Source of the DNA: Saksenaea vasiformis B4078
Taxonomy: Eukaryota > Mucoromycota > Mucoromycetes > Mucorales > Saksenaeaceae
NCBI GenBank assembly: GCA_000697055.1
Contig: JNDT01002122.1
Span: 24,966 to 88,965, forward strand
Reading direction: 5' to 3'
DNA: 64,000 nt
Numbering within the stretch: position 1 is the first letter of the stretch; every line of letters starts with the position of its first letter. The translations under genes and the position numbers were made by a program. The notes under the pieces were generated by a model. That model saw nothing but the letters and a program-made list of their open reading frames with translations. It made no database searches and was not told the origin of the DNA. Of this stretch, positions 1 to 64,000 are shown piece after piece.

Positions 1-153
1 TGTGACTGAATAAATAGCATTCGTGTGAGTTTTTTTTCGTCATTCTGCATTTTCTTTCGTTTTCTCCTGTTGTATCTCTTCCCTCTGTCGATGAGCACAT
101 TCACCACTTCCTCCATGGCTCTCTGCTTACCCGGTAGCCTGTGAAACAGCTTT
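1..153 (-). pseudogene. Fanzor (TnpB-like nuclease) fragment, cut by window edge
   Basis: On the minus strand this stretch reads GKQRAMEEVVNVLID followed by GKRYNRR and a lysine/arginine-rich run. It matches, residue for residue in pattern, the segment GKQRAEAELINILLD of the better Fanzor copy near 42,055-42,120. In that copy the segment lies between RuvC-I and the later RuvC motifs. The frame just upstream (minus-strand open frame at 127-366) is different and I recognise no motif in it, so either an intron or a frameshift separates them. The rest of the gene would lie to the left, outside the window. The identification rests on similarity within this window plus general knowledge of the Fanzor family. 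It is a fragment, so activity cannot be judged. Confidence 0.5.
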
Positions 154-548
154 CTGCTGTGCATTAATCATAGAGATCTGTCGATAGCACATGGAATAAA
201 ATACTCCTGAAAACTCTGTATGCTGCAATGGGGAAGCATTTTTCGCCTGTAAAAACTGCAAGACTTCCTTGAGATATGGCTTTTGAACACGTATTTGCCA
301 GAATTTTTGGAGGGATCCAGTGCTGAATAAATCAATGCCATTGGCCAGCGCAAAAAGAGCGTTCACTAAATGTAAATACGATTACATATGAGAGGATGCG
401 GTTTAGTTATCGTTGCATGGTCTCCGGATTAGCGTATGTCAAATTATGCATAGTCTATATGGAGATTTGGTATGAGAGCAGTTGAGACAGAACTCCCTTC
501 TCCGCTGACAATTGTCTTGGTTCCCAGAGCAAAAAGTTTATTTCTACC

Positions 549-1690
549 ATGATCGCTAAAGTCGTTGACGAAATAAGAAGAAACAAGTTTCGGCCGATTC
601 TGATACCGGCTGGAGCGAAGCGAGCGGCAGTTCTACCTAGCCCTTCAGTGCATCAAGGATTTATCGAAGTAAATGCAAAGACCCTTGGGCGGTTTTTGGG
701 AAGCAGTACGAAAGGGAATGACTTTGAATCCAATGCAAGGCTCTTTTACAAAGCATTCCGGTTCGAAAAACTCGGATTTAAAAGGTGATATAACAGCTGT
801 TATGACCATGGATTTTGATTTCTTATGTGGCATCCCTGTCCAGAAGATCTCCTTCAGGGAAAGAAGGGCCAGTGTCTTTTTACTAATGTGATCATGTCTG
901 ATGGCTATTCAGTCAACGTCATTTCTTCAAGGAAGAAGCCTCCTCCGCACCATACAGTCAATTTGGATCTTGATGATTCACAGCCGCAGAAATCGACCAC
1001 CTTTTTGATCCTTGCGCTTATGATCCTGGTCTCACTAATGAGTAATTTGTGTTTTTAGTTAATGCTGTATAGTAGGAAGTCAAAATTGCAAAACTCGCAG
1101 CCATTTGGTATAACCATCCCAGCCTGTTTTACAGATCGTCACAGACGTAACGTTAGGGCAACGAAATGTGCCTGCGCGAAGAACAATTCGGTGGCGTCCT
1201 CTAGGTCAACACGATCCTGGTGGCAGGATGCCACTAATAGTCTTTGGCAATGCAATGTTTTCGAATGTCAAGGCAAAAAGCCAGGGCTTGCGAAAACTTG
1301 TCGCGCAATGCTAAAAAGATACGAACACTCAGGAGAAATGTTGATGCTTGAGATCGATGAATATAGTACATCAAAAGTGTGGCAAGGCTTGTTTCCATGA
1401 CCAACACTTAATTATGTCTTTTAGGTTTGTTGTAGGTGCAACAGAAAGAATATGGAAGACAAAAAGACGGTGGAGGGTCAGAGTCTCCAAGGTGTCCAGT
1501 CGTGCAAAAACTGCAAGATACTTTGGCAGCGCGATTTAAACGCAGCGAAGAATATGTCCTTGATTAGCGAGTCGGTGTGGAGCGGAAATGGACGCCCACA
1601 AATATTTCAACGGCCGCAACAAGATAGTTAACATGTCACCGCAACGAATGCGGGTTGGACTTTTACGATGAAAGCATCTGTAAGATTCTC
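549..1690 (+). pseudogene. Fanzor (TnpB-like OMEGA nuclease) relic, frameshifted
   Basis: Fanzors are eukaryotic RNA-guided DNA nucleases related to bacterial TnpB, carried by transposons. Pieces appear in order on this strand but in different frames. FTNVIMSDGYSVNVI-like sequence at about 880-925 parallels FTNIVRTDGYAIDFV of the 41-kb copy. A RuvC-I-like YDPGLT has its Asp codon at 1022-1024. An MLEIDEYSTSK motif lies at about 1342-1376, followed after a frame change by CGKAC. Finally CKNCKILWQRDLNAAKNM gives the second cysteine pair of the zinc ribbon and RuvC-III, with the Asp codon at 1533-1535. Several frame changes and stops show that it is not translated intact, although some breaks could be introns. 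It lies next to another Fanzor fragment on the opposite strand. Family assignment is firm; the boundaries are approximate. Confidence 0.75.
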
Positions 1691-2249
1691 GTCGCGGAAT
1701 ACGGAAAATACTCATCATTAAACGCTTGTGATGCTTGAAACGTTTCCTTGCATCGACACAAAACCAAGTTGAGATCTGAATAAGGCCAATCGAAGAGGTA
1801 GATATGTGAACAATATGTGTGCATCTGCAAACTCTTTATTGAACTACGTAAACTTGATTTTTCATTAGCGCAGACTTGGTTTTCAGTCGATGCAAGTTGA
1901 CTTTCCAGGCAACGTAGACATTGTTTTAAAAACAGTAATGATGACAGTTTCTCTTTAACGGGAAAAGGAGGAAGCTTAACTAAGGATGCGTTAGGTGGAA
2001 TCTTTGCAATATAGGCAATAAAAAAATAAGAAATGAAGCAGAGGCCTGCTCGCCACCTGTCTTGATATCCTTTGTCAGATATTGGGTATGTAACAGTAAT
2101 AAAAAAGAAGTTAAAGGGGAAGCGTTGCGTGTGTGCGTGGTGTGTAAAAAGAGAGGAAGAATACGAAAGAAGAGGTAAAAGTGGAAATGTAGAAAAGATA
2201 TAAAAATAAGAAATAAAGAAAATAAAGAAAAGGAAAAACAGAACGGATA
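1691..2249. other. Intergenic, no gene seen
   Basis: AT-rich DNA between the Fanzor relic and the stop codon of the CTD phosphatase. Purine-rich stretches near 2,100-2,240 probably include the phosphatase 3' untranslated region. I see no coding pattern or RNA gene. Confidence 0.4.
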
Positions 2250-3688
2250 TCAGTTTGTAATCAGGTTGGGATCAAACGTACTATCCAATACCTGTGTTAC
2301 ATCGTCTACTTCAGTCAGGTCCTCGAGGAATGCAACAAGATCACTTAGTTCTGTGTCATGCGGGTCATTGAACCAAGTAGATACAGGGACAGCATTGGCT
2401 GTGTGAAATATATAACTTGCTGGAGAGTTGTCAAGTATAAGTGTTGCTGAAAGATCTCGTCCGAGTTGTGATAAATCCTACAAATGGTTGGAATTAGTTT
2501 CTCCTTGAATTGGTAGATCCCCTTACTTTAACATAGGTACCCTTGTGGTTAAAGCATGATTCGCGGAACAGCCTATGCCTGACCACCTTGTGAACATCCA
2601 GCATATCCAAAACAGGATCGGCGTACTAATAACAACAGGTGATGTCAGCCGTACTCATCGCACCAAGCACGCACTTTTTTTTTTTTTTTTACCTTTGCTA
2701 AGCTGGCAGTGAAAACCACAATCTCATACATTTCACCCATTCTACGCATGAATTCATCTACACCCGGTCTCTTCAGAACATATACATTATGGTATTGTCG
2801 GTCTATCTCGACTGGTACAATAAAATCAGGGTTGGGAATGATCTACCCCAGTTGTGTTAGTCCAAGCTAAATCAAGAAGATCATTCACACTCCTACCTTG
2901 AACGAGCTGTGCACCAGCGTCTCGTCTAGATCGAGAACCAGGCATTTTCGGCCGCGATCTTCGGGAGAAAGAGGTGGCAACAACCACATGGTATGGCCCT
3001 GCCCACATAAAGAAAGATTAGGTTTGAGTTCGATCGCCGTCAGGCTCTACCTCCGGTGACGATTGTGGTGCAGACACTGGTGTTGCAGATGTAACTTCCG
3101 AATCGCCACTGGCTCCCTGCTCTGCTGCAGACGAAGGCACATTGGTGGGAATATTTGTATCGATTTTAGGCACACCCGATTGTTTCTGCTCATGTTTCGA
3201 CTCTGGCAGCGGAACGGGAAGTGCTTTTTCTGCAATCCTTGCACTTGTGCCTGTTGTAGTTGTGCTCGCGCGACTGTGCCGGTTGCCCTTTTTGCTCTGC
3301 AAGACAGATGATTTATCGCTGTTGTCAAGAAATGAACCGGCACCAACGGTGCAACAAAGCAACAAAGATAGAAAGCCGCCTTTGGAACCAAAGGAAGCTT
3401 TCAACGAGCCGCTCCTCGAGTTGGGTCGACTGCCGTCTGAAGTGGTTGGTAAAGGAGACTTGACATATTCAGGATTGATATGTTTCGCTGGTCTTGTTGC
3501 TGCTAAATAAATAAAGGAGTGAGTCCTATTTATTTTCTCGGAGAAGTCGCATCGGGTTTTGCACACTCAATACCTTTATTTTTGGAGGGTTCCTGAGGAG
3601 CTACCTGAGCAAGATTGATGGAAGCGTTGTTTGTAGTTTTCGACAGTGAGTCGTCTGGTTGTGGTTGAACTGTTTGTGTTTGCGACAT
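2250..3688 (-). CDS. SCP/Psr1-type CTD phosphatase (HAD superfamily), 6 exons
   Basis: Predicted 381 aa from exons 3574-3688, 3051-3502, 2897-2998, 2693-2842, 2527-2625 and 2250-2477. The catalytic domain is the C-terminal half. It has the HAD signature [13 protein letters not shown] (nucleophile and acid Asp), then [37 protein letters not shown], and [18 protein letters not shown] with the second Asp pair. This is the order in human CTDSP1-3 and yeast Psr1/Psr2, which dephosphorylate Ser/Thr on RNA polymerase II CTD or stress-response targets. The N-terminal half is low-complexity and Ser/Pro/Thr-rich, and contains [10 protein letters not shown]. This resembles the palmitoylated N-terminal Cys motif of Psr1 (plasma membrane) and the similar motif of SCPs, but here it is internal rather than at the extreme N terminus. 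All introns have GT donors and TAG or CAG acceptors. The start is the first ATG of the open frame. The substrate is inferred from family only. Confidence 0.93.
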
Positions 3689-5400
3689 TGGAAGATGAAC
3701 GTCAAAAAGCGAAATAAGTGAAGGGCAGAATGGGTAACCTTGCTCAGCCCAAACAGTAAGAAGTTAACTTGATGAGATCGACAGTTGCCGAAGACCGTCG
3801 GAAAAGGATCAGATTGAAAGTTGAACAAGTTTCTTTGTTTCTCTCTTTCTCGCTATTATAGCATACAAATCCGGATGACAAGCCTTTTACAAGAGAACTC
3901 GAGCTGGCCCGTGTTGGAGTCAAAGACAAAAGAGCAAAAAGGACGTGCAATACTGATTTCTAAAAAAGGGTTTCTTTCGGATACTCAGAACAGCAGTCAA
4001 TCACCGGCCATTCTCCGGACTGTCCGTACCGAATTTTTCGTTTAAGCGGAAAGCGGCCGGAACGCATACTGGCATAAGCGTTTCAGTGCGCAACCGTGAG
4101 TGCCTTACCTCGTAAAGTTGTAGTTGATCCACATTTCTACTGATTGGTTTGTAAGCAATAGACCGCTACCAGCAATAACAATTGCAAAGATGCTTGAGTG
4201 CGAGATACTGGTACTTCCTTATTATGGTTCTGGATGGTTATGAGAACTTGATTTGGCAACAAATCGATATCCTTGTTACATCAACTTGGCCCTCAGATGG
4301 ACATAAACTCCATATAGAATAGAGTAAAGATTCATTTATGGTTCGCAGATGCAATAGCAATCGAGTATCAATTCATTTAATCGCAAGGGATACTTCCGGG
4401 TAAGGATGACGTGAAGGAAGATTCCTCGTGGTGAGTACCAGTGGTAAAAGGAACTCATTACGAAGGACTCGAAGTAATGCGACGTCTGGTGATCTATCAT
4501 ACAAGGTGAGTGATGCTGAGCGTGACAACATTCACTCGCCTAAACAATGGGCGTAAAGTAACGACACAGCCAAAATGGCCTAGAGGAAGGCAATGCAGCC
4601 TAAACAGCTGACAAAAGGCAAAAGCGACATTAATCGTGTGTTCAGTCGAAGCGTGCACCGCGAAGTCTTGTAGTAAAGAAAATAAAAGATCAGATGTCTC
4701 TCAGATACTCACCACATCCCGTCACCTTTTCTTTCTATTAGATGAAGAACCCTACTGCTGACATGAATACAAGATGGGAGAAAGGGAGTTACTACATATG
4801 TTACTAAAAGGTGAATCGTAAGTGCTTGTAGCAACTCTCTGGAAGCAATATAATACGCAAATGCTGGAATTGGTTTAATATAAAGCTCCAATGAAAAGCA
4901 ATCTTTGGCAAGCATAAGTTGTGCACGAACGAATCTGTTCGAGGAATTCTAAAGGACACTTCACTATGAGATACTTTGTCGGTCGGACATTGAATATTAT
5001 GCATCGCCTGTTTTTGAAACAAAATGAAGAGAATTTCAAGAGACACTCGCTTATTTGACAGTGATGCGTTCCATTGGACTACTTGCTCAGTATTATCTCA
5101 GTTTCTTCAGGGTCTATAGCCAGGATTATGCACCAAGACAAGTGTTCCAACTCGTGCGTCAATGAAAACGTGCTAGTAAAGTAGGACTTAAGATAGACTT
5201 TAGGTAGCTCATGCGTTGTGTAATCTGTATTCCTTAGAAGGTCTGTAGCTCTTATATTCAAAATCTAATTTCAGCGATTTCACACGCACTTCGATCATGG
5301 CTTCTGAACGAAAAGCTCAAAGGTTCCGCGATTTACGTATATCGGCTCCAATTAGGGGGCCTTCAAATTTGTACCGGCCCCCTGCTCCATCTTAGTATCT
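3689..5400. other. Intergenic, no gene recognised
   Basis: About 1.7 kb upstream of the CTD phosphatase. Only short open frames without recognisable domains are present. The part near 3,690-3,900 should hold the phosphatase promoter. No RNA gene or repeat was recognised. Confidence 0.4.
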
Positions 5401-5886
5401 CTTTCCAATGAACTCAACGCCTTTGATCAGTTATCGCTATAAGCCTGAGTTATCTGAATTTACTGTTTTAACAGATGGCTATAAATCAGTTATAATATCT
5501 ATGACAGAAAAGCATGGTGTTTCTTCTATCCGTAAAAAACAGTCTACTCATCTTCTGGCAGCAAAGCTACTTCTGCCATCGAAGGATCTGCCCGTAAGCG
5601 CCCCGGAACAACGCCCAATTTGTGGAAAACTGTCCATGTTTGCCACCACTCTGGTTTGCCGGAAATGAAGGGTCCAAAGAAGATGCGAAAAGACCTCTTC
5701 AAAAACAAAGCAAAAAAATCCAGTGCAAGGCTCGTCTTATTGTAGTTTGTAAGAAAGCAACCCCGAACATCGTCACCATTTCGCTTGACGGTGAGCATAA
5801 TCACGTCCCTGGCTCTTCCGAGCACATTCAGCATCTTGGCCTGTCAGAAAGTATGAAGGAGCGTATCCTCTTTTCGTACGCATGAA
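5401..5886 (+). pseudogene. Transposase-type zinc-finger (FAR1/FLYWCH-GCM-like) fragment of a MULE-like element
   Basis: Two overlapping frames encode one broken domain. The first reads VHVCHHSGLPEMKGPKKMRK (about 5,630-5,690). After a frame change near 5,715 the second reads CKARLIVVCKKATPN, then GEHNHVPGSSEHIQHLGLS (up to about 5,850). Cysteines before a closing HNH, followed by a short 'PGS...LGLS' linker, is the pattern of the zinc-binding DNA-recognition domain at the N terminus of MULE-type transposases and related FAR1/GCM/FLYWCH proteins. No DDE catalytic core follows; instead a repeated non-coding segment begins at about 5,887. An upstream open frame (5,408-5,540; contains LTDGYKSVIISMTEKHG) may belong to the same element. 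The element class is inferred from the domain only. Confidence 0.5.
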
Positions 5887-6428
5887 GAATTAGTAAGAGG
5901 GGAAACAATAAGAAAATACTTTGAGACTCCTGGTAGAGGATTATTCAGAAAAAGATAATGATTACAGATGTCTACCACTACTATTAATACTGTTCAAATG
6001 CTTATTGAATATCTTAGTAATCAGAGGACGCGTAAGCTCTGAGTAATCATCATGGATCGATGATCATCCATGATTGTTAGTGTCAGGTCGGAGAGCTGTC
6101 ATCTACAGTAGCTGAGTCTGAATAACAACCCCATTGTTCAGGGACAGAGACGTCTGACCAATCACTGCGTCTATGCTAAGATCGTAATCATCGTAATTGT
6201 CTTGTCACACTAATCATAAGATAGGAGATGTCGGAGGGTATCTTAAGATCATGACAGAATCCTATTATCTTAGATTGTAGCTATCCTTTGTTAGATGTCT
6301 GAATAGATCAGGTTTATCTGTCGATGAAGTGCCGATGGTATGAGAAACTCAAATAAAGATCGTTTAGACTTAGTGGATGAAGTTGTATATAATGATAATG
6401 ATATGTCAAATACGACAACGCAGAATAT
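5887..6428 (+). repeat. 540-bp dispersed repeat, copy 1 (inverted partner at 45,465-45,995)
   Basis: Reading this segment forward and 45,465-45,995 in reverse complement gives near-identical sequence with scattered substitutions and small indels. Shared landmarks include AATAAGAAAATACTTTGAGA, AATCAGAGGACGCGTAAGCT, GTCAGGTCGGAGAGCTGTCA and CTATCCTTTGTTAGATGTCT. By eye identity is roughly nine bases in ten. The repeat begins where the MULE-like zinc-finger fragment ends, so it may be the rest of that element family. It has no intact open frame. Both copies begin with a shared reading ...EELxRGExIRKYFET, hinting that the left end was once coding. Confidence 0.85.
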
Positions 6429-6466
6429 CCTTGACATACCTTCACTATGGGAAAAAGCATAACATG

Positions 6467-6578
6467 AATCTAACAGAAATCTAAAGTCAGAATATAACGC
6501 AAATCTAACAATTTTCGGATGATGTTAGATCTGTGTTATATTCTGATCTCAGATTTCTGCTAGATTTTTGTTAGATTT
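6467..6578. repeat. Large imperfect palindrome (hairpin-forming inverted repeat)
   Basis: The left arm (6467-6510) and right arm (6523-6578) are imperfect reverse complements separated by a 12-base spacer. Shared blocks are AATCTAACA, AGAAATCT, TCAGAATATAAC and ATCTAACA in the left arm, and their complements in the right arm. The right arm is about ten bases longer because of an extra AAAAATCTAGC-type block. It sits just beyond the 540-bp repeat and upstream of a Fanzor relic. It could be a MITE, a fused pair of transposon ends, or a hairpin terminator; the sequence alone does not decide. Confidence 0.8.
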
Positions 6579-6799
6579 AAAGAAAAGGACAGGTCTCTTT
6601 GTTCATACACGTGTTTGCAACTGTATTCAGTATCTGTTTACTGAAACCATATTCATACTTGTTTTCTTTCACTTTCTTTATCATTAGACGTATATTAGGC
6701 TTCTAAGAGGGACTTTCGCTTGCTACAAAGGGGGAAAGACCTGTCCAGTTGGAGATGGGGTATGTATTACCTGAACAAGAACCCCCGAGGCTTAGACCA

Positions 6800-7870
6800 G
6801 CGGCGGCTTGGGGCCTCTAGGGTCATCGGTATCGACCCAGGTACGATAACACCAAATGCAGCTAACGATGCAGAATTATAACATACTATGTAGGAATAAG
6901 GTCAATTGTAACAGCAGTCGACACAAACGACAGCCTCTGAGAAGAGGAGTTCCGGTGTGTACACACGAGCTCTGTTACAAATCGATACTACCAGTGAGTT
7001 ACAGAATGTATTACTAACATAGCTTACGAGAAAATTTCAGGACACAATCCTTGTTCCGGTGGGGGTTGCAAAAAGAGCTCAAATCGCGAAGGGTCGTAGG
7101 GATAGAACCTTACTATAGCTTACTCCAGACACACCCGCCCAAGTTGCGTCGTTAGCGGAGTTCCAACGTTATGTTGGGACATTAAGCATCATCAAGACAA
7201 GGTTAGTTAGCTAATATATTTACTGTATTACTAATCCCAGTAGATTGATGGACTTCAACTACAAATACCAACACAGGGCGCGGCGATTTTTGCTCAAACG
7301 GGCGAGAACGTCGACGATGGAACGGCTCAGTAATGCGATCGTCAGAAATATCCGGCCGACAGTATGCCTAGGAACGCCGTATGTGTCGCTGAAGTTACTA
7401 TAGTCAACGCAACGGCCCATATTCAAGACGACAAGACCTAGTAGGAAAAGGGCCAGAGATCTTACGGAGAGAAATCTCCTACGGTCCCTGGTCGCTTATG
7501 GCGACGCAGACCTTAAGCCGGGCTATCGAGGCCATGCGCCGATTCCCGTTAAGGTCAGCATACCTTTACAGGTCTTGAAGAAAGGTCCTAATATGATCTC
7601 GTCACCAGACCTTCCGCAAAAATATAGCGAGCAAGGCGCTAACCCTGCTGGTTGACGAATATAATACCAGCAAGATTTGCTCCAGCTGCGACGAGCAAAC
7701 TGAACAGCTTCAAATCCCAACAGCGATTTGCAATCATCGGTACCCAAAGTTATGGTCTGGAGCTGTACTTGTGCTGATTGTATTTTTACAGTACCAAGAT
7801 GCTTCGTTTACGTGGGGATAGGCACCGATGCCGCTATTACTTGGACGACAACAACCAAGCAATGCATCAC
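6800..7870 (+). pseudogene. Fanzor (TnpB-like nuclease) relic with RuvC-I, RuvC-II region and zinc ribbon
   Basis: The fragments follow the Fanzor order. RuvC-I RVIGIDPGTIT is at 6819-6851, with the catalytic Asp codon at 6834-6836. MDFNYKYQHRARRFLLKRA (from 7247) resembles the helical segment after RuvC-I. VAYGDADLKPGYRGHAPIPVK-type sequence spans 7491-7553. LLVDEYNTSKICSSCDEQ (about 7646-7700) contains the first zinc-ribbon cysteine pair. A decayed CRYYLDDNNQAM (about 7830-7866) corresponds to RuvC-III, where family members have W-x-R-D-x-N-A-A. The motifs fall in different frames with stops between them, so the gene is dead unless several introns are invoked. The GHxPxPVK segment resembles the 16-kb copy more than the 41-kb copy. 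No N-terminal part was identified. Confidence 0.75.
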
Positions 7871-7989
7871 ACCGCACAGTGCGATGAGCGGCGGCCTAGG
7901 GGTAAGCATTACTATATTATGGAGGTTTCTATACGAGCTGTGACATTATAGTGCCTCCACACTACTCGACGAATGTATACCTGGTGAGA

Positions 7990-10432
7990 GTCCGCCCCCC
8001 GCCAGCACGAAGGGGACGCACCGGGACAGGAAATTGTATGAACTTTTGTTAGGAGTATTACAGTACTGACTTCTACTTTTTAGCACTGGGTTCGGGATGT
8101 TAACACAGGTCGTAACATCCGCAGGATACTGACCCGTTACATGGAGAATGACATGACGCTGGAGTCCCGGCCTCTGTCGTTGCAGCAACCGAATCAAGTC
8201 GCTGAACATGAATAACAACAATAGCGATAGCTTTATTTTCTTTTGCTGCACAATTTTCTTTGCTTTACAATGTTAAATTTCACTGTTTTGCTTCCCTTTC
8301 GCTTTCTGATCGGTACTGTATCACATGCTTTGATAAGCCGCAATGTTGCCTGGCTATAACAAACATTTCTCGATTGCCTTCTCTTCAACTCTCAGCTGAT
8401 CTTCGTAATTGTTACTTTTTGCATTGGATAATGTACCTAATGTCGTAGCATAATCTTTGTAATCCGCTATGTGGGCGATGTTTGCTTAAAGTAGAGTAGA
8501 ATAGGTGCTATTTTTTATTGGACAATGCCTTCCGCCATAGATCTGATGGTGAGACATTCTGTTTCCTTCGTCATATTTATTTGCGTGAATCGATTGAAGT
8601 CTGACCATACCACCAAATCAACGGAAACCAACTATCGTTGTTGTCACAGTAGCATCTTCATCCATAAAACCAACGGTAAAATGAGTTCTTCTAAGTCACC
8701 TGTCATCGCTATCTTAATTATCGCTGATTCACACAAAAAACCATGGAGCACTAACCGAAGCACTGCTGCAGGTATCAAAATGTATCCCATCTCCCAAAAA
8801 AGGAAGACGTCTAAGCTATTATCAATATTGTTCTCAAAAATGGGTACCCATACATTTTACTAAATTAATCGTGTATTAGTGTTTATGATTGTATATGTTG
8901 GTTGTTGCTTTACCTGTCTTGTAATACGCAAGCGGAAGAATACTATTTCAGAGACGTAGGGATAGTTCAACTGCAGAGCTGTCCTTCAACTTTCAGATTC
9001 ACGAGTCACATAAACATGTACTGAGCTATCCTGGTTTTATGCATCATTACTTCACACATCGCTGTATCCCTATGAATTGCTCTGCCTTGAACTTGATCGT
9101 CGCGGTTTCATACGCTTTTTACGTTGCGTAATCTCAGTGTTCATTGAAAGCGCATTATCAATCTGATTGTGATAAGACATCGACTTGTGATGTCGAAAAC
9201 TGTTTCATTTTGGATGAGGGTGCCTTCCCATCCGGTGGAACCTGTGACTAAAGTTTCTTATTTTTTACACATAATATGTCTTTCAGTCCGGCTATTGCAC
9301 GCAAACCTTGAGCATCAACTTCGTTAACTGTATTAAGAATGTGAGTTGTCTACGTGTTGCATCTCATTTATCTCATTCTTACACCAGTCGATTTAGACAA
9401 AAAGCTGTGTGGGAACTGTGAGTGTCAGAATGTGGAAGATGTCTTGGATGGATCAACGTGTCTTGGACTGCCGCCAACAATTCTGTTTCTTGTCTTCGAA
9501 CAAACATATTATCGGTAAGTGCTCTGTGGTTCTGCACAATTCATAACCTCCATTTATACGCATACGATCGCAAGAGAGCACTCTCCCGATGCAGATATCT
9601 CTCAATTGGAAATGATATCAAGTGGTGTATAACCAAACTGTTTAAGCTCCTTTTCCAAGTGAGACGATCTTTTCTTTTTTCTTCGAAAAGAAACACATGT
9701 ATTTATCTTCTTCTTAGGCATTATCAGTCATAATTTCATTCCACGTTGAATGATGATTGCAATACTGGTAACTTACAAGGAAAGTATATTCTTTTTATGT
9801 CAAGGAACAATTAACTACAGCTATTTCTTTAGACTCCTTTAACAACGCTGCGGAGATGTTCTACTAAGATGTGACCCCATAGTTAGGTGCGAGTCTCCGC
9901 AGTGGTTGGCCTTAACCAGGTCATCTTTGGTAAGTATTACCATAATGTTTAACAAATATTTATTTGTTTTCTATAGTCTTGGGTGATTGCATCTGCAGGA
10001 ACTCTTTGTAGTTCACAGTGATGGTCACCGGTGTATGGCAATCGAAGTCCTGGTTAAGGTTTTTTTTATTTATCCACTTATCAAGTGGTAAGGCGGTTAG
10101 AGAGCTGCCATCCAGCCTCTTTGTTAGACCCGGGTTTTGTCCTCTTGTGGAATGAAGGCAGTGTTGCAGCACCTGTGAGGTAAGGAAATGACATGATTGG
10201 TTGATTTTTATTGACGTCGTTTGCTGGGTGCGCCAATGGGTGCGTGTAGCGGAGCTCGTAAACAGCCGATGCGTGCCGGAGCGACACTCGTAAATGGCCG
10301 ACGCGTGCCGGCCCGAGGAATTATTGACGATCTTAACAAGTCCACGCTGAACTTCAACGCCCAAAGTACCTTAGTTCTTCACTTAACCGAGATCGGATCT
10401 GGAAAACATCAATTTATTGTTCCGATTACAGC
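7990..10432. other. Intergenic, no gene recognised
   Basis: About 2.4 kb of mixed-composition DNA between the Fanzor relic and the PHD-finger gene. Short open frames at 8,525-8,863 and 9,422-9,733 lack recognisable domains and convincing splice context. The last 250 bases should contain the promoter of the downstream gene. Confidence 0.4.
10251..10312. repeat. Two tandem copies of a ~30-bp GC-rich unit
   Basis: The unit CTCGTAAA-(C/T)(A/G)-GCCGA(T/C)GCGTGCCGG occurs twice in direct tandem, about 31 bases apart. It lies 120-180 bp upstream of the ATG of the DDT/PHD gene. It is GC-rich against an AT-rich background, so it could be a duplicated regulatory element. That role is inference from position. 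Confidence 0.6.
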
Positions 10433-12760
10433 ATGTCACAGGAAACACTTGCTGATCTTGAGAGACTACGAAACAATATTGAATTTACCTCCGTTGCTCA
10501 GTTCTTTCACACATTTCAAGACGCTTTCCGCCCATGGCCAGCACGTATCAGCGATCCATTTTCGCTTTCGAGGATGGGTAATACCGCTGGGAATGGATTG
10601 GCGGAAGAAAACTACGTCTTTGCTACAGAGGTAGGTCTAGTTGCTCGCAACACTATGGAGTTATTGTCGTTGTTTGTGCAACAGCCTTTTTGTTTGCATA
10701 ATTTGGTTTGACGTGTCATTACGACAGGATCTTGAACGTATGTTCTTGGATAGAGCTGAAAGACATCGATTGGAAGAGTTAATAGCACGTATGTTGCGAT
10801 CATTGACACGAAATCGGTTCATCAAGTATGTATGGTGTAGTCCGTTGCATAATTGATTGATTTTCTCCTGAGCGTAGCAACGACACGTGGCAAATGTACT
10901 TTTCACGGGAATTTGACAAACGTGAACCTGAAGAAACCAATTTGTTTCGGCGGCAGGACGATAGCACAGCCTCGGACGTGAAAGACGACGAAGACACTAA
11001 AGAAGATGATAAAACTGAACTAGTCAGTTTCTACACATTCACTTTAGAGGACAAGGTTCATTTGCTTAATATACTTTGCAACGTATGGCGATATTCTTCA
11101 ATGAACGACATGTTGCTTATTCTTCTATAGTGGCAATTAGAGGAGCCGGAGAGATTGCGAGACCACTTGCGAGACGACGACGACGCTGTACAATGGGTAT
11201 GCAACTCGTGTATGTTTGATTATTCAGGTTTGACATGTTCCGTGTTAGAGGGTAGACCCAATTGGGTACGACGCGAAAGGGAATTCCTTTTGGTTATTTG
11301 ATGGTAGATATTGCATGCTGTTGCGTAATGATGGGCTTAGCCGTATTATAGACAACAGACTTTACAAAGAGTCACCTCCGCTGAAACCGAAGACGAAAAA
11401 GGTACAAAAGTCAAAGCGGAAACAAGCTCCTACAAGACGAAGTCGCCGTCGAAATGCAAGAGGTAACGAATCGGAGGATTCGGCAGCGGCAGACGAAAGA
11501 ATTGAGGATGAGAATGACGAAGAAGAATGGGTACCATGGAAACTGGTAATGATGGTCCTAGTGGTCTGTTGGAGACTGAAGATGTTGTTGATAGATGTGT
11601 TTAACCAGCGAAGATTGGGAGAAGCTGCCGGAAAAGTTTGCAAACAGCAGCAATGTGGATGAGCAGCGGTTTTACAAATTACTTGTGAATGACGTTCTGC
11701 CAAAAGTTTTACCAGTAGTCCAGGATCATGAAAAGATTCTGAAGAAAGAAGAGGCTATCATACACCGAAAACGTAGTTCGCGACTTATGGTCCGAGAATT
11801 GCAGGCATTGGAGAGTGGAAGGCCTCAAGGATTTTGTGAAGGAGGTCTGCGTTCATCATCTCGAAGAGAAGAGAAAGCTCGCCGACGTGAGGAAATGGAG
11901 AGAGAAATGGCAGCGAAGGCGAGAGAAGAAAGATTGTTAGAGCGAGAGCGACGACTCATGGAACGTGAACAAGCCCAATTAGATCAAGAAAAGCGCAAAG
12001 AGCAAAAGGCAGCAGTTGCAGAAACTGATGCTCAAAAGCCAGAAACCAAGCGCAAGCGAGGTAGAAAACCAAAAGCTCGCAAACGAGATGCAGAGGATGA
12101 AGAAAGCTGGACCTTTGACTGCGTATGCGGAGTATCTGGCCAAGATATGGTAAAAAAGCATGGATGCATCATTAAGGTATGACTGATGAGTTATCGGTAT
12201 AGGATGATGGTAGTCCGATGATTGCATGTGAGCGTTGCGGCACCTGGCAACATATAGCTTGTCTTAAAAATGCCGGTCAGATTGATAAGAAACTGAAGAC
12301 ACTAGATAACGTTTTGTTCATCTGTCTTCATTGTCAAGCCAAAGATAAACCACAGAATCGACCTGGATCAGATGGAATACACAGTCCTGTGGTCAAGAAG
12401 ATAAAGAGGGAATCTGACGGTCGCAGTTTCCCGGTAATGCAAGGCCCTATGGCTGCGCCGCCTTTGCCCATACCGCATTACGGTAGCTTTCCGATGATGC
12501 CTTTACAACCTGCACCAAAGCCACAAGAGATCCCTCTGCCGTCGTATTCTCATCTTCCATTTCTCCTACCAAACAATGGTCCAGCTGCCGGCAGTATTAA
12601 TAAGTTTCAATCTATCACCCCGCAACCACCGAGCGCAGAAACTCATCCACCATCTGTTCCTTCAACGACACCATCAGGATCTGCACTCCTAACAGCGTCG
12701 CTGTCACCGTCTCGGCCCATTCTAAAAGACAACCCATTCTCGCAACAGCAGGAAACATAA
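10433..12760 (+). CDS. DDT/WHIM-PHD finger chromatin-remodelling protein, 8 exons
   Basis: Predicted about 651 aa. Exons: 10433-10630, 10728-10825, 10878-11082, 11131-11196, 11249-11303, 11352-11545, 11595-12176 and 12203-12760. The N-terminal part is a DDT-like helical segment (VAQFFHTFQDAF...LEELIARMLRSL). A WHIM-type motif RVDPIGYDAKGNSFWLFDDNRLYKE is created only by splicing out 11304-11351. Next comes TSEDWEKLPEKF, a long charged coiled-coil (Glu/Arg/Lys, about residues 330-430), and a PHD finger (CVCGV...DDGSPMIACERCGTWQHIACL...CLHC). The tail is Pro/Ser-rich. This layout is that of nucleosome-remodeller accessory subunits (CECR2- or Ioc-like), nuclear proteins that read histone tails. 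An alternative donor at 12150 would remove nine residues (VKKHGCIIK) inside the PHD finger and gives a more typical spacing. Exact orthology is unclear. Confidence 0.87.
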
Positions 12761-13358
12761 GCTTAGAAGCATAGCTATAGACGTGCTGATGATCCATTCA
12801 TGATGTAAATACAGTCATCTACAGAAAGTTACTGATAAACTGGTTTGAAAACTTAACAAATTTAAAGATGATTCTAAAGCTGGGTAAACACATTTAGGAC
12901 ATGTTGTACCAGTAAGAATCACATTGTAGAGACTTAGAATGCTAGATCTAGTATCCTATTTCTCTCAGATGATGTGTTGGCCGAAAGAATACAGCTCAGA
13001 AGTTCCCTTCTAGAGAATGCAGCATCTAAGGCAACTATATAGACATCTAATCATCAAACGTCTTTCGATACATGTGAAACTGCCATTTCTTGTCTTTCGT
13101 AAAAACTTTAGATTGGGCTGCATTATCAGGACAAGTTCTGCACTATCAACTGTGTAACCCAGGAACAAACACCAAACCGCTTCGTCGCGACAAAAAATGA
13201 TCGGGGCCCAAATTAAGAACATGCTTTACTTTCATTGGCAGGGCTCAAGCTCAAGCCTGCAAGTGCAATAAGCCACTGATGACGTGTCATCAACCTCAAA
13301 TCGAAGTTCATTCAAATTACTTGCGACATCCTTCATCTTGGTTTTTGGGTATAACACC
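12761..13358. other. Intergenic, no gene seen
   Basis: About 600 bases between the PHD gene stop and the Tra2-like gene ATG. It should contain one 3' end and one promoter. I see no recognisable coding or repeat element. Confidence 0.4.
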
Positions 13359-14450
13359 ATGAGTGAGATTGAAAACAGTGGTAAGTATAACAGCAAGATT
13401 TTACTTGATGTTGATGGCAAAATTGTCAGAGCCACGCATTCCAGATGAACGAGGCCGTAGCCCTCGTAGCCGCTCTAGATCGCGTTCCCCTCTGCGTGAG
13501 CGTGAACATAGCGGCGCTAGATACAGAAGTCGCTCTCGATCTAGAGATCTGTAAGTACTACTCTTCTATGATGAAATGAGCAGTATATATTTATCAACTG
13601 TACCTTTCTTGAAGCCGTGAGGATCCAGTTGATATGAATCCTGGAGATAATTTATTTATTACTGGTCTGTCCTTGAGAACCACCAGCGCTGAGCTGGAAG
13701 ACTTGTTCAACAAATATGGAAAAGTAAGCAATATGGCCCCTGCGTTTCGCATGCACTGACTTATTTTTTTTGTACTGATAGGTCCAAAAAGCTGAGGTCA
13801 TGTATGATCCTCACACTCGTGAGAGTCGTGGCTTTGGTTTCATCCGCATGAACTCAACTGAGGACGCAGACAGAGCCAAGGCAGCTGTGAATGGCACTGA
13901 AGTGGATGGACGTGTCATTACAGTTGAGAAGGTAAAGAAAAAAAATTCAAGCTTCGCCAGTGGTCTAACTTCCCATGGTAATAGGCCAGAAGGTCGAGAC
14001 CCAGAACCCCTACTCCTGGTCGCTACTACGGCCCCCCGAAACGTGGTGGACGTAAGTATTTCTTTTCTTTGTTGCCTTTTCTTTTCCCTACCCTACTTTT
14101 CCCTTTTCATTGTTGGACGCGTAAGAACACAAATATGTGCTCATGCTCGGACTACCACTTTGTTAGCGCACATAGAACGTTTTGATCCTCGTGCTGACTT
14201 TTCCCGCTATTATGATCGTTATGAAGCTAGACTACCACCTCGCGGCGAACCAAGATATGACCGCTACTACGACCGGTCTTACATGGATCGCTATGATCCT
14301 CCTAGGTATGACCGCTACGAGAGGGATCGTTATGATCGCTACGATCGTTATGACCGTTACGACCGCTATGATCGTTACGATCGTTACGATCGCCGTCCAC
14401 CGCCGCCGCGCTATGATCCTTATCCTCCTCGTGCGAGATCACCTTATTAA
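13359..14450 (+). CDS. Transformer-2-like SR splicing regulator (RRM + RS), 6 exons
   Basis: Predicted 247 aa from exons 13359-13380, 13430-13550, 13615-13723, 13782-13931, 13985-14051 and 14176-14450. A short Arg-Ser stretch (RSPRSRSRSRSPLRERE and RSRSRSRD) precedes a single RRM. Its RNP2 is LFITGLSL and its RNP1 is RGFGFIRM. The RRM is followed by RPRTPTPGRYYGPPKRGG, which matches the diagnostic Tra2 linker (human TRA2B has RPHTPTPGIYMG). The C terminus is a Tyr-Asp-Arg repeat tail encoded by 9-bp DNA repeats. Tra2 proteins bind GAA-rich exonic enhancers and promote exon inclusion in the nucleus. The start exon is only 22 bp, but the ATG context and clean GT/AG junctions support it. Function is by family resemblance. 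Confidence 0.92.
14326..14394 (+). repeat. 9-bp coding repeat (Tyr-Asp-Arg tandem)
   Basis: Seven or more in-frame units of TA(T/C)GA(T/C)CG(T/C) encode (YDR)n in the Tra2-like tail. Synonymous third-position variation between units suggests selection on the protein repeat rather than very recent expansion. Confidence 0.85.
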
Positions 14451-16040
14451 ACGTGTTTGGTGGTGTATTGCAACAATCATGTGGATGCTCTTAATGAAGA
14501 ACAATTGCGCCGTGCAGCATGTTTTCAGCCCAGCTAGTTCTTGTTTTCCTTTTTTTTCGTTTGTTTCTCGACTACACCAAATTAACAATACTCGCCTTCA
14601 ACACCTCGACAAAAAAAAAAAAGAAAATTTCATAACACCGTATTCTTGCGCCAGTTCTATGTTCTTGTATTAACGACTCTTCCGATCCAGTCAACAACTG
14701 AAGATCGACTTAATGCCCTCTTAAAAGAAAGGTAACGTAAAATAGAATAGACGTGAGCAAACTATTTTAGAAGCGCCTGCAAAGAAGGCTATGCCACTTA
14801 ACTTCGCGAAAGAAGCTCATCGACAATACTTCTTTTTCGCGAACTCGCGTCGACATTGATGATCATCTCTCGACTTTAATCAGCTATAATCAACCGTAGC
14901 TCCGCATAAAAGTCCCTATACCTTCTACATCTAGCTTTGATGTAGAACTGAAGAAAAGAGAGAGAGAGAGTACACATATGAGTGCTGAACTTTGAGTTAC
15001 GCCTCGCAATGTGCAGTGTCATACAAGCTGAGTGGTCCCTTTATTATCCTAACCCGGGCTGAAATGCACTGGGTCCAGCTATCGATTGTGTAACCGATAA
15101 TGTGAAACTGAAAATAAATTTTGCGTCGATGAAGAAGATGTGTATGGCAAGTACATCCGTTCGTTCCAGCGTTTTTTGATGGGGCTTTGGTGAAGAGTGG
15201 AAAGTTGCTATGGCAATGAGTCTGATTCTGATTGCCATCGTTGGCTGCTCTTTCTGCTGCTGCCTTCTCGTACTGCTTCAGCTGTAGTCTATCTCCCTTC
15301 TTCTGCAGCCAATCTGTCATAGAAATGCGCTTGAGTTTCTTGGCCTTCAATCACCTTCGGAGTCCTCACACTGACGAAAACCGTTTCTCGAAACGATGGG
15401 GGGAAAGTTATATTATTTTGAACAAATGCCAATGCATTACATTTAGAAACGGGATGCAGGCACTACCAGGCACTCAGGAACTCTTACTCTTCCGAACTTT
15501 AGTGTAAAGATGAGAGGTCAGGACTTCACCAATTTGATACTTTGTTGTTGATTATTTTTATCCAACTACAAGTGAATTCATAATGCTTTAATGGTGTAAC
15601 TGATCTGTTACGAAATGGACGATAAAATGAAAATGCTCCTAGTCAATTGATAGAGATATTCAAAGAAACCTTGTGACGAAAAGATTTCGCAAGTTTGCCA
15701 GGTGAAACAGCGACATTGTTCTGTTTTCGCTGCTATCAACCACTCAAACTTCTATATTTTACAGCTGAATCCATCAATGTGAATGTGTAATACGAGTTAC
15801 ATCTGAAAAAAAGTCTAGTGTTAGTGACCTATTCTAGATTTTGGCACCGTTGCTTGCCTTACAGCCCTTTGCATCAGTCAAAAAGCTACTCAACCGCCAC
15901 GTAGGACCAAAAGGCAATCCAAAGGAATTACATATGAGAGCACATACCCGAAGATTTAAGCACGGGGCGGGCTTTCTCCGGGGACACCCCACCCAATGGC
16001 TTTCTATGCTTGCTTTTCGAATTCAAATGGCCTAGCACCG
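14451..16040. other. Intergenic, no firm gene
   Basis: Contains the Tra2-like 3' region (A-run near 14,612) and about 1.4 kb of unassigned DNA. A minus-strand open frame at 14997-15350 starts MKAKKLKRISMTDWLQKKGD, charged and helical-looking, but it ends in low-quality sequence and no splice model extends it. I do not call it a gene. Confidence 0.35.
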
Positions 16041-17263
16041 TCCTTCTAGCGCATGTGCCAGAAGATATGGAGGATGTTCCTTGCGGCGTTCACGTCCTTA
16101 TTCCAGATTGTGCGACATGTTTGGCAATGGTTCACAGCATGAAGGGCTGGTCCCAGCCGGTCAAGAAAATCTGTTTCCGCATGCACAGAGGACATACTTT
16201 GCTGAATCTGTTGTGTATGCTGACCACGCCTGCAAAGGTTAGAGCACCCTTGGCTGGTCCTGAATTCATTGATGAAGACCATAGTGAGGTATTGCGAGAG
16301 TTTGCGGCGAAAAGTCTTGACAGGAACTGGTCGATGTCCCACCTGCGTATGACTGAATTTCGCACTTCCATATGCCACAACGATGTCTTCTCTCCTGTTC
16401 CTATCGCCCCTCACGCGTATACATAGTTCATGAAGTGCCCGCTGTGACCAATGGTAGGTGGTCCAGCGCAGCGTTCGTTCTCGGGTATAAACTGGAAACG
16501 ATGCTCGAGATGCGGAAAGACGGAGCGCAGGCTCTCCACAAACACTTGCTGGTTCACCGCCTTTGATGTGGTAATCCTTGATTAGATCTCCTGTATGTCG
16601 GGATTGTGGATATGATGCGTGCGTCGCCGCGAGGAAGACTTGTTGTGGAAAGCGAGTTCATGCCATTCCTTCGCGGATATATGCACGTTTTGCCTGGGGA
16701 CGACCTCTCGACCAGCGCAAGCATTGCTTGTAACTACCAATTCTGTCACACCTGCGTCTGCCCCAATCACTCGGGTGTCAGGGCCAATAGGTACGTTGGT
16801 TGGGTTCAATGGCGCGCGTTTTGGTCGCTTGGGTCTTGTATACAATACGCTTGTGCTAATTCCGTCTGTGCTGATATGGCACCTGAACTACTTTTGATGT
16901 CTAACTCGATCTTCGTCTTCAGAGCCAGGTTCCTGGACGCCTCGGAGTCTGGAGAAATCGAATGCTTCTGTCCACCACCTGATCCTGTCAACGTGAAAGC
17001 CATGTCTCGAGTCAATCAGTCGGTGCGCAGCCGGATTGTCTCTAGTAGCCCATAGCAGTAACTCACGAAGAGCTCGGGCGTCGATATCAATGTATCGCCA
17101 CAGATGGGATTCTTTGACAGTATCTCGCATTATGACACTTCCAAGGCGAACGAAGGACCAACGCTTAACCCGTTTGCTAAAATGGATGGATATGTACAAC
17201 AAGGAGTTGGTTACTTCACGTCTTGCAGCGTACTCGAACACCTGGTTTAAACCAGCTCTGTGA
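16040..17263 (-). pseudogene. Fanzor (TnpB-like nuclease) relic, second lineage
   Basis: Three minus-strand frames in the right order carry one gene. 16888-17241 has RVKRWSFVRLGSVIMRD and SHLWRYIDIDARALREL, an N-terminal Fanzor-like part. 16582-16845 has RuvC-I VIGADAGVTELVVTS (Asp codon 16756-16758, retained). 16046-16414 has EDIVVAYGSAKFS, GHRPVPVKTFRRKLSQ, then INEFRTSQGCSNLC and CQTCRTIWNKDVNAARNI (zinc ribbon and RuvC-III). Stops and frame changes separate the parts, and the first cysteine pair is spaced CxxxC rather than CxxC, so it looks inactive. It differs from the 41-kb copy in the PVKxFRRxLSQ block and in NEFRTS against DEYNSSK, implying a separate lineage. It appears more GC-rich than its flanks, consistent with separate origin. 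Confidence 0.78.
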
Positions 17264-17264
17264 G

Positions 17265-18846
17265 TCCATGGAAGCTCTGCAGTCTCTAAGAATGGTATAT
17301 GTCAAATGTTTGCCGTAGCTGTGGATCAGCAATTGGCCTAGGCCGATGGACTGTCGGCCGAAGTAATGTTACTGCCCAGAGGGTCTTGTCGATGTCTCCT
17401 TGAATTCCCGTTGAGAATTAATACATGAAGCTAGCATACACCGTTAGACTTACGTGTTGCTCCATCGGAGCCTCTCTGTCGCGCTGAAAACTGGCCGTAG
17501 CTTTATTTGTCAGTTTTGGTCTATCCATCCTCCGTTATGAGCATGTATAACGATTTTGCAAGAGCACTTACCAAAGACGTTCAGTATCAATAACGGGAGT
17601 TAGAAGAAGAAGAACTCATAGATGGGACGGCTGCATTTAAGGTTTTTATTTGCCACTTTGTTCTCTGATTTCAAGTCACGAGCAACGTCAAGTACAGGCA
17701 AATTTCAGGTTTCTTAGTCCAAACAGCCTTGCATATGACGACAAACACCTTTCAATCGCCATCTATAACCTACGTACCTGTTTGATAGTTGTTATTGCAG
17801 TATAGAAATATATGATCTAAATGATTTTCACCCTGTATATTCTTATGACTGAATGGTGATTAGATTAGATCACATCACACAAAGTTGTTGATGTACACGC
17901 AGAGCTGATAAAGTGACCTTTGCTGCATAACATGTCTAAAGCTGGAAATCGCAGCAGAATCGAATCACAGGAAAATATGCTGGACAGTAGCTCGCCTAAT
18001 ATTAATTGTATGGCAACACCGGTTGGACGCCACAAACGTTATTGTTTGGAAATCCTGATACGTTGTAGGCAGAGAAGTCAATAAAATCGCTACGTTATCC
18101 ATGAAGATGTTATTAAGCATCACCAATGAGCGAAAATACAATAATTGGACATAAAGATATATCTCCTATTAGAACCTTTCGTACCTTTAGTGCCTTTTAG
18201 CAACTGGTAATATCCTGCTCAGTTTCGCTGTCATGTTGCTTCCAATACACAAGTCAAATATATGTGTAGCCACTGCAGCAGTTGCAGTTATTGCTTGCCT
18301 TCGTATTGGCAGAAAAGTAGCAGAAACAGAATTTTAGGCCTGTGAGCAAATTCTCAGATGTAGTCTGCGTTTTGAAGTCATATAATCATCGTCAAGTCTG
18401 CAATCGCTATGTAGCCTTCCTTTCAAGATAATAACAATTGCTTTCAGATGATAATGAAGCTGTTCCATTATCACGAAACGATTTTCATTTGATTCATGCA
18501 AGATGTTGGCACCTCTGGTTTTACTGTATCGGGCATAAGCCGAAAGGTTGGTAACTAATTCCCGCTGGTAGTCATGACTGCCAGGTGCGAGAAAGCGAAA
18601 ACATCGCAGAACTACTCGAGAAGTAGAAGTAGAAGTAGTCACCATTTCTGGCTCCAAGGAGTAGTTTCATAAGTGCTACGCGCTTCTAAAATGTGTAAAT
18701 CAAGAGCAAACAAGCAGCATTGCATTTAGTTTGCTCACATTCGACTTTTCTTTCAGAAACTCACTTTCTGGAGCCGGTCACAAACTCGCGGTGAGTCCAG
18801 CTCATGACCCCGCCGGCAGTTGTTGTGAAAGGGGGTTAGGGTCAGC
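17265..18846. other. Intergenic, no gene recognised
   Basis: About 1.6 kb between the Fanzor relic and the Ugo1-like gene. Only short unsupported open frames are present. The last 200 bp should contain the promoter of the downstream gene. Confidence 0.4.
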
Positions 18847-20483
18847 ATGCCTGTGAATGCCCAAATAAGCGTCAATCCACACCGGCCTTATTACACGCCA
18901 GGTTTACACCGTCAGCATAACTATACGTCCTTACCATCGAGTGAGACTATCCCTGGACTTACGCCCGACGTCTTTGATAATGAAGAGGCAGCATTAAAAG
19001 GCATCGCAACGCGATTCACAAGCTTTGCTATGCTAAAGTACTTTGTGACTATGCTAACGAGTCCTTTCGAAGTGGGAACAACTCTTTTGCAAGTGCAATA
19101 CTCCCCTCATGAGGATGTCGAAGTCATTGCATTTAGCGATGAAAAATTACCGGGGACGCAAGAGGTATACTTCATTTTCGTATACCTAGACACTAAAAAG
19201 GAGTTTTGCGTTTCCAGAACCCGTCCTACTTCAATGGGATATCGTCCGATGAAGAAGACGACGGAGACGCTTTCTACAGCACACGACCTCCACAGCATAC
19301 ACCGTCGCCAAGGAGTAGTCGATTTAAAAGTCCAAGCGACAGTGGCATGCTCGCAAGGAGCGTCTATGACGATGAAACGCGGCCAGCATATCAGATGGCG
19401 CCGATGAATGGCGGCGTATTAGAGATTCTAAGCCATATCGTCAAACAGCCAACAGAGGGATGGAAGTCGTTACTGAAAGGTAAATAGATCTACTAAGGTC
19501 TGTCTGCAGGTCAGGCACAGATTTATTCAATGGTTTCAGGACAACGGGTCACTTGGATCTATGAGATGCTACGTGCGTTTTTGCAACCGTCGTTAGAACG
19601 CTCTCTAAACGACCTTTTTGGATTGTACGACGATACAATTCCCTTAATGCATCTCGACAGCGTGACGCCGAATATGACAACTTTGGTTGCAAGCCATCTT
19701 GTCGTGGGTGTTTTATTGAGTCCATTAGAAATCATTAGGACACGGTAGGTTCAGGAAAATTTGGTAGAGTGAATGGTGATATTTATAGTTTTATGTAGGT
19801 TGATTGTACAATCATCCTCGCCGCTAAATAGCAAGTACAAAGGACCGATACATGCCTTGATGACAATGTGTCGTGAAGAAGGTGGTCTTAAAAGCGTATA
19901 CCTCTCCAACAACCTGATCCCTACCATTTTATATCATATTATCACGCCACTTATCTCCAGCAGTACTCCACTCATCATCGACCGAGTACTCCACATATCT
20001 GCATCCGATTCACCTGTTCTATATGGAGCTGCGCAGCTTGCCTTTAGCACTCTCGGCTTGATTATCACCCTTCCGTTGGAGACTATCCGAAAGCGTTTGC
20101 ACTGTCAAGTTAACATGCCATCTGCCGTTGCACTGCGTTCTGTCCCATACAAGGGCGTACTTGATGCCCTCTACAAGATTATGAAGGAAGAAGGCACGAG
20201 AAACAAGAAGAGCACACAGTCAACCGCACGAGCAAAGAAAGCCGATGCGTTGCTTGATGATCCATCAGATAGCGAAGACGATCTGCCGGTAGTGACACAA
20301 CCAAAGACCACTAGCGCTTGGGGCATCCGTGGCCTATATAAAGGCTTCGGCATGCAAATGGCAGCGAACGTCATGCTGTTTATATTTCACACGATTAACG
20401 GCATAGAAGGTAAAAGACATACTGTCGTTTGATTCGCCTGTACTGACTTTTAAACCACAGACGACTTTGATGGCTTTATCTGA
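18847..20483 (+). CDS. Ugo1-like mitochondrial outer-membrane carrier-fold fusion protein, 5 exons
   Basis: Predicted 472 aa. Exons: 18847-19164, 19218-19479, 19540-19744, 19799-20409 and 20461-20483. The last exon adds only the seven-residue tail (DDFDGFI after splicing). The protein has degenerate mitochondrial-carrier repeats: LTSPFEVGTTLLQVQY, LLSPLEIIRTRLIVQS and ITLPLETIRKRLHCQV, each a P-x-(D/E)-x-x-(R/K)-like signature after a hydrophobic helix. The repeats are separated by acidic inserts (SSDEEDDGD and DDPSDSEDD). Modified carrier signatures with long acidic linkers and an N-terminal soluble extension match fungal Ugo1/SLC25A46-type proteins. These act in mitochondrial fusion on the outer membrane rather than as solute carriers. 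The full ATP/ADP-carrier motif is absent. A generic mitochondrial carrier is the alternative. Confidence 0.82.
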
Positions 20484-20695
20484 ACGATTATAGATACTTG
20501 CTTTGTAATCTTTATAAAAACTGCATCTTATATCCTACTTTCATGCAACGACTCGATCATAATCTGACTGGTTTGTTAGGAACAAAGTAAGGGTTACAAT
20601 GCTGCAACCAGATTTGGAAGTAGCGTGTGATCGGATAAATAGGCTGCTTAGAACACAGGAGTGGAGTCTTGTTTTACTTCTTGACCAGTTGGTTC

Positions 20696-22439
20696 ATGAG
20701 AATCCCTCTTCTTTTTTTCATTTTGCTAGTAGCAGCAACTTTTGTCGCTGCTGACAACCCGTTACAGACGGTGATAGATGTAGGAGCCAGAAAGAAAAGA
20801 ATAGCGATCATAGGTAGTATAGGCGGGATGTACTTGTCATGTTCATGTTAACGCATGTCCAGGTGGGGGCGCTGGAGGCACTTCCGCTGCATTTTGGCTT
20901 CACAATGTACTTCCGGAAACGGACATTACCATCTACGATGATCAGTCGGTGCTAGGCGGTAGAAGTCGAGTTATACCAATCAAAGATAACGCCTCCTTGG
21001 GTTGGATTGAGCAGGGAGCGTCGATTTTTGTGAAGGAAAATTACAATCTGATGAACGCTACTGAAGTTTTCGGATTGAAGCGCGTGCGTATGGTTGATAA
21101 CTCATTAAAACGCGGCCTCGGGGTATGGGACGGTAGATCTTTCCTTTTCGAAGAGTCTGGACGGGGATGGTGGGACAAAGCGAAAGTTTTATGGCGATAT
21201 GGACTCGCACCGCTGCGGTTCAAAACTATGTTACAGTCGTTATTAACCGATTTCTTTACGGTTTACAACGAGGGACCGCCTTTCTATAGCGTTCCGGATG
21301 TCATCCGACAGCTTAACTTGCGTGCATTAGTTGACACATCAGCAAGCGATTATCTTGCCCAACAAGGCATCGCGGAGCGCTTTCTTCATGAAATCGTTCA
21401 AACAGCAACAAGAGCCAATTACGGTCAGAATCTTAATGAGCTTCACGCAATGGGAGCTGTGGTAGGCTGCATGGCAAATCCGATACCTTTAATAGGTTAA
21501 ATCTTGCCGTTAGGTATCCATGGCAGCTAATGGGGCTTGGTCCGTCGAAAATGGGAATTACCAGCTATTTGAGTCGTTTGCTAAGTACTCTGGTGCCACT
21601 GTGCGGCTGGGCACATCTGTCCAAGAAATTCGAAATGTGACCGAAATCAATTCGGAAGGAAAATCATCTACCTTGTACGAAGTTTATGCCAATGATGGAA
21701 CAAACGATGCCTATGATGTAGTGATCCTTGCTTCCCCTCTTCATCCCGAGACAAGACCTCGAATGCCTTTCCCAGTGACAGAACACCGCAGAGACTACCA
21801 CACCGTCCATGTTACGTTCATTGCTGGATTTCCCAATGCAGTTTACTTTGGACGAACAACGGAAACGATGCCTTCAGCCGTTATTACGACTGGTTATCCT
21901 CTTGGTAACAAAATCTCCCCTTTCACTTGATTGAGCCAAATGCTGACCTATATCCAGCGGAAAATTTTAAGGACGCCACACCACCATTCACGACATTTTC
22001 GATCCATCGTATTCTTGACAATGGTGAAAACGTTGTCAAAATGTTCTCTGCACAGCCTCTGTCAGATGATCTACTCGATCAGATGTTCCATAATCGAAGT
22101 TGGGTCGACCGGAAAGCTTGGCCAGCATTCCCTGAACTGCGACCTGTTTCAAACGACGACAGCTGGCCGCCCCTTATCCTTGATGGGCTGGATGAAGAAG
22201 AAAATGGCATTCTTTACCTTAACGCATTCGAGAATTTTATCTCTGTAAGTAACGACACAACAGAACCTTCGCTTCTAACTCCACGTTAGACTATGGAAAC
22301 CCAAACTATTATAAGCAAGAATGCAGCCAAGCTGTTATACGACCGTTGGTGTAGTCCAAATGGAGGTTTTTATGCTACCTGTGTCCCATTCGGGGATGGT
22401 TGGGGTAGCTTACGAAGAGCTGACGAGATAAACGTCTGA
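20696..22439 (+). CDS. Prenylcysteine oxidase/lyase-like FAD enzyme, 5 exons
   Basis: Predicted 514 aa, close to human PCYOX1. Exons: 20696-20813, 20863-21461, 21514-21904, 21958-22244 and 22290-22439. A cleavable signal peptide (about residues 1-20, RIPLLFFILLVAATFVAA) precedes IAIIGGGAGGTSAAFWL, the FAD-binding GxGxxG fold, which is assembled across intron 1. Further family blocks are DDQSVLGGRSRV, AMGAVVSMAANGAWSVENGN and DVVILASPLH. Such enzymes oxidatively cleave farnesyl- or geranylgeranyl-cysteine from degraded prenylated proteins, in lysosomal/vacuolar or secretory compartments, releasing an aldehyde, cysteine and H2O2. I chose the ATG that gives the signal peptide; the frame is open further upstream but without another ATG. 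The last 30 coding bases overlap the 3' coding end of the minus-strand hydrolase. Confidence 0.9.
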
Positions 22440-23355
22440 CATGTTTTCTAACGCTAAGTTGCGCCGGGGCATGTAATCAGAGAAAAACGTATGAATAACA
22501 CGCCATTCGCTTTCTGAGCTAGCCATTGCATGGCCTTTGTTGGTAATGAATACTTGTGATGTTTGTGCAGTTGATGAGCAGAACTTTTGGAGTATTTTGA
22601 ACTTATCACAATATCAGTCGCCGATGTTCAAAAAAATAACTGCTTACCTTTTTCTCAGCCTCGTTTCTGTTTCCAACCACAGGATCTTTTTCTCCTTGTG
22701 TGACTAAAAGATATCCATCATAACCAACACCTATTTTCTCCAGCGATGCATGTTCTTCTAAGAGATATCCACTGATGCTGACTACACCACCCAGATTACG
22801 GATACTTCCCAGTAAAGCGACATCGAGAGCCACCGTAGCACCTTGAGAAAAACCGAATAAAAAGATGTTTGGTGGTTGGAAACCGCAATCATCAACCAGA
22901 TGCTTCAATAGTTGCAGCATAAGTTCCCGTGTACGGGCCAAGCCCTTCATTCGCTGGGGGTTGGAAGGAGGAAGCACTAATAATTGATCAGCATAGAAAA
23001 AGACTGGGAAACAAATCATTTACAATTGCCAGTCATCACGTCAAAGCTCGGAAACCACTGGTAAGACTCTTCCATGTAAGGCACTGGCTCTGGTGCTTGA
23101 ACGGATAAAGTGGCAGTCTGAGGAAGCTTCAGTTTGGAGGCAAGCCTCGTAAATGGAGCTTTCGTGTCGCCTACGGACACGTTAATCAACGCCTCACGTT
23201 TAGTAATCCTCACCAAGACCATGAAGTAAAATGAGTACGTTAAGGTCTACGTTGTCCGCACTCGGAGCGTAATCAAATTGCAGTTTGCATTTTGACTGAT
23301 CTGGTCGCGAGACATTGGAGCTTATCTGGGGCGATTGCACCTCCAGATCTTTCAT
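22410..23355 (-). CDS. Acyl-protein thioesterase/carboxylesterase-like alpha/beta hydrolase, 4 exons
   Basis: Predicted 269 aa from exons 23214-23355, 23024-23170, 22648-22976 and 22410-22601. LILLHGLGDTKAPF (oxyanion region) is joined across intron 1. YQWFPSFDVMTGN follows, then LFGFSQGATVALDVAL with the nucleophile Ser in GFSQG. QGEKDPVV supplies the acid Asp, and NKGHAMASSE the catalytic His. This is the order of the APT1/phospholipase-carboxylesterase family, although APTs usually read GFSQGG and here it is GFSQGA. Family members remove palmitate or other acyl groups from proteins or lysophospholipids in the cytosol. The start is the first ATG of the open frame upstream of LHGLG. Its terminal exon overlaps the prenylcysteine oxidase gene tail to tail by 30 coding bases. 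Confidence 0.87.
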
Positions 23356-25817
23356 TGTCAAGCAGGTAATATTTGTCCCATCCGGACCTCTCTAAATTTA
23401 AAATCCCGGCTGCGTCAGCGGCCGAAGGGGAGGAAAAATTAAAAAGAAAAATGATCCGCCCAGGAAGAGGGGGAAGATTGACTTCTGCGACGCTTCTTAG
23501 TCTTTAATGCTTCTGTGATTGTGTATCCGCTTAATTAGAGCTTGCCAAAGCCAATTAGCCCACTTTCTATATTTATATTCATGCGATTAAATAGGCGTGT
23601 TTACCTGCTTGCGTCGTATCTGGCATATTTGCGTCACACATTACAACATAGCCGTTTGAACAACAAGTCTGAACACATTGGCAAACAGGTGTTAGATATT
23701 ATGACTTCATTAGAGCGTGGCTCCAGATACGTCTCTTTTTTGTTTTTATTCTTTATTTTTTGGATTAATTCTGACGTGAATGCGAGAATAACGATCTAAC
23801 GGCGAGAACAATGCAGTAGAAGGATAGTAGCAATAAAAGCAATCTGCTTTTTGAGTCTAGAGACAGTTATTTTGCGGAATTTGCATGTCCCTTAGTCTCT
23901 GCTTTCTTTTGCATTTCGTTCAGCCCATGTAGATTTCGAACGCTCTTCTCCATGGCCAGTTAGCTTAAACGCCGGCAGTTGCTGAACCAGCTGTGTCATG
24001 TTATCCTGGGCCTGAGGTACCAAACATCCGTTACGTCAATGTAGAAGAGCTATGTAAGACCAACAAAGAGCCCGGCAAGACATTTGCAGCAGCATACAGC
24101 AAAGAAAAACGAGAAAGCCTAGATAACTTCGTTTGCTTCCACAGTGACCACCACTTCATGGGGCCGTATAGGAAGTATTACGTTGATTTTCACCCAAGAT
24201 AACGTGAAGTAGATACATATTATATAGAAGAGAAGCAGAAGGAGGAACAAGCGGTTTTAGGTATGCGACCACTAAAATGGGTGTAATGGCGTCACGATGA
24301 ACGCACGTAATTTGAAAATTTGGCAATAGAAAAGAGCGCGTAGATTGGGGGTTTGATCCTGCTCTTTCCTTCTGTCATCCATTACTTCGTCCTTTTATCC
24401 TTCCATTCTATCAGTTCTGTACCGAAAATGCCACTTTCCAAAAGTGATACTATCCTATAGACCCCAACTGCCTGTCCTTCTTCCGCTACAGTATTGCGGC
24501 AGCAGCTTATGACGATCAATGCCTTTCACTGTCATTGTAGTGGATTGTGAATGAAATGAATACCTCTATTGCTTTACTTGGATTCCGTAGAGATTGCAAA
24601 TGCAAAGGGGAATCCAGGAAAACGTTAATAATAGTTGAGGCATTGGCAGTCAACTATGTGTACATGTTCAGCCGCGGATACGATTGCCGAGCCCATCTCA
24701 CTTAGATATTCAGAGACGAAGTAGCAGCTTTTGTGGAACGTGAACTTCAAAGATATGAATGCTACCATCCATTACCAGCGTCTACAGCGGAACTATGCAG
24801 ATTCATTGAATATGTAGGTCAAATACATATGTTCAGACGATAAAACCTACTAACAGCTACATAAGCCAATGATACTTAACCGTAAAGAAGAGGTTGAGAA
24901 ACATGCATTGCACGCAATCGTATCATCGATGTTGTATGGGTGGATTGATTGAGACAGTAGACGGGTAAAATCGTTTGAGACTGTTGGATATCTTTATTTC
25001 AATTAGATTGTCTGCCTATTTATGATTCAGTCTTTTGTCGGAAATACAGTAGGGGTTTTCAATATCTCTAATAAACTTACAATAATAAACTGCGGCAGCT
25101 GAAATAGTTCGCCAGCCGCAGCCAACCATGTTGAGTGTATACTCCCAGGTATTGAACGCACCTTATAATGTTCACTTTTGTAAACTTATAAACCTTTCGG
25201 TAAAAGCCTGAGTTTTGCTCTAAATCTTTCTATAACACTTCTTTTATTTACAGTAGATATAATGCGTCGTATTTCGATCAACCCTGTTTGTCTAGGACAC
25301 GAAAGACGCTCAGACATTACGCATTTATTTGCCATCTTTCGAATCGGTAATTGATTCTCTATCTATGAAGCCTCCATAAATCTACCTTGACATGTTGGCT
25401 CAAAGCAATACAAAACAAGTTGAAACGCGTATAAATCGATGGGTCTATATGTGCCATGGCAGCTGTCTGCTAGTGCATGACTCACAATTGCAGAAGCACG
25501 TATCCTAATCACCATAGCTTATAAAAACTCACCATTTTATAAGGTGCCTGCTAGCCTATCACAGCTCTCCATTTAATTTTTTGAATTCCCGACTTTATAA
25601 GTTTACAATTATGAGGTATTGAAACCCCCCTAATAGCTGGATACTTGCTCAGTATGTGATTTTTTTTCTGCTTGTTCAAAAGAGGCGAGGAGCCGAAAGT
25701 CCGTTACTCCTATTCAAACAGTTACTGCATATGGAAGGGAGTTTCCTTTCCCCGCAAAATTGATCGATGGCTTCAGAGAGGCACTTCTATTGAATTATTT
25801 TTTACGCCTGTGAACAA

Positions 25818-26531
25818 TTGAATATGCTCGGGAACCATGGCTGCATCGTCTGCATTGGCAAATTTCCGGGCAGATCCACATTACGACCACGCCCAGTCGA
25901 TGGAAGCTTTGCGGTGCGAGCCTTGTCGCTTGATCACCATTTTAACTTTATGTCTCTGCTAGGGCTATTCAGCAGAATATGTTCTGTGGAGTCCAGCGTT
26001 TCATTCAGACTAATATCTCCATTCCCATGCCCTGCAGTTGGATGTCTTGCTGTCAACTGGATGCGCTTTTGCAAGATGTATGAAATTTGGATTTCTGGCT
26101 ACACGCTCTGTCTCGGATTATCTTCTGCTTATTACTTTTTGCGCTGTACAGTTATGGATAATAATTTATCTAACAACTTGAACGCTGCACTTTTTATGTG
26201 CCCGCTCTTGTTCGATCCATTAAGAACATGGAGGTGGTGCTTCGATGGGGAGCAAGTATCCTACGGATACTATATCGTGTCATCAGATGGAGCAGTTGGA
26301 CCTTTATTTCAGTGCAGTGATTCTTCGATAGATTCAACATCAAGATCATCAGCTGAATATCAAAAAAGATTTGGAGGTAACAAAGTGGCGAAATACGGAA
26401 ATAACAAGATCATCAGGGGATCGCTGTGTGTCACCAGAAAATCACCGCGCAGTGACCGGGTAGATGTGAGATTTTCCGGATCACCGTCTGTTGTAAAGGA
26501 AGAGTGGAAGCGAGACGAGAAATATAACTAA
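25818..26531 (+). CDS. Hypothetical open reading frame, 237 aa
   Basis: This is the longest unexplained open frame in the window. It begins MLGNHGCIVCIGKFPG and ends in a charged tail (VVKEEWKRDEKYN). It has hydrophobic stretches around residues 45-75 and 95-110, but no domain I recognise. It lies alone in a gene-poor region with no supporting exon structure or neighbouring partner. A chance frame in non-coding DNA is a serious alternative. Confidence 0.2.
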   Translation: MNMLGNHGCIVCIGKFPGRSTLRPRPVDGSFAVRALSLDHHFNFMSLLGLFSRICSVESSVSFRLISPFPCPAVGCLAVNWMRFCKMYEIWISGYTLCLGLSSAYYFLRCTVMDNNLSNNLNAALFMCPLLFDPLRTWRWCFDGEQVSYGYYIVSSDGAVGPLFQCSDSSIDSTSRSSAEYQKRFGGNKVAKYGNNKIIRGSLCVTRKSPRSDRVDVRFSGSPSVVKEEWKRDEKYN

Positions 26532-27171
26532 TCGTCGTATCTCCACCGTCTGAACCTTATCTATCCCTTCAGCGAGTAGCAAGTACCATGTTTCTATAAA
26601 TACAACCTAGAAACCGTCCAGCGTTAGACGGTTATAAATCGTTCAGCTTTGGTTTTAGCCACAGTTCAGAATAGCTTGAGCTCAGGAGGATGTGAAGATA
26701 GATACGCAGCACAGCGAGATGTTTAATACAGATGCAAACATTTAAGATATGAAATCTGACATGAAACCCTGTGACTATAGCCTTTTAGATTTCGGAATCT
26801 GAGTACAGATAATCAATAATTGTGATTGACCAGGGAGAACTTTTTAGACAAAGGCTTTTTTTTTATATGGCTCTCGATAATGATAAGGTACGGAGACTGA
26901 AATGGCTGCCTATTGTTGCATGTTGGCTTCGGTAAAGATGCTCAAATGGTATTAACTTTAAATCGATTGGCTGAAGAAATGAATAACGTTTGGACAGCCG
27001 ACTGATATAGATTAAATTTGTTAGGCGCTAAATACCTTGTATAGTTTACACGAGACAAAGGTTCCAGAGTCCACATCGTAGTGTGTTACCAAAAGGATTT
27101 GGCAAAATTGTTTATGCTTGTGGTGTTACCATAAGCGGGCCGTTGGCCGACCAAAAGGGGAATTTCACTAT

Positions 27172-27176
27172 CCAAT
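27172..27176 (+). promoter_or_regulatory. CCAAT box upstream of the HEM1-like gene
   Basis: CCAAT lies about 220 bp before the ATG of 5-aminolevulinate synthase. HAP-complex (CCAAT-binding) control of heme-pathway and respiratory genes is well known in fungi. A single pentamer is weak evidence, so this is a suggestion. Confidence 0.3.
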
Positions 27177-27394
27177 GAAAAAATTTGTTGTAGTCTTAAA
27201 AAAAGTCAGGCCATATCATTATGTCCAATAGGAACCGCTTAGTCAAAACTGTGGGTCCTCTTTCTTTTTCAAACCTTGTGCGATAGTAGAGTCCTTGTTG
27301 TTTCCTGTAATGGGCGGAGCATGAATCGGATAGGCCCTGGTCAATCATAAAAAGATAGAACTTCCCCTTGCTCTTTTTCTTTTCACCTTTCGCC

Positions 27395-29033
27395 ATGGAG
27401 TCTGTCTTGTTGCACGGTAGAAAAGCCTGCCCCTTTTTGCATGCCAATGCATCGTCCCTACGATCACTTGCTACTAAAGACAATGCCCTACTGTTTAAGG
27501 CCAAGCAATGTCCTGTTATGGCTCCCGCCATCAAGTCTCGTGGTTTTGCCTCCACACCCAAGACCCACAAGCCTGCAACTCCTGTCACACATCAAACAAA
27601 TGCGAAACATTTTGACTACGAAACGTTTTACCAAGAGATGCTTGACAAGAAACACAAGGACAAAAGCTACCGTTACTTCAATAACATTAACCGATTGGCT
27701 CAAAAGTTCCCCCGTGCGCACACGGCAAGTGCAACCGACGAAGTAACTGTGTGGTGTGCCAATGATTATCTCGGTATGGGCAGAAGCTCCATCCTGACAG
27801 AACCAATGAAGTATGTTCTCTTGATAAACATTTTCGAGACTAACGATCATTATGATTAGACGCACTCTCGATCGTTACGGTGCTGGCGCTGGTGGTACTC
27901 GAAACATTGCTGGTAATACCGATCTCCATTTGCAGCTGGAAACAGAATTAGCCGATTTGCACCACAAAGAGAGCGCACTCGTGTTCTCCTCCTGCTTTGT
28001 TGCGAATGATGACACACTTTCGGTGTTGGGAAGCCGTTTACCCAACTGTGTTATTTTCTCGGATGAGCTTAACCATGCTTCTATGATTCACGGCATCAGA
28101 CATTCAGGCGCTGCTAAAAAGATTTTCCGCCACAATGATGCTGCCCATCTCGAAGAGCTCTTGCAGTCTGTCGATCCTTCCGTGCCAAAAATCATTGCAT
28201 TTGAATCTGTTTACTCTATGTGCGGTTCCATTGCACCTATCCATGAAATTGTTGCCCTTGCCAAGAAGTACAATGCCATTACATTCCTGGACGAAGTACA
28301 CGCTGTCGGCATGTACGGACCGCGTGGTGCTGGTGTCGCCGAACATCTCGATTTTGAACTCAATGAGGCTTATCCTCACATGGGTAATGGAGGTATCCTG
28401 GACGAAATCGACATTATTACTGGAACTCTTGGGAAGGCCTTTGGTGTCGTGGGCGGCTATATTGCTGGTTCGGCCCGTTTTGTCGACATGATGCGTTCCT
28501 ATGGACCAGGCTTCATCTTTACAACTTCCTTGCCTCCAGTAGTGGCTTCCGGAGCAGTCGAGTGTATTAGATACCTAAAGAACTCGAACGCCGAGCGCCG
28601 TCTTCAACACATTAATACTAAAACTGTGAAGCAACGCCTGGCAGACCTCGACATCCCAGTAGTACCTAACCCTTCGCATATTCTTCCTGTACTTCTGGGA
28701 GACGCCGCGTCAGCCAAGCTTGCATCAGACGAACTTTTGTCGAAGAACAGAATCTATGTTCAAAGCATCAACTACCCTACGGTGCCCGTCGGTCAGGAAC
28801 GTCTTCGTATCACACCAACCCCTGGACACACAGGCGAAATGATCGATAGTTTGGTCAATGCGCTCGATTCCATTTGGTCACGTTACGGCTTTAAGCGCAC
28901 ATCAGACTGGGAAGCCGCAGGTGGACGAGCTGGTGTTGGTCAACCACATACTGTGGATAACACACCTATCTGGACTGACGAACAACTTGGATTAACAAAG
29001 GCCAAAGAAGTTAGACAGAACTTAGTGCAATAA
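27395..29033 (+). CDS. HEM1: 5-aminolevulinate synthase, mitochondrial, 2 exons
   Basis: Predicted 529 aa; exons 27395-27810 and 27860-29033. It catalyses glycine + succinyl-CoA to 5-aminolevulinate, the first step of heme synthesis in the mitochondrial matrix, using pyridoxal phosphate. The core is unmistakable: [58 protein letters not shown], and the PLP-lysine motif [21 protein letters not shown] follows. The N terminus is a basic presequence with two Cys-Pro motifs, ACPFL (Cys12) and QCPVM (Cys39). These resemble the heme-regulatory motifs by which heme blocks import or activity in animal ALAS. The start ATG gives a complete presequence. Alpha-oxoamine synthase relatives lack the presequence and these motifs, so the assignment is secure. 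Confidence 0.97.
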
Positions 29034-29611
29034 AAAAAGTCAATTCAGTTCTCTAAATATCTATACTTTATATTCGTGTTTAAAGTGGAAGCTCGAGAGT
29101 TTCAACCTCAGGGAAGCATCTGAATGGTGAAATAAGCGAGTCAATCCCATTTGACCATAAGAGTTGTGGATAATGGACGAGTTCGATTCCTTGGCTTCGA
29201 GATCATCCGTGCGCTCCCTGCAAAATAAAATAAAATGACTTTGCATCACGTATGAGCAATACATAATATCATTGTCAAGGTCATTAGACGGTGGGTTGCA
29301 ACGCATGGTTGATTAAAGTTCAAACCGGGAGAGACTTCTTGAGCTAGGCTGGGTTAAAAGATGGGTATTAAGATTCAGTGAGCGATGTTGCAGATTACGC
29401 CTGCACTTCTCTATCCATGACAGCTATTACGTAGATCAATGCTTATGGGAGACGCTACGAGTTCTTTCTCTTCATACCACTGACATGTGAAACCTTTTGT
29501 CCGCCCAATGCGAAATACGGTAAAATGTTTTGCCATTGGGGTTGTTTTGACAACTTATTGGACGGAGTGCGACCACTGATTCCAGCAGCGCATTTTGTTT
29601 TGTTAAACGCC
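29034..29611. other. Intergenic, HEM1 3' end and downstream promoter
   Basis: About 580 bases between HEM1 and the G-patch gene, both on the plus strand. No coding pattern is supported. The open frame reaching back to 29,525 is upstream of the chosen ATG and lacks conservation-like features. Confidence 0.4.
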
Positions 29612-32600
29612 ATGTCGAGGAATGCGTATCGAGATACCGATCCAGATTATCGAATGGATGATAATCGTACCTCCAGCGAAAACTTCGTTATATTCGGCAC
29701 AGCATTTCCGGAGCAGACAGAGAAAGACAAACAGCGGGGAGTAAGCGATGCGGGTCAGTTCGTCCCCGTTTGGAAGCAAGAGGCGAGAGACGAAAAAGGA
29801 CGTCGCCGTTTCCACGGTGCTTTTACGGGAGGTTTCTCAGCCGGCTACTTTAATACCGTCGGTTCAAAAGAAGGCAAGACATCCATTTGCTACCTCTCTT
29901 GATGCACTAACCTGTAGAACAGGATGGACGCCCACGAATTTTGTATCATCGCGGACATTGAGAAGCGAAAGGCGCGAAATGCGTCCTGAAGATTACATGG
30001 ATGAAGAAGATTTACAGGCAAGCGTTGTGCGTCTGTTGTACTGGCCTGTGATCTAAACATCGCCATGTAGGAAATAGCTGGAGCCAAGAAGTTAGTAGCA
30101 ACAGAAGAGTTTGATATATTAGGTGGCACCGAACGTGAATTGGCTGCACGACGAAAGCAAAAAGAAGAAGAGGAGAGAGGAGGTGCTCTCGGCTTTTTAG
30201 GCTCTAGCTTGATGAATATTGTGGGGCCTACGAAAGAATCTGTTGGTATACGACTCTTGAGTAAGATGGGATGGAAGCCAGGACAGGGAATTGGACAACG
30301 CTTGACGGCAAAGCAGAAAAGAGCGCTTGAACGCAGCGGTATGGGCGACGAGGACGAAACCGAAGAGTATATGACGAATGTTACATTTGCACCACGCGAC
30401 ACGCCCATTGTTGATTTCGTTGCAAAGACAAACACATTTGGTCTGGGATATGATTTGGAGAAATATGTGCCACAAGTCGCAGAGATGCGTCGGCTACGTG
30501 AGCTCAAGAACAATGAGGAGGACGATTCGTTACCACGTGGAACAAGGGCTGCCTTTGGTGCGTTTCAGAGCTCAGTTAAGAACGCTGGATTCGGTCTGGG
30601 AACATTTGAGGAAGACGATGATGATTATGAAGTCTATGGTGATTCTACGTCAGCACGGGACTATCATCATTTACTGTATGACGATGATGAAGATCAGTTT
30701 GCGGAACGTCGTTCGAAGAGAAAGAGAATCGAGGCGGAACAGACTAGTGTTTCCGTGTCAAAAGTCCGTTGTACCGATGGAAGGGTACCCTTGAAAGGTT
30801 ACATTGTAGCGAAGCAGGCGAAAGAATTGGGGAAATGGTAACAACGGCGCAGGAAACAAGGGTCTTGGTACTGATCATCTACTTAGGTATCCACCACCTA
30901 AAGTACCGGCCAACTTCACCGGAAAGCGTGCAGGAACAGAACAGGTCGCAACCCCTGTAGCAACACCTCAGCACAATATGTCTTCGCACCAACGTGCACT
31001 TCTTCTCGGGGAAGTACCGATAGAACAGCGATCAGTGTTTGACTTTATACCAGCGAAATCCAAAGACAAGCTGGATAGTATTTTAAAATTTGTGACAGAT
31101 GAAACTCTCAAAGTGGATAAATCGAAACTATCCAATTTTCCAACGGTATCCAAAGAAGTTGCAAATCTAGCCTTACGCGGTTTTATGCCTTTTGGAGACA
31201 ATCTCAAAAAACAAGAGCGCTACAGACATTATCTGGAAAATATGGCTGGTCTACTTTCAGATGATGGAGTACCAAAAGATACTCTACCGATACCCGAAGG
31301 TCTCACATACGACAGTGCTATGAAAGAAATGGACGAGTTTGCACAGGCGGCCCGAATCTTCCGACCAATTAGTGCAATGATGAGTGGACGTTTTACGAGT
31401 GCTCGAACAACAGTAATTGAACAGACAACCTTTGAAGGAGGATTGAAAACGGAAAAGGAATGGCGAAAGGAGAAGGATGAACGAGGGAAAGGATCCGCAC
31501 CGAAAGAGCCCGTCAAAGAGGTAATGCAAACAGTTACTTTGTCGTGGTATTTACTTATTTCTATAATTGAAGCAATCGCAAGAAGCCGTTGCTGCGTCAA
31601 TGAAGATGTTTGGCCAGTTGACACGTACAATCAAGCCATTCTATCCTGCAAAATTGCTTTGTAAACGTTTCAACGTTCGCAATCCACATCCCAATCATGA
31701 TCCCAGCACAGTGTCAGCGGCTGGTCGAACGCAAGCCGGTTCCCGACAGGCATTAAGCGAAGAGACGATGGACACCATGCTACGAGATCGCAAGGAACCA
31801 TTCCCGTCGAAGCCATCGCCAGCGACACGAACCGATGATCCCTTACTGGCTACTGTCATACCTAAACCCTCTGATCGTCCAGATAACCAGACAATTACTG
31901 CGCCTTCCGCTCCACCAGCACCGGAACCTGTGGAAGACATTAAGGCTCAAGAGGAAGAGACTAAAGCTGTGGACTATGAACGTCCGTCGATGGACATTTT
32001 CAGGGCTATTTTTGAGAACTCGGATGATGAGGAAGAAGATCAGGAAGAGGAGGAACAAGAAGAGCCTAAGCCCTCAGAAACTGGACCTCCGCAAGCACAG
32101 GATAGCATAAACGACGACGACATGTTTATAGGGCCTCCACCTCCTCCTCCTCCAGCTGTGGAAGAGCCAGTGAGCGAACCCTTCCGACCTATGTTTTCTA
32201 AACCATCTGAGCGAAATGCTAGCAACAGACCAGCATCTAAAGAACCGATGCTGAATGTGGTTAAATCAGAGGAAGTCGTGGTTTCCCATTTCAAGCCACG
32301 CGAACGAACGAAGCGACGCTACGTGTCCGTTTCGGATGAGGGTGAGGATACGCAAGAGAAGGGAGAAGAGCGACGTTCAAAAAAGAAGCACAAAGAAAGC
32401 AAATCTCGTAAACGAAGCCGAAGCCGGGATAGAAGTCATAAAAAGAAGAAGAAGGATAAAAAAGAGAAAAGCAGACGGCATCGATCTAGTCACAAGTACG
32501 ATGACGACGATGAACAGCTGGTGTCGCTTGAGGAGGTGGAATGGGTTGAGAAGGAGCCACAGATCACACAGTCTGTAAGCAGACAAGAAGATCGTGGGTC

Positions 32601-32661
32601 AGATCGGTCTACTGAAAATAGAACAAGACGACCACGTATGCGGGCATCAGATTTGTGGTAG
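29612..32661 (+). CDS. GPATCH1/TOUGH-like G-patch RNA-processing protein, 5 exons, two GC-AG introns
   Basis: Predicted 948 aa; exons 29612-29873, 29923-30017, 30071-30837, 30887-31520 and 31573-32661. The N terminus has [39 protein letters not shown] and [11 protein letters not shown], the conserved DUF1604 block of GPATCH1 and plant TOUGH. A G-patch follows ([16 protein letters not shown], about residues 170-190), then a region with [20 protein letters not shown], and a long acidic, proline and Lys/Arg-Ser-rich tail. Such proteins bind DEAH helicases and act in pre-mRNA splicing in the nucleus. Introns 1 and 2 are best explained with GC donors (AAG|GCAAGA at 29874 and CAG|GCAAGC at 30018). 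The GC donor keeps the conserved KEGWTPTNF intact, and no GT alternative keeps frame at intron 1. For intron 2 a GTGCGT donor four codons later is possible. Confidence 0.92.
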
Positions 32662-32982
32662 TAAACTTAGTAAATAAACAGTGGTGCGCTTTTGAAGGCA
32701 GTTGCACGATGGCAAGAGATGCAACAAAGAAGCGAGCGGGTCTTAATCTTTGAGGCGATAAACTTAAAGATAGCTATGCGCAACTATTTTTTTTTGCTAC
32801 ATATGTGTTATTGTAATGTGAAATGTGGAAACCTTTGGGCATGCGAAACCTCAGAGACGAGATGAGAAGAGCAAGATGGAGGGATTGGAGCATGATGATC
32901 CGTTCAGCTTTCTTGGTTTTGAAAATGTCCCAACTGGAGGAGACTTTTGTTTTCTCCGACTTTTTGTTTTACTGTTAACACC
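32662..32982. other. Short intergenic spacer
   Basis: About 320 bases between the G-patch and forkhead genes, both on the plus strand. It contains an 8-9 T run and a CT-rich patch before the forkhead ATG. No gene was seen. Confidence 0.4.
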
Positions 32983-34544
<1,562 letters not shown>

Positions 34545-34617
34545 CTAAATAAAAAGATGTGATTCAGTGCATATTCTAGTTACTGTTTATTGCTAGCAGT
34601 CATTGCAATATGTTCTG

Positions 34618-35789
34618 CTAGAACTCTTCCGATTCAACGGTCAATCCACAACTGATACATGTTTGTGTAGTGGTGGATGTCGCAGCATCTTCAACCACAG
34701 GCGCAAACTCGTGTTTGTGTGGACCATCCATCCGTTTCCGTTCCCAGCTGCTCATCATTGTTCGTCTTCTCAGATCTAATTAAAGATATACGTAAAAAGA
34801 AGAAGCCAGTCTGAATCTATTCTTACCCGCCAACTTGTCCTTGAACTTTTTTTCTTTCTTTGCTTTTTTGTATGCCTCACGTCTTTCATATTCTGCATCT
34901 AGACCTTCTGGTCCATTCCACTTTTTAAAAGCATACTCCTCAACCTAGATCGATCGGTACTGATTAACCCACTACACGTTTGTTGATAGGAGAGTAGCTT
35001 ACCATTTCTCGTACGTAGAGCATCATGTTGTTCCAAGTGGATTTGTGTGGGTTCGGCTTTGACCAGTAAGGTAGAATATCTTTATCCCGTAATTCCTCTA
35101 TCATATAGACTATATGAATATCAAGTGTCCATATCAACAAGCACTACCGTCAGTTAACAGGTAGTCCTAAGCCCTCACGGTCAAATTGTTTGATTAAAAC
35201 TCGAACATGTTCATCTCGATTTTCTTTACCTCCTTCGCCTCCGTTTTCGTAATCAAACTGTATTTATCTGGATTGGCTTCTTTACATGTGGGACATACAA
35301 GAAGACCAAATACTTGGAAAAAAATTGGATCAATATCCATTGACTTGCAATCACGACATTTTGGATTCTCAGAAGGATCGATTGATCTTGCTGTAGTTCA
35401 CATGTTACGATCAATTGTACAATGCATGAAAGAAACTTACGTAGATATGGTTCGATCTTTGGTGCCTTGTCACCCTTGGTCTGTTTCTCGTTCGTTTCGT
35501 CTACTATAAATCCTGCCTTTGAATCTTCCATGTTACTCAAATTGTATTCATAGAACGGCGTCGCCCATCGCGAGCGTTTAGACAATCGTTCTGATTTTTT
35601 GCTAGCTTGATCTGCTGCGGCATCATTGTTTTCATTCAAACCAGCCTTTTCAGCATCACGTTTGGCTCGAAGCTTTTCCAATGCCTTTGTCTTGTTCTCT
35701 TCAATACGCTTCTGTTGATCTTTTGTAAGTGCACTAGCTGTCTCATTATCCATAATGGTTAAAAAAGGAGATTTCCTTCGGACAGCCAT
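34618..35789 (-). CDS. XPA/Rad14 nucleotide-excision-repair protein, 5 exons
   Basis: Predicted about 308 aa; exons 35441-35789, 35230-35390, 35003-35143, 34827-34944 and 34618-34775. The N terminus (LTKDQQKRIEENKTKALEKL) is the conserved helical start of XPA. A zinc finger follows: CRDCKSMDIDPIFFQVFG, then VCPTC. The DNA-binding part carries TKTEAKE, EELRDKDILPYWSKPNPHKS and MMLYVREMVEEYAFKKWNG. XPA/Rad14 verifies damage and holds TFIIH and RPA at repair bubbles in the nucleus. Two details are uncertain. The upstream ATG at 35789 adds twelve residues before a second ATG at 35753 that matches the family better. The exon-3 acceptor used here gives an insert of about ten residues before EELRD, where family members read DYLLTDEELRD. 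The gene converges on the forkhead gene, with 73 bp between stops. Confidence 0.9.
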
Positions 35790-36324
35790 CCGCGGGTTTA
35801 GTTATCAAACGTGAATTTGATTGGTTCATACCTGGGCACTCACACAGGCGCAGAGGCCCAGCTAATTTTTCTTATGGGCTCACGTTTGGTCCAATGGTGT
35901 GGCCTGCTCTGCGTGCTTGAAGCTTGCAGTTAGATTGCGCAAGTTACCCGACACCTATAGATCACGAAAGAGTAAGAAAGCAAATCGAATAGAGCGTTAC
36001 AAAATAATATAGCAAAGGGCCAAAGAGTGCATTAAGAGACGGTTTCGATATCATTTTGTATGCAGAGATGGGAAGATGACTATTACAGTTGCTCATCTTG
36101 ATGTAACTAGTAAACTGATTGGCTGAGAACAGTACTATTTTTGCAAGGATGATGTTGCGTTTCATGGATATCTAACAATAATGTTTATACAATAAGTGAA
36201 CAATAATCCCCAATCATTGCAGATGTACAGCAACATAGTGGCTGCACGTATTGTATACGAAATCAGTGGGATACAATGACAGGACTTATAATAATTGCCA
36301 TCCACAACAGCTTGAGATGCATGC
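35790..36324. other. Intergenic, XPA promoter and unassigned DNA
   Basis: Includes a CCAAT at about 35,893 and an ATTGG upstream of XPA, plausible promoter elements. Otherwise no supported feature. Confidence 0.35.
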
Positions 36325-36659
36325 ATTTACCTGTACCGATCTTGGTATACACATGAAAAGTGGAATGAACAGCATATCCTGATGGAAGATGGTACACCTG
36401 TCCATCGTAGCAACGTTGCAAAGGAATGGTTGCAAAAGAACAATATACCAAAGTTAGACTGGCCAGCGCAATCACCCGATCTTAATCCAATCGAAAACAT
36501 TTGGAAGCAAATGAAGGATTGTATACAAAAGAGAACAAGACCTTTACAGGAGGCGTGGTATTCTTTTTAACGTAAATTCATGGAATAAGGTTATCGAATC
36601 CATGCCTGAACGGATAAAAGCCGTCATCAAAGCTAAAGGAGGTAGCACTAGGTGGTAGT
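36325..36659 (+). pseudogene. Tc1/mariner transposase C-terminal relic (DDE_3 type)
   Basis: One frame reads HILMEDGTPVHRSNVAKEWL and LDWPAQSPDLNPIENIWKQM (36,377-36,520). These hold the second Asp (MEDG) and the Glu/Asp partner region (NPIENIW) of the Tc1/mariner DDE catalytic core. After a frame break near 36,570 another frame continues VIESMPERIKAVIKAKGGST and ends at a TAG (36,657-36,659), the usual transposase C terminus. The first catalytic Asp and the N-terminal helix-turn-helix are not found upstream. It is therefore a 5'-truncated, frameshifted relic. I did not locate terminal inverted repeats. Confidence 0.85.
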
Positions 36660-39600
36660 GTTCCGGATAGCATTGCTATCTGGCATTGCCTCCTGCAGTT
36701 ACCATGTTTAACACACTGCAGTACTGCGATCATTCGCACCACATGCCACTTTAAACCACCTCTATCTGAGCTTCCCATATCATTGTAGTACTGGGTAGCA
36801 TCAAGCAACGGAGCAAAAAGATCTCAGTGAAACACTGGAAAATAAGAGTAAGGATATGGATCTGCACAAGTTTTAAATCGTTGATGAAGGCGCTATGTGC
36901 AGTACCTCATAGTAGTGGCGGCTATGAGATACAATCAGTACTTTATTCGCAGATTTAACTTCTTGCTATGGTTTTGAGTGACATAGCCGCTACAATGTCA
37001 CCCAAATTTCGCTGTGTTTAGACCTGTGTATACACTAGATTCTATGATACAGGTAGTTAGGTTTAAGCAGAAGCATAGAAGTCGCTCGAATAATCTCTAA
37101 AGATGTTGAATGTATCTGAAACTGGAGCAAGTGAAGATCGTAGTTTGATGAGGTATTTGCACCGAATCGGCTGGTTGCCATGACGATGAGAGAGAGAAGT
37201 TTTTTATAGTGATAAATCAATAGCTGTATGGCTTCTGTTGCTACGAATTAGTGCCTGATCTCCTGAATAAAAAGAGTTTATGTTTTAGCTGGTATCACAT
37301 AGACACCGTGTCTGATCCATGTCTGAATTTAATTTGAGAATTCTTTACGATGGCTACTTTTAAATAGCTGCTTTAGTTAATGTAAAAGTCTACGATCTGT
37401 TTCGGGATATCGAAATGTGGCAATGTACTATTTTATAGAAGTTTACATGCTACCACATAAAGATGTCTATCAAGAAATGAAAAAGGACCGCGCTATAGAA
37501 AAATGGAGTAGTTAACACAACTATTGGGCTTAAATTCCAGCTGATCAGTTATCGCAAGGACACCACAAATGTGCTATCGGAGGTATGAGATAACTTGAAG
37601 CACAAAGGATCAAGCTATCTATTAATTCGTACGAGGTGCGCCATTATGAATGACGAATGGATAAAAGCGGTACAACAAGAAACAAATGATATATGGTGAG
37701 ACTCCTGTTTATTCGGAAAGAGATAGAAAGGATGGGAAGCCAGTTTCCCGCTACTACTAACGCTAGAAGTAAAATTCTTTATTAACGGAGATTCTACATC
37801 TGAAACGATGCAAATTAGGTAGACAGAGAGAGACATAGCTTATCACGCTCGTGTTATTGCTATAGTGAAGTACCACATGAGGTATAATCTCAAAAGTTAA
37901 TGACATTCATGAACATGTACCGGTTTTGGGTGACTGAGGAGGTAAAGCCTACCCATATGTCTTTTATTGTTTATATGTTGCCGCTCCTCGGCCTCTTCAT
38001 CCTGTCAGCACGCCAGACAGACCCTGTCACCCGGCTTAAACCGTCGCCATTGGCTCTATTTGTTCACGCATGGATGAGAATCAGAAATGTTACATGTTCT
38101 CTGTGTATTACCGTCGAAAATTCGGGTTTTGGTTTTGTCTCGTCACATATGAGACAAACGTCCTTGGGGGAGGAGGGGGGGAGTTCGCCCCTTGCACGGC
38201 GGAGGTTAATTCTTGCGCGTTTGGTCATAGTGTATTGGTTCATACCGATGTGATGATGGTAAATGTAAGTAAAAAATTTACAGATTTACATAGCTTTCAG
38301 CTCGACTTGAGTCTGCAAAGCCAACGTTACAGTTTTTGATAAAATGCCGTTCTTGTTCTGGAAGTAAACATACAGCACCATATCTAGAGTATGCGAGATG
38401 CGTTTACAGACGATGACCAATGGTCAGAGACAGCGAAGCTGAGATGAGGTGCTTCAAGAAAGATGGTGTGCTATCAGACAGATGTACTGTGGGACCTTGT
38501 TTTATTCTCGAGAAGAGGCACCTCTCCTTGTTCTTGCAGTAAAAAGCTATTTACATGGTGCCTGAGTTTTAATTACAGTCATGTGTATACGAGCGAAGTT
38601 GTGAGCGACATAGCCTCAAACAAAATGCGTACGGGGCATAATTGTACATCAAAATCAAGTAGATATCGGCCTCTGAAGCTTTTTAGATTATTGATCTTTT
38701 TTCTGTAAAAATAGAACGTTTACATCAATATTTCTTATTCCAATTGCTGACTACATGATATCTACAAAAAGAATTCCACAAACTACTCCAAAAAAGTTCT
38801 TCTCATTTTTCGGTCACAGCTCACCACGTTGTAGGCCGCTTCTCCTTCTCATAAGTTCAATGCGTGTGAATACTGTTCAAAAGTTTGTAACATCTCAATT
38901 GAAATCCGACATTGTGTAAGGAAAGAGATTTTCATTGGGGTTTTCAAGGAAACTATCTTTTGACAGCCCGTTATCTTTTGAAAGCTGCAGTAGAAAACCA
39001 TGTTTCACAAAGAATAGAAGCAACGTTTAAAAATTTTGTAAATACATAATTATCTCGGTTTCTAGAATATAACAAATAAATATGCAACGCCTGAGTATCC
39101 TGTGCTTTGAACAAACAAAATAAAATGACTTGGTCTGTGTCTTCTACATGATGCCACGACCTAGAAATATGCACGTCCATATCTCATATCTCAAATATCC
39201 ATATGCGCTTTAGTGTACAGGGCTATTTGTTTCTCATTTGCATTGCATAAGTTTCATTGTATCTTCCATCATCCTTCGGTATCTGAACCTGAGACTACTC
39301 TGTGACCAGAAAGAAAAGTCTGTAAATTTCCATAGAAATACAACGCGTATTCCTTACAATTTTTGTGGTTAAATCGTAGTACGTCTGCATGTGACTATAC
39401 TTCATGTTTGTCTCATATGCCATTTTCCGATAGTATCATAGATAAATTGATGTGTTTTCCATATGCATGGATATTTACCGTGTTTGAGCGTATTATGTCA
39501 TATATGGATGTTCCAAACCGGCAATGTCGACACCATTCTACTGGAATTGATTACTGAAAGAGATCTCGTAATTAATATATACTGTACACGAATAAAACAT

Positions 39601-41170
39601 CCACAATTGAGTATTATAGATTTCACGTCTTTTCTTTTCTTTTTTTACAGTCTCGATAAGTAAACTTATAGTGCGCCACCTTGGCAAAGATACGGTACGT
39701 CGATCTGTTTACAGCAGACATTAGGATCATGATACTCCACAATTCAAAACATATACAAACTGAACAACTTTTTAGCTCAGCCCAACTCGTTCTAGAATCG
39801 CTAGCATTATAGTATCTTATACATGTCAAAGGCATACAGAATGGCGCATTCTATATTCCTTGCATCCAGAATAAAATCTTTCTAACTTCCACAGTTGGTA
39901 AGTTTACCTAGATCTGAGATCTTTTCATATACGCTATTACTGAAGAATTTCAAAAGGATATGTTTGCCAAAGCCGAGATCTAGATAAACACTTCCACCAG
40001 CTACAGTAATATTTACGCTAATTCGAACGTCTCATGGCGTCGGTATACTGGGGCTTGATTGGTGATATGTCGATAAAAAAAAAGTAACCATAGTGATTTA
40101 TGTAGGTATTCCATACAAATTATATATTAGAGTCATTATTTTGTAAGTTACCGGGAAGGTTCTATCTAACAATAGCAATTAGCGCCCTCGTGAATCTTTG
40201 AACGATGAAATCGATTTTTTTAGGTTTATGCTAAAAAAATCATCCCAAAATTGGTAAACGCAATATCGCTCCTCGAATCAAGATAGTAAATGGACGCATC
40301 GATGTCTGTAAAATCTTTTGAGTTCTAAACCAATTAGTATTATCTGAACATTCGATTCGAAGACATTACCCTTGAAGGAGAATGCAACGGAGAAGATTGT
40401 TGGTAAATGTAAATATTGTGAACCTTAACTGCTCTGTGTAACCAGGTGTCTCTTCAGGCTATGCACTCGGTGATTGACCTACTTAGGCTAACGTACTTTT
40501 CTTACCTAATGTATTGATGCTTGTCTCAGTGACTTTGTCAATACAGACGATTGCAAATAGATGGAAAGCATTAACAAAAAACAGCTCTGAATCACATGTG
40601 CCGTTATGTCATGCAGATTTTCTTTTAAAGAGTGCCACCTGCTGCAGCATAGTCACTGCTTCGGCTGCACTATGTATACAGATGCCTCATTTTGATAAAG
40701 TCGCAGCGTAGCATTGCTATCATTGCAATAAGTAAAATTAATAGTAGATTCGACTGTTTCCAAACTTCTATGCTCTAATGTTCTTTAGCTGTTAATGTTT
40801 GTGGTTAACGTAATATCTTCTAAATAGCATTTCTTCTTGCTTTAGTCCTAACAAGTATATAGCCTCGCTACACTTCGGAACCACCACAAAGAAAAATCAG
40901 TGACATATCTTGGATTATCGTTATCACCTACCTCGGCTACTTGTATGTGTTGCATGGGGTTTGTCCCTGCAACTTTTGCTTCTTCGAAATGCAGGTGGTC
41001 GCTCATTACAGTGATTTGCCTGGTAGTAGGCCACGTTCCTAATGTTTCTACTGGCGTTACGATCTCGGTTCCACACGGTACTACCGATCACGATTAGTAA
41101 CAAGAATTGTGGAAGCTGTTAATTCACCTCTACCGGCTCCTCTCAACGCTGAGCGTTTAACATTCCAATC
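36660..41170. other. AT-rich gene-poor stretch, 4.5 kb
   Basis: No conserved gene or RNA. Short open frames (for example 37900-38253) carry no recognisable domains. Composition and the flanking transposon relics suggest old repeat-derived DNA. Confidence 0.4.
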
Positions 41171-41172
41171 TC

Positions 41173-42789
41173 TTGAGTACCTACGTCAAACTATCAATAC
41201 AAGTCGTATTCAAATCAACAATTCCATCTAATGCTTTCGTCAACATGAACAGTCGCGTTCAAGCGACATCCTCCGAGAAGACTACTTTCGTCCTGAATCA
41301 TTTTACATTTGTCAAGCAACAAAAGGTTTTCTCTTTGGCGCCGCAGTACGGTTTCAAGCGCCAGTATGCTAGTATCGATATACAAACCCTTCGACAGCTG
41401 CTTCGTCAGAGCGGTGTTCAGTTACTACTGTATATACCGAAGCTCGCCAACAGACACAAGAGCAACATAAACAAGACACACGGCAATTCGCAGCAGTATT
41501 TGACTTCAACAAAATCCGGTGCAGAAGGTAATTAATATCTGGATCAAGACAAATTTATTTTAGAGTTCTCTAGTCTCTTAGAGGACCTTGAGTCAGATGA
41601 ACCTCGAGAACTGTTCACAAACATAGTGAGAACGGACGGTTATGCAATCGACTTCGTGTTTGCTCGCAAAACAACAGAGGAGAGTGAATTACCAGCTTTG
41701 GATGCCACGGACTTTGATGAATGGGAAGTCAATAACATCTTTGACCTATGGGGAGCCAATCCAGGGATGACAGAGATCTACGTAGCTAGCAATGGCCATG
41801 GAACAGAGCCTCATGAAATTCGAAAGATGTCCACTGCTGAGTTCTATATCATGGCTGGGTACAAGAAGACCAATGCGAATATCTTGAGAATGAAACGCGA
41901 AGATGAAATACTGGCTATAGAACAGGGGATAACAACTCGGAAGACAGCAAATCTGGAGACACTGGCAACGTGTCTTGAATCAGTATTGCCGAATCTGGAG
42001 TAGTTGTTTGAGTTCTATGATCAAAGGCTTACAGGTTTCCGGTTTTTGAATTACATTGGGAAGCAACGGGCTGAGGCTGAGCTTATCAACATACTGCTTG
42101 ACGGTTGTAAAAATTATAATCAACGTGGTCTGAAGCAGAAACGGAAGAACTGGAGAAAGGAGAAAAAGCAGCAAAAGTGCGTATCTTACAAATCGTAATA
42201 AGTCTCTAACTAATCTTATCTATAGGAAACAGACGAAGGCAAAGAAGTATGTCGGTTGTACTTAGCAACGCTGTTAATTCTCTTTGGTTGGTAGGCGACC
42301 ACGATCACAGAAACAAAAATGGCGAAAGGTACCGCTTCGACCGGCGACCGACAGAATACCTTTGATTGCATTTGGAAATGCCACGTTTCAAACAAACATG
42401 CGCGGAAAGATTTCTGGCTTAGCGGATCGGTGTTGGGTCCTTCTTAAGAGAGCGGAGAATGCCGGCCTGCTTGTTATGGTGAACATCGATGAATACAATT
42501 CTTCGAAGGTAACAATAACGAGTATATAGGCATATTTCGTACTAAAGAGGATATTTAGGTGTGCTCGAGATGTCAACAGAAGAACATGGAAAACTTACGG
42601 CTGAACGAAGAGGCGTACGGAACGTTGTATAGAGTGCTCGGTTGCCAAACCTGCGGCACGTTATGGCAACGCGATGTAAACGCCAGCAAGAACATACATC
42701 TGCTCGCGACGACTCCTTCACGTGGTCTAAGTTCGACCGACAGTTTTCCAACGTTGACAATATATCACTGTAACAAAAACAGTAGATGA
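41173..42789 (+). pseudogene. Fanzor (TnpB-like OMEGA nuclease), best preserved copy, one in-frame stop and RuvC-I Asp-to-Asn
   Basis: A nearly full gene that can be read through plausible introns. FSLAPQYGFKRQYASID (about 41,330-41,385) and FTNIVRTDGYAIDFVFARK (41,616-41,670) are N-terminal. RuvC-I is IFDLWGANPGMTEIYVAS with Asn (codon 41758-41760) where the family has Asp. A stretch GKQRAEAELINILLDGCKNY is next. After two likely introns comes LIAFGNATFQTNMRGKISG, then VNIDEYNSSK, an intron (42511-42558) and VCSRCQQK. The gene closes with CQTCGTLWQRDVNASKNI, the zinc ribbon and RuvC-III with its Asp at 42673-42675 retained. A TAG at 42001-42003 interrupts one otherwise continuous frame. Fanzors cut DNA guided by an RNA from the transposon end. 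This copy appears disabled at the active site. It ends 146 bp before the stop of the minus-strand oxidoreductase. Confidence 0.85.
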
Positions 42790-42934
42790 TTACAGGTAAG
42801 CCATCTTTTATCAAATAATTTCGGAACTCATTGCCAATTTTTTTTTGTCAGGCAACTGTACAGACAGATATTTATAAAGACAGCAAGTAAATGAAACCTA
42901 TATAACAGTTGTAACACTAGCTATACGTGGTTGC

Positions 42935-44250
42935 CTATTTGTTATTGATCTCAATAACTAGCTTTCCGAATTGCTGTCCTTTTCTATAGAAGCAGTTTAG
43001 AAGCTAGGGAATGAAGTCAAGTTGCGCCTTCTTTTCACTTACCTCATCACCTGAAAAGCTTCTTTAACCGAAGTTTCGCTCAACCCATGCCACACTTGAG
43101 AAACAATCGGCTTAATCTGATGTTTTTCAACAAAAGCCACCATCTCTTGGAACTCTCTCCGGGAACCCATGATAGTGCCAAGCAATTCGATTTGTTTCAC
43201 AAACGCAAACATGCTATACTTGGGAACACCGGCAGTCTGTCCGTAATTGACAATAATACCACAATCTTGTAACAGTTCGACATATTGTTCGTACAGAGGA
43301 CCTCCAGACCCATCAATAACTGCTGATAATGAATTGTCTCCCAGAAGCTCCTTCATCTTAGCAGCAAAGTCATCTAAGTCAGTCATGCTCTTAGTAACAG
43401 TACTGGATATCATTCACAGCGTAGACAGTTACCATCCTTATAACTGACTCCGCCTACAGCTCCAAGCTCGACTGCATTCTGGATCTTTTCTGGACTAGAC
43501 GATGTCACATATACATGAGCACCAGCAGCAACGGCAAATTGAAGTGCTATTACTGCTACACCACCACCGATGCCCGTGATAAGCACATGATCTCCTTTCT
43601 TAACCTTGGCCTTTGTAAAAAGAGCTCTATTCATTGTTCGTTATATCGTTCGAACTGCGATGGTAATTTACCTGAAAGCAGTAAGACCGGCTAATGGTAA
43701 AGCTGCTGCCTCTGCTGTTGACAAGTGATTTGGGCATGGTACCAATTCTTTGCTATCCACCGTGACGTATTCTGTCAATGTGCCTTTTGTAGAACATGCG
43801 TAAGTAGGCACAGCCTAAATTTGATTGCCTACCTATTTCAGGAAGCTGCCCCAGGACACCGTATGGTCTCTCGGGTTTACGCTCATCTGAATCCCAACCT
43901 CTTCCAGGATTGATTAGGACACGCTGACCAACTTCAACTGGCGCTGCGGATCCATTCTTACTGACGATTCCGACAGCATCCGAACCAATGACTGAATTAG
44001 TGGGATCGTCACCCCTATACTGGCCCTTCAAGATCCATACATCCCTAAGCAGTTCATGTAAGAAATACACAGACTCTTGAAGGGTTCTTTTATTTTGTGA
44101 AAATTCTTACCGATGGTTCAACGCAGCACCTTGAATTTTCACCAAGGATTGATCGGCTACAGGGTCCTTCACTTGTTGTCCTTCAAGTTTCACAGCAAAT
44201 TTGAAGCCAGTATCAGGCTTTGCAGCCTTGGAAATAATAATAGCAGACAT
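42935..44250 (-). CDS. MDR-superfamily (quinone-reductase/zinc-less alcohol dehydrogenase-like) oxidoreductase, 6 exons
   Basis: Predicted 345 aa; exons 44111-44250, 43833-44044, 43672-43783, 43433-43626, 43043-43373 and 42935-42983. An N-terminal GroES-like part ([39 protein letters not shown]) is followed by a Rossmann domain. That domain has [11 protein letters not shown], then [23 protein letters not shown], a glycine-rich NADP(H)-binding loop. VIDGSGG and a short C-terminal [13 protein letters not shown] complete the fold. The structural-zinc Cys cluster of classical alcohol dehydrogenases is absent, and NHRD replaces the catalytic Cys region, as in quinone-reductase-like members. Substrate cannot be told from sequence. 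The acceptor at 43374 restores [15 protein letters not shown] without extra residues. The first ATG of the conserved region is used; an in-frame ATG 39 bp upstream is also possible. Confidence 0.9.
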
Positions 44251-45464
44251 AGTACAGATTTGGCTTTTGTTTGCAGATGTCAAATGCACCGATTTATGCG
44301 CCTTTTGTAGCGTCTTTGATTACTAAATAATTCTTGCTTCTATACGGAGTCTAAATGAAACCCTGGAACATTCGGATCCGGATCTCGCATACAATTTTAC
44401 CGGAAGCAAGATGCTATTACGCGATGTATGAAACTATGTCGTGATTTCCGGTAGCTACCGTAACGGCTTTGAATATGAAACCTTAGCACCAGAGATCTAT
44501 TGAACTCTAATTAAATGTCAATTCTGTACCTAAGCGTTCCATTACGTTGTCGCCCTTTTCATGACTTTGAGAATGAGTAGACAGCAGTAGAAGGAGAAAT
44601 AAGACATGTGTTTTGCTTTTAAAACAATGTATGGTGAGCGGAATATCGGATTCATGGGTTGTCCGGCCTTTTTGGTTGCTTACTGGATTCCCTTCCGGTG
44701 CCATATATGTTTGGTAACACAAGAATCAAGCGTATCCGATCTGACCAATGAGTTTCTTCCAATAGAGTTCTTGATATGATATCAGTACTGGTCTAGGCAA
44801 TTCGACAAATGGAATAAGGCAGAATAAACCAAGACCTGTACGTCTATTTGTTTATGAAACCGATACTAAGGAGTGAGCGACAGCTCCTGTAAATTCCCGA
44901 GACGACAAGCGGGTTCTGCTTCTATACCTATCCACGATATTTATAGCATATTCTCTGAATTTAGCCATTTTGTATGTTACAAATGCGTTTTTGATTTAGT
45001 AGAGTCGAGAATTTTCGATCACAGCGTTCTTTTCTTTGGGAAGCTGTTATAGTCGTGTAATCGCGAACCAGAGAATACAATCAAACCTCCACGTGTCGTG
45101 TTTCTATTATGGTGCCAGAACCAGAAGATAAAGATTGCACTAAGCGCTGATATATAAGCGCTGGGTCGCGTCAGTACCGGAGTTCCTGAATTAGCGTAGG
45201 TACGTCTGCTTATAATCACACTAGATTATCCGATATATATGGATACTACAGAGGCAAGCCGGACAAGTGGTCTTTTTTTCGGTTTTAGTTGCTTCAACTT
45301 CCTTTGCTGCTTCTAACGTTGAGAAAAATATGTAACATCGAAATATACGAGCAACGATAATCATATTCAACGTATCTTGATTGTACACCCGCATCACCGA
45401 TTGGAAGGCCGTCTTTCCTGAAGTTAATCATCCACAGCTTGTTATGGAACTATGGGATATTAAA
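44251..45464. other. Intergenic, no gene seen
   Basis: About 1.2 kb between the oxidoreductase start and the inverted dispersed repeat. It should contain the oxidoreductase promoter. Nothing else is supported. Confidence 0.4.
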
Positions 45465-45995
45465 ATGCTACGCTTGTCGTATTTGGCATACCATTATCAT
45501 GATATACACTTCATCCACTAAGTCTAAACGATCTTTGTTTTTCTCGTATCATCGGCACTTCATCCACAGATAAACCTGATCTATCCAGACATCTAACAAA
45601 GGATAGCTACAATCTAAAGATAATACGATTCTGTCATAATCTTAAGGTATCTTCTGACATCTCCTATCTTATTATTAGTGCGACAAGACAATTACGATGG
45701 TTACGATCTTAGCATAGACACAGTGATTAGTCAGACGTCTCTGTCCCTGAACAATTGTTATTCAGACTCAGCTAGATGACAGCTCTCCGACCTGACATTA
45801 ATAATCATGGATCATCATCGATCCATGAGGAGAGCTTACGCGTCCTCTGATTACTGAGATACTCAATAAGCATTCGAACAGTATAAATAGTACCGGTAGA
45901 CATCTGTAATCGTTATATTTGCTTCTGAATAAACCTCTACTAAGAGTCTCAAAGTATTTTCTTATTATTTCCCCTCTTGCTAACTCTTCAACGCT
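45465..45995 (-). repeat. 540-bp dispersed repeat, copy 2 (inverted relative to 5,887-6,428)
   Basis: Reverse complement of this segment matches 5,887-6,428 over nearly its whole length with scattered differences. In this copy the left end is open for longer (minus-strand frame from 46,028: HSVEELARGEIIRKYFETLS), so it carries a slightly better preserved remnant of whatever was encoded. It is not followed by the large palindrome that flanks copy 1. Confidence 0.85.
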
Positions 45996-46338
45996 GTGGT
46001 TCTTGTAACAATTATTTGCATAATACACTTAGTCACCTTCTCCAAGGACAATGCAAATTTCGCTCGGGAAATGCGAGATCGTTACAATGTTCCATAGTCC
46101 TCTTCTAAGTGCAATGGGTCGATTATTATCGTGAAGCTCGACCAGATGAGCAGGAATTCCCCAGAAAAAAATTTTCTTGGTTCACGTTTCCCTTCTTCTG
46201 ATACACTACTGGGCAATATTGCTCCATTTCTAGCGCTGCACAGATTCAATAGTATGAAAATAAACGATCGTGGGGTTTACGCATTGCTTTGCTGCCTTTG
46301 TAGCTGGAAGCATTTCTTACTGAAAAGCATGAAAATGA

Positions 46339-46554
46339 ATGTTTAATCTGATCAACATCATGCGTCTCCTGCTTCTTTTCCTTCTATCACTTATAACATG
46401 TATAGTACGCGGAAGCGGATATTGTGAACTCAATCTTACACACGTCCAGATTTGTAATCGGTCTGATCTGTATGTGTTCTTCAAAATCAACAGGCGAATT
46501 CTGTATTCTAGGAACACTGCTTCGTTGGTTCGGGATGATCTATTTAGTTCATAA
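46339..46554 (+). CDS. Small secreted-like hypothetical ORF, 71 aa
   Basis: An in-frame ATG at 46360 gives RLLLLFLLSLITCIVRGSGY, a convincing signal-peptide-like hydrophobic run. A short polar body follows with two cysteines (YCELN and ICNRSD). No family is recognised, and there is no intron or partner to support it. AT-rich DNA can produce hydrophobic frames by chance, so this is only a candidate. Confidence 0.2.
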   Translation: MFNLINIMRLLLLFLLSLITCIVRGSGYCELNLTHVQICNRSDLYVFFKINRRILYSRNTASLVRDDLFSS

Positions 46555-47061
46555 GCTATGACAACCGAGCTGCTTAGTGACAAAACTATAAGCCAATAAT
46601 ACTTCTGCCTGCTGAGTCAGCCTTGAAGAGGAGCAAATCATTGGGAATATCGGGAAACGTAATATTCCTCTACCTGTAATATTGCAAAATCACAGAAGCA
46701 GAGACTTGCCCTGTTCATTGTGTTTCATGCATCGGATTTCTCCGAAATCGTTCGCCAATTAGAAACTGCCGCTGACTGAACACTTGAGCATTCAATGCAT
46801 ATTTAAAGCGTTCAATGTGGCAATAGCCGAGTTTCGGGAATGCAAGTGATTGGGTCTATTCTTCCCCAGATGGAATAAAGTATTCCCGTACTAGCCTTTG
46901 CTTGTCTTGGAGAAGGCGCACATTCGGACTACTACGTATTTGCTTAGCGGTAGAAATACAATGGAACTTATATGAGTAAGCAATCGACTTCGTGTCCTAA
47001 TGGAACAAAATATCTATAAATACGGCGGAAGGAAACACGGCGATTTTTAAACTGCTTGACA
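46555..47061. other. Intergenic with promoter of the downstream gene
   Basis: About 500 bases. A TATAAATA lies near its right end; otherwise no supported feature. Confidence 0.4.
47015..47022 (+). promoter_or_regulatory. TATA-box-like TATAAATA
   Basis: TATAAATA lies 40 bp before the ATG of the intronless gene at 47,062. The sequence is a good TATA match, but the short distance to the ATG would leave a very short leader. Confidence 0.4.
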
Positions 47062-47790
47062 ATGCCTGCAAGAAATATCGTAACCCTTAAATTCAGTGAC
47101 GGGAGACCGGATGTGGTTGGTATCGACAACGCGAACCAGGTTCTGAAGACGGTTGGCGTCCGTGCTAGTACTTTGAACATCCCTGAAGAAGCAAAGGCAA
47201 TTCTCAAAGATCCACAAACGCGTGCACTGACCGAAGAAGAAAAAGCTCGTTTACTTTCGATCTTTTATCTTAACCAAGAACAATTGTTGGAACAGGTGAA
47301 ACTTGCTGGAAGGGAACCTGCTGTTGAAGGCGGCGGTGTCTTGACAGACGAGCCGGGATTTGGGCCTTATCCAAAAGTCTATGATCTGATGGCCCTGGAT
47401 CAAGATAGCCGTAGAACCACTTTGGAAAAATACGGACGCTTGCACCTGAACTCTGCAGACGATGATACGGATGTTGATGAAGCGATGACTATTGTGTCCG
47501 GTGGTCCATTTGGCTTTCTCTACACGCTGAATGATGGTACTGTTGCTCGTCTCCACGTAGAGAAGGTTGGCCTTGGCGATCAGGCGGTGCGGGTGAGCTA
47601 TCATGGCAAGGGCATGCATGCAGGCATACTGGATCCAAAGCAGGGAATCGTGGTGGCTTTCATCCATGGTCCAAAACAATTCACAATGCGTTATGATAGC
47701 CCAGACGCTCCTTATGCTGAATTGCTTGGCACCAACCCTTGGATTGATTTTTCTGACGAGGCACCAAAGGTACTGGATCTGGCAAAATAG
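47062..47790 (+). CDS. Uncharacterised 242-aa intronless protein
   Basis: A single clean open frame of 242 aa from ATG to TAG, with protein-like composition throughout. It starts MPARNIVTLKFSDG. The middle is helical and charged (LTEEEKARLLSIFYLNQEQ). The C-terminal half is rich in Gly and alternating hydrophobics: VSGGPFGFLYTLNDGTV and VVAFIHGPKQFTMRYDSPD. This looks like a beta-rich fold. No signal peptide or membrane segment is seen. I do not recognise the family. It is intronless, while nearly every other gene here has several introns, which fits a retroposed or horizontally acquired gene as well as an ordinary single-exon gene. Confidence 0.75.
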   Translation: MPARNIVTLKFSDGRPDVVGIDNANQVLKTVGVRASTLNIPEEAKAILKDPQTRALTEEEKARLLSIFYLNQEQLLEQVKLAGREPAVEGGGVLTDEPGFGPYPKVYDLMALDQDSRRTTLEKYGRLHLNSADDDTDVDEAMTIVSGGPFGFLYTLNDGTVARLHVEKVGLGDQAVRVSYHGKGMHAGILDPKQGIVVAFIHGPKQFTMRYDSPDAPYAELLGTNPWIDFSDEAPKVLDLAK

Positions 47791-49253
47791 CATGTGTCCA
47801 GTTTTTTCAAAGATGTATTGTATTAAAAATGGAAGCATCACAATAAAACTTCATTATTGTTCCAAATGAGGACTCCTCTATGAGTGGTACAGCGACCCAC
47901 TATCACTAAAGAGAATAATGAACTGTTCTTTTAAGATTGATATCCATGGGATCAGCCCTCTCTTCCTAATCTGTAATACCTCGACCGTTTCCATTTACAG
48001 TACTAACCTTAGCTGCCAGTTTGCCACGTTAAAGAGTAGTTCAATTATTCTTGACGCGTGTCTTTCTACAGTATATCGAGCCACTTAAACGCAATGCGTG
48101 TCCCGGTCGAATGCCGTTTATAGACATCAGGAACACAAACAGTGGGACGCTTCAAGCCTTTACATAGTCATTCCCTCCCCCTTTAGGTTCAAGTGCGCCG
48201 GACGGGTTGTCATCAAAATCCTTAATCCAAAACTCACAACACCTGGGAAAGTGTCTTCCCAGTTTGTCTTCTTGACCTTTTCATTCAAATCCCGGGAGCA
48301 CTCCTCCGTCGCTAGCGCTGTACTCACTAATAAGCTTGAGGTATGCTCGCTGAGCTCAATCTTCTTTTGATGGAAAAGGATAAAACAGGATTACAGACCG
48401 AAAGTACGAGCCCACAAACAACCTTTACCAGTAAGTTGCCAGCTGCCAGATTGCTGCTGCAGACTCTCCTTTTTCATTTCTTCATGCCGCGCGCGTCTTC
48501 TGTCACTTCTCCGCTTTTTTGTTCTCTAACTAACTTTGTGATTATCTTTATAGACTGTACAACATGGGAAATAATCGCTAAATCCATGAACATTCTTTGC
48601 AACATGCAGAAACAAGGCTACTAACTACAAGGTAGGCAAAATGATCATATCTTTGTCAAGGATGAAATCCATGCTAATAACAATACTAAACAAAGGGAAT
48701 TACCCTAGTCGTAAGAGAACGCAGATTATTAAAAGATATTTGCAGATGAAGTCGATAAACAGAAGGAAGAACTATTGATCAACCAGAAACTGCCGTTTGG
48801 CTGGTGTATACGGAAAAAAGGAATTTTGCATACAATAGCGGAGGATCCTTGTGGCCTTTAGATCTCATATTCGAGATTGTTAACACACTTGTAAACGCAA
48901 CCATGTGGAGATTCCATTGGAAGTCATAGATACCGCGTCGTGAGGTGACAGCGAGTAGCTTTGTCTACCGTCATCAACTTTCGAGCCTGGAATCTAGGAA
49001 AAAACGACCGCCTCATGAAAATCTAGTTAGAGCCATTTCCATTGAGAAATGTGATTTTGCGATGTTTTCACGCTTAGTTACTGTGGTTAAGCTCCAACCT
49101 TCCTCATCCGCGTTGCATTTTTCATGGATGCTAGTTTCCAACTTGCGCAAAGCAATTCCACCAATCAGCGTGCACTATCAGTCGCAGCCCAACTCCTCGA
49201 CAAAAAAAATTTCGCCGTTTCCCGCAAGTTGATCTAAGCAAGGACGCGATAAC
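47791..49253. other. Intergenic, no gene recognised
   Basis: About 1.5 kb. Open frames at 48,098-48,370 and 48,343-48,624 have no recognisable domain. The last 200 bp should contain the Trm82 promoter. Confidence 0.4.
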
Positions 49254-50868
49254 ATGCCGCATCGAATTCCCTTCGTTAAAATTGCCCACAATCCCGTCAA
49301 GCCAGAGCTTGTGCTTGCGAATGGTCAGCATTTTCTGGTGTTGAACACGAGGTGAGAGCTCTTGTCGATCATGATCTTGTGGAGCTGATTTACTTCGTGA
49401 CCAGCACTGGCGATCTGCTGAAAGCATATCCTGAGGACGCAGACCGAAATCAGAAATACACTGATCTGCACCGTTGCATGGCTTTCAATGCCGATGGCAC
49501 ATTGTTTGCAAGCACAGGCGAGGATAAAATGATTCGCGTGTGGAACACAAACGACTGGTCTCTGAAGTTGACGAGGTACCCTTATGAAGGATTGTCTTCA
49601 AACCGTGCTAATGAGAAGTATTTATTATTAGAAACGCCAATAAACGCGTCAATGCGATCCAATTCACTAAGGAATGCCACATCGTCGTGGCCGATAAGTT
49701 TGGTGATGTTTACCGGTAGGTAGACAAAATGCATCTATGCAACAGATGTATTCATTGTCTTTGTCGATACCAGCCACCCACTTGAACCCGCTACCGACAG
49801 CAAGCTTTCGCCTATTGTGGGTCACGTTTCGATGGTCACTGACATGGTAAATATTCTTTATTCTTTGGCCTGCGGGAGGGTATGGTACTCATATTCTACT
49901 TCTATCCAGATCGTATCATCAGATGATAAATTTGTCATAACCGCAGATCGCGATGAACACGTTCGAGTCAGCCGATATCCCAATGGCCACAATATCGAGA
50001 CATTTTGTTTGGGACATACTGAGTAAGGATCCTGAAAAAAGAAATGATGCTGCAAATGGTTATCTAAATGCCACAGTGTTGTGACATGCGTGGGATTGCT
50101 GCCATGGTCTGCTGGAAAGATTGTATCTGCTGGTGGTGACAGTACGATCCGTGTGTGGGATTATTTAAAGGGAACCGAGCTTCAGAAGCTCGATATCAAG
50201 TCATATATTGAGAAATACACACCCGCAGTAAGTATATACAGGTCTCGCATTTGATAAATTAACCGTGGTATGCAGGCTGCCGATGCCAACTCGGCCGATC
50301 CAATGGTGGCATCCATTGCGTTAGATGTTGAATCTCAATCTTTGGCGGTTGCATTTGCAAAGTAAGTGATTCCTGGAGAGAAAAATGGGAAATGACAAGC
50401 TGGCTCTCTAGAACACCAGCGATTCTCGTGTTTGAATGGAATGAGAAGTTTGAATACAAGGAGACCTTGGAGACAGCGGATCCTGTGCTTGATATCAGTT
50501 TGGATACAGAAGGTCGCTTGTGGGCGTCGCTTGCTGCTTCCGAAGGAAAGGACATGTTGGCTCTCTTCCAAAAGAAGGACGGAAAGGTAAAAGGAAAAAT
50601 TGTTTGCTTGGATGATGGTCTTAAATGGAAATAGTTTGAGCGCGTAGCGTCAGATGACGCCATAGTGAAGCAGATCAATGCTGCCGAAGCTGGATTAGGT
50701 AATTTGTATAAAACACAAAAGGCTACGTGAGATTAACTCGACCTAGTGGAAGTGCTGCCCGATCTGTATAGCATCTTTGGCCTCCGAAAATTCCTTGATC
50801 TGCCCGAACAGACAGAAGAGGGTGAGAATGATCAAGGAAAGAACAAGAAGCGGAAAGTTGCGGCATAA
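49254..50868 (+). CDS. TRM82: tRNA (guanine-N7-)-methyltransferase non-catalytic WD40 subunit, 10 exons
   Basis: Predicted 378 aa. Exons: 49254-49351, 49405-49575, 49632-49715, 49774-49846, 49910-50022, 50077-50227, 50276-50361, 50412-50586, 50635-50698 and 50747-50868. WD40 blades are visible as CMAFNADGTLFASTGEDKMIRVWN, VNAIQFTKECHIVVADKFGDVY, GHVSMVTDM, FVITADRDEHVRVSRYP and CVGLLPWSAGKIVSAGGDSTIRVWDY. ADKFGDVY followed by GH..M.TD and TADRDEHVRVSRYP are hallmarks of Trm82/WDR4. This protein stabilises Trm8 for m7G46 formation in tRNA. The C terminus (DLYSIFGLRKF and a Lys-rich tail) also fits. This is the most intron-dense gene for its length here. It converges on the NIPA gene, with 182 bp between stops. 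Confidence 0.94.
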
Positions 50869-51050
50869 ATTATATATCTATGATAAACCTTGACTTTGCC
50901 CGATCTTGAGATGGAGAATGTGTATTTCTATAAGCTTTCTTTTAAAGATTTGGATATGATCAACCGCGGCGTATTTATGTATTCACATGTGTAGTATGGA
51001 CTAAATTAGCTTTTGAATGTCCATGACCTAGTTACGGGGGTATTAACGGA

Positions 51051-53147
51051 TTAGTTCAGGTCCCTATGTTCAGTACGGTTTTCTATTCCTGACAATCGTG
51101 CTGAATTGCGTTTATCACTATCTCGCCGCGCAATCGGTGTCAGCTCCCGATCCTGTAAGGTATCACGCTGTGATGTAATGGTTGAGGCTGTAGGAATTTC
51201 GATTTCTATTGCATCTGCTTCGGATGTATGAAGGGGTGGCTCTTGCGTGATACCGGCAAGGCCGTTGAGAAGGCTACCGAGTGCTGAATCACGCTTTCGT
51301 CCTGTGAACTGAAATGACTGTCGCTGTGGCGAGCTTGCTAGCTGAATGGGCTGAGAAATGGTCGGGTCGTTTAATCGATCGGCCAGTTGTGATGTCAAAG
51401 AAAAGCCTGGGAAATAGGAACTTCGTCGTCGATGATGTCCCATTTTTGTATTTCCCTGCCAATCTTCTGTCTGCGGAGAAGATTTGAAGGTGGCGCTCAT
51501 TCTATTTTCTGCGCGCGATGGACGAGAGAAGGAGTCGAAATGCACCTGTTGATGCGAATAGTCAATCGGATGGTGCTCGTTTGGAACTTGTGGCTGATCT
51601 TCATTCGTAGTGGCGGCGATGGGAGGATCTAGGACATCATCTGCGCGAATGGATAGGGAAGGGGAGACACCTTTGTCTCGGTTTGTCGTGATAAGATAAA
51701 CTCCCAGGAATTCAATGGCACAGCCGGTCATAAACCTAACGCGCCAAGTTAAGTATCAAGCTGCATTTTAGGATACCTTTACCTGGACGTCTGTTCCATG
51801 TTCATACCGTCAAAGTCGTGGTACAGCACAGCGCTACCGATGATCGCGGAAATGGTAAAAAGTACAAATTGCGTAGGTATTACTTCGGTTGAATCAAAAC
51901 GCTGAAGGGCTTTGTTGAGGTACTTGATCTGGAGGATAGCCGTTGCAACCAAGACCAGTATCAGGATATAAGAAATCGGATATCTTACAAGCTATATCAG
52001 CACATTACAGGAAAAAGAAGAGAAAGGTACATACGTAAACATATTAAATAGGGTCAAACTCAGCAAAGAGGCGACACTTTTAGTACAGAGAACGGTATAA
52101 CCACCTAGACAGATACATTGGTTTTTCTGTACCTTCTTTGAATTGCCTACTTACCATAAATGGCAACCAGGCCAAGATCAATCATAATACTTTGTGGGCC
52201 ATACAGTGGTGAGAGGATTGTGAGTACAGCAATAGCTATTCCCGTGATACAAAAATAGATAATCGACTGGGTTTGGGTAAGGGCTTCCATGACCAATTCC
52301 GGAGATAACTACACGGCATCAGCTTTTTTTTGTTCGGTCCATTGTGGGTTATTTGATACAAACCGCTCCTTCTTCCGCATTGGAGCTTAGAACCACCATG
52401 GCAGCACCTGTGACAGCTAGAACAACGCCTAATAGGTCACGTTTGCGGAAAACTTCTTTTAGCATCAGCGGTGCTAGTATTACATTGGATACTAATGTGG
52501 CAGTTCCCAAGGGTGCAATTGTGGAAGCAGGTGCAAACCCATAGGCTACAGAGTGTTTTACTTTCAGCGTTGCTCCTCGACACATATACGTCCTGTACTT
52601 ACCCACAAAGTTTCCAACTTCTCCGAGAACCATCATGGAGATACCGAGCCACCACAGCTTGGATTTTAGATAATCCGAGTCATTACCCTTCTGCTCCTGT
52701 GCCATAGCTATGATCAATTTCTGATGCTCTAATTCCTCTTCCTCAGATCGTGGAATTTCATCTGAGGTTCTCGGAGAGGAATATCCGTCATCCGGAAAAA
52801 ATTGATCATAATGGCCGCTCGATGCTGATATCCAACGTGGCGGTTCATCCATGTTGGCAAAATATTTTGCCATTTGTCGCTCCTGAATTTTGTTGTGCTA
52901 CAAAGACGAAGAGAAAAAAATAAAAATAAAACAGATGAGTTTGCCGATGGAGGTCATGAGACGTTTCGTACAGCTAGTTTTTGAATGTTAAGCGCGACGG
53001 ATATCAGTGCCTGAAACGTGACAGCTGTTAGCTAACTTGTTAAATACTTTGCTTGACCAGGCTTACATTGCCACAGACTGAAACCATGACACCGATAAAA
53101 GTATTGAAGGCGGCATCGCTATCTTGAAGTTCCGGATCCGACACCAT
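51051..53147 (-). CDS. NIPA-type magnesium transporter (DUF803), 8 exons
   Basis: Predicted 572 aa; exons 53067-53147, 52972-53010, 52603-52897, 52364-52545, 52155-52308, 52031-52104, 51783-51991 and 51051-51735. The first membrane segment, FIGVMVSVCGNALISVALNIQK, is split across exons 1-2. It is followed by a cytosolic insert rich in Ser/Glu, then WWLGISMMVLGEVGNFVG and YGFAPASTIAPLGTATLVSN. The next conserved blocks are LSPLYGPQSIMIDL, TKSVASLLSLTLFNMF, YISYILILVLVATAI-like helices and LQRFDSTEVIPTQF-like sequence. These mark the NIPA family of Mg2+ transporters with about nine helices. The C-terminal 220 residues are a polar, Ser/Arg-rich tail, probably cytosolic and regulatory. Exon 4 ends at a weaker GTTTGT donor. 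Substrate is by family. Confidence 0.9.
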
Positions 53148-54984
53148 CAGCGCAGCGATGACGACGGTAACTCGACGTCGAAATAAGAGAAGAAAGAGGA
53201 AGAATACTGCCTTAGGAAAGCCCGCATGCAATGTGTAGTGACGGATTTTGATTGATTGTCCGACGAAAAAAAGGCACGGAAACAATGCCCACCATTTTGC
53301 AGCTTCACGCTAATTTTGGGATTGGGCCTTGTCAAAAGGCACTGGATAGAATCAAATGTACCTGTTTCCGTCAGACCGTTAGTTTATGCTGTAGCATGCA
53401 GACGTCAGGAAAAAATATGTATTTTTGAATAGCTGCGTTCCGTCGGACGCAAACCCTAAATTCGTAACCACAAAGGAAGTACCTAACTGGATGCTGAGCT
53501 TTCATACCGGCTTCACGGAAAACGCGAAAATATGTGTTTTTTTCTGTTCAAGATGTTCTTATAGCGTAATTTGTTGGTTTATATTAAACTTCTAAGCAGT
53601 AACAGATCCATATCCTTCTTGAGCGAGGACACTGCTATCGATAAATCTCACTCTATGCTGTGTAACAAAAGAAAGTAGCAGGGCTTTATTTTTACATTGT
53701 TGTCCCAAGCTGCTCCTTGTAAACATTGAATGCATTAGCTTCAGGTGCCTGAGAGGTCTGAATGTATATTTAGTTGCAGGTTGGGAAGAATACTAGATTT
53801 ATTTTTAAAAAAGATATATGGCTCCTTGCAGCAGCCTCTACCATTTCTTTGGCAGCGACAGACGATTGTGTACCATGAACAACGTATCTTATCCTTTCCA
53901 TTGCCGTTGTCTAATATCGTACACTTGACCACTGTAGTTGAACCTCTTTGCTAATCTTCTTTTGCCAGAATGTTTGGTCTAAACCAATTTACACTGGCAC
54001 TCCTGTTTCTTGTAGTGATCATAGAGTGATTGCATTCAATGAGGATAGTAATGATGCAATTAGATATTCATAGTTGTCCTATCAGGACGAATGACAAGTT
54101 TAAAGTTACTTGCATTTCAGTTAGACAGTAGTGTAAAATGGGCAATCATTATCCTATACTAGGAAATACGTAAGTTCGGATACCATCTTCTATCAGGTTG
54201 TATGTATTGAAACATCAAATGATGTAGTCGTGCATTTAGCATATCCATCGCACGTTATCTTTTTCCATGAAGCAACTTTTTTTTGCCAGACATTGCAACA
54301 TACTCATTCAGTAACATCTTTAGGTCATCTCCTCATGCGCGATCAGCATCATTGACAAGAAGGATCTCTGTCTTGAGCCTTTTTCAGTCAAATGTGATAT
54401 TCTTGTTTCAATCATAAAGTAGCTAAAATGAATAGCTCCTCATATCTAACGTTACGATAAAAATGTATAGCGGTAAACAAAAGCATTTTCTGTATGCGAT
54501 CATTTAATGGAACACAAGGGTACCATACGTTGAAAAGAGCACAAATGTTAAACTCCCTACACTGAGTTTTGATTGTCTTCTAACACGCGGAAGCATATTT
54601 CAGGGGGACAAAAGAACAGAAAATCAAATTGTTATGATACAAAACATTAGACGATGGTAATACTGAGCGTGGTAATTTTTTGATGTCCAACGATTTGCAA
54701 AAAACTCACGCGGCCTGTGCCGCCCCACATTCTGGATTACCATTTTTGAACGGAGCATAACCTTAATTTGAGCAGCGCACGAGCATCAATAAAGATAGCT
54801 AAATATTGATTGGTTGCTGAATAGTTGACAACCCGTCCCTTTTTTTCAGCAAATGATCGTCTTCTCCTTAAAACCGTTCAATTTCTTTTTCGTATTCCCA
54901 CTCTTTTTCCTTTTTTCCTTCTTTTTACTACTTTTCCTTTTGCCACCGTCCGACGTGAACGGAAACATTCCTTAAATCCCCATT
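53148..54984. other. Intergenic, no gene recognised
   Basis: About 1.8 kb between the start of the NIPA gene and the coiled-coil gene, so it holds two divergent promoters at its ends. A CT-rich tract at 54,830-54,960 lies directly before the coiled-coil ATG. No other feature is supported. Confidence 0.4.
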
Positions 54985-55257
54985 ATGAGCGTTCAAGCCG
55001 CGGTGGCTTTCCTCAACAAATCCAACAATGATGTTTGTCCAAAGCCTACCATCACACCCTCCAAAATAAACACGTGGAAACCAACGACTGAAAAAGAGAA
55101 TACAACCAACCGAGTATCAGATGAATTGAAACGGATGAAACCGGCTGGTGGCGGCGTCGCCACTATTCTCAGCAAGTTCGGTCAACAACCGCCATCAACA
55201 ACTCCTCCCAATAATCGCGTTTTACCTATCAGATCGACATCAACGAAACCCTTGTCA

Positions 55258-55297
<40 letters not shown>

Positions 55298-56778
55298 TTG
55301 CTTCATCAAAGAGCTCTCCTTCAAGACCTCCCGAGTCTTCTCTCTCCTCACCTCCTGCTACTGTCCCCCGTCCCTCCGTTTCATCTCTTGAACAAAAGAA
55401 ACGACGCCAATCTCATTTGGATATAATTAGTGATGAACTTATCTCCATTTATCAGGATGCGTTGGACAAAGCGTCTGCTGCAGATGACCGCATCAAAAAA
55501 TTAGAAGCGGAACTTGAACTTGCATTGTCCGATTCAACCAAAGTCAGGGATTACGAAATACGAGTCGAGTACCTTGCACAAAAACTAGAGCAGGTATCCC
55601 AGGAGCGAGACAGTTTGGAAAAAGAATTGGAAATCTCTCGACAGGATCAGAGAAACCTTGACACTCCCGTGTCTCCTACTTGTCATCCCCTACCCGTAAC
55701 GCCCCAAGAAGAAGAGGAAACCTGCCCTGAAACAGAGGAATCAAATAGCGAAAATGAGGAGATATTGAATGGTATTGTGGAGTCATATAAACATGGAGAA
55801 GAAGATTGTGCAATGAATGAAAAGCAGCAAAAAGAAATTGATGCGTTAAACGAACAACTGGCTGCCTATGATCGAGGTGTGAAGCTCGCCATGGAAACTT
55901 ACGTCAGGCAGTTGGAAATACAACGATTGGAAACAAATGCATTGAAAAAAGTGGTCACCAAGCAAGAAGAATTGATAGGGAAGCTAGAAACAAGACTAAG
56001 CAACCCTGAATTAACAGCGAAGGTAAATTATGATCTTCCCCCTAAAATGTTGTGGCACTAACGTGGCCAGTAGGCGAATGCACAGTTGCATGCTGTTAGT
56101 GATGGGATGGGTAGACATAGTATTCAACGCATCAATTCGATTGCTGGAAACGAGGTGTTACTACGAGAACAAGTCGAATTACAGCGTATTGAACTCGAAG
56201 ATAAACGCGAGCTATTAACTCAGCTCCTGAATGAGCGAGAGAACTTGTTACACGTTGTGCAGACCGACACGGTTGTACCCAAGAAGAATCGATCATCTGC
56301 ACGATCTTCGATTGATTTCCTGGCAGAGCTTACCAAATCGGATCTGCATCTTGCCTCCAGTTCACCGACAAGGTCAAACTCTGGTCGCATATCTCGTTCC
56401 TCCTATGGTTCACAGACACGGGGAAGATCAACCCCACCACCTAGCGCTCCTCCAAGAGATCCATTACCTCCTGTACCTGCCTCATCGTCCAAATCATCCG
56501 TTCGTGGTTCTTTCTCAAGTTCTCGTGGGTCACTCGCTTCTTCTACCACTTCATGGTCCTCTACAGACTATGATAGACATGCCGTACCACTTCATCCATC
56601 TCGATTAAGCGAGAAGGAGATGATGTATACAAAAATTGAAGCAATACCAGGTCCTGGTCATACCATCCAGCAGCAGCAACAACACTTTGTCGACACAAAT
56701 GTGCAATCAAGGACAGCAAAGAAACCCACTAGCTTTTGGAAGAGTTGGAAACACAAAAAGGCATTGGAATCAAGGTAG
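54985..56778 (+). CDS. Coiled-coil, low-complexity protein of unknown function, 2 exons
   Basis: Predicted 580 aa; exons 54985-56022 and 56074-56778. The N terminus is Ser/Thr/Pro-rich with a 13-Thr run. Coiled coil covers about residues 140-215 (LISIYQDALDKASAADDRIK onward) and, after an acidic break, about 265-345 (KQQKEIDALNEQLAAYDRG). It continues after the intron as REQVELQRIELEDKRELLTQ. The last 190 residues are Ser/Pro/Arg-rich with short poly-Gln, closing in a basic motif (SFWKSWKHKKAL). No catalytic domain or membrane segment is visible. Length and pattern suggest a cytoskeletal or polarity scaffold, but I cannot place it in a family. The phase and splice sites are clear. Confidence 0.85.
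55258..55296 (+). repeat. (ACT)13 trinucleotide microsatellite inside a coding exon
   Basis: Thirteen uninterrupted ACT codons encode 13 threonines. Absence of synonymous interruptions indicates recent slippage, so length variation between strains is expected. Confidence 0.95.
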
Positions 56779-56990
56779 TAGTTAATACCTTTGCCTTTTT
56801 TTTCTTTTTTCTTTTTCTTTGGTCCTATTTCTTTTCTACTGTAACATAGTCTTTTTTTCACTTCTTTGTTTTTCTTTGTTTCTTTCGCATTTCTTCGTTT
56901 TCCCTGTACATCAAATGTCCGTTTACATATTATCCTGTAACCCCGCCAAAAAAGAAAAAGAAAAAATGGTTTTCTACACCTATACTGTCT

Positions 56991-57558
56991 TCAGCCCCAT
57001 GCAGCTGTAGTGCAGTAATTGATTATTAAATGACCGTCTGTGCTAAAACACTAACCGATGCTACTGAGAAATCTCATATCCAACTTTATATCTTATCAAT
57101 TTACCTTGTGAAGATTAGCAACCGTCTCATCTGGTGGAGGAGAGAATGCGCTATTAATATAAAGAAACTAAAATAGGGATATCAGCTTTACATTTGAACA
57201 GCTTTCTAAAACATACCAGTGGATCTGAACCCTGGCTTTTAAGCTCTTTTCGAAGAAACTGGATCACCGTCTGGAATTTGTTGGAAGCAGTGATTTTGTA
57301 AAAGCTCTGCTTCAGTATAGGCGCATTGCCAATGGCTCTAAACCGTACAATGACTAACATGCGTAAGAGTCGATCAAAAAGAGTATGTCCTTTTCATCCA
57401 CCTTTGGAGGTATCTTTTTGTTTATGCAATGCAACAACCTCATCGAAAGAACGACTGGCTGCGGTTGCCGGTTCTGTATTCTCAGACACTCGTTGTTCCT
57501 CAGTTGCTGAAGAAAGACTGCTCTCCGTTGCAGATGAGGTCCCTGCGTCGTTCTCCAT
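56991..57558 (-). CDS. ATG12: Ubiquitin-like autophagy protein Atg12, 4 exons
   Basis: Predicted 138 aa; exons 57402-57558, 57217-57353, 57105-57167 and 56991-57050. An unstructured Ser/Thr/Glu-rich N-terminal extension precedes the ubiquitin fold: VIVRFRAIGNAPILKQSFYK, FLRKELKSQG, FLYINSAFSPPPDETVANLH, then CFSTDGHLIINYCTTAAWG. The protein ends exactly at the Gly that Atg7/Atg10 attach to Atg5. The Atg12-Atg5 conjugate acts as the E3-like factor for Atg8 lipidation at the phagophore. All three introns were needed to join these motifs, and each has GT..AG borders. The 3' end faces the coiled-coil gene (212 bp between stops). The 5' end faces RPN1 across a 164-bp shared spacer. Confidence 0.96.
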
Positions 57559-57620
57559 GAAACCCGTACATCATTTCGCCGCATGAAAGAGCTGAGTTTT
57601 TTCGCCGTTATGGGCAGGGA

Positions 57621-57641
57621 CACGTCACGTCCCATGACGTG
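57621..57641. promoter_or_regulatory. CRE/ATF-like inverted repeat in the ATG12-RPN1 bidirectional promoter
   Basis: CACGTCA (57621-57627) and TGACGTG (57635-57641) are perfect reverse complements with a 7-bp spacer, lying near the middle of the 164-bp spacer between two divergent ATGs. TGACG half-sites are bound by bZIP factors of the CREB/ATF/HAC1 class. Binding is inference; the repeat itself is plain in the sequence. Confidence 0.55.
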
Positions 57642-57722
57642 GATTAGCGCTCAAATCCCACGCGTAATAGGTTCGCAACGGTTTCGCTTTCCCTTTTATT
57701 CTTTTTAATCGATCAGTCGACA

Positions 57723-60700
57723 ATGGTAAACGAAGACCAGAAGAAACAGGTTGCCGAAAAGCAGAATGGAGATCACACCGAAGATATGGCTGTTGATGAA
57801 AAGCCAAAAGACAAGAACGACAACAAGGAACAAGAGGAAGAGCTAGTAAATAATCTTACTAAAAACCGAGATGACGAATAGCTTACCATGCATCTAGTCT
57901 GAAGAGGACCAACAGTTGAAAAATGAATTGGAGCTTTTGGTAGAGAGACTCCAGGTACCTCAACGGCTTCTCAATCGGTCGATGCACTGAAACACACGTC
58001 TTGTAGGAGCAAAACCAAGAACTTCATCGTCCTGCTCTGGAACACCTACGCACATTGATTCGTACATCCACCAGCTCCATGACTTCAGTCCCGAAGCCCC
58101 TCAAGTTTCTCAGCCCTCATTACTCTCTACTGAAAGATCTCCATGCAGGCTGGGCAGAGTCAGCAGACAAGGTACAAAACATTACTGGCCTTTTCTCGTT
58201 TGCTTAGTGTCTTGTTAGAAACTTTTTGCTGATATCCTATCGGTGCTGTCGATGACTTATGCGGAAGAGGGCCAGCGGGAATGTTTACGTTACAGACTGA
58301 TTGGCTCCACTGAGGAAGATATCGGCTCTTGGGGCCATGAGTATGTTAGACATCTTTCTGGTGAAATTATGCAGGAATACGAAGCGCGTACCGAAAGCGA
58401 AGCACCTTCCGAGGAATTATTGGCTTTGGCTTTGGAAATCGTGCCATTTTTCCTTCATCACAATGCTGAGGCCGATGCCGTGGATCTTTTGCTGGAACTG
58501 GAGGCAATCAACGAGCTACCAAAGTTTGTGGATAAAAATACATATGAACGTGTTTGCTTGTATATGTTGGGGTAAGGCAAACAAAAAAAAAACATCTAAA
58601 ATGCAGTTTTAACGGTTTCCCTATTTTAGTTGTGTCAACCTCCTAGCTCCACCAGACGATTTGTATTTCTTGCGAACTGCTCGTATCATTTACCGTCAGC
58701 AGGAAAAATACAGCCAGGCGTTAATCTTGTCCATCAAAATGGGCGACATGGATTTCATCAAAGAAGATTTCGATTCATGCCCTGACCCGTATGTAAAATA
58801 CATGCAAACGATTGCAGTATTGCTAAAGAGGAGGATTATTTTTAGGGTTGAAAAGAAACAGATGGCGTTCTTGCTTGCCCGTCAACAGATCCACATCCAA
58901 ACAGATGATGTAGAACTCAGCGAATGTTTAAACAACACCCATCTTTCGCGTCATTTCATCTCTCTTGCTAAAGATCTTGATGTACTTGAGCCAAAGGTAC
59001 CAGATGATATTTACAAGACGTATCTGGAAAATCACAGTAAGTGAACCTACCGTTGTCACACCGGAGATTCATGCTTTCTTCTTAAGGATCCACTTTTGGT
59101 CCCAATGTCGAGTCCGCTAGAAACAATCTTGCCTCTTCGTTTGTGAATGCATTTGTGAACGCTGGATTTGGCAAAGATAAGCTTATGCTTTCTGACGAAG
59201 ATGGTAGCAATTCATGGATTTATAAAACAAAGGATCTGGGTAAATTGCTTGTGTAAAGTGAGAATATAAGCTCATCACATGATTAGGTATGATGAGCGCA
59301 ACTGCATCCCTTGGTATGATTTTGCTTTGGGATATCGAAATTGGTCTTTCGGTTATTGACCAATACTTGGGTTCTAATGATAACAACATTAAGGTGAGAT
59401 TTGATATGAGTGGCACAATAAGGTTAATGTTTTGCATGATCAGGCCGGAGCTGTGCTGGCTATCGGCATCCTGAACTCTGGTGTGCGCGAAGAAACTGAT
59501 CCTGCGCTCGCCTTATTGACAGATGCTCTTGAAAGTGGAAATCCGCTCATCAAGCAGTCTGCAACCTTTGGGTAAGCTAGTCAGATGAGCAAGGATTGAA
59601 GACGATTAACCGCGAGGACGTAGCCTTGGTCTTGCCTATGCTGGCTCGGCACGTGAAGAAGTCGCAGATTTGTTGCTGCACATGGTGAGCGATACTACTC
59701 TGTCCATGGAAATGTCCTCCATGGCAGCTTTAGCACTTGGTATGGTGTTTGTCGGCACATGCAATGGCGACATTACGAGCACCATCCTTCAGACGATGAT
59801 GGAACGTGAAGATATCTATTTGAAGGAGACCTGGTCACGATTTATGGCGTTGAGTCTTGGTCTTTTGTATCTCGGTAAATATCGTTATGAAATAGGTTGA
59901 TATGTACTAATGCGATGGATCATAGGCAAACAGGATGCATCAGACGCAACACTTGAAACACTGAAAGCCATTGAACATCCGATTGGAAAACAGGCAGAGG
60001 TTTTGGTTGAAGCGTTATCTTATGCTGGCACTGGAAATGTGTTAAAGGTTCAGAAGATGCTACACATTTGTAACGACCATATCGACAAGGAAAAGGAGGA
60101 CGATACACATCAAGCATTTGCAACCATTGGTGTTGCTTTAATTGCCATGGGCGAAGATATTGGTTCGGAAATGTGTTTGCGCACATTTAACCATTTGGTA
60201 CGACATCTAGATCGGCTTATTATTTTATTAACACCATTTCTAGATGCATTATGGTGAACCTGTTATCAGAAAGGCCGTTCCATTGGCCCTCGGTCTGCTC
60301 TGTGCCTCCAATCCTATTGTCAATATCCTCGATACGCTCAGTAAATACTCCCATGACAATGATAGCGATGTTGCCCAAAGTGCCATCTTTGCAATGGGTC
60401 TTGTTGGTGCTGGTACCAACAATGCGCGCTTGGCTCAGATGTTGCGACAGTTGGCCAGTTTCTATCACAAAGATGCATCCAGCTTGTTCATGGTCCGCAT
60501 TGCGCAGGGTCTGCTGCACATGGCCAAGGGTACCATGACCTTGAATCCGTTCCATACCGACCGTCAAATTATGTCCCCGGTGGCACTGGCAGGCTTGATG
60601 ACAAGTATCATTGCCTTCACCGATCATAAATCATGTAAGTGAAATTCAGACTCCATGTATGAGTAAGATTGTTGATTGTGTATCGTCTAGTTATCTTTGC

Positions 60701-61060
60701 AAAATCTCATCACCTGTTATATTCTCTCGTCACTGCAATGTACCCACGCTTCCTTATTACATTCGACGAGAACCTGAACAGCTTACCTGTAACAGTGCGT
60801 GTTGGTCAAGCGGTTGATGTTGTAGGCCAAGCTGGTCGACCGAAGACAATCACTGGTTTCCAGACACATTCAACACCAGTGCTGCTGGCTCACTCCGAAC
60901 GTGCAGAACTTGCAACTGAAGAATGTAAGATATAAGAAATAGGAAAAAATAGATTGATTACTTACTGTTTTTGTTTTTAGATATATCACTGTCTCCTGTG
61001 CTAGAAGGCATTGTACTATTGCGAAAAAATCCCGAGTATATGGAAGAAGATAAAGAGTAG
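57723..61060 (+). CDS. RPN1: 26S proteasome regulatory subunit Rpn1 (PSMD2), 14 exons
   Basis: Predicted 887 aa. Exons: 57723-57845, 57898-57954, 58007-58171, 58219-58571, 58630-58788, 58846-59036, 59087-59239, 59287-59393, 59444-59571, 59624-59874, 59926-60197, 60244-60634, 60691-60924 and 60981-61060. An acidic N terminus is followed by [20 protein letters not shown] and [20 protein letters not shown]. Then come proteasome/cyclosome repeats: [52 protein letters not shown] and [14 protein letters not shown]. The C terminus has [20 protein letters not shown] and [11 protein letters not shown]. Rpn1 is the base subunit of the 19S particle that docks ubiquitin-like shuttle factors and Ubp6. All 13 introns are short with GT..AG borders. 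The gene diverges from ATG12, with 164 bp between the two ATGs. Confidence 0.97.
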
Positions 61061-62214
61061 ATGATTTTTTTTGGATAAAATACAGGATTTTACGTACAAT
61101 TCTGCAACAGTATGAAACCAATTAGTACCACGAATGATAAGGTTATGTAGCGCATTGCTTCCATATGGCGTCATGTCAAAAAAAAAATACTCTTGCTTTT
61201 ATTATTTCACTCGCTGCAAAGATGCCATCATCTTGATGTTTGGCGCTACAACTGCTTTTATTTTATTTTCTCTTTTAACAGCGAAAGCTGCCTGCTGCTT
61301 AATTGAATCATATTACAAATTTGTATTGTGCAGTTTTCTTTTGCAAGTGTGATCCCACTTGTTATGTCGGTTATCTACTAAGTCGAAACGGTGAAGTTCG
61401 TGAGACTCGGTGTACTGTTTTATTCTTGTGAAAAAGAACGAGGAACTATTTTACTAAAAATCCCTCTAGATAACCGAATTCAGCGGAGTGATGTGTGATA
61501 CACTTATTAGAAACTGTTGTGTAGCATTGAGTTGTTTGGACACAACACCACTGTTACTGATCCCATGCTTCAGACCGTATGCGGATATGTCCAGCTTGAT
61601 TGCATAAGTTTATATTTGTTCATAGTAAATATTTCGCTTTTTCACGATGTAGCATGTCATTTTCCTTCTAAAATGGTCTTACCTGTTATTTCTCTTTTTC
61701 TTTTCTAGTGGATCAGTAAAAATGTCATGTTGACAGGATACATATTTCAGAGTTGTAACACAACTTTGAAACTCTCTGGCTGCTATCGTTAGGCTCATGA
61801 GATCTCATCCGAAATCGACATGCATTCTGACATGGCACCTGACCTCTGGTATCGTCTGCAAATCTTATTCGAAACCGCATACGATCCAAGACGATCAAAC
61901 GCACACAGGATCCAAAGTGCATACGATCGAATCAACTATCTGCCGTTACCATCTACCAGAGTCATGATGGACTAGATGTTCATCCGCTTTGTAAAATTCT
62001 TTTGTATCGATCTATTCTGTGTAAATATCCTTTCAATTCAACGAGTAAAGCATTAGATTATAACAGTACAATCTTCTTTTGGATATCTCGAGTCATCTCA
62101 AAAGAACTTTTCCAAAGGTTTTTCTTTTATTTTTGAAGCCGACGTTTTATTTGCTCTACTTCCATTGGTTATTATCAAGAAATCACTGTTCACTGGAATC
62201 CATCGATTCGTTTT
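61061..62214. other. Intergenic, AT-rich, no gene
   Basis: Downstream of RPN1, about 1.15 kb. Only short unsupported frames are present. Confidence 0.4.
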
Positions 62215-62462
62215 CATTTCATTTATCTTTCTTGATAAATACTCCTAGTCTTCATGCCCGACTCAAATCTACACCTGGCGCTTACCAACAATGAACTAAA
62301 TTCTACGAAACTCGAACTTTTATCTAAACTGGACTTTCGTTCATTCCTGCTTTCTTATCGCATCTGTATATCACTGAGACTACCTAGAAACTTAGTTACT
62401 CAAAATTTCAGTGTAACAACGGCCGCCATGGTTCATAGCATTGTTAACATTGCCAAAGACTA
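62215..62462 (+). repeat. Left arm of a ~250-bp inverted repeat
   Basis: This segment and the reverse complement of 63,570-63,835 share CCGACTCAAATCTACACCTGG, TGATAAATACTCC, GAACTAAATTC, ACGAAACT and a series of further blocks through AATTTC-AG-GTAACA. Identity is high at the outer end (about 62,215-62,350) and declines inward. There is no open frame. Confidence 0.8.
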
Positions 62463-62785
62463 TTATTTTTAAGGACTGTCACTCTCATTAAGGATGGACA
62501 AATACTGGAAAATTCATATTTGTTCATGTTCAGTCATGTTTATCACTCCTTTGGAACTACTTACTACAATGATCTTTGACATGACTCATTTGAAAAAGAA
62601 TACTTTTTAGCTATATTGATCAAGATAATACAAAATGCAGCTAATCAATGTTAGGCGAAGTGTTAGGAGATGTAGCAATTATAGTAGTAATGATAACATT
62701 CGACATGAGCATTTAACAAGAGATATAAAAAAAAAGAAAGTTTGAGTACAGTCCTTTTTTTTCTCTTATATCACGTTCTGCTGCC

Positions 62786-63047
62786 ACTTTTTTATTGTCG
62801 CTGTTCTTTATTGCCGCTGTTCTTTATTGCCGCTGTTCTTTATTGCCGCTGTTCTTTATTGCTACTGTTCTTTATTGCTGCTGTTCTTTATTGCTGCTGT
62901 TCTTTATTGCTGCTGTTCTTTATTGCTGCTGTTCTTTATTGCTGCTGTTCTTTATTGCTGCTGTTCTTTTTATTATTGCTTTTCTTTTTATTGTTGCTGT
63001 TTTTTATTGTTGCTATTCTTTATTGTTGCTGTTCTTTATTGTTACTG
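62786..63047 (+). repeat. 16-bp minisatellite (GCTGTTCTTTATTGCC type)
   Basis: About fifteen direct tandem copies of a 16-bp unit, with single-base variants (GCC, GCT and GTT at one position) and two length variants near the right end. Because 16 is not a multiple of three and the unit lacks stops, all three forward frames stay open, which creates false open frames of 86-106 codons. It sits between the two arms of the inverted repeat. Confidence 0.95.
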
Positions 63048-63569
63048 TGATATAGCTCAAAAATATAGACTTGGTAAATCCTTTGAGACTGAATTACTTT
63101 TATTAAATGTTAATGTCTGCTCTTTTATATTACGTTCAGTTCTCTAAAGTATATTCTAATAATAATCTATTTTCCGTGTAATTCTATTATATGTTAATTC
63201 CCTTATTACAAAGCTACATATGTTTGTATTTAGGATATATTTATATATAGAACGGAAGATTATTATGTTTGTTAATTATTAATCCCGATTACTATTTGAT
63301 CTGTAACTGTACACAGATATTTATTTCTACGTTGTGGAGTGCTATTTTTTTGCTCTAAAGACAATCTCACTTGCTACTTTTTTTTTATCAAAAACACCGT
63401 TGTGAACATTTATATTAGTTTTATCCTCTTTATTTCCCTATTCTCTTATCTTTATTTTGTCATTGCGTATATATTAACAGAAGAAATAACAAGGATCAGA
63501 ATAACAAAAGTACAACGCGCATAAAGAAACCACCAGAGAATATACACAGAACGATTGCCGCCATACAAA

Positions 63570-63835
63570 TTAAAGACCGCTAATCACATGCTCTCAACCA
63601 TCATGAAAGAAAGGCCTCCGTAGCAACCCGGTGTTACGCTGGAAATTTCGGGTAGTTAAGTTCTTAGGTAGACTTCAGCGATAGGACAGAAGCGGTGATA
63701 AGAAAATAAGAATGAATAAAAGTTCGGTTCAGATAAGAGTTCAGTTTCGTGGAATTTAGTTCGATGTTAGTGAGCACCAGGTGTAGATTTGAGTCGGACA
63801 CCAAGACTTGGAGTATTTATCAATGAAGATAAATG
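63570..63835 (-). repeat. Right arm of the ~250-bp inverted repeat
   Basis: Reverse complement of 62,215-62,462 with moderate divergence. The two arms are about 1.1 kb apart at their inner ends and enclose the minisatellite and AT-rich DNA. The arms could be terminal repeats of a non-autonomous element or two opposed solo repeats. Confidence 0.8.
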
Positions 63836-64000
63836 AAAGAAAAGAAAAAGGAAAGAGGTTGTCGATAAAGACAAGATTGGAAGAGTTCCTGTTTGATAAA
63901 AGAATCTGATTCGTTAGTTAAATTGTTTGTATGATTACCTATGATCTCGTGTTGGATCTGTCAAATGTGGTATCAAATAGAGATAAAAAACGGTATTCTT
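63836..64000. other. Window end, no feature
   Basis: A-rich sequence without a recognisable gene or telomeric repeat. Confidence 0.4.

Follow-up and report, generated by a model that had tools for sequence, protein, structure and literature searches.

Six remnants of genes for Fanzor, the eukaryotic TnpB-like nuclease, lie in a 64-kb stretch of the Saksenaea vasiformis genome (the window): four substantial copies, from at least three lineages, and two short pieces, every one of them broken. It is probable, on the evidence taken jointly, that they are relics of Fanzor1-carrying DNA transposons that possessed a scaffold at the right end, were moved by a mariner transposase, and were retained at GACTA sites by cutting and recopying. 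The open question that such elements address is why a eukaryotic cut-and-paste transposon carries an RNA-guided nuclease. This genome offers a natural data set for it, with hundreds of Fanzor loci, several lineages, precise element ends and a matching mariner family, and yields a predicted target-adjacent motif and scaffold that can be checked in one screen.

Broken Fanzor copies in the window

The initial annotation had reported five decayed Fanzor genes. Decay was confirmed for all four main copies, and the count became six with the addition of a piece at 40927-41082 that had been overlooked. The features of the window are as follows.

3..167, minus strand: Fanzor-like fragment, about 50 aa from the middle segment of RuvC (KQRAMEEVVNVLIDRGKRYNRR), the least secure of the set
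819..1634, plus strand: 0.5-kb copy, from a B-like Fanzor lineage, decayed, with stops and frame changes
6699..8330, plus strand: 7-kb copy, decayed family F Fanzor, with stops and frame changes
15798..18004, minus strand: 16-kb copy, a family A element with internal deletions, its right end kept and its left end missing
15798..16009, minus strand: family A right-end region past the stop codon, candidate guide-RNA scaffold
36358..36534 (C500:61323-61499), plus strand: Tc1/mariner-type transposase remnant (DDE_3), E 4.1e-11
40927..41082, minus strand: sixth fragment, RuvC-III end WNRDRNASRNI
41082..42860, plus strand: 41-kb copy, 5'-truncated B-family Fanzor, with stops and frame changes
42787..42860, plus strand: stretch from the stop codon of the 41-kb copy to its right terminus, ...GTCAGGCAACTGTA, a candidate scaffold for guide RNA

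The intervals first assigned to the 41-kb copy (41173-42789 (+)), the 16-kb copy (16040-17263 (-)) and the 7-kb copy (6800-7870 (+)) located them correctly but did not bound them: the first runs from about 41082 to 42860, the second from 15798 to 18004, and the third reaches at least 8330. Motifs said to recur at five intervals were recovered by regular expressions at the four main copies but not at 1-153 (-), where none of those named, neither DEY nor the zinc motif, was found. GHxPxPVK is present, as had been proposed, in the 16-kb copy (16316-16339 (-)) and the 7-kb copy (7530-7553 (+), GHAPIPVK), and the GNAxF block is common to the 0.5-kb (1246-1260 (+)) and 41-kb (42374-42388 (+)) copies. 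The pattern C..C..[LI]W..D.NA occurs in the window at 1503-1544 (+), 16085-16126 (-) and 42643-42684 (+).

Homology to Fanzor was supported by profile searches, a kind of check that the initial annotation had proposed. Pfam TNB (PF07282) matched stop-free pieces of all four main copies, above the curated cut-off in the 41-kb (E 5.1e-7) and 16-kb (E 1.4e-7) copies and below it in the 0.5-kb (E 3.2e-4) and 7-kb (E 1.4e-3) copies. A custom Fanzor profile, partly circular in that four of its 18 segments come from the window itself, matched the four main copies in six pieces at i-E 1.5e-34 to 4.6e-8, against 0.26 at best in the reversed window; the final part of the 7-kb copy, 8084-8212, scored just 0.021.

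Among the Fanzor hallmarks given in PMC10711439 are the RuvC-I DPG, an alternative glutamate placed six residues ahead of the zinc finger and, in Fanzor1, TDG in the WED domain, and PMC3627910 gives a C-terminal motif, [TS][TS]xx-C4-...-RD. The DPG is present in the 7-kb copy (IGIDPGT, about 6834) and the 0.5-kb copy (AYDPGLTNE, about 1022). It is altered to NPG in the 41-kb copy (GANPGMTE, catalytic Asp to Asn) and to DAG in the 16-kb copy (GADAGVTE), whose relatives outside the window, C455 and C525, read ADPG. The glutamate stands six residues ahead of the zinc finger in all four, with an exon join required in two: IDEYNSSKV joined to CSRC in the 41-kb copy, NEFRTSQGC in the 16-kb copy, DEYNTSKIC in the 7-kb copy (DEYNTSKICSSC, 7654-7680 (+)) and IDEYSTSKV joined to C in the 0.5-kb copy (within 1059-1397). 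The C-terminal motif likewise occurs in all four, ending in QRDVNASKN (41-kb), QRDLNAAKN (0.5-kb, with the zinc ribbon in 1425-1628) and VRDVNTGRN (7-kb, in 8084-8212); the 16-kb copy deviates, with KD for RD (NKDVNAARN) and CxxxC for the first CxxC. In the 7-kb copy an intron-like gap separates DEYNTSKICSSC from VRDVNTGRN, and the second half of the motif requires an exon join. Some breaks in the 0.5- and 7-kb copies may be introns, including that after SKV in the 0.5-kb copy. TDG is found in the 41-kb (RTDGYAIDFVF) and 16-kb (STDG) copies, reads SDG in the 0.5-kb copy (inside 876-977), and was absent from the scanned part of the 7-kb copy.

The short pieces are less secure. The fragment at 1-153 (-) matches the 41-kb copy (42043-42126) at 50% identity across 28 aa (E 8e-5). 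It ranks as the weakest of the six because 14 genome Fanzor queries, run against contig stretch L029 at E 0.1, missed it and found part of the 0.5-kb copy alone. The piece at 40927-41082 (-), which adjoins the 41-kb copy at its 5' break, gave 51.6% identity across 31 aa (E 0.001) as well as a weak profile match (i-E 8.2e-4).

Lineages inside and outside the window

The initial annotation had suggested at least two Fanzor lineages. Several lineages are indeed present, and the tree raises their number to at least three, although its 18 rows were hand-picked and long branches were flagged as meeting, so that no deep order is read from it. The window group requires four changes on this tree, of which starred branches force at least three, and was united in 0% of 200 bootstrap trees. 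Over the compared segment the 16-kb copy is nearest to C525 and C419 (92 and 90% identity), the 41-kb copy to C455 (91%) and the 7-kb copy to C580 (81%), and for the 0.5-kb copy the highest value with any row is 46%, to the 41-kb copy. That all remnants stem from one recent family, as their common C-terminal motif set might imply, is very improbable and is refuted by these identities: 22-46% among the window copies versus 81-92% to outside relatives for three of the four. Repeated invasion by distinct lineages followed by local decay, as first proposed, is therefore supported, the lineages being separate and all main copies broken.

At the DNA level the 16-kb copy is 88.7% identical to C419 over 1304 columns, with three deletions relative to L011 and frame changes as well, and the 7-kb copy is 79.8% identical to C580 over 721 columns, up to the end of the compared stretch at 8330. 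The 41-kb copy has a 5' truncation, stops and frame changes where C455 has an uninterrupted frame. The expectation of intact relatives elsewhere in the genome was borne out in part: better-preserved ones exist, among them an uninterrupted family A frame of 772 aa, but a fully intact copy was not demonstrated. This frame has DPR at RuvC-I and starts downstream of an N-terminal part that is in frame in C525 and C464.

Across the 38.7-Mb genome the count of Fanzor-like loci came to at least 450 on 296 contigs, with queries from at least six lineages. The census pools the matches of several queries with a 5-kb merge, one search being entered as its best 150 of 154, and is a lower bound because each search scores just its best candidates. 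With the same merge, 77 loci came from the F query alone and 100 from the D query alone; the 7-kb copy has 82 genome matches, itself counted. In the account of PMC3627910 (Bao and Jurka 2013), Fanzor1 families number 10 in Mucor circinelloides, four in Rhizopus oryzae and three in Phycomyces blakesleeanus. Saksenaea resembles these fungi in having several families, carried in DNA transposons, in one genome, and differs from that report in the number of loci. High locus numbers are shared with the Helitron-borne CRe-1/2/3 of Chlamydomonas and with CMe-1A of Cyanidioschyzon, for which up to about 150 loci per family per genome are given; these belong to other or unclassified transposon types, with no comparable set of lineages in TA elements in that account (PMC3627910).

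With the family A protein, phmmer against solved structures returned no Fanzor at E<=10, and hence no match to SpuFz1, and none of 7998 scored candidates in a protein database reached E 0.001. The D protein matched 8gkh (SpuFz1) alone, at E 1.6, and the C protein matched unrelated chains and nothing else. Parasitella is a mucoralean genus. Its solved Fanzor1, PpFz1, was not reported as a match for families A, B, C or D at E<=10; the window copies are like PpFz1, as described in PMC11423790, in the Asp-Glu-Asp site and in the position of its glutamate, past the last strand and ahead of the TNB domain. The B-family protein had weak matches (E 0.001 to 0.05) to Cas12f, Cas12m, TnpB and a designed relative, and none to Fanzor1. 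These matches are what would favour bacterial TnpB insertion sequences present through contamination, an explanation to which we give almost no credence: eukaryotic genes surround the copies (eight of 10 open reading frames with a Pfam match), the breaks are intron-like, the alternative glutamate and TDG are present, and the loci are spread over hundreds of contigs. Eight pattern matches for viral contigs with the B-family protein yielded none that was confirmed.

The family A element and its likely Tc1/mariner mover

Family A, the best-preserved lineage, is an element of about 5.9 kb with terminal inverted repeats (TIRs; CATC[GT]GAAAAA) and TA at its junctions, and thus shows the carriage by a non-IS607 transposon that is expected of Fanzor1. 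C525 and C464 have an identical pair of ends. Amid differing flanks, 16 of 18 right ends read CAGATG followed by TA, the exceptions being C442 and C391; the count is made without the distant C27 and C306, neither of which reads CAGATGTA. The right end of the 16-kb copy is TACATCTGAAAAAA, at 15798.

No DDE_3 match overlapping the C525, C464 or C610 element was among the matches listed, and the other long family A open reading frame (L030:2663-3322) had no Pfam match. With no transposase recognised inside the element, the copies might be host-domesticated genes, or belong to an unrelated zinc-ribbon family, instead of being transposon relics; we consider this highly unlikely, in view of the stops, frame changes and deletions, the precise element ends repeated in differing flanks, and the joint occurrence of the DPG, alternative-glutamate, TDG and RD motifs.

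The sequence TACATCTGAAAAAC has five genome matches. Four of these, at C570, C525:242.5 kb, C275 and C660, carry the 13-bp TACATCTGAAAAA, which includes the TA, and lie at a fixed distance of exactly 162 bp from a DDE_3 transposase match, always in the same relative orientation; one end of these elements was seen. From this matching terminus, the mover of family A is likely a Tc1/mariner family. Mariner-type Fanzor carriers with TA duplications are reported for other hosts in PMC3627910. The DDE_3 remnant of the window itself (36358-36534) is unconnected to any window Fanzor copy. A search with the terminus pattern gave 48 rows (13 forward and 35 reverse, several per site), compared with 12 and 1 in the reversed control. 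Outside the five TACATCTGAAAAAC sites and the ends of family A itself, the pattern was seen in C112, C277, C326, C546, C578 and C610, of which C610 alone was read.

As described in the consulted parts of PMC10432273 and PMC3627910, the Spu-1 element of Spizellomyces punctatus, which carries SpuFz1, is a close parallel: it has TIRs and putative TA duplications, contains no transposase, leaves gene-less ghost loci, and has a conserved region of about 75 nt from the stop codon to the right end that is its RNA scaffold. In size family A differs, at about 5.9 kb against 2.1 kb for Spu-1. The folding evidence for the candidate scaffold of family A is equivocal. RNAalifold on 19 right-end sequences gave an unfavourable covariation term (+0.52), with a double change in 4 of 51 pairs, and single-sequence z values were -1.94 for C525 and -0.09 for C27. 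Rfam (gathering thresholds) and ARAGORN had no matches in the window.

Left-side GACTA and the right ends

At 8 of 11 family A left junctions GACTA is found to the left of the element, the exceptions being C173, C174 and C459. In the window, GAC precedes 75 of 7940 TA sites (0.9%); the enrichment (P about 3e-15) was computed post hoc for 8 of 10, with the distant relative C459 excluded. In the relative C610, with 77% identity across 969 nt, TIRs and TA occur at both ends and GACTA stands on the left alone. By analogy with Spu-1, where CA is conserved on the left only and the motif is CATA (PMC10432273, PMC3627910), left-only GACTA may be the trace expected of a Fanzor target-adjacent motif; unlike SpuFz1, the motif predicted here is GACTA.

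GACTA might instead belong to the family A left end itself, as its outermost bases, or reflect a transposase preference, and so carry no information on an RNA-guided nuclease; this is a real possibility that falls short of an even chance. Its frequency is near what an element end would give, and no empty site turned up: a search with C525's flanks joined matched just the element's own two flanks and no third locus. The spacing between GACTA and ATCGG, however, varies from copy to copy (1 or 2 bases in seven copies, six in C390), which argues against an end, and a transposase preference around TA would predict a mirror TAGTC on the right, where none of 16 flanks after CAGATGTA begins with GTC. 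The joined flanks of C610 are open in all three forward frames and bear neither way.

The nuclease-trace reading would work as follows. Each element would comprise a Fanzor1 gene and, beside its right end, a noncoding stretch that is probably the guide-RNA scaffold, while flanking DNA would provide the guide. Family A, without a recognised transposase, would most likely be moved in trans by the Tc1/mariner transposase of elements with the same terminus. Excision would reseal the site as GAC-TA plus the right flank, that is, as motif plus guide match, which a Fanzor of these lineages, if active and RNA-guided, would cut, so that the element is copied back. Only insertions beside GAC-TA could be cut and recopied in this way, and copies at GACTA would therefore be kept preferentially, leaving the motif on the left of survivors. 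That Fanzors so retain cut-and-paste Tc1/mariner elements, with GAC-TA imprinted on the left only, and that right ends are in addition swapped between lineages, is a tentative and rather doubtful proposal as a whole.

The swapping of right ends is suggested by the 41-kb copy, in which coding sequence of the C455 type (84%) is joined to a right end like that of C376 (92%). Its last 74 bases are identical to C376 at 66 of 72 aligned bases, compared with 383 of 618 (62%) for the coding stretch 41554-42171. The segment 42770-42860 has 34 genome matches, itself counted. No left end was found for families B and F; a scan of three copies for TACAGTC at the left of the 41-kb family gave matches, none judged a terminus.

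GTAAG, a branch-like site and YYYCAG were seen near the terminus in both family A and the 41-kb copy. For family A a terminal intron was set aside, the TIR accounting for the CAG; for the 41-kb copy, the right end may be such an intron.

Fanzor relics of the window and the genome

The window (C500:24966-88965) belongs to a eukaryotic genome of 38.7 Mb in 666 contigs, presumably that of a fungus and probably of an early-diverging one, and its Fanzor remnants are surrounded by eukaryotic genes: eight of ten ORFs tested had a Pfam match (RRM, mitochondrial carrier, prenylcysteine lyase, PLP aminotransferase, forkhead, zinc dehydrogenase, RPN1 and NIPA). The Fanzor motifs named in the initial annotation, which had proposed five decayed genes, were confirmed in the window sequence, and each of the four main copies has stop-free stretches that match the Pfam TNB domain, two copies over the curated cut-off and two under it. 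The relics are real, and slightly more than had been described:

Within 1-153, minus strand: short fragment from the middle of RuvC, akin to the 41-kb copy (50% identity over 28 aa, E 8e-5)
549-1690, plus strand: 0.5-kb copy
6800-7870, plus strand: 7-kb copy, reaching at least 8330
16040-17263, minus strand: 16-kb copy
40927-41082, minus strand: sixth Fanzor piece, WNRDRNASRNI
41173-42789, plus strand: 41-kb copy

The named motifs are absent from 1-153, and 14 Fanzor proteins encoded outside the window gave no match there at E 0.1. The sixth piece ends where the 41-kb copy, cut off at 41082, begins; two broken Fanzors therefore abut there.

All four main copies are decayed, as had been claimed. 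The 16-kb copy aligns with its relatives L010/L011 in blocks with three deletions between them, spread over three reading frames, and has DAG in place of DPG at RuvC-I. The 41-kb copy has lost its 5' part, carries stops and frame changes where its relative on contig C455 keeps an uninterrupted 262-aa frame, and its RuvC-I Asp is replaced by Asn (GANPGMTE versus GADPGMTE in relatives). Coding in the 0.5- and 7-kb copies is divided among frames, with stops present; introns may be the source of some of these breaks, and the closest relative of the 7-kb copy (C580) is likewise split.

A tree of 18 rows, covering the segment that runs from the RuvC-II region to RuvC-III, puts the 16-kb copy in family A and the 7-kb copy in family F. 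Both of these groupings are starred; that of the 41-kb copy with C455 has support of 89/85 and is not. The branch of the 0.5-kb copy is long, and no row exceeds 46% identity to it. Grouping the window copies needs four changes, three of them forced by starred branches; there are therefore at least three lineages, perhaps four.

The genome is rich in relics like these, which derive from Fanzor1 transposons of several lineages. The PF07282 profile gave 137 matches, and protein queries of families A, B41 (the type of the 41-kb copy), F, C and D gave 68, 154, 82, 82 and 138. Merged within 5 kb, they represent at least 450 Fanzor-like loci on 296 contigs (0.74 per 64 kb), four of them inside the window; the true total may be higher, since scoring in each search was confined to the best candidates. 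No published account of this Fanzor set was among the papers listed in a literature search; Fanzors of eukaryotes and viruses were surveyed in 2023. The kind of element is already known; what is usefully added here is a predicted motif, a mariner family with a matching terminus and the conservation of right ends. Spizellomyces has 42 Fanzor loci and, besides these, 134 ghost loci (PMC10432273). CRe-1 and CMe-1A each number about 150 loci, and Mucor circinelloides has 10 Fanzor families (PMC3627910); PMC10711439 gives copy numbers up to hundreds.

Other repeats occur in the window: an inverted 500-bp dispersed repeat (5883-6383 and 45508-45990, 88-97% complementary by block), a dispersed repeat at 61360-61547 with 94% identity to part of L028 (C533:20000-29000), and inverted arms at 62212-62312 and 63743-63843 (86% complementary), perhaps a small TIR element, which enclose a 16-bp minisatellite at 62791-63041.

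The family A element and its left-junction footprint

Both ends are common to C525:130268-136124 and C464:36721-42635, so the family A element is about 5.9 kb long. Besides the Fanzor gene it contains one more long ORF, located upstream in the same orientation and with no Pfam match. Its termini are CATCGGAAAAAC... and (reverse-complemented) CATCTGAAAAAG....

Right ends read CAGATG|TA in 16/18 copies, with divergent flanks thereafter (C442 and C391 deviate). GACTA stands at 8 of 11 left junctions (C525, C464, C390, C195, C420, C321, C12 and C610), separated from ATCGG by one or two bases in seven and by six in C390; it is missing from C173, C174 and the distant C459, and C173 and C459 have GAC immediately before ATCGG. 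GAC precedes 75 of 7940 TA sites in the window, both strands counted, and the enrichment for 8/10 junctions, C459 left out, has a post hoc P of about 3e-15. The mirror motif GTC starts none of 16 right flanks after CAGATGTA, and the C610 relative (77% over 969 nt) has TIRs and TA on both sides with GACTA on the left side only.

GAC might be part of the element itself or reflect a transposase preference, readings disfavoured by a spacing to ATCGG that varies between copies and by the one-sidedness of the footprint. We favour a link to the nuclease. According to PMC10432273 and PMC3627910, the Spizellomyces element has a conserved CA on the left, putative TA duplications and the experimental motif CATA; the same logic, applied to GAC plus TA, predicts GACTA as the motif of the family A Fanzor. 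Excision would leave a resealed site carrying motif and guide match; recutting, and presumably retention, would then be limited to copies at sites of this type. A genome search with the joined C525 flanks found no empty site. An open-frame argument from C610 did not hold up, which slightly lowers our confidence in the account as a whole.

The six spacer bases in C390 (L070, C390:118830-118900), TTTGTC, equal the bases after TA at the C525 right end; the match may be coincidental or may record guide-matched targeting.

A candidate source of transposase

TACATCTGAAAAAC has five genome matches (C275, C437, C525:242513, C570 and C660), and at all but C437 a DDE_3 match lies exactly 162 bp away in constant relative orientation. 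As judged from one end, this looks like a Tc1/mariner family whose terminus has 13 bp, counting the TA, in common with the right end of family A. Such a terminus would make this family a natural source of a transposase acting on family A in trans.

Three further loci touch on transposases. The window holds a Tc1/mariner (DDE_3) remnant at 36358-36534. C391:201653-204219 has a family A right end, no Fanzor coding in the stretch read and, about 1.9 kb upstream on the same strand, an open DDE_3 frame; this may be an element that carries a transposase and has an end of the family A type. At C538:134800-142700 (L049/L052) one frame, which we take to resemble a Tc1-type transposase N-terminus, stops where homology between the C538 and C461 B41 elements starts.

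Right ends as candidate guide-RNA scaffolds

A search with the final 91 nt of the 41-kb copy gave 34 genome matches, itself included. With gap columns left out, its last 74 nt are identical to C376 at 66/72 sites (92%) versus 383/618 (62%) in coding sequence (41554-42171); the values against C455 are 52/68 (76%) and 489/582 (84%). Sites where the window matches C376 but not C455 number 12 in the right end and 26 in coding, and those where it matches C455 but not C376 number 1 and 155; C376 and C455 agree at 52/68 right-end sites. At the right end, therefore, the window resembles C376, and C455 differs from the two of them. Two readings would fit the pattern: lineages may have exchanged right ends, or the C455 clade may have changed fast.

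The 75-nt scaffold of SpuFz1 occupies the same place as the conserved stop-to-right-end stretch of similar length here. The family A post-stop region, whose consensus fold lacked support, is recognisable at C27 (71%) and C306 (67%); with no Fanzor close by among the matches listed for the PF07282 and family A queries, these loci resemble ghost loci. The right ends at 42787-42860 and 15798-16009 also have a short-intron likeness near the terminus (GTAAG, a branch-like site and YYYCAG), the CAG at the family A end being accounted for by the TIR.
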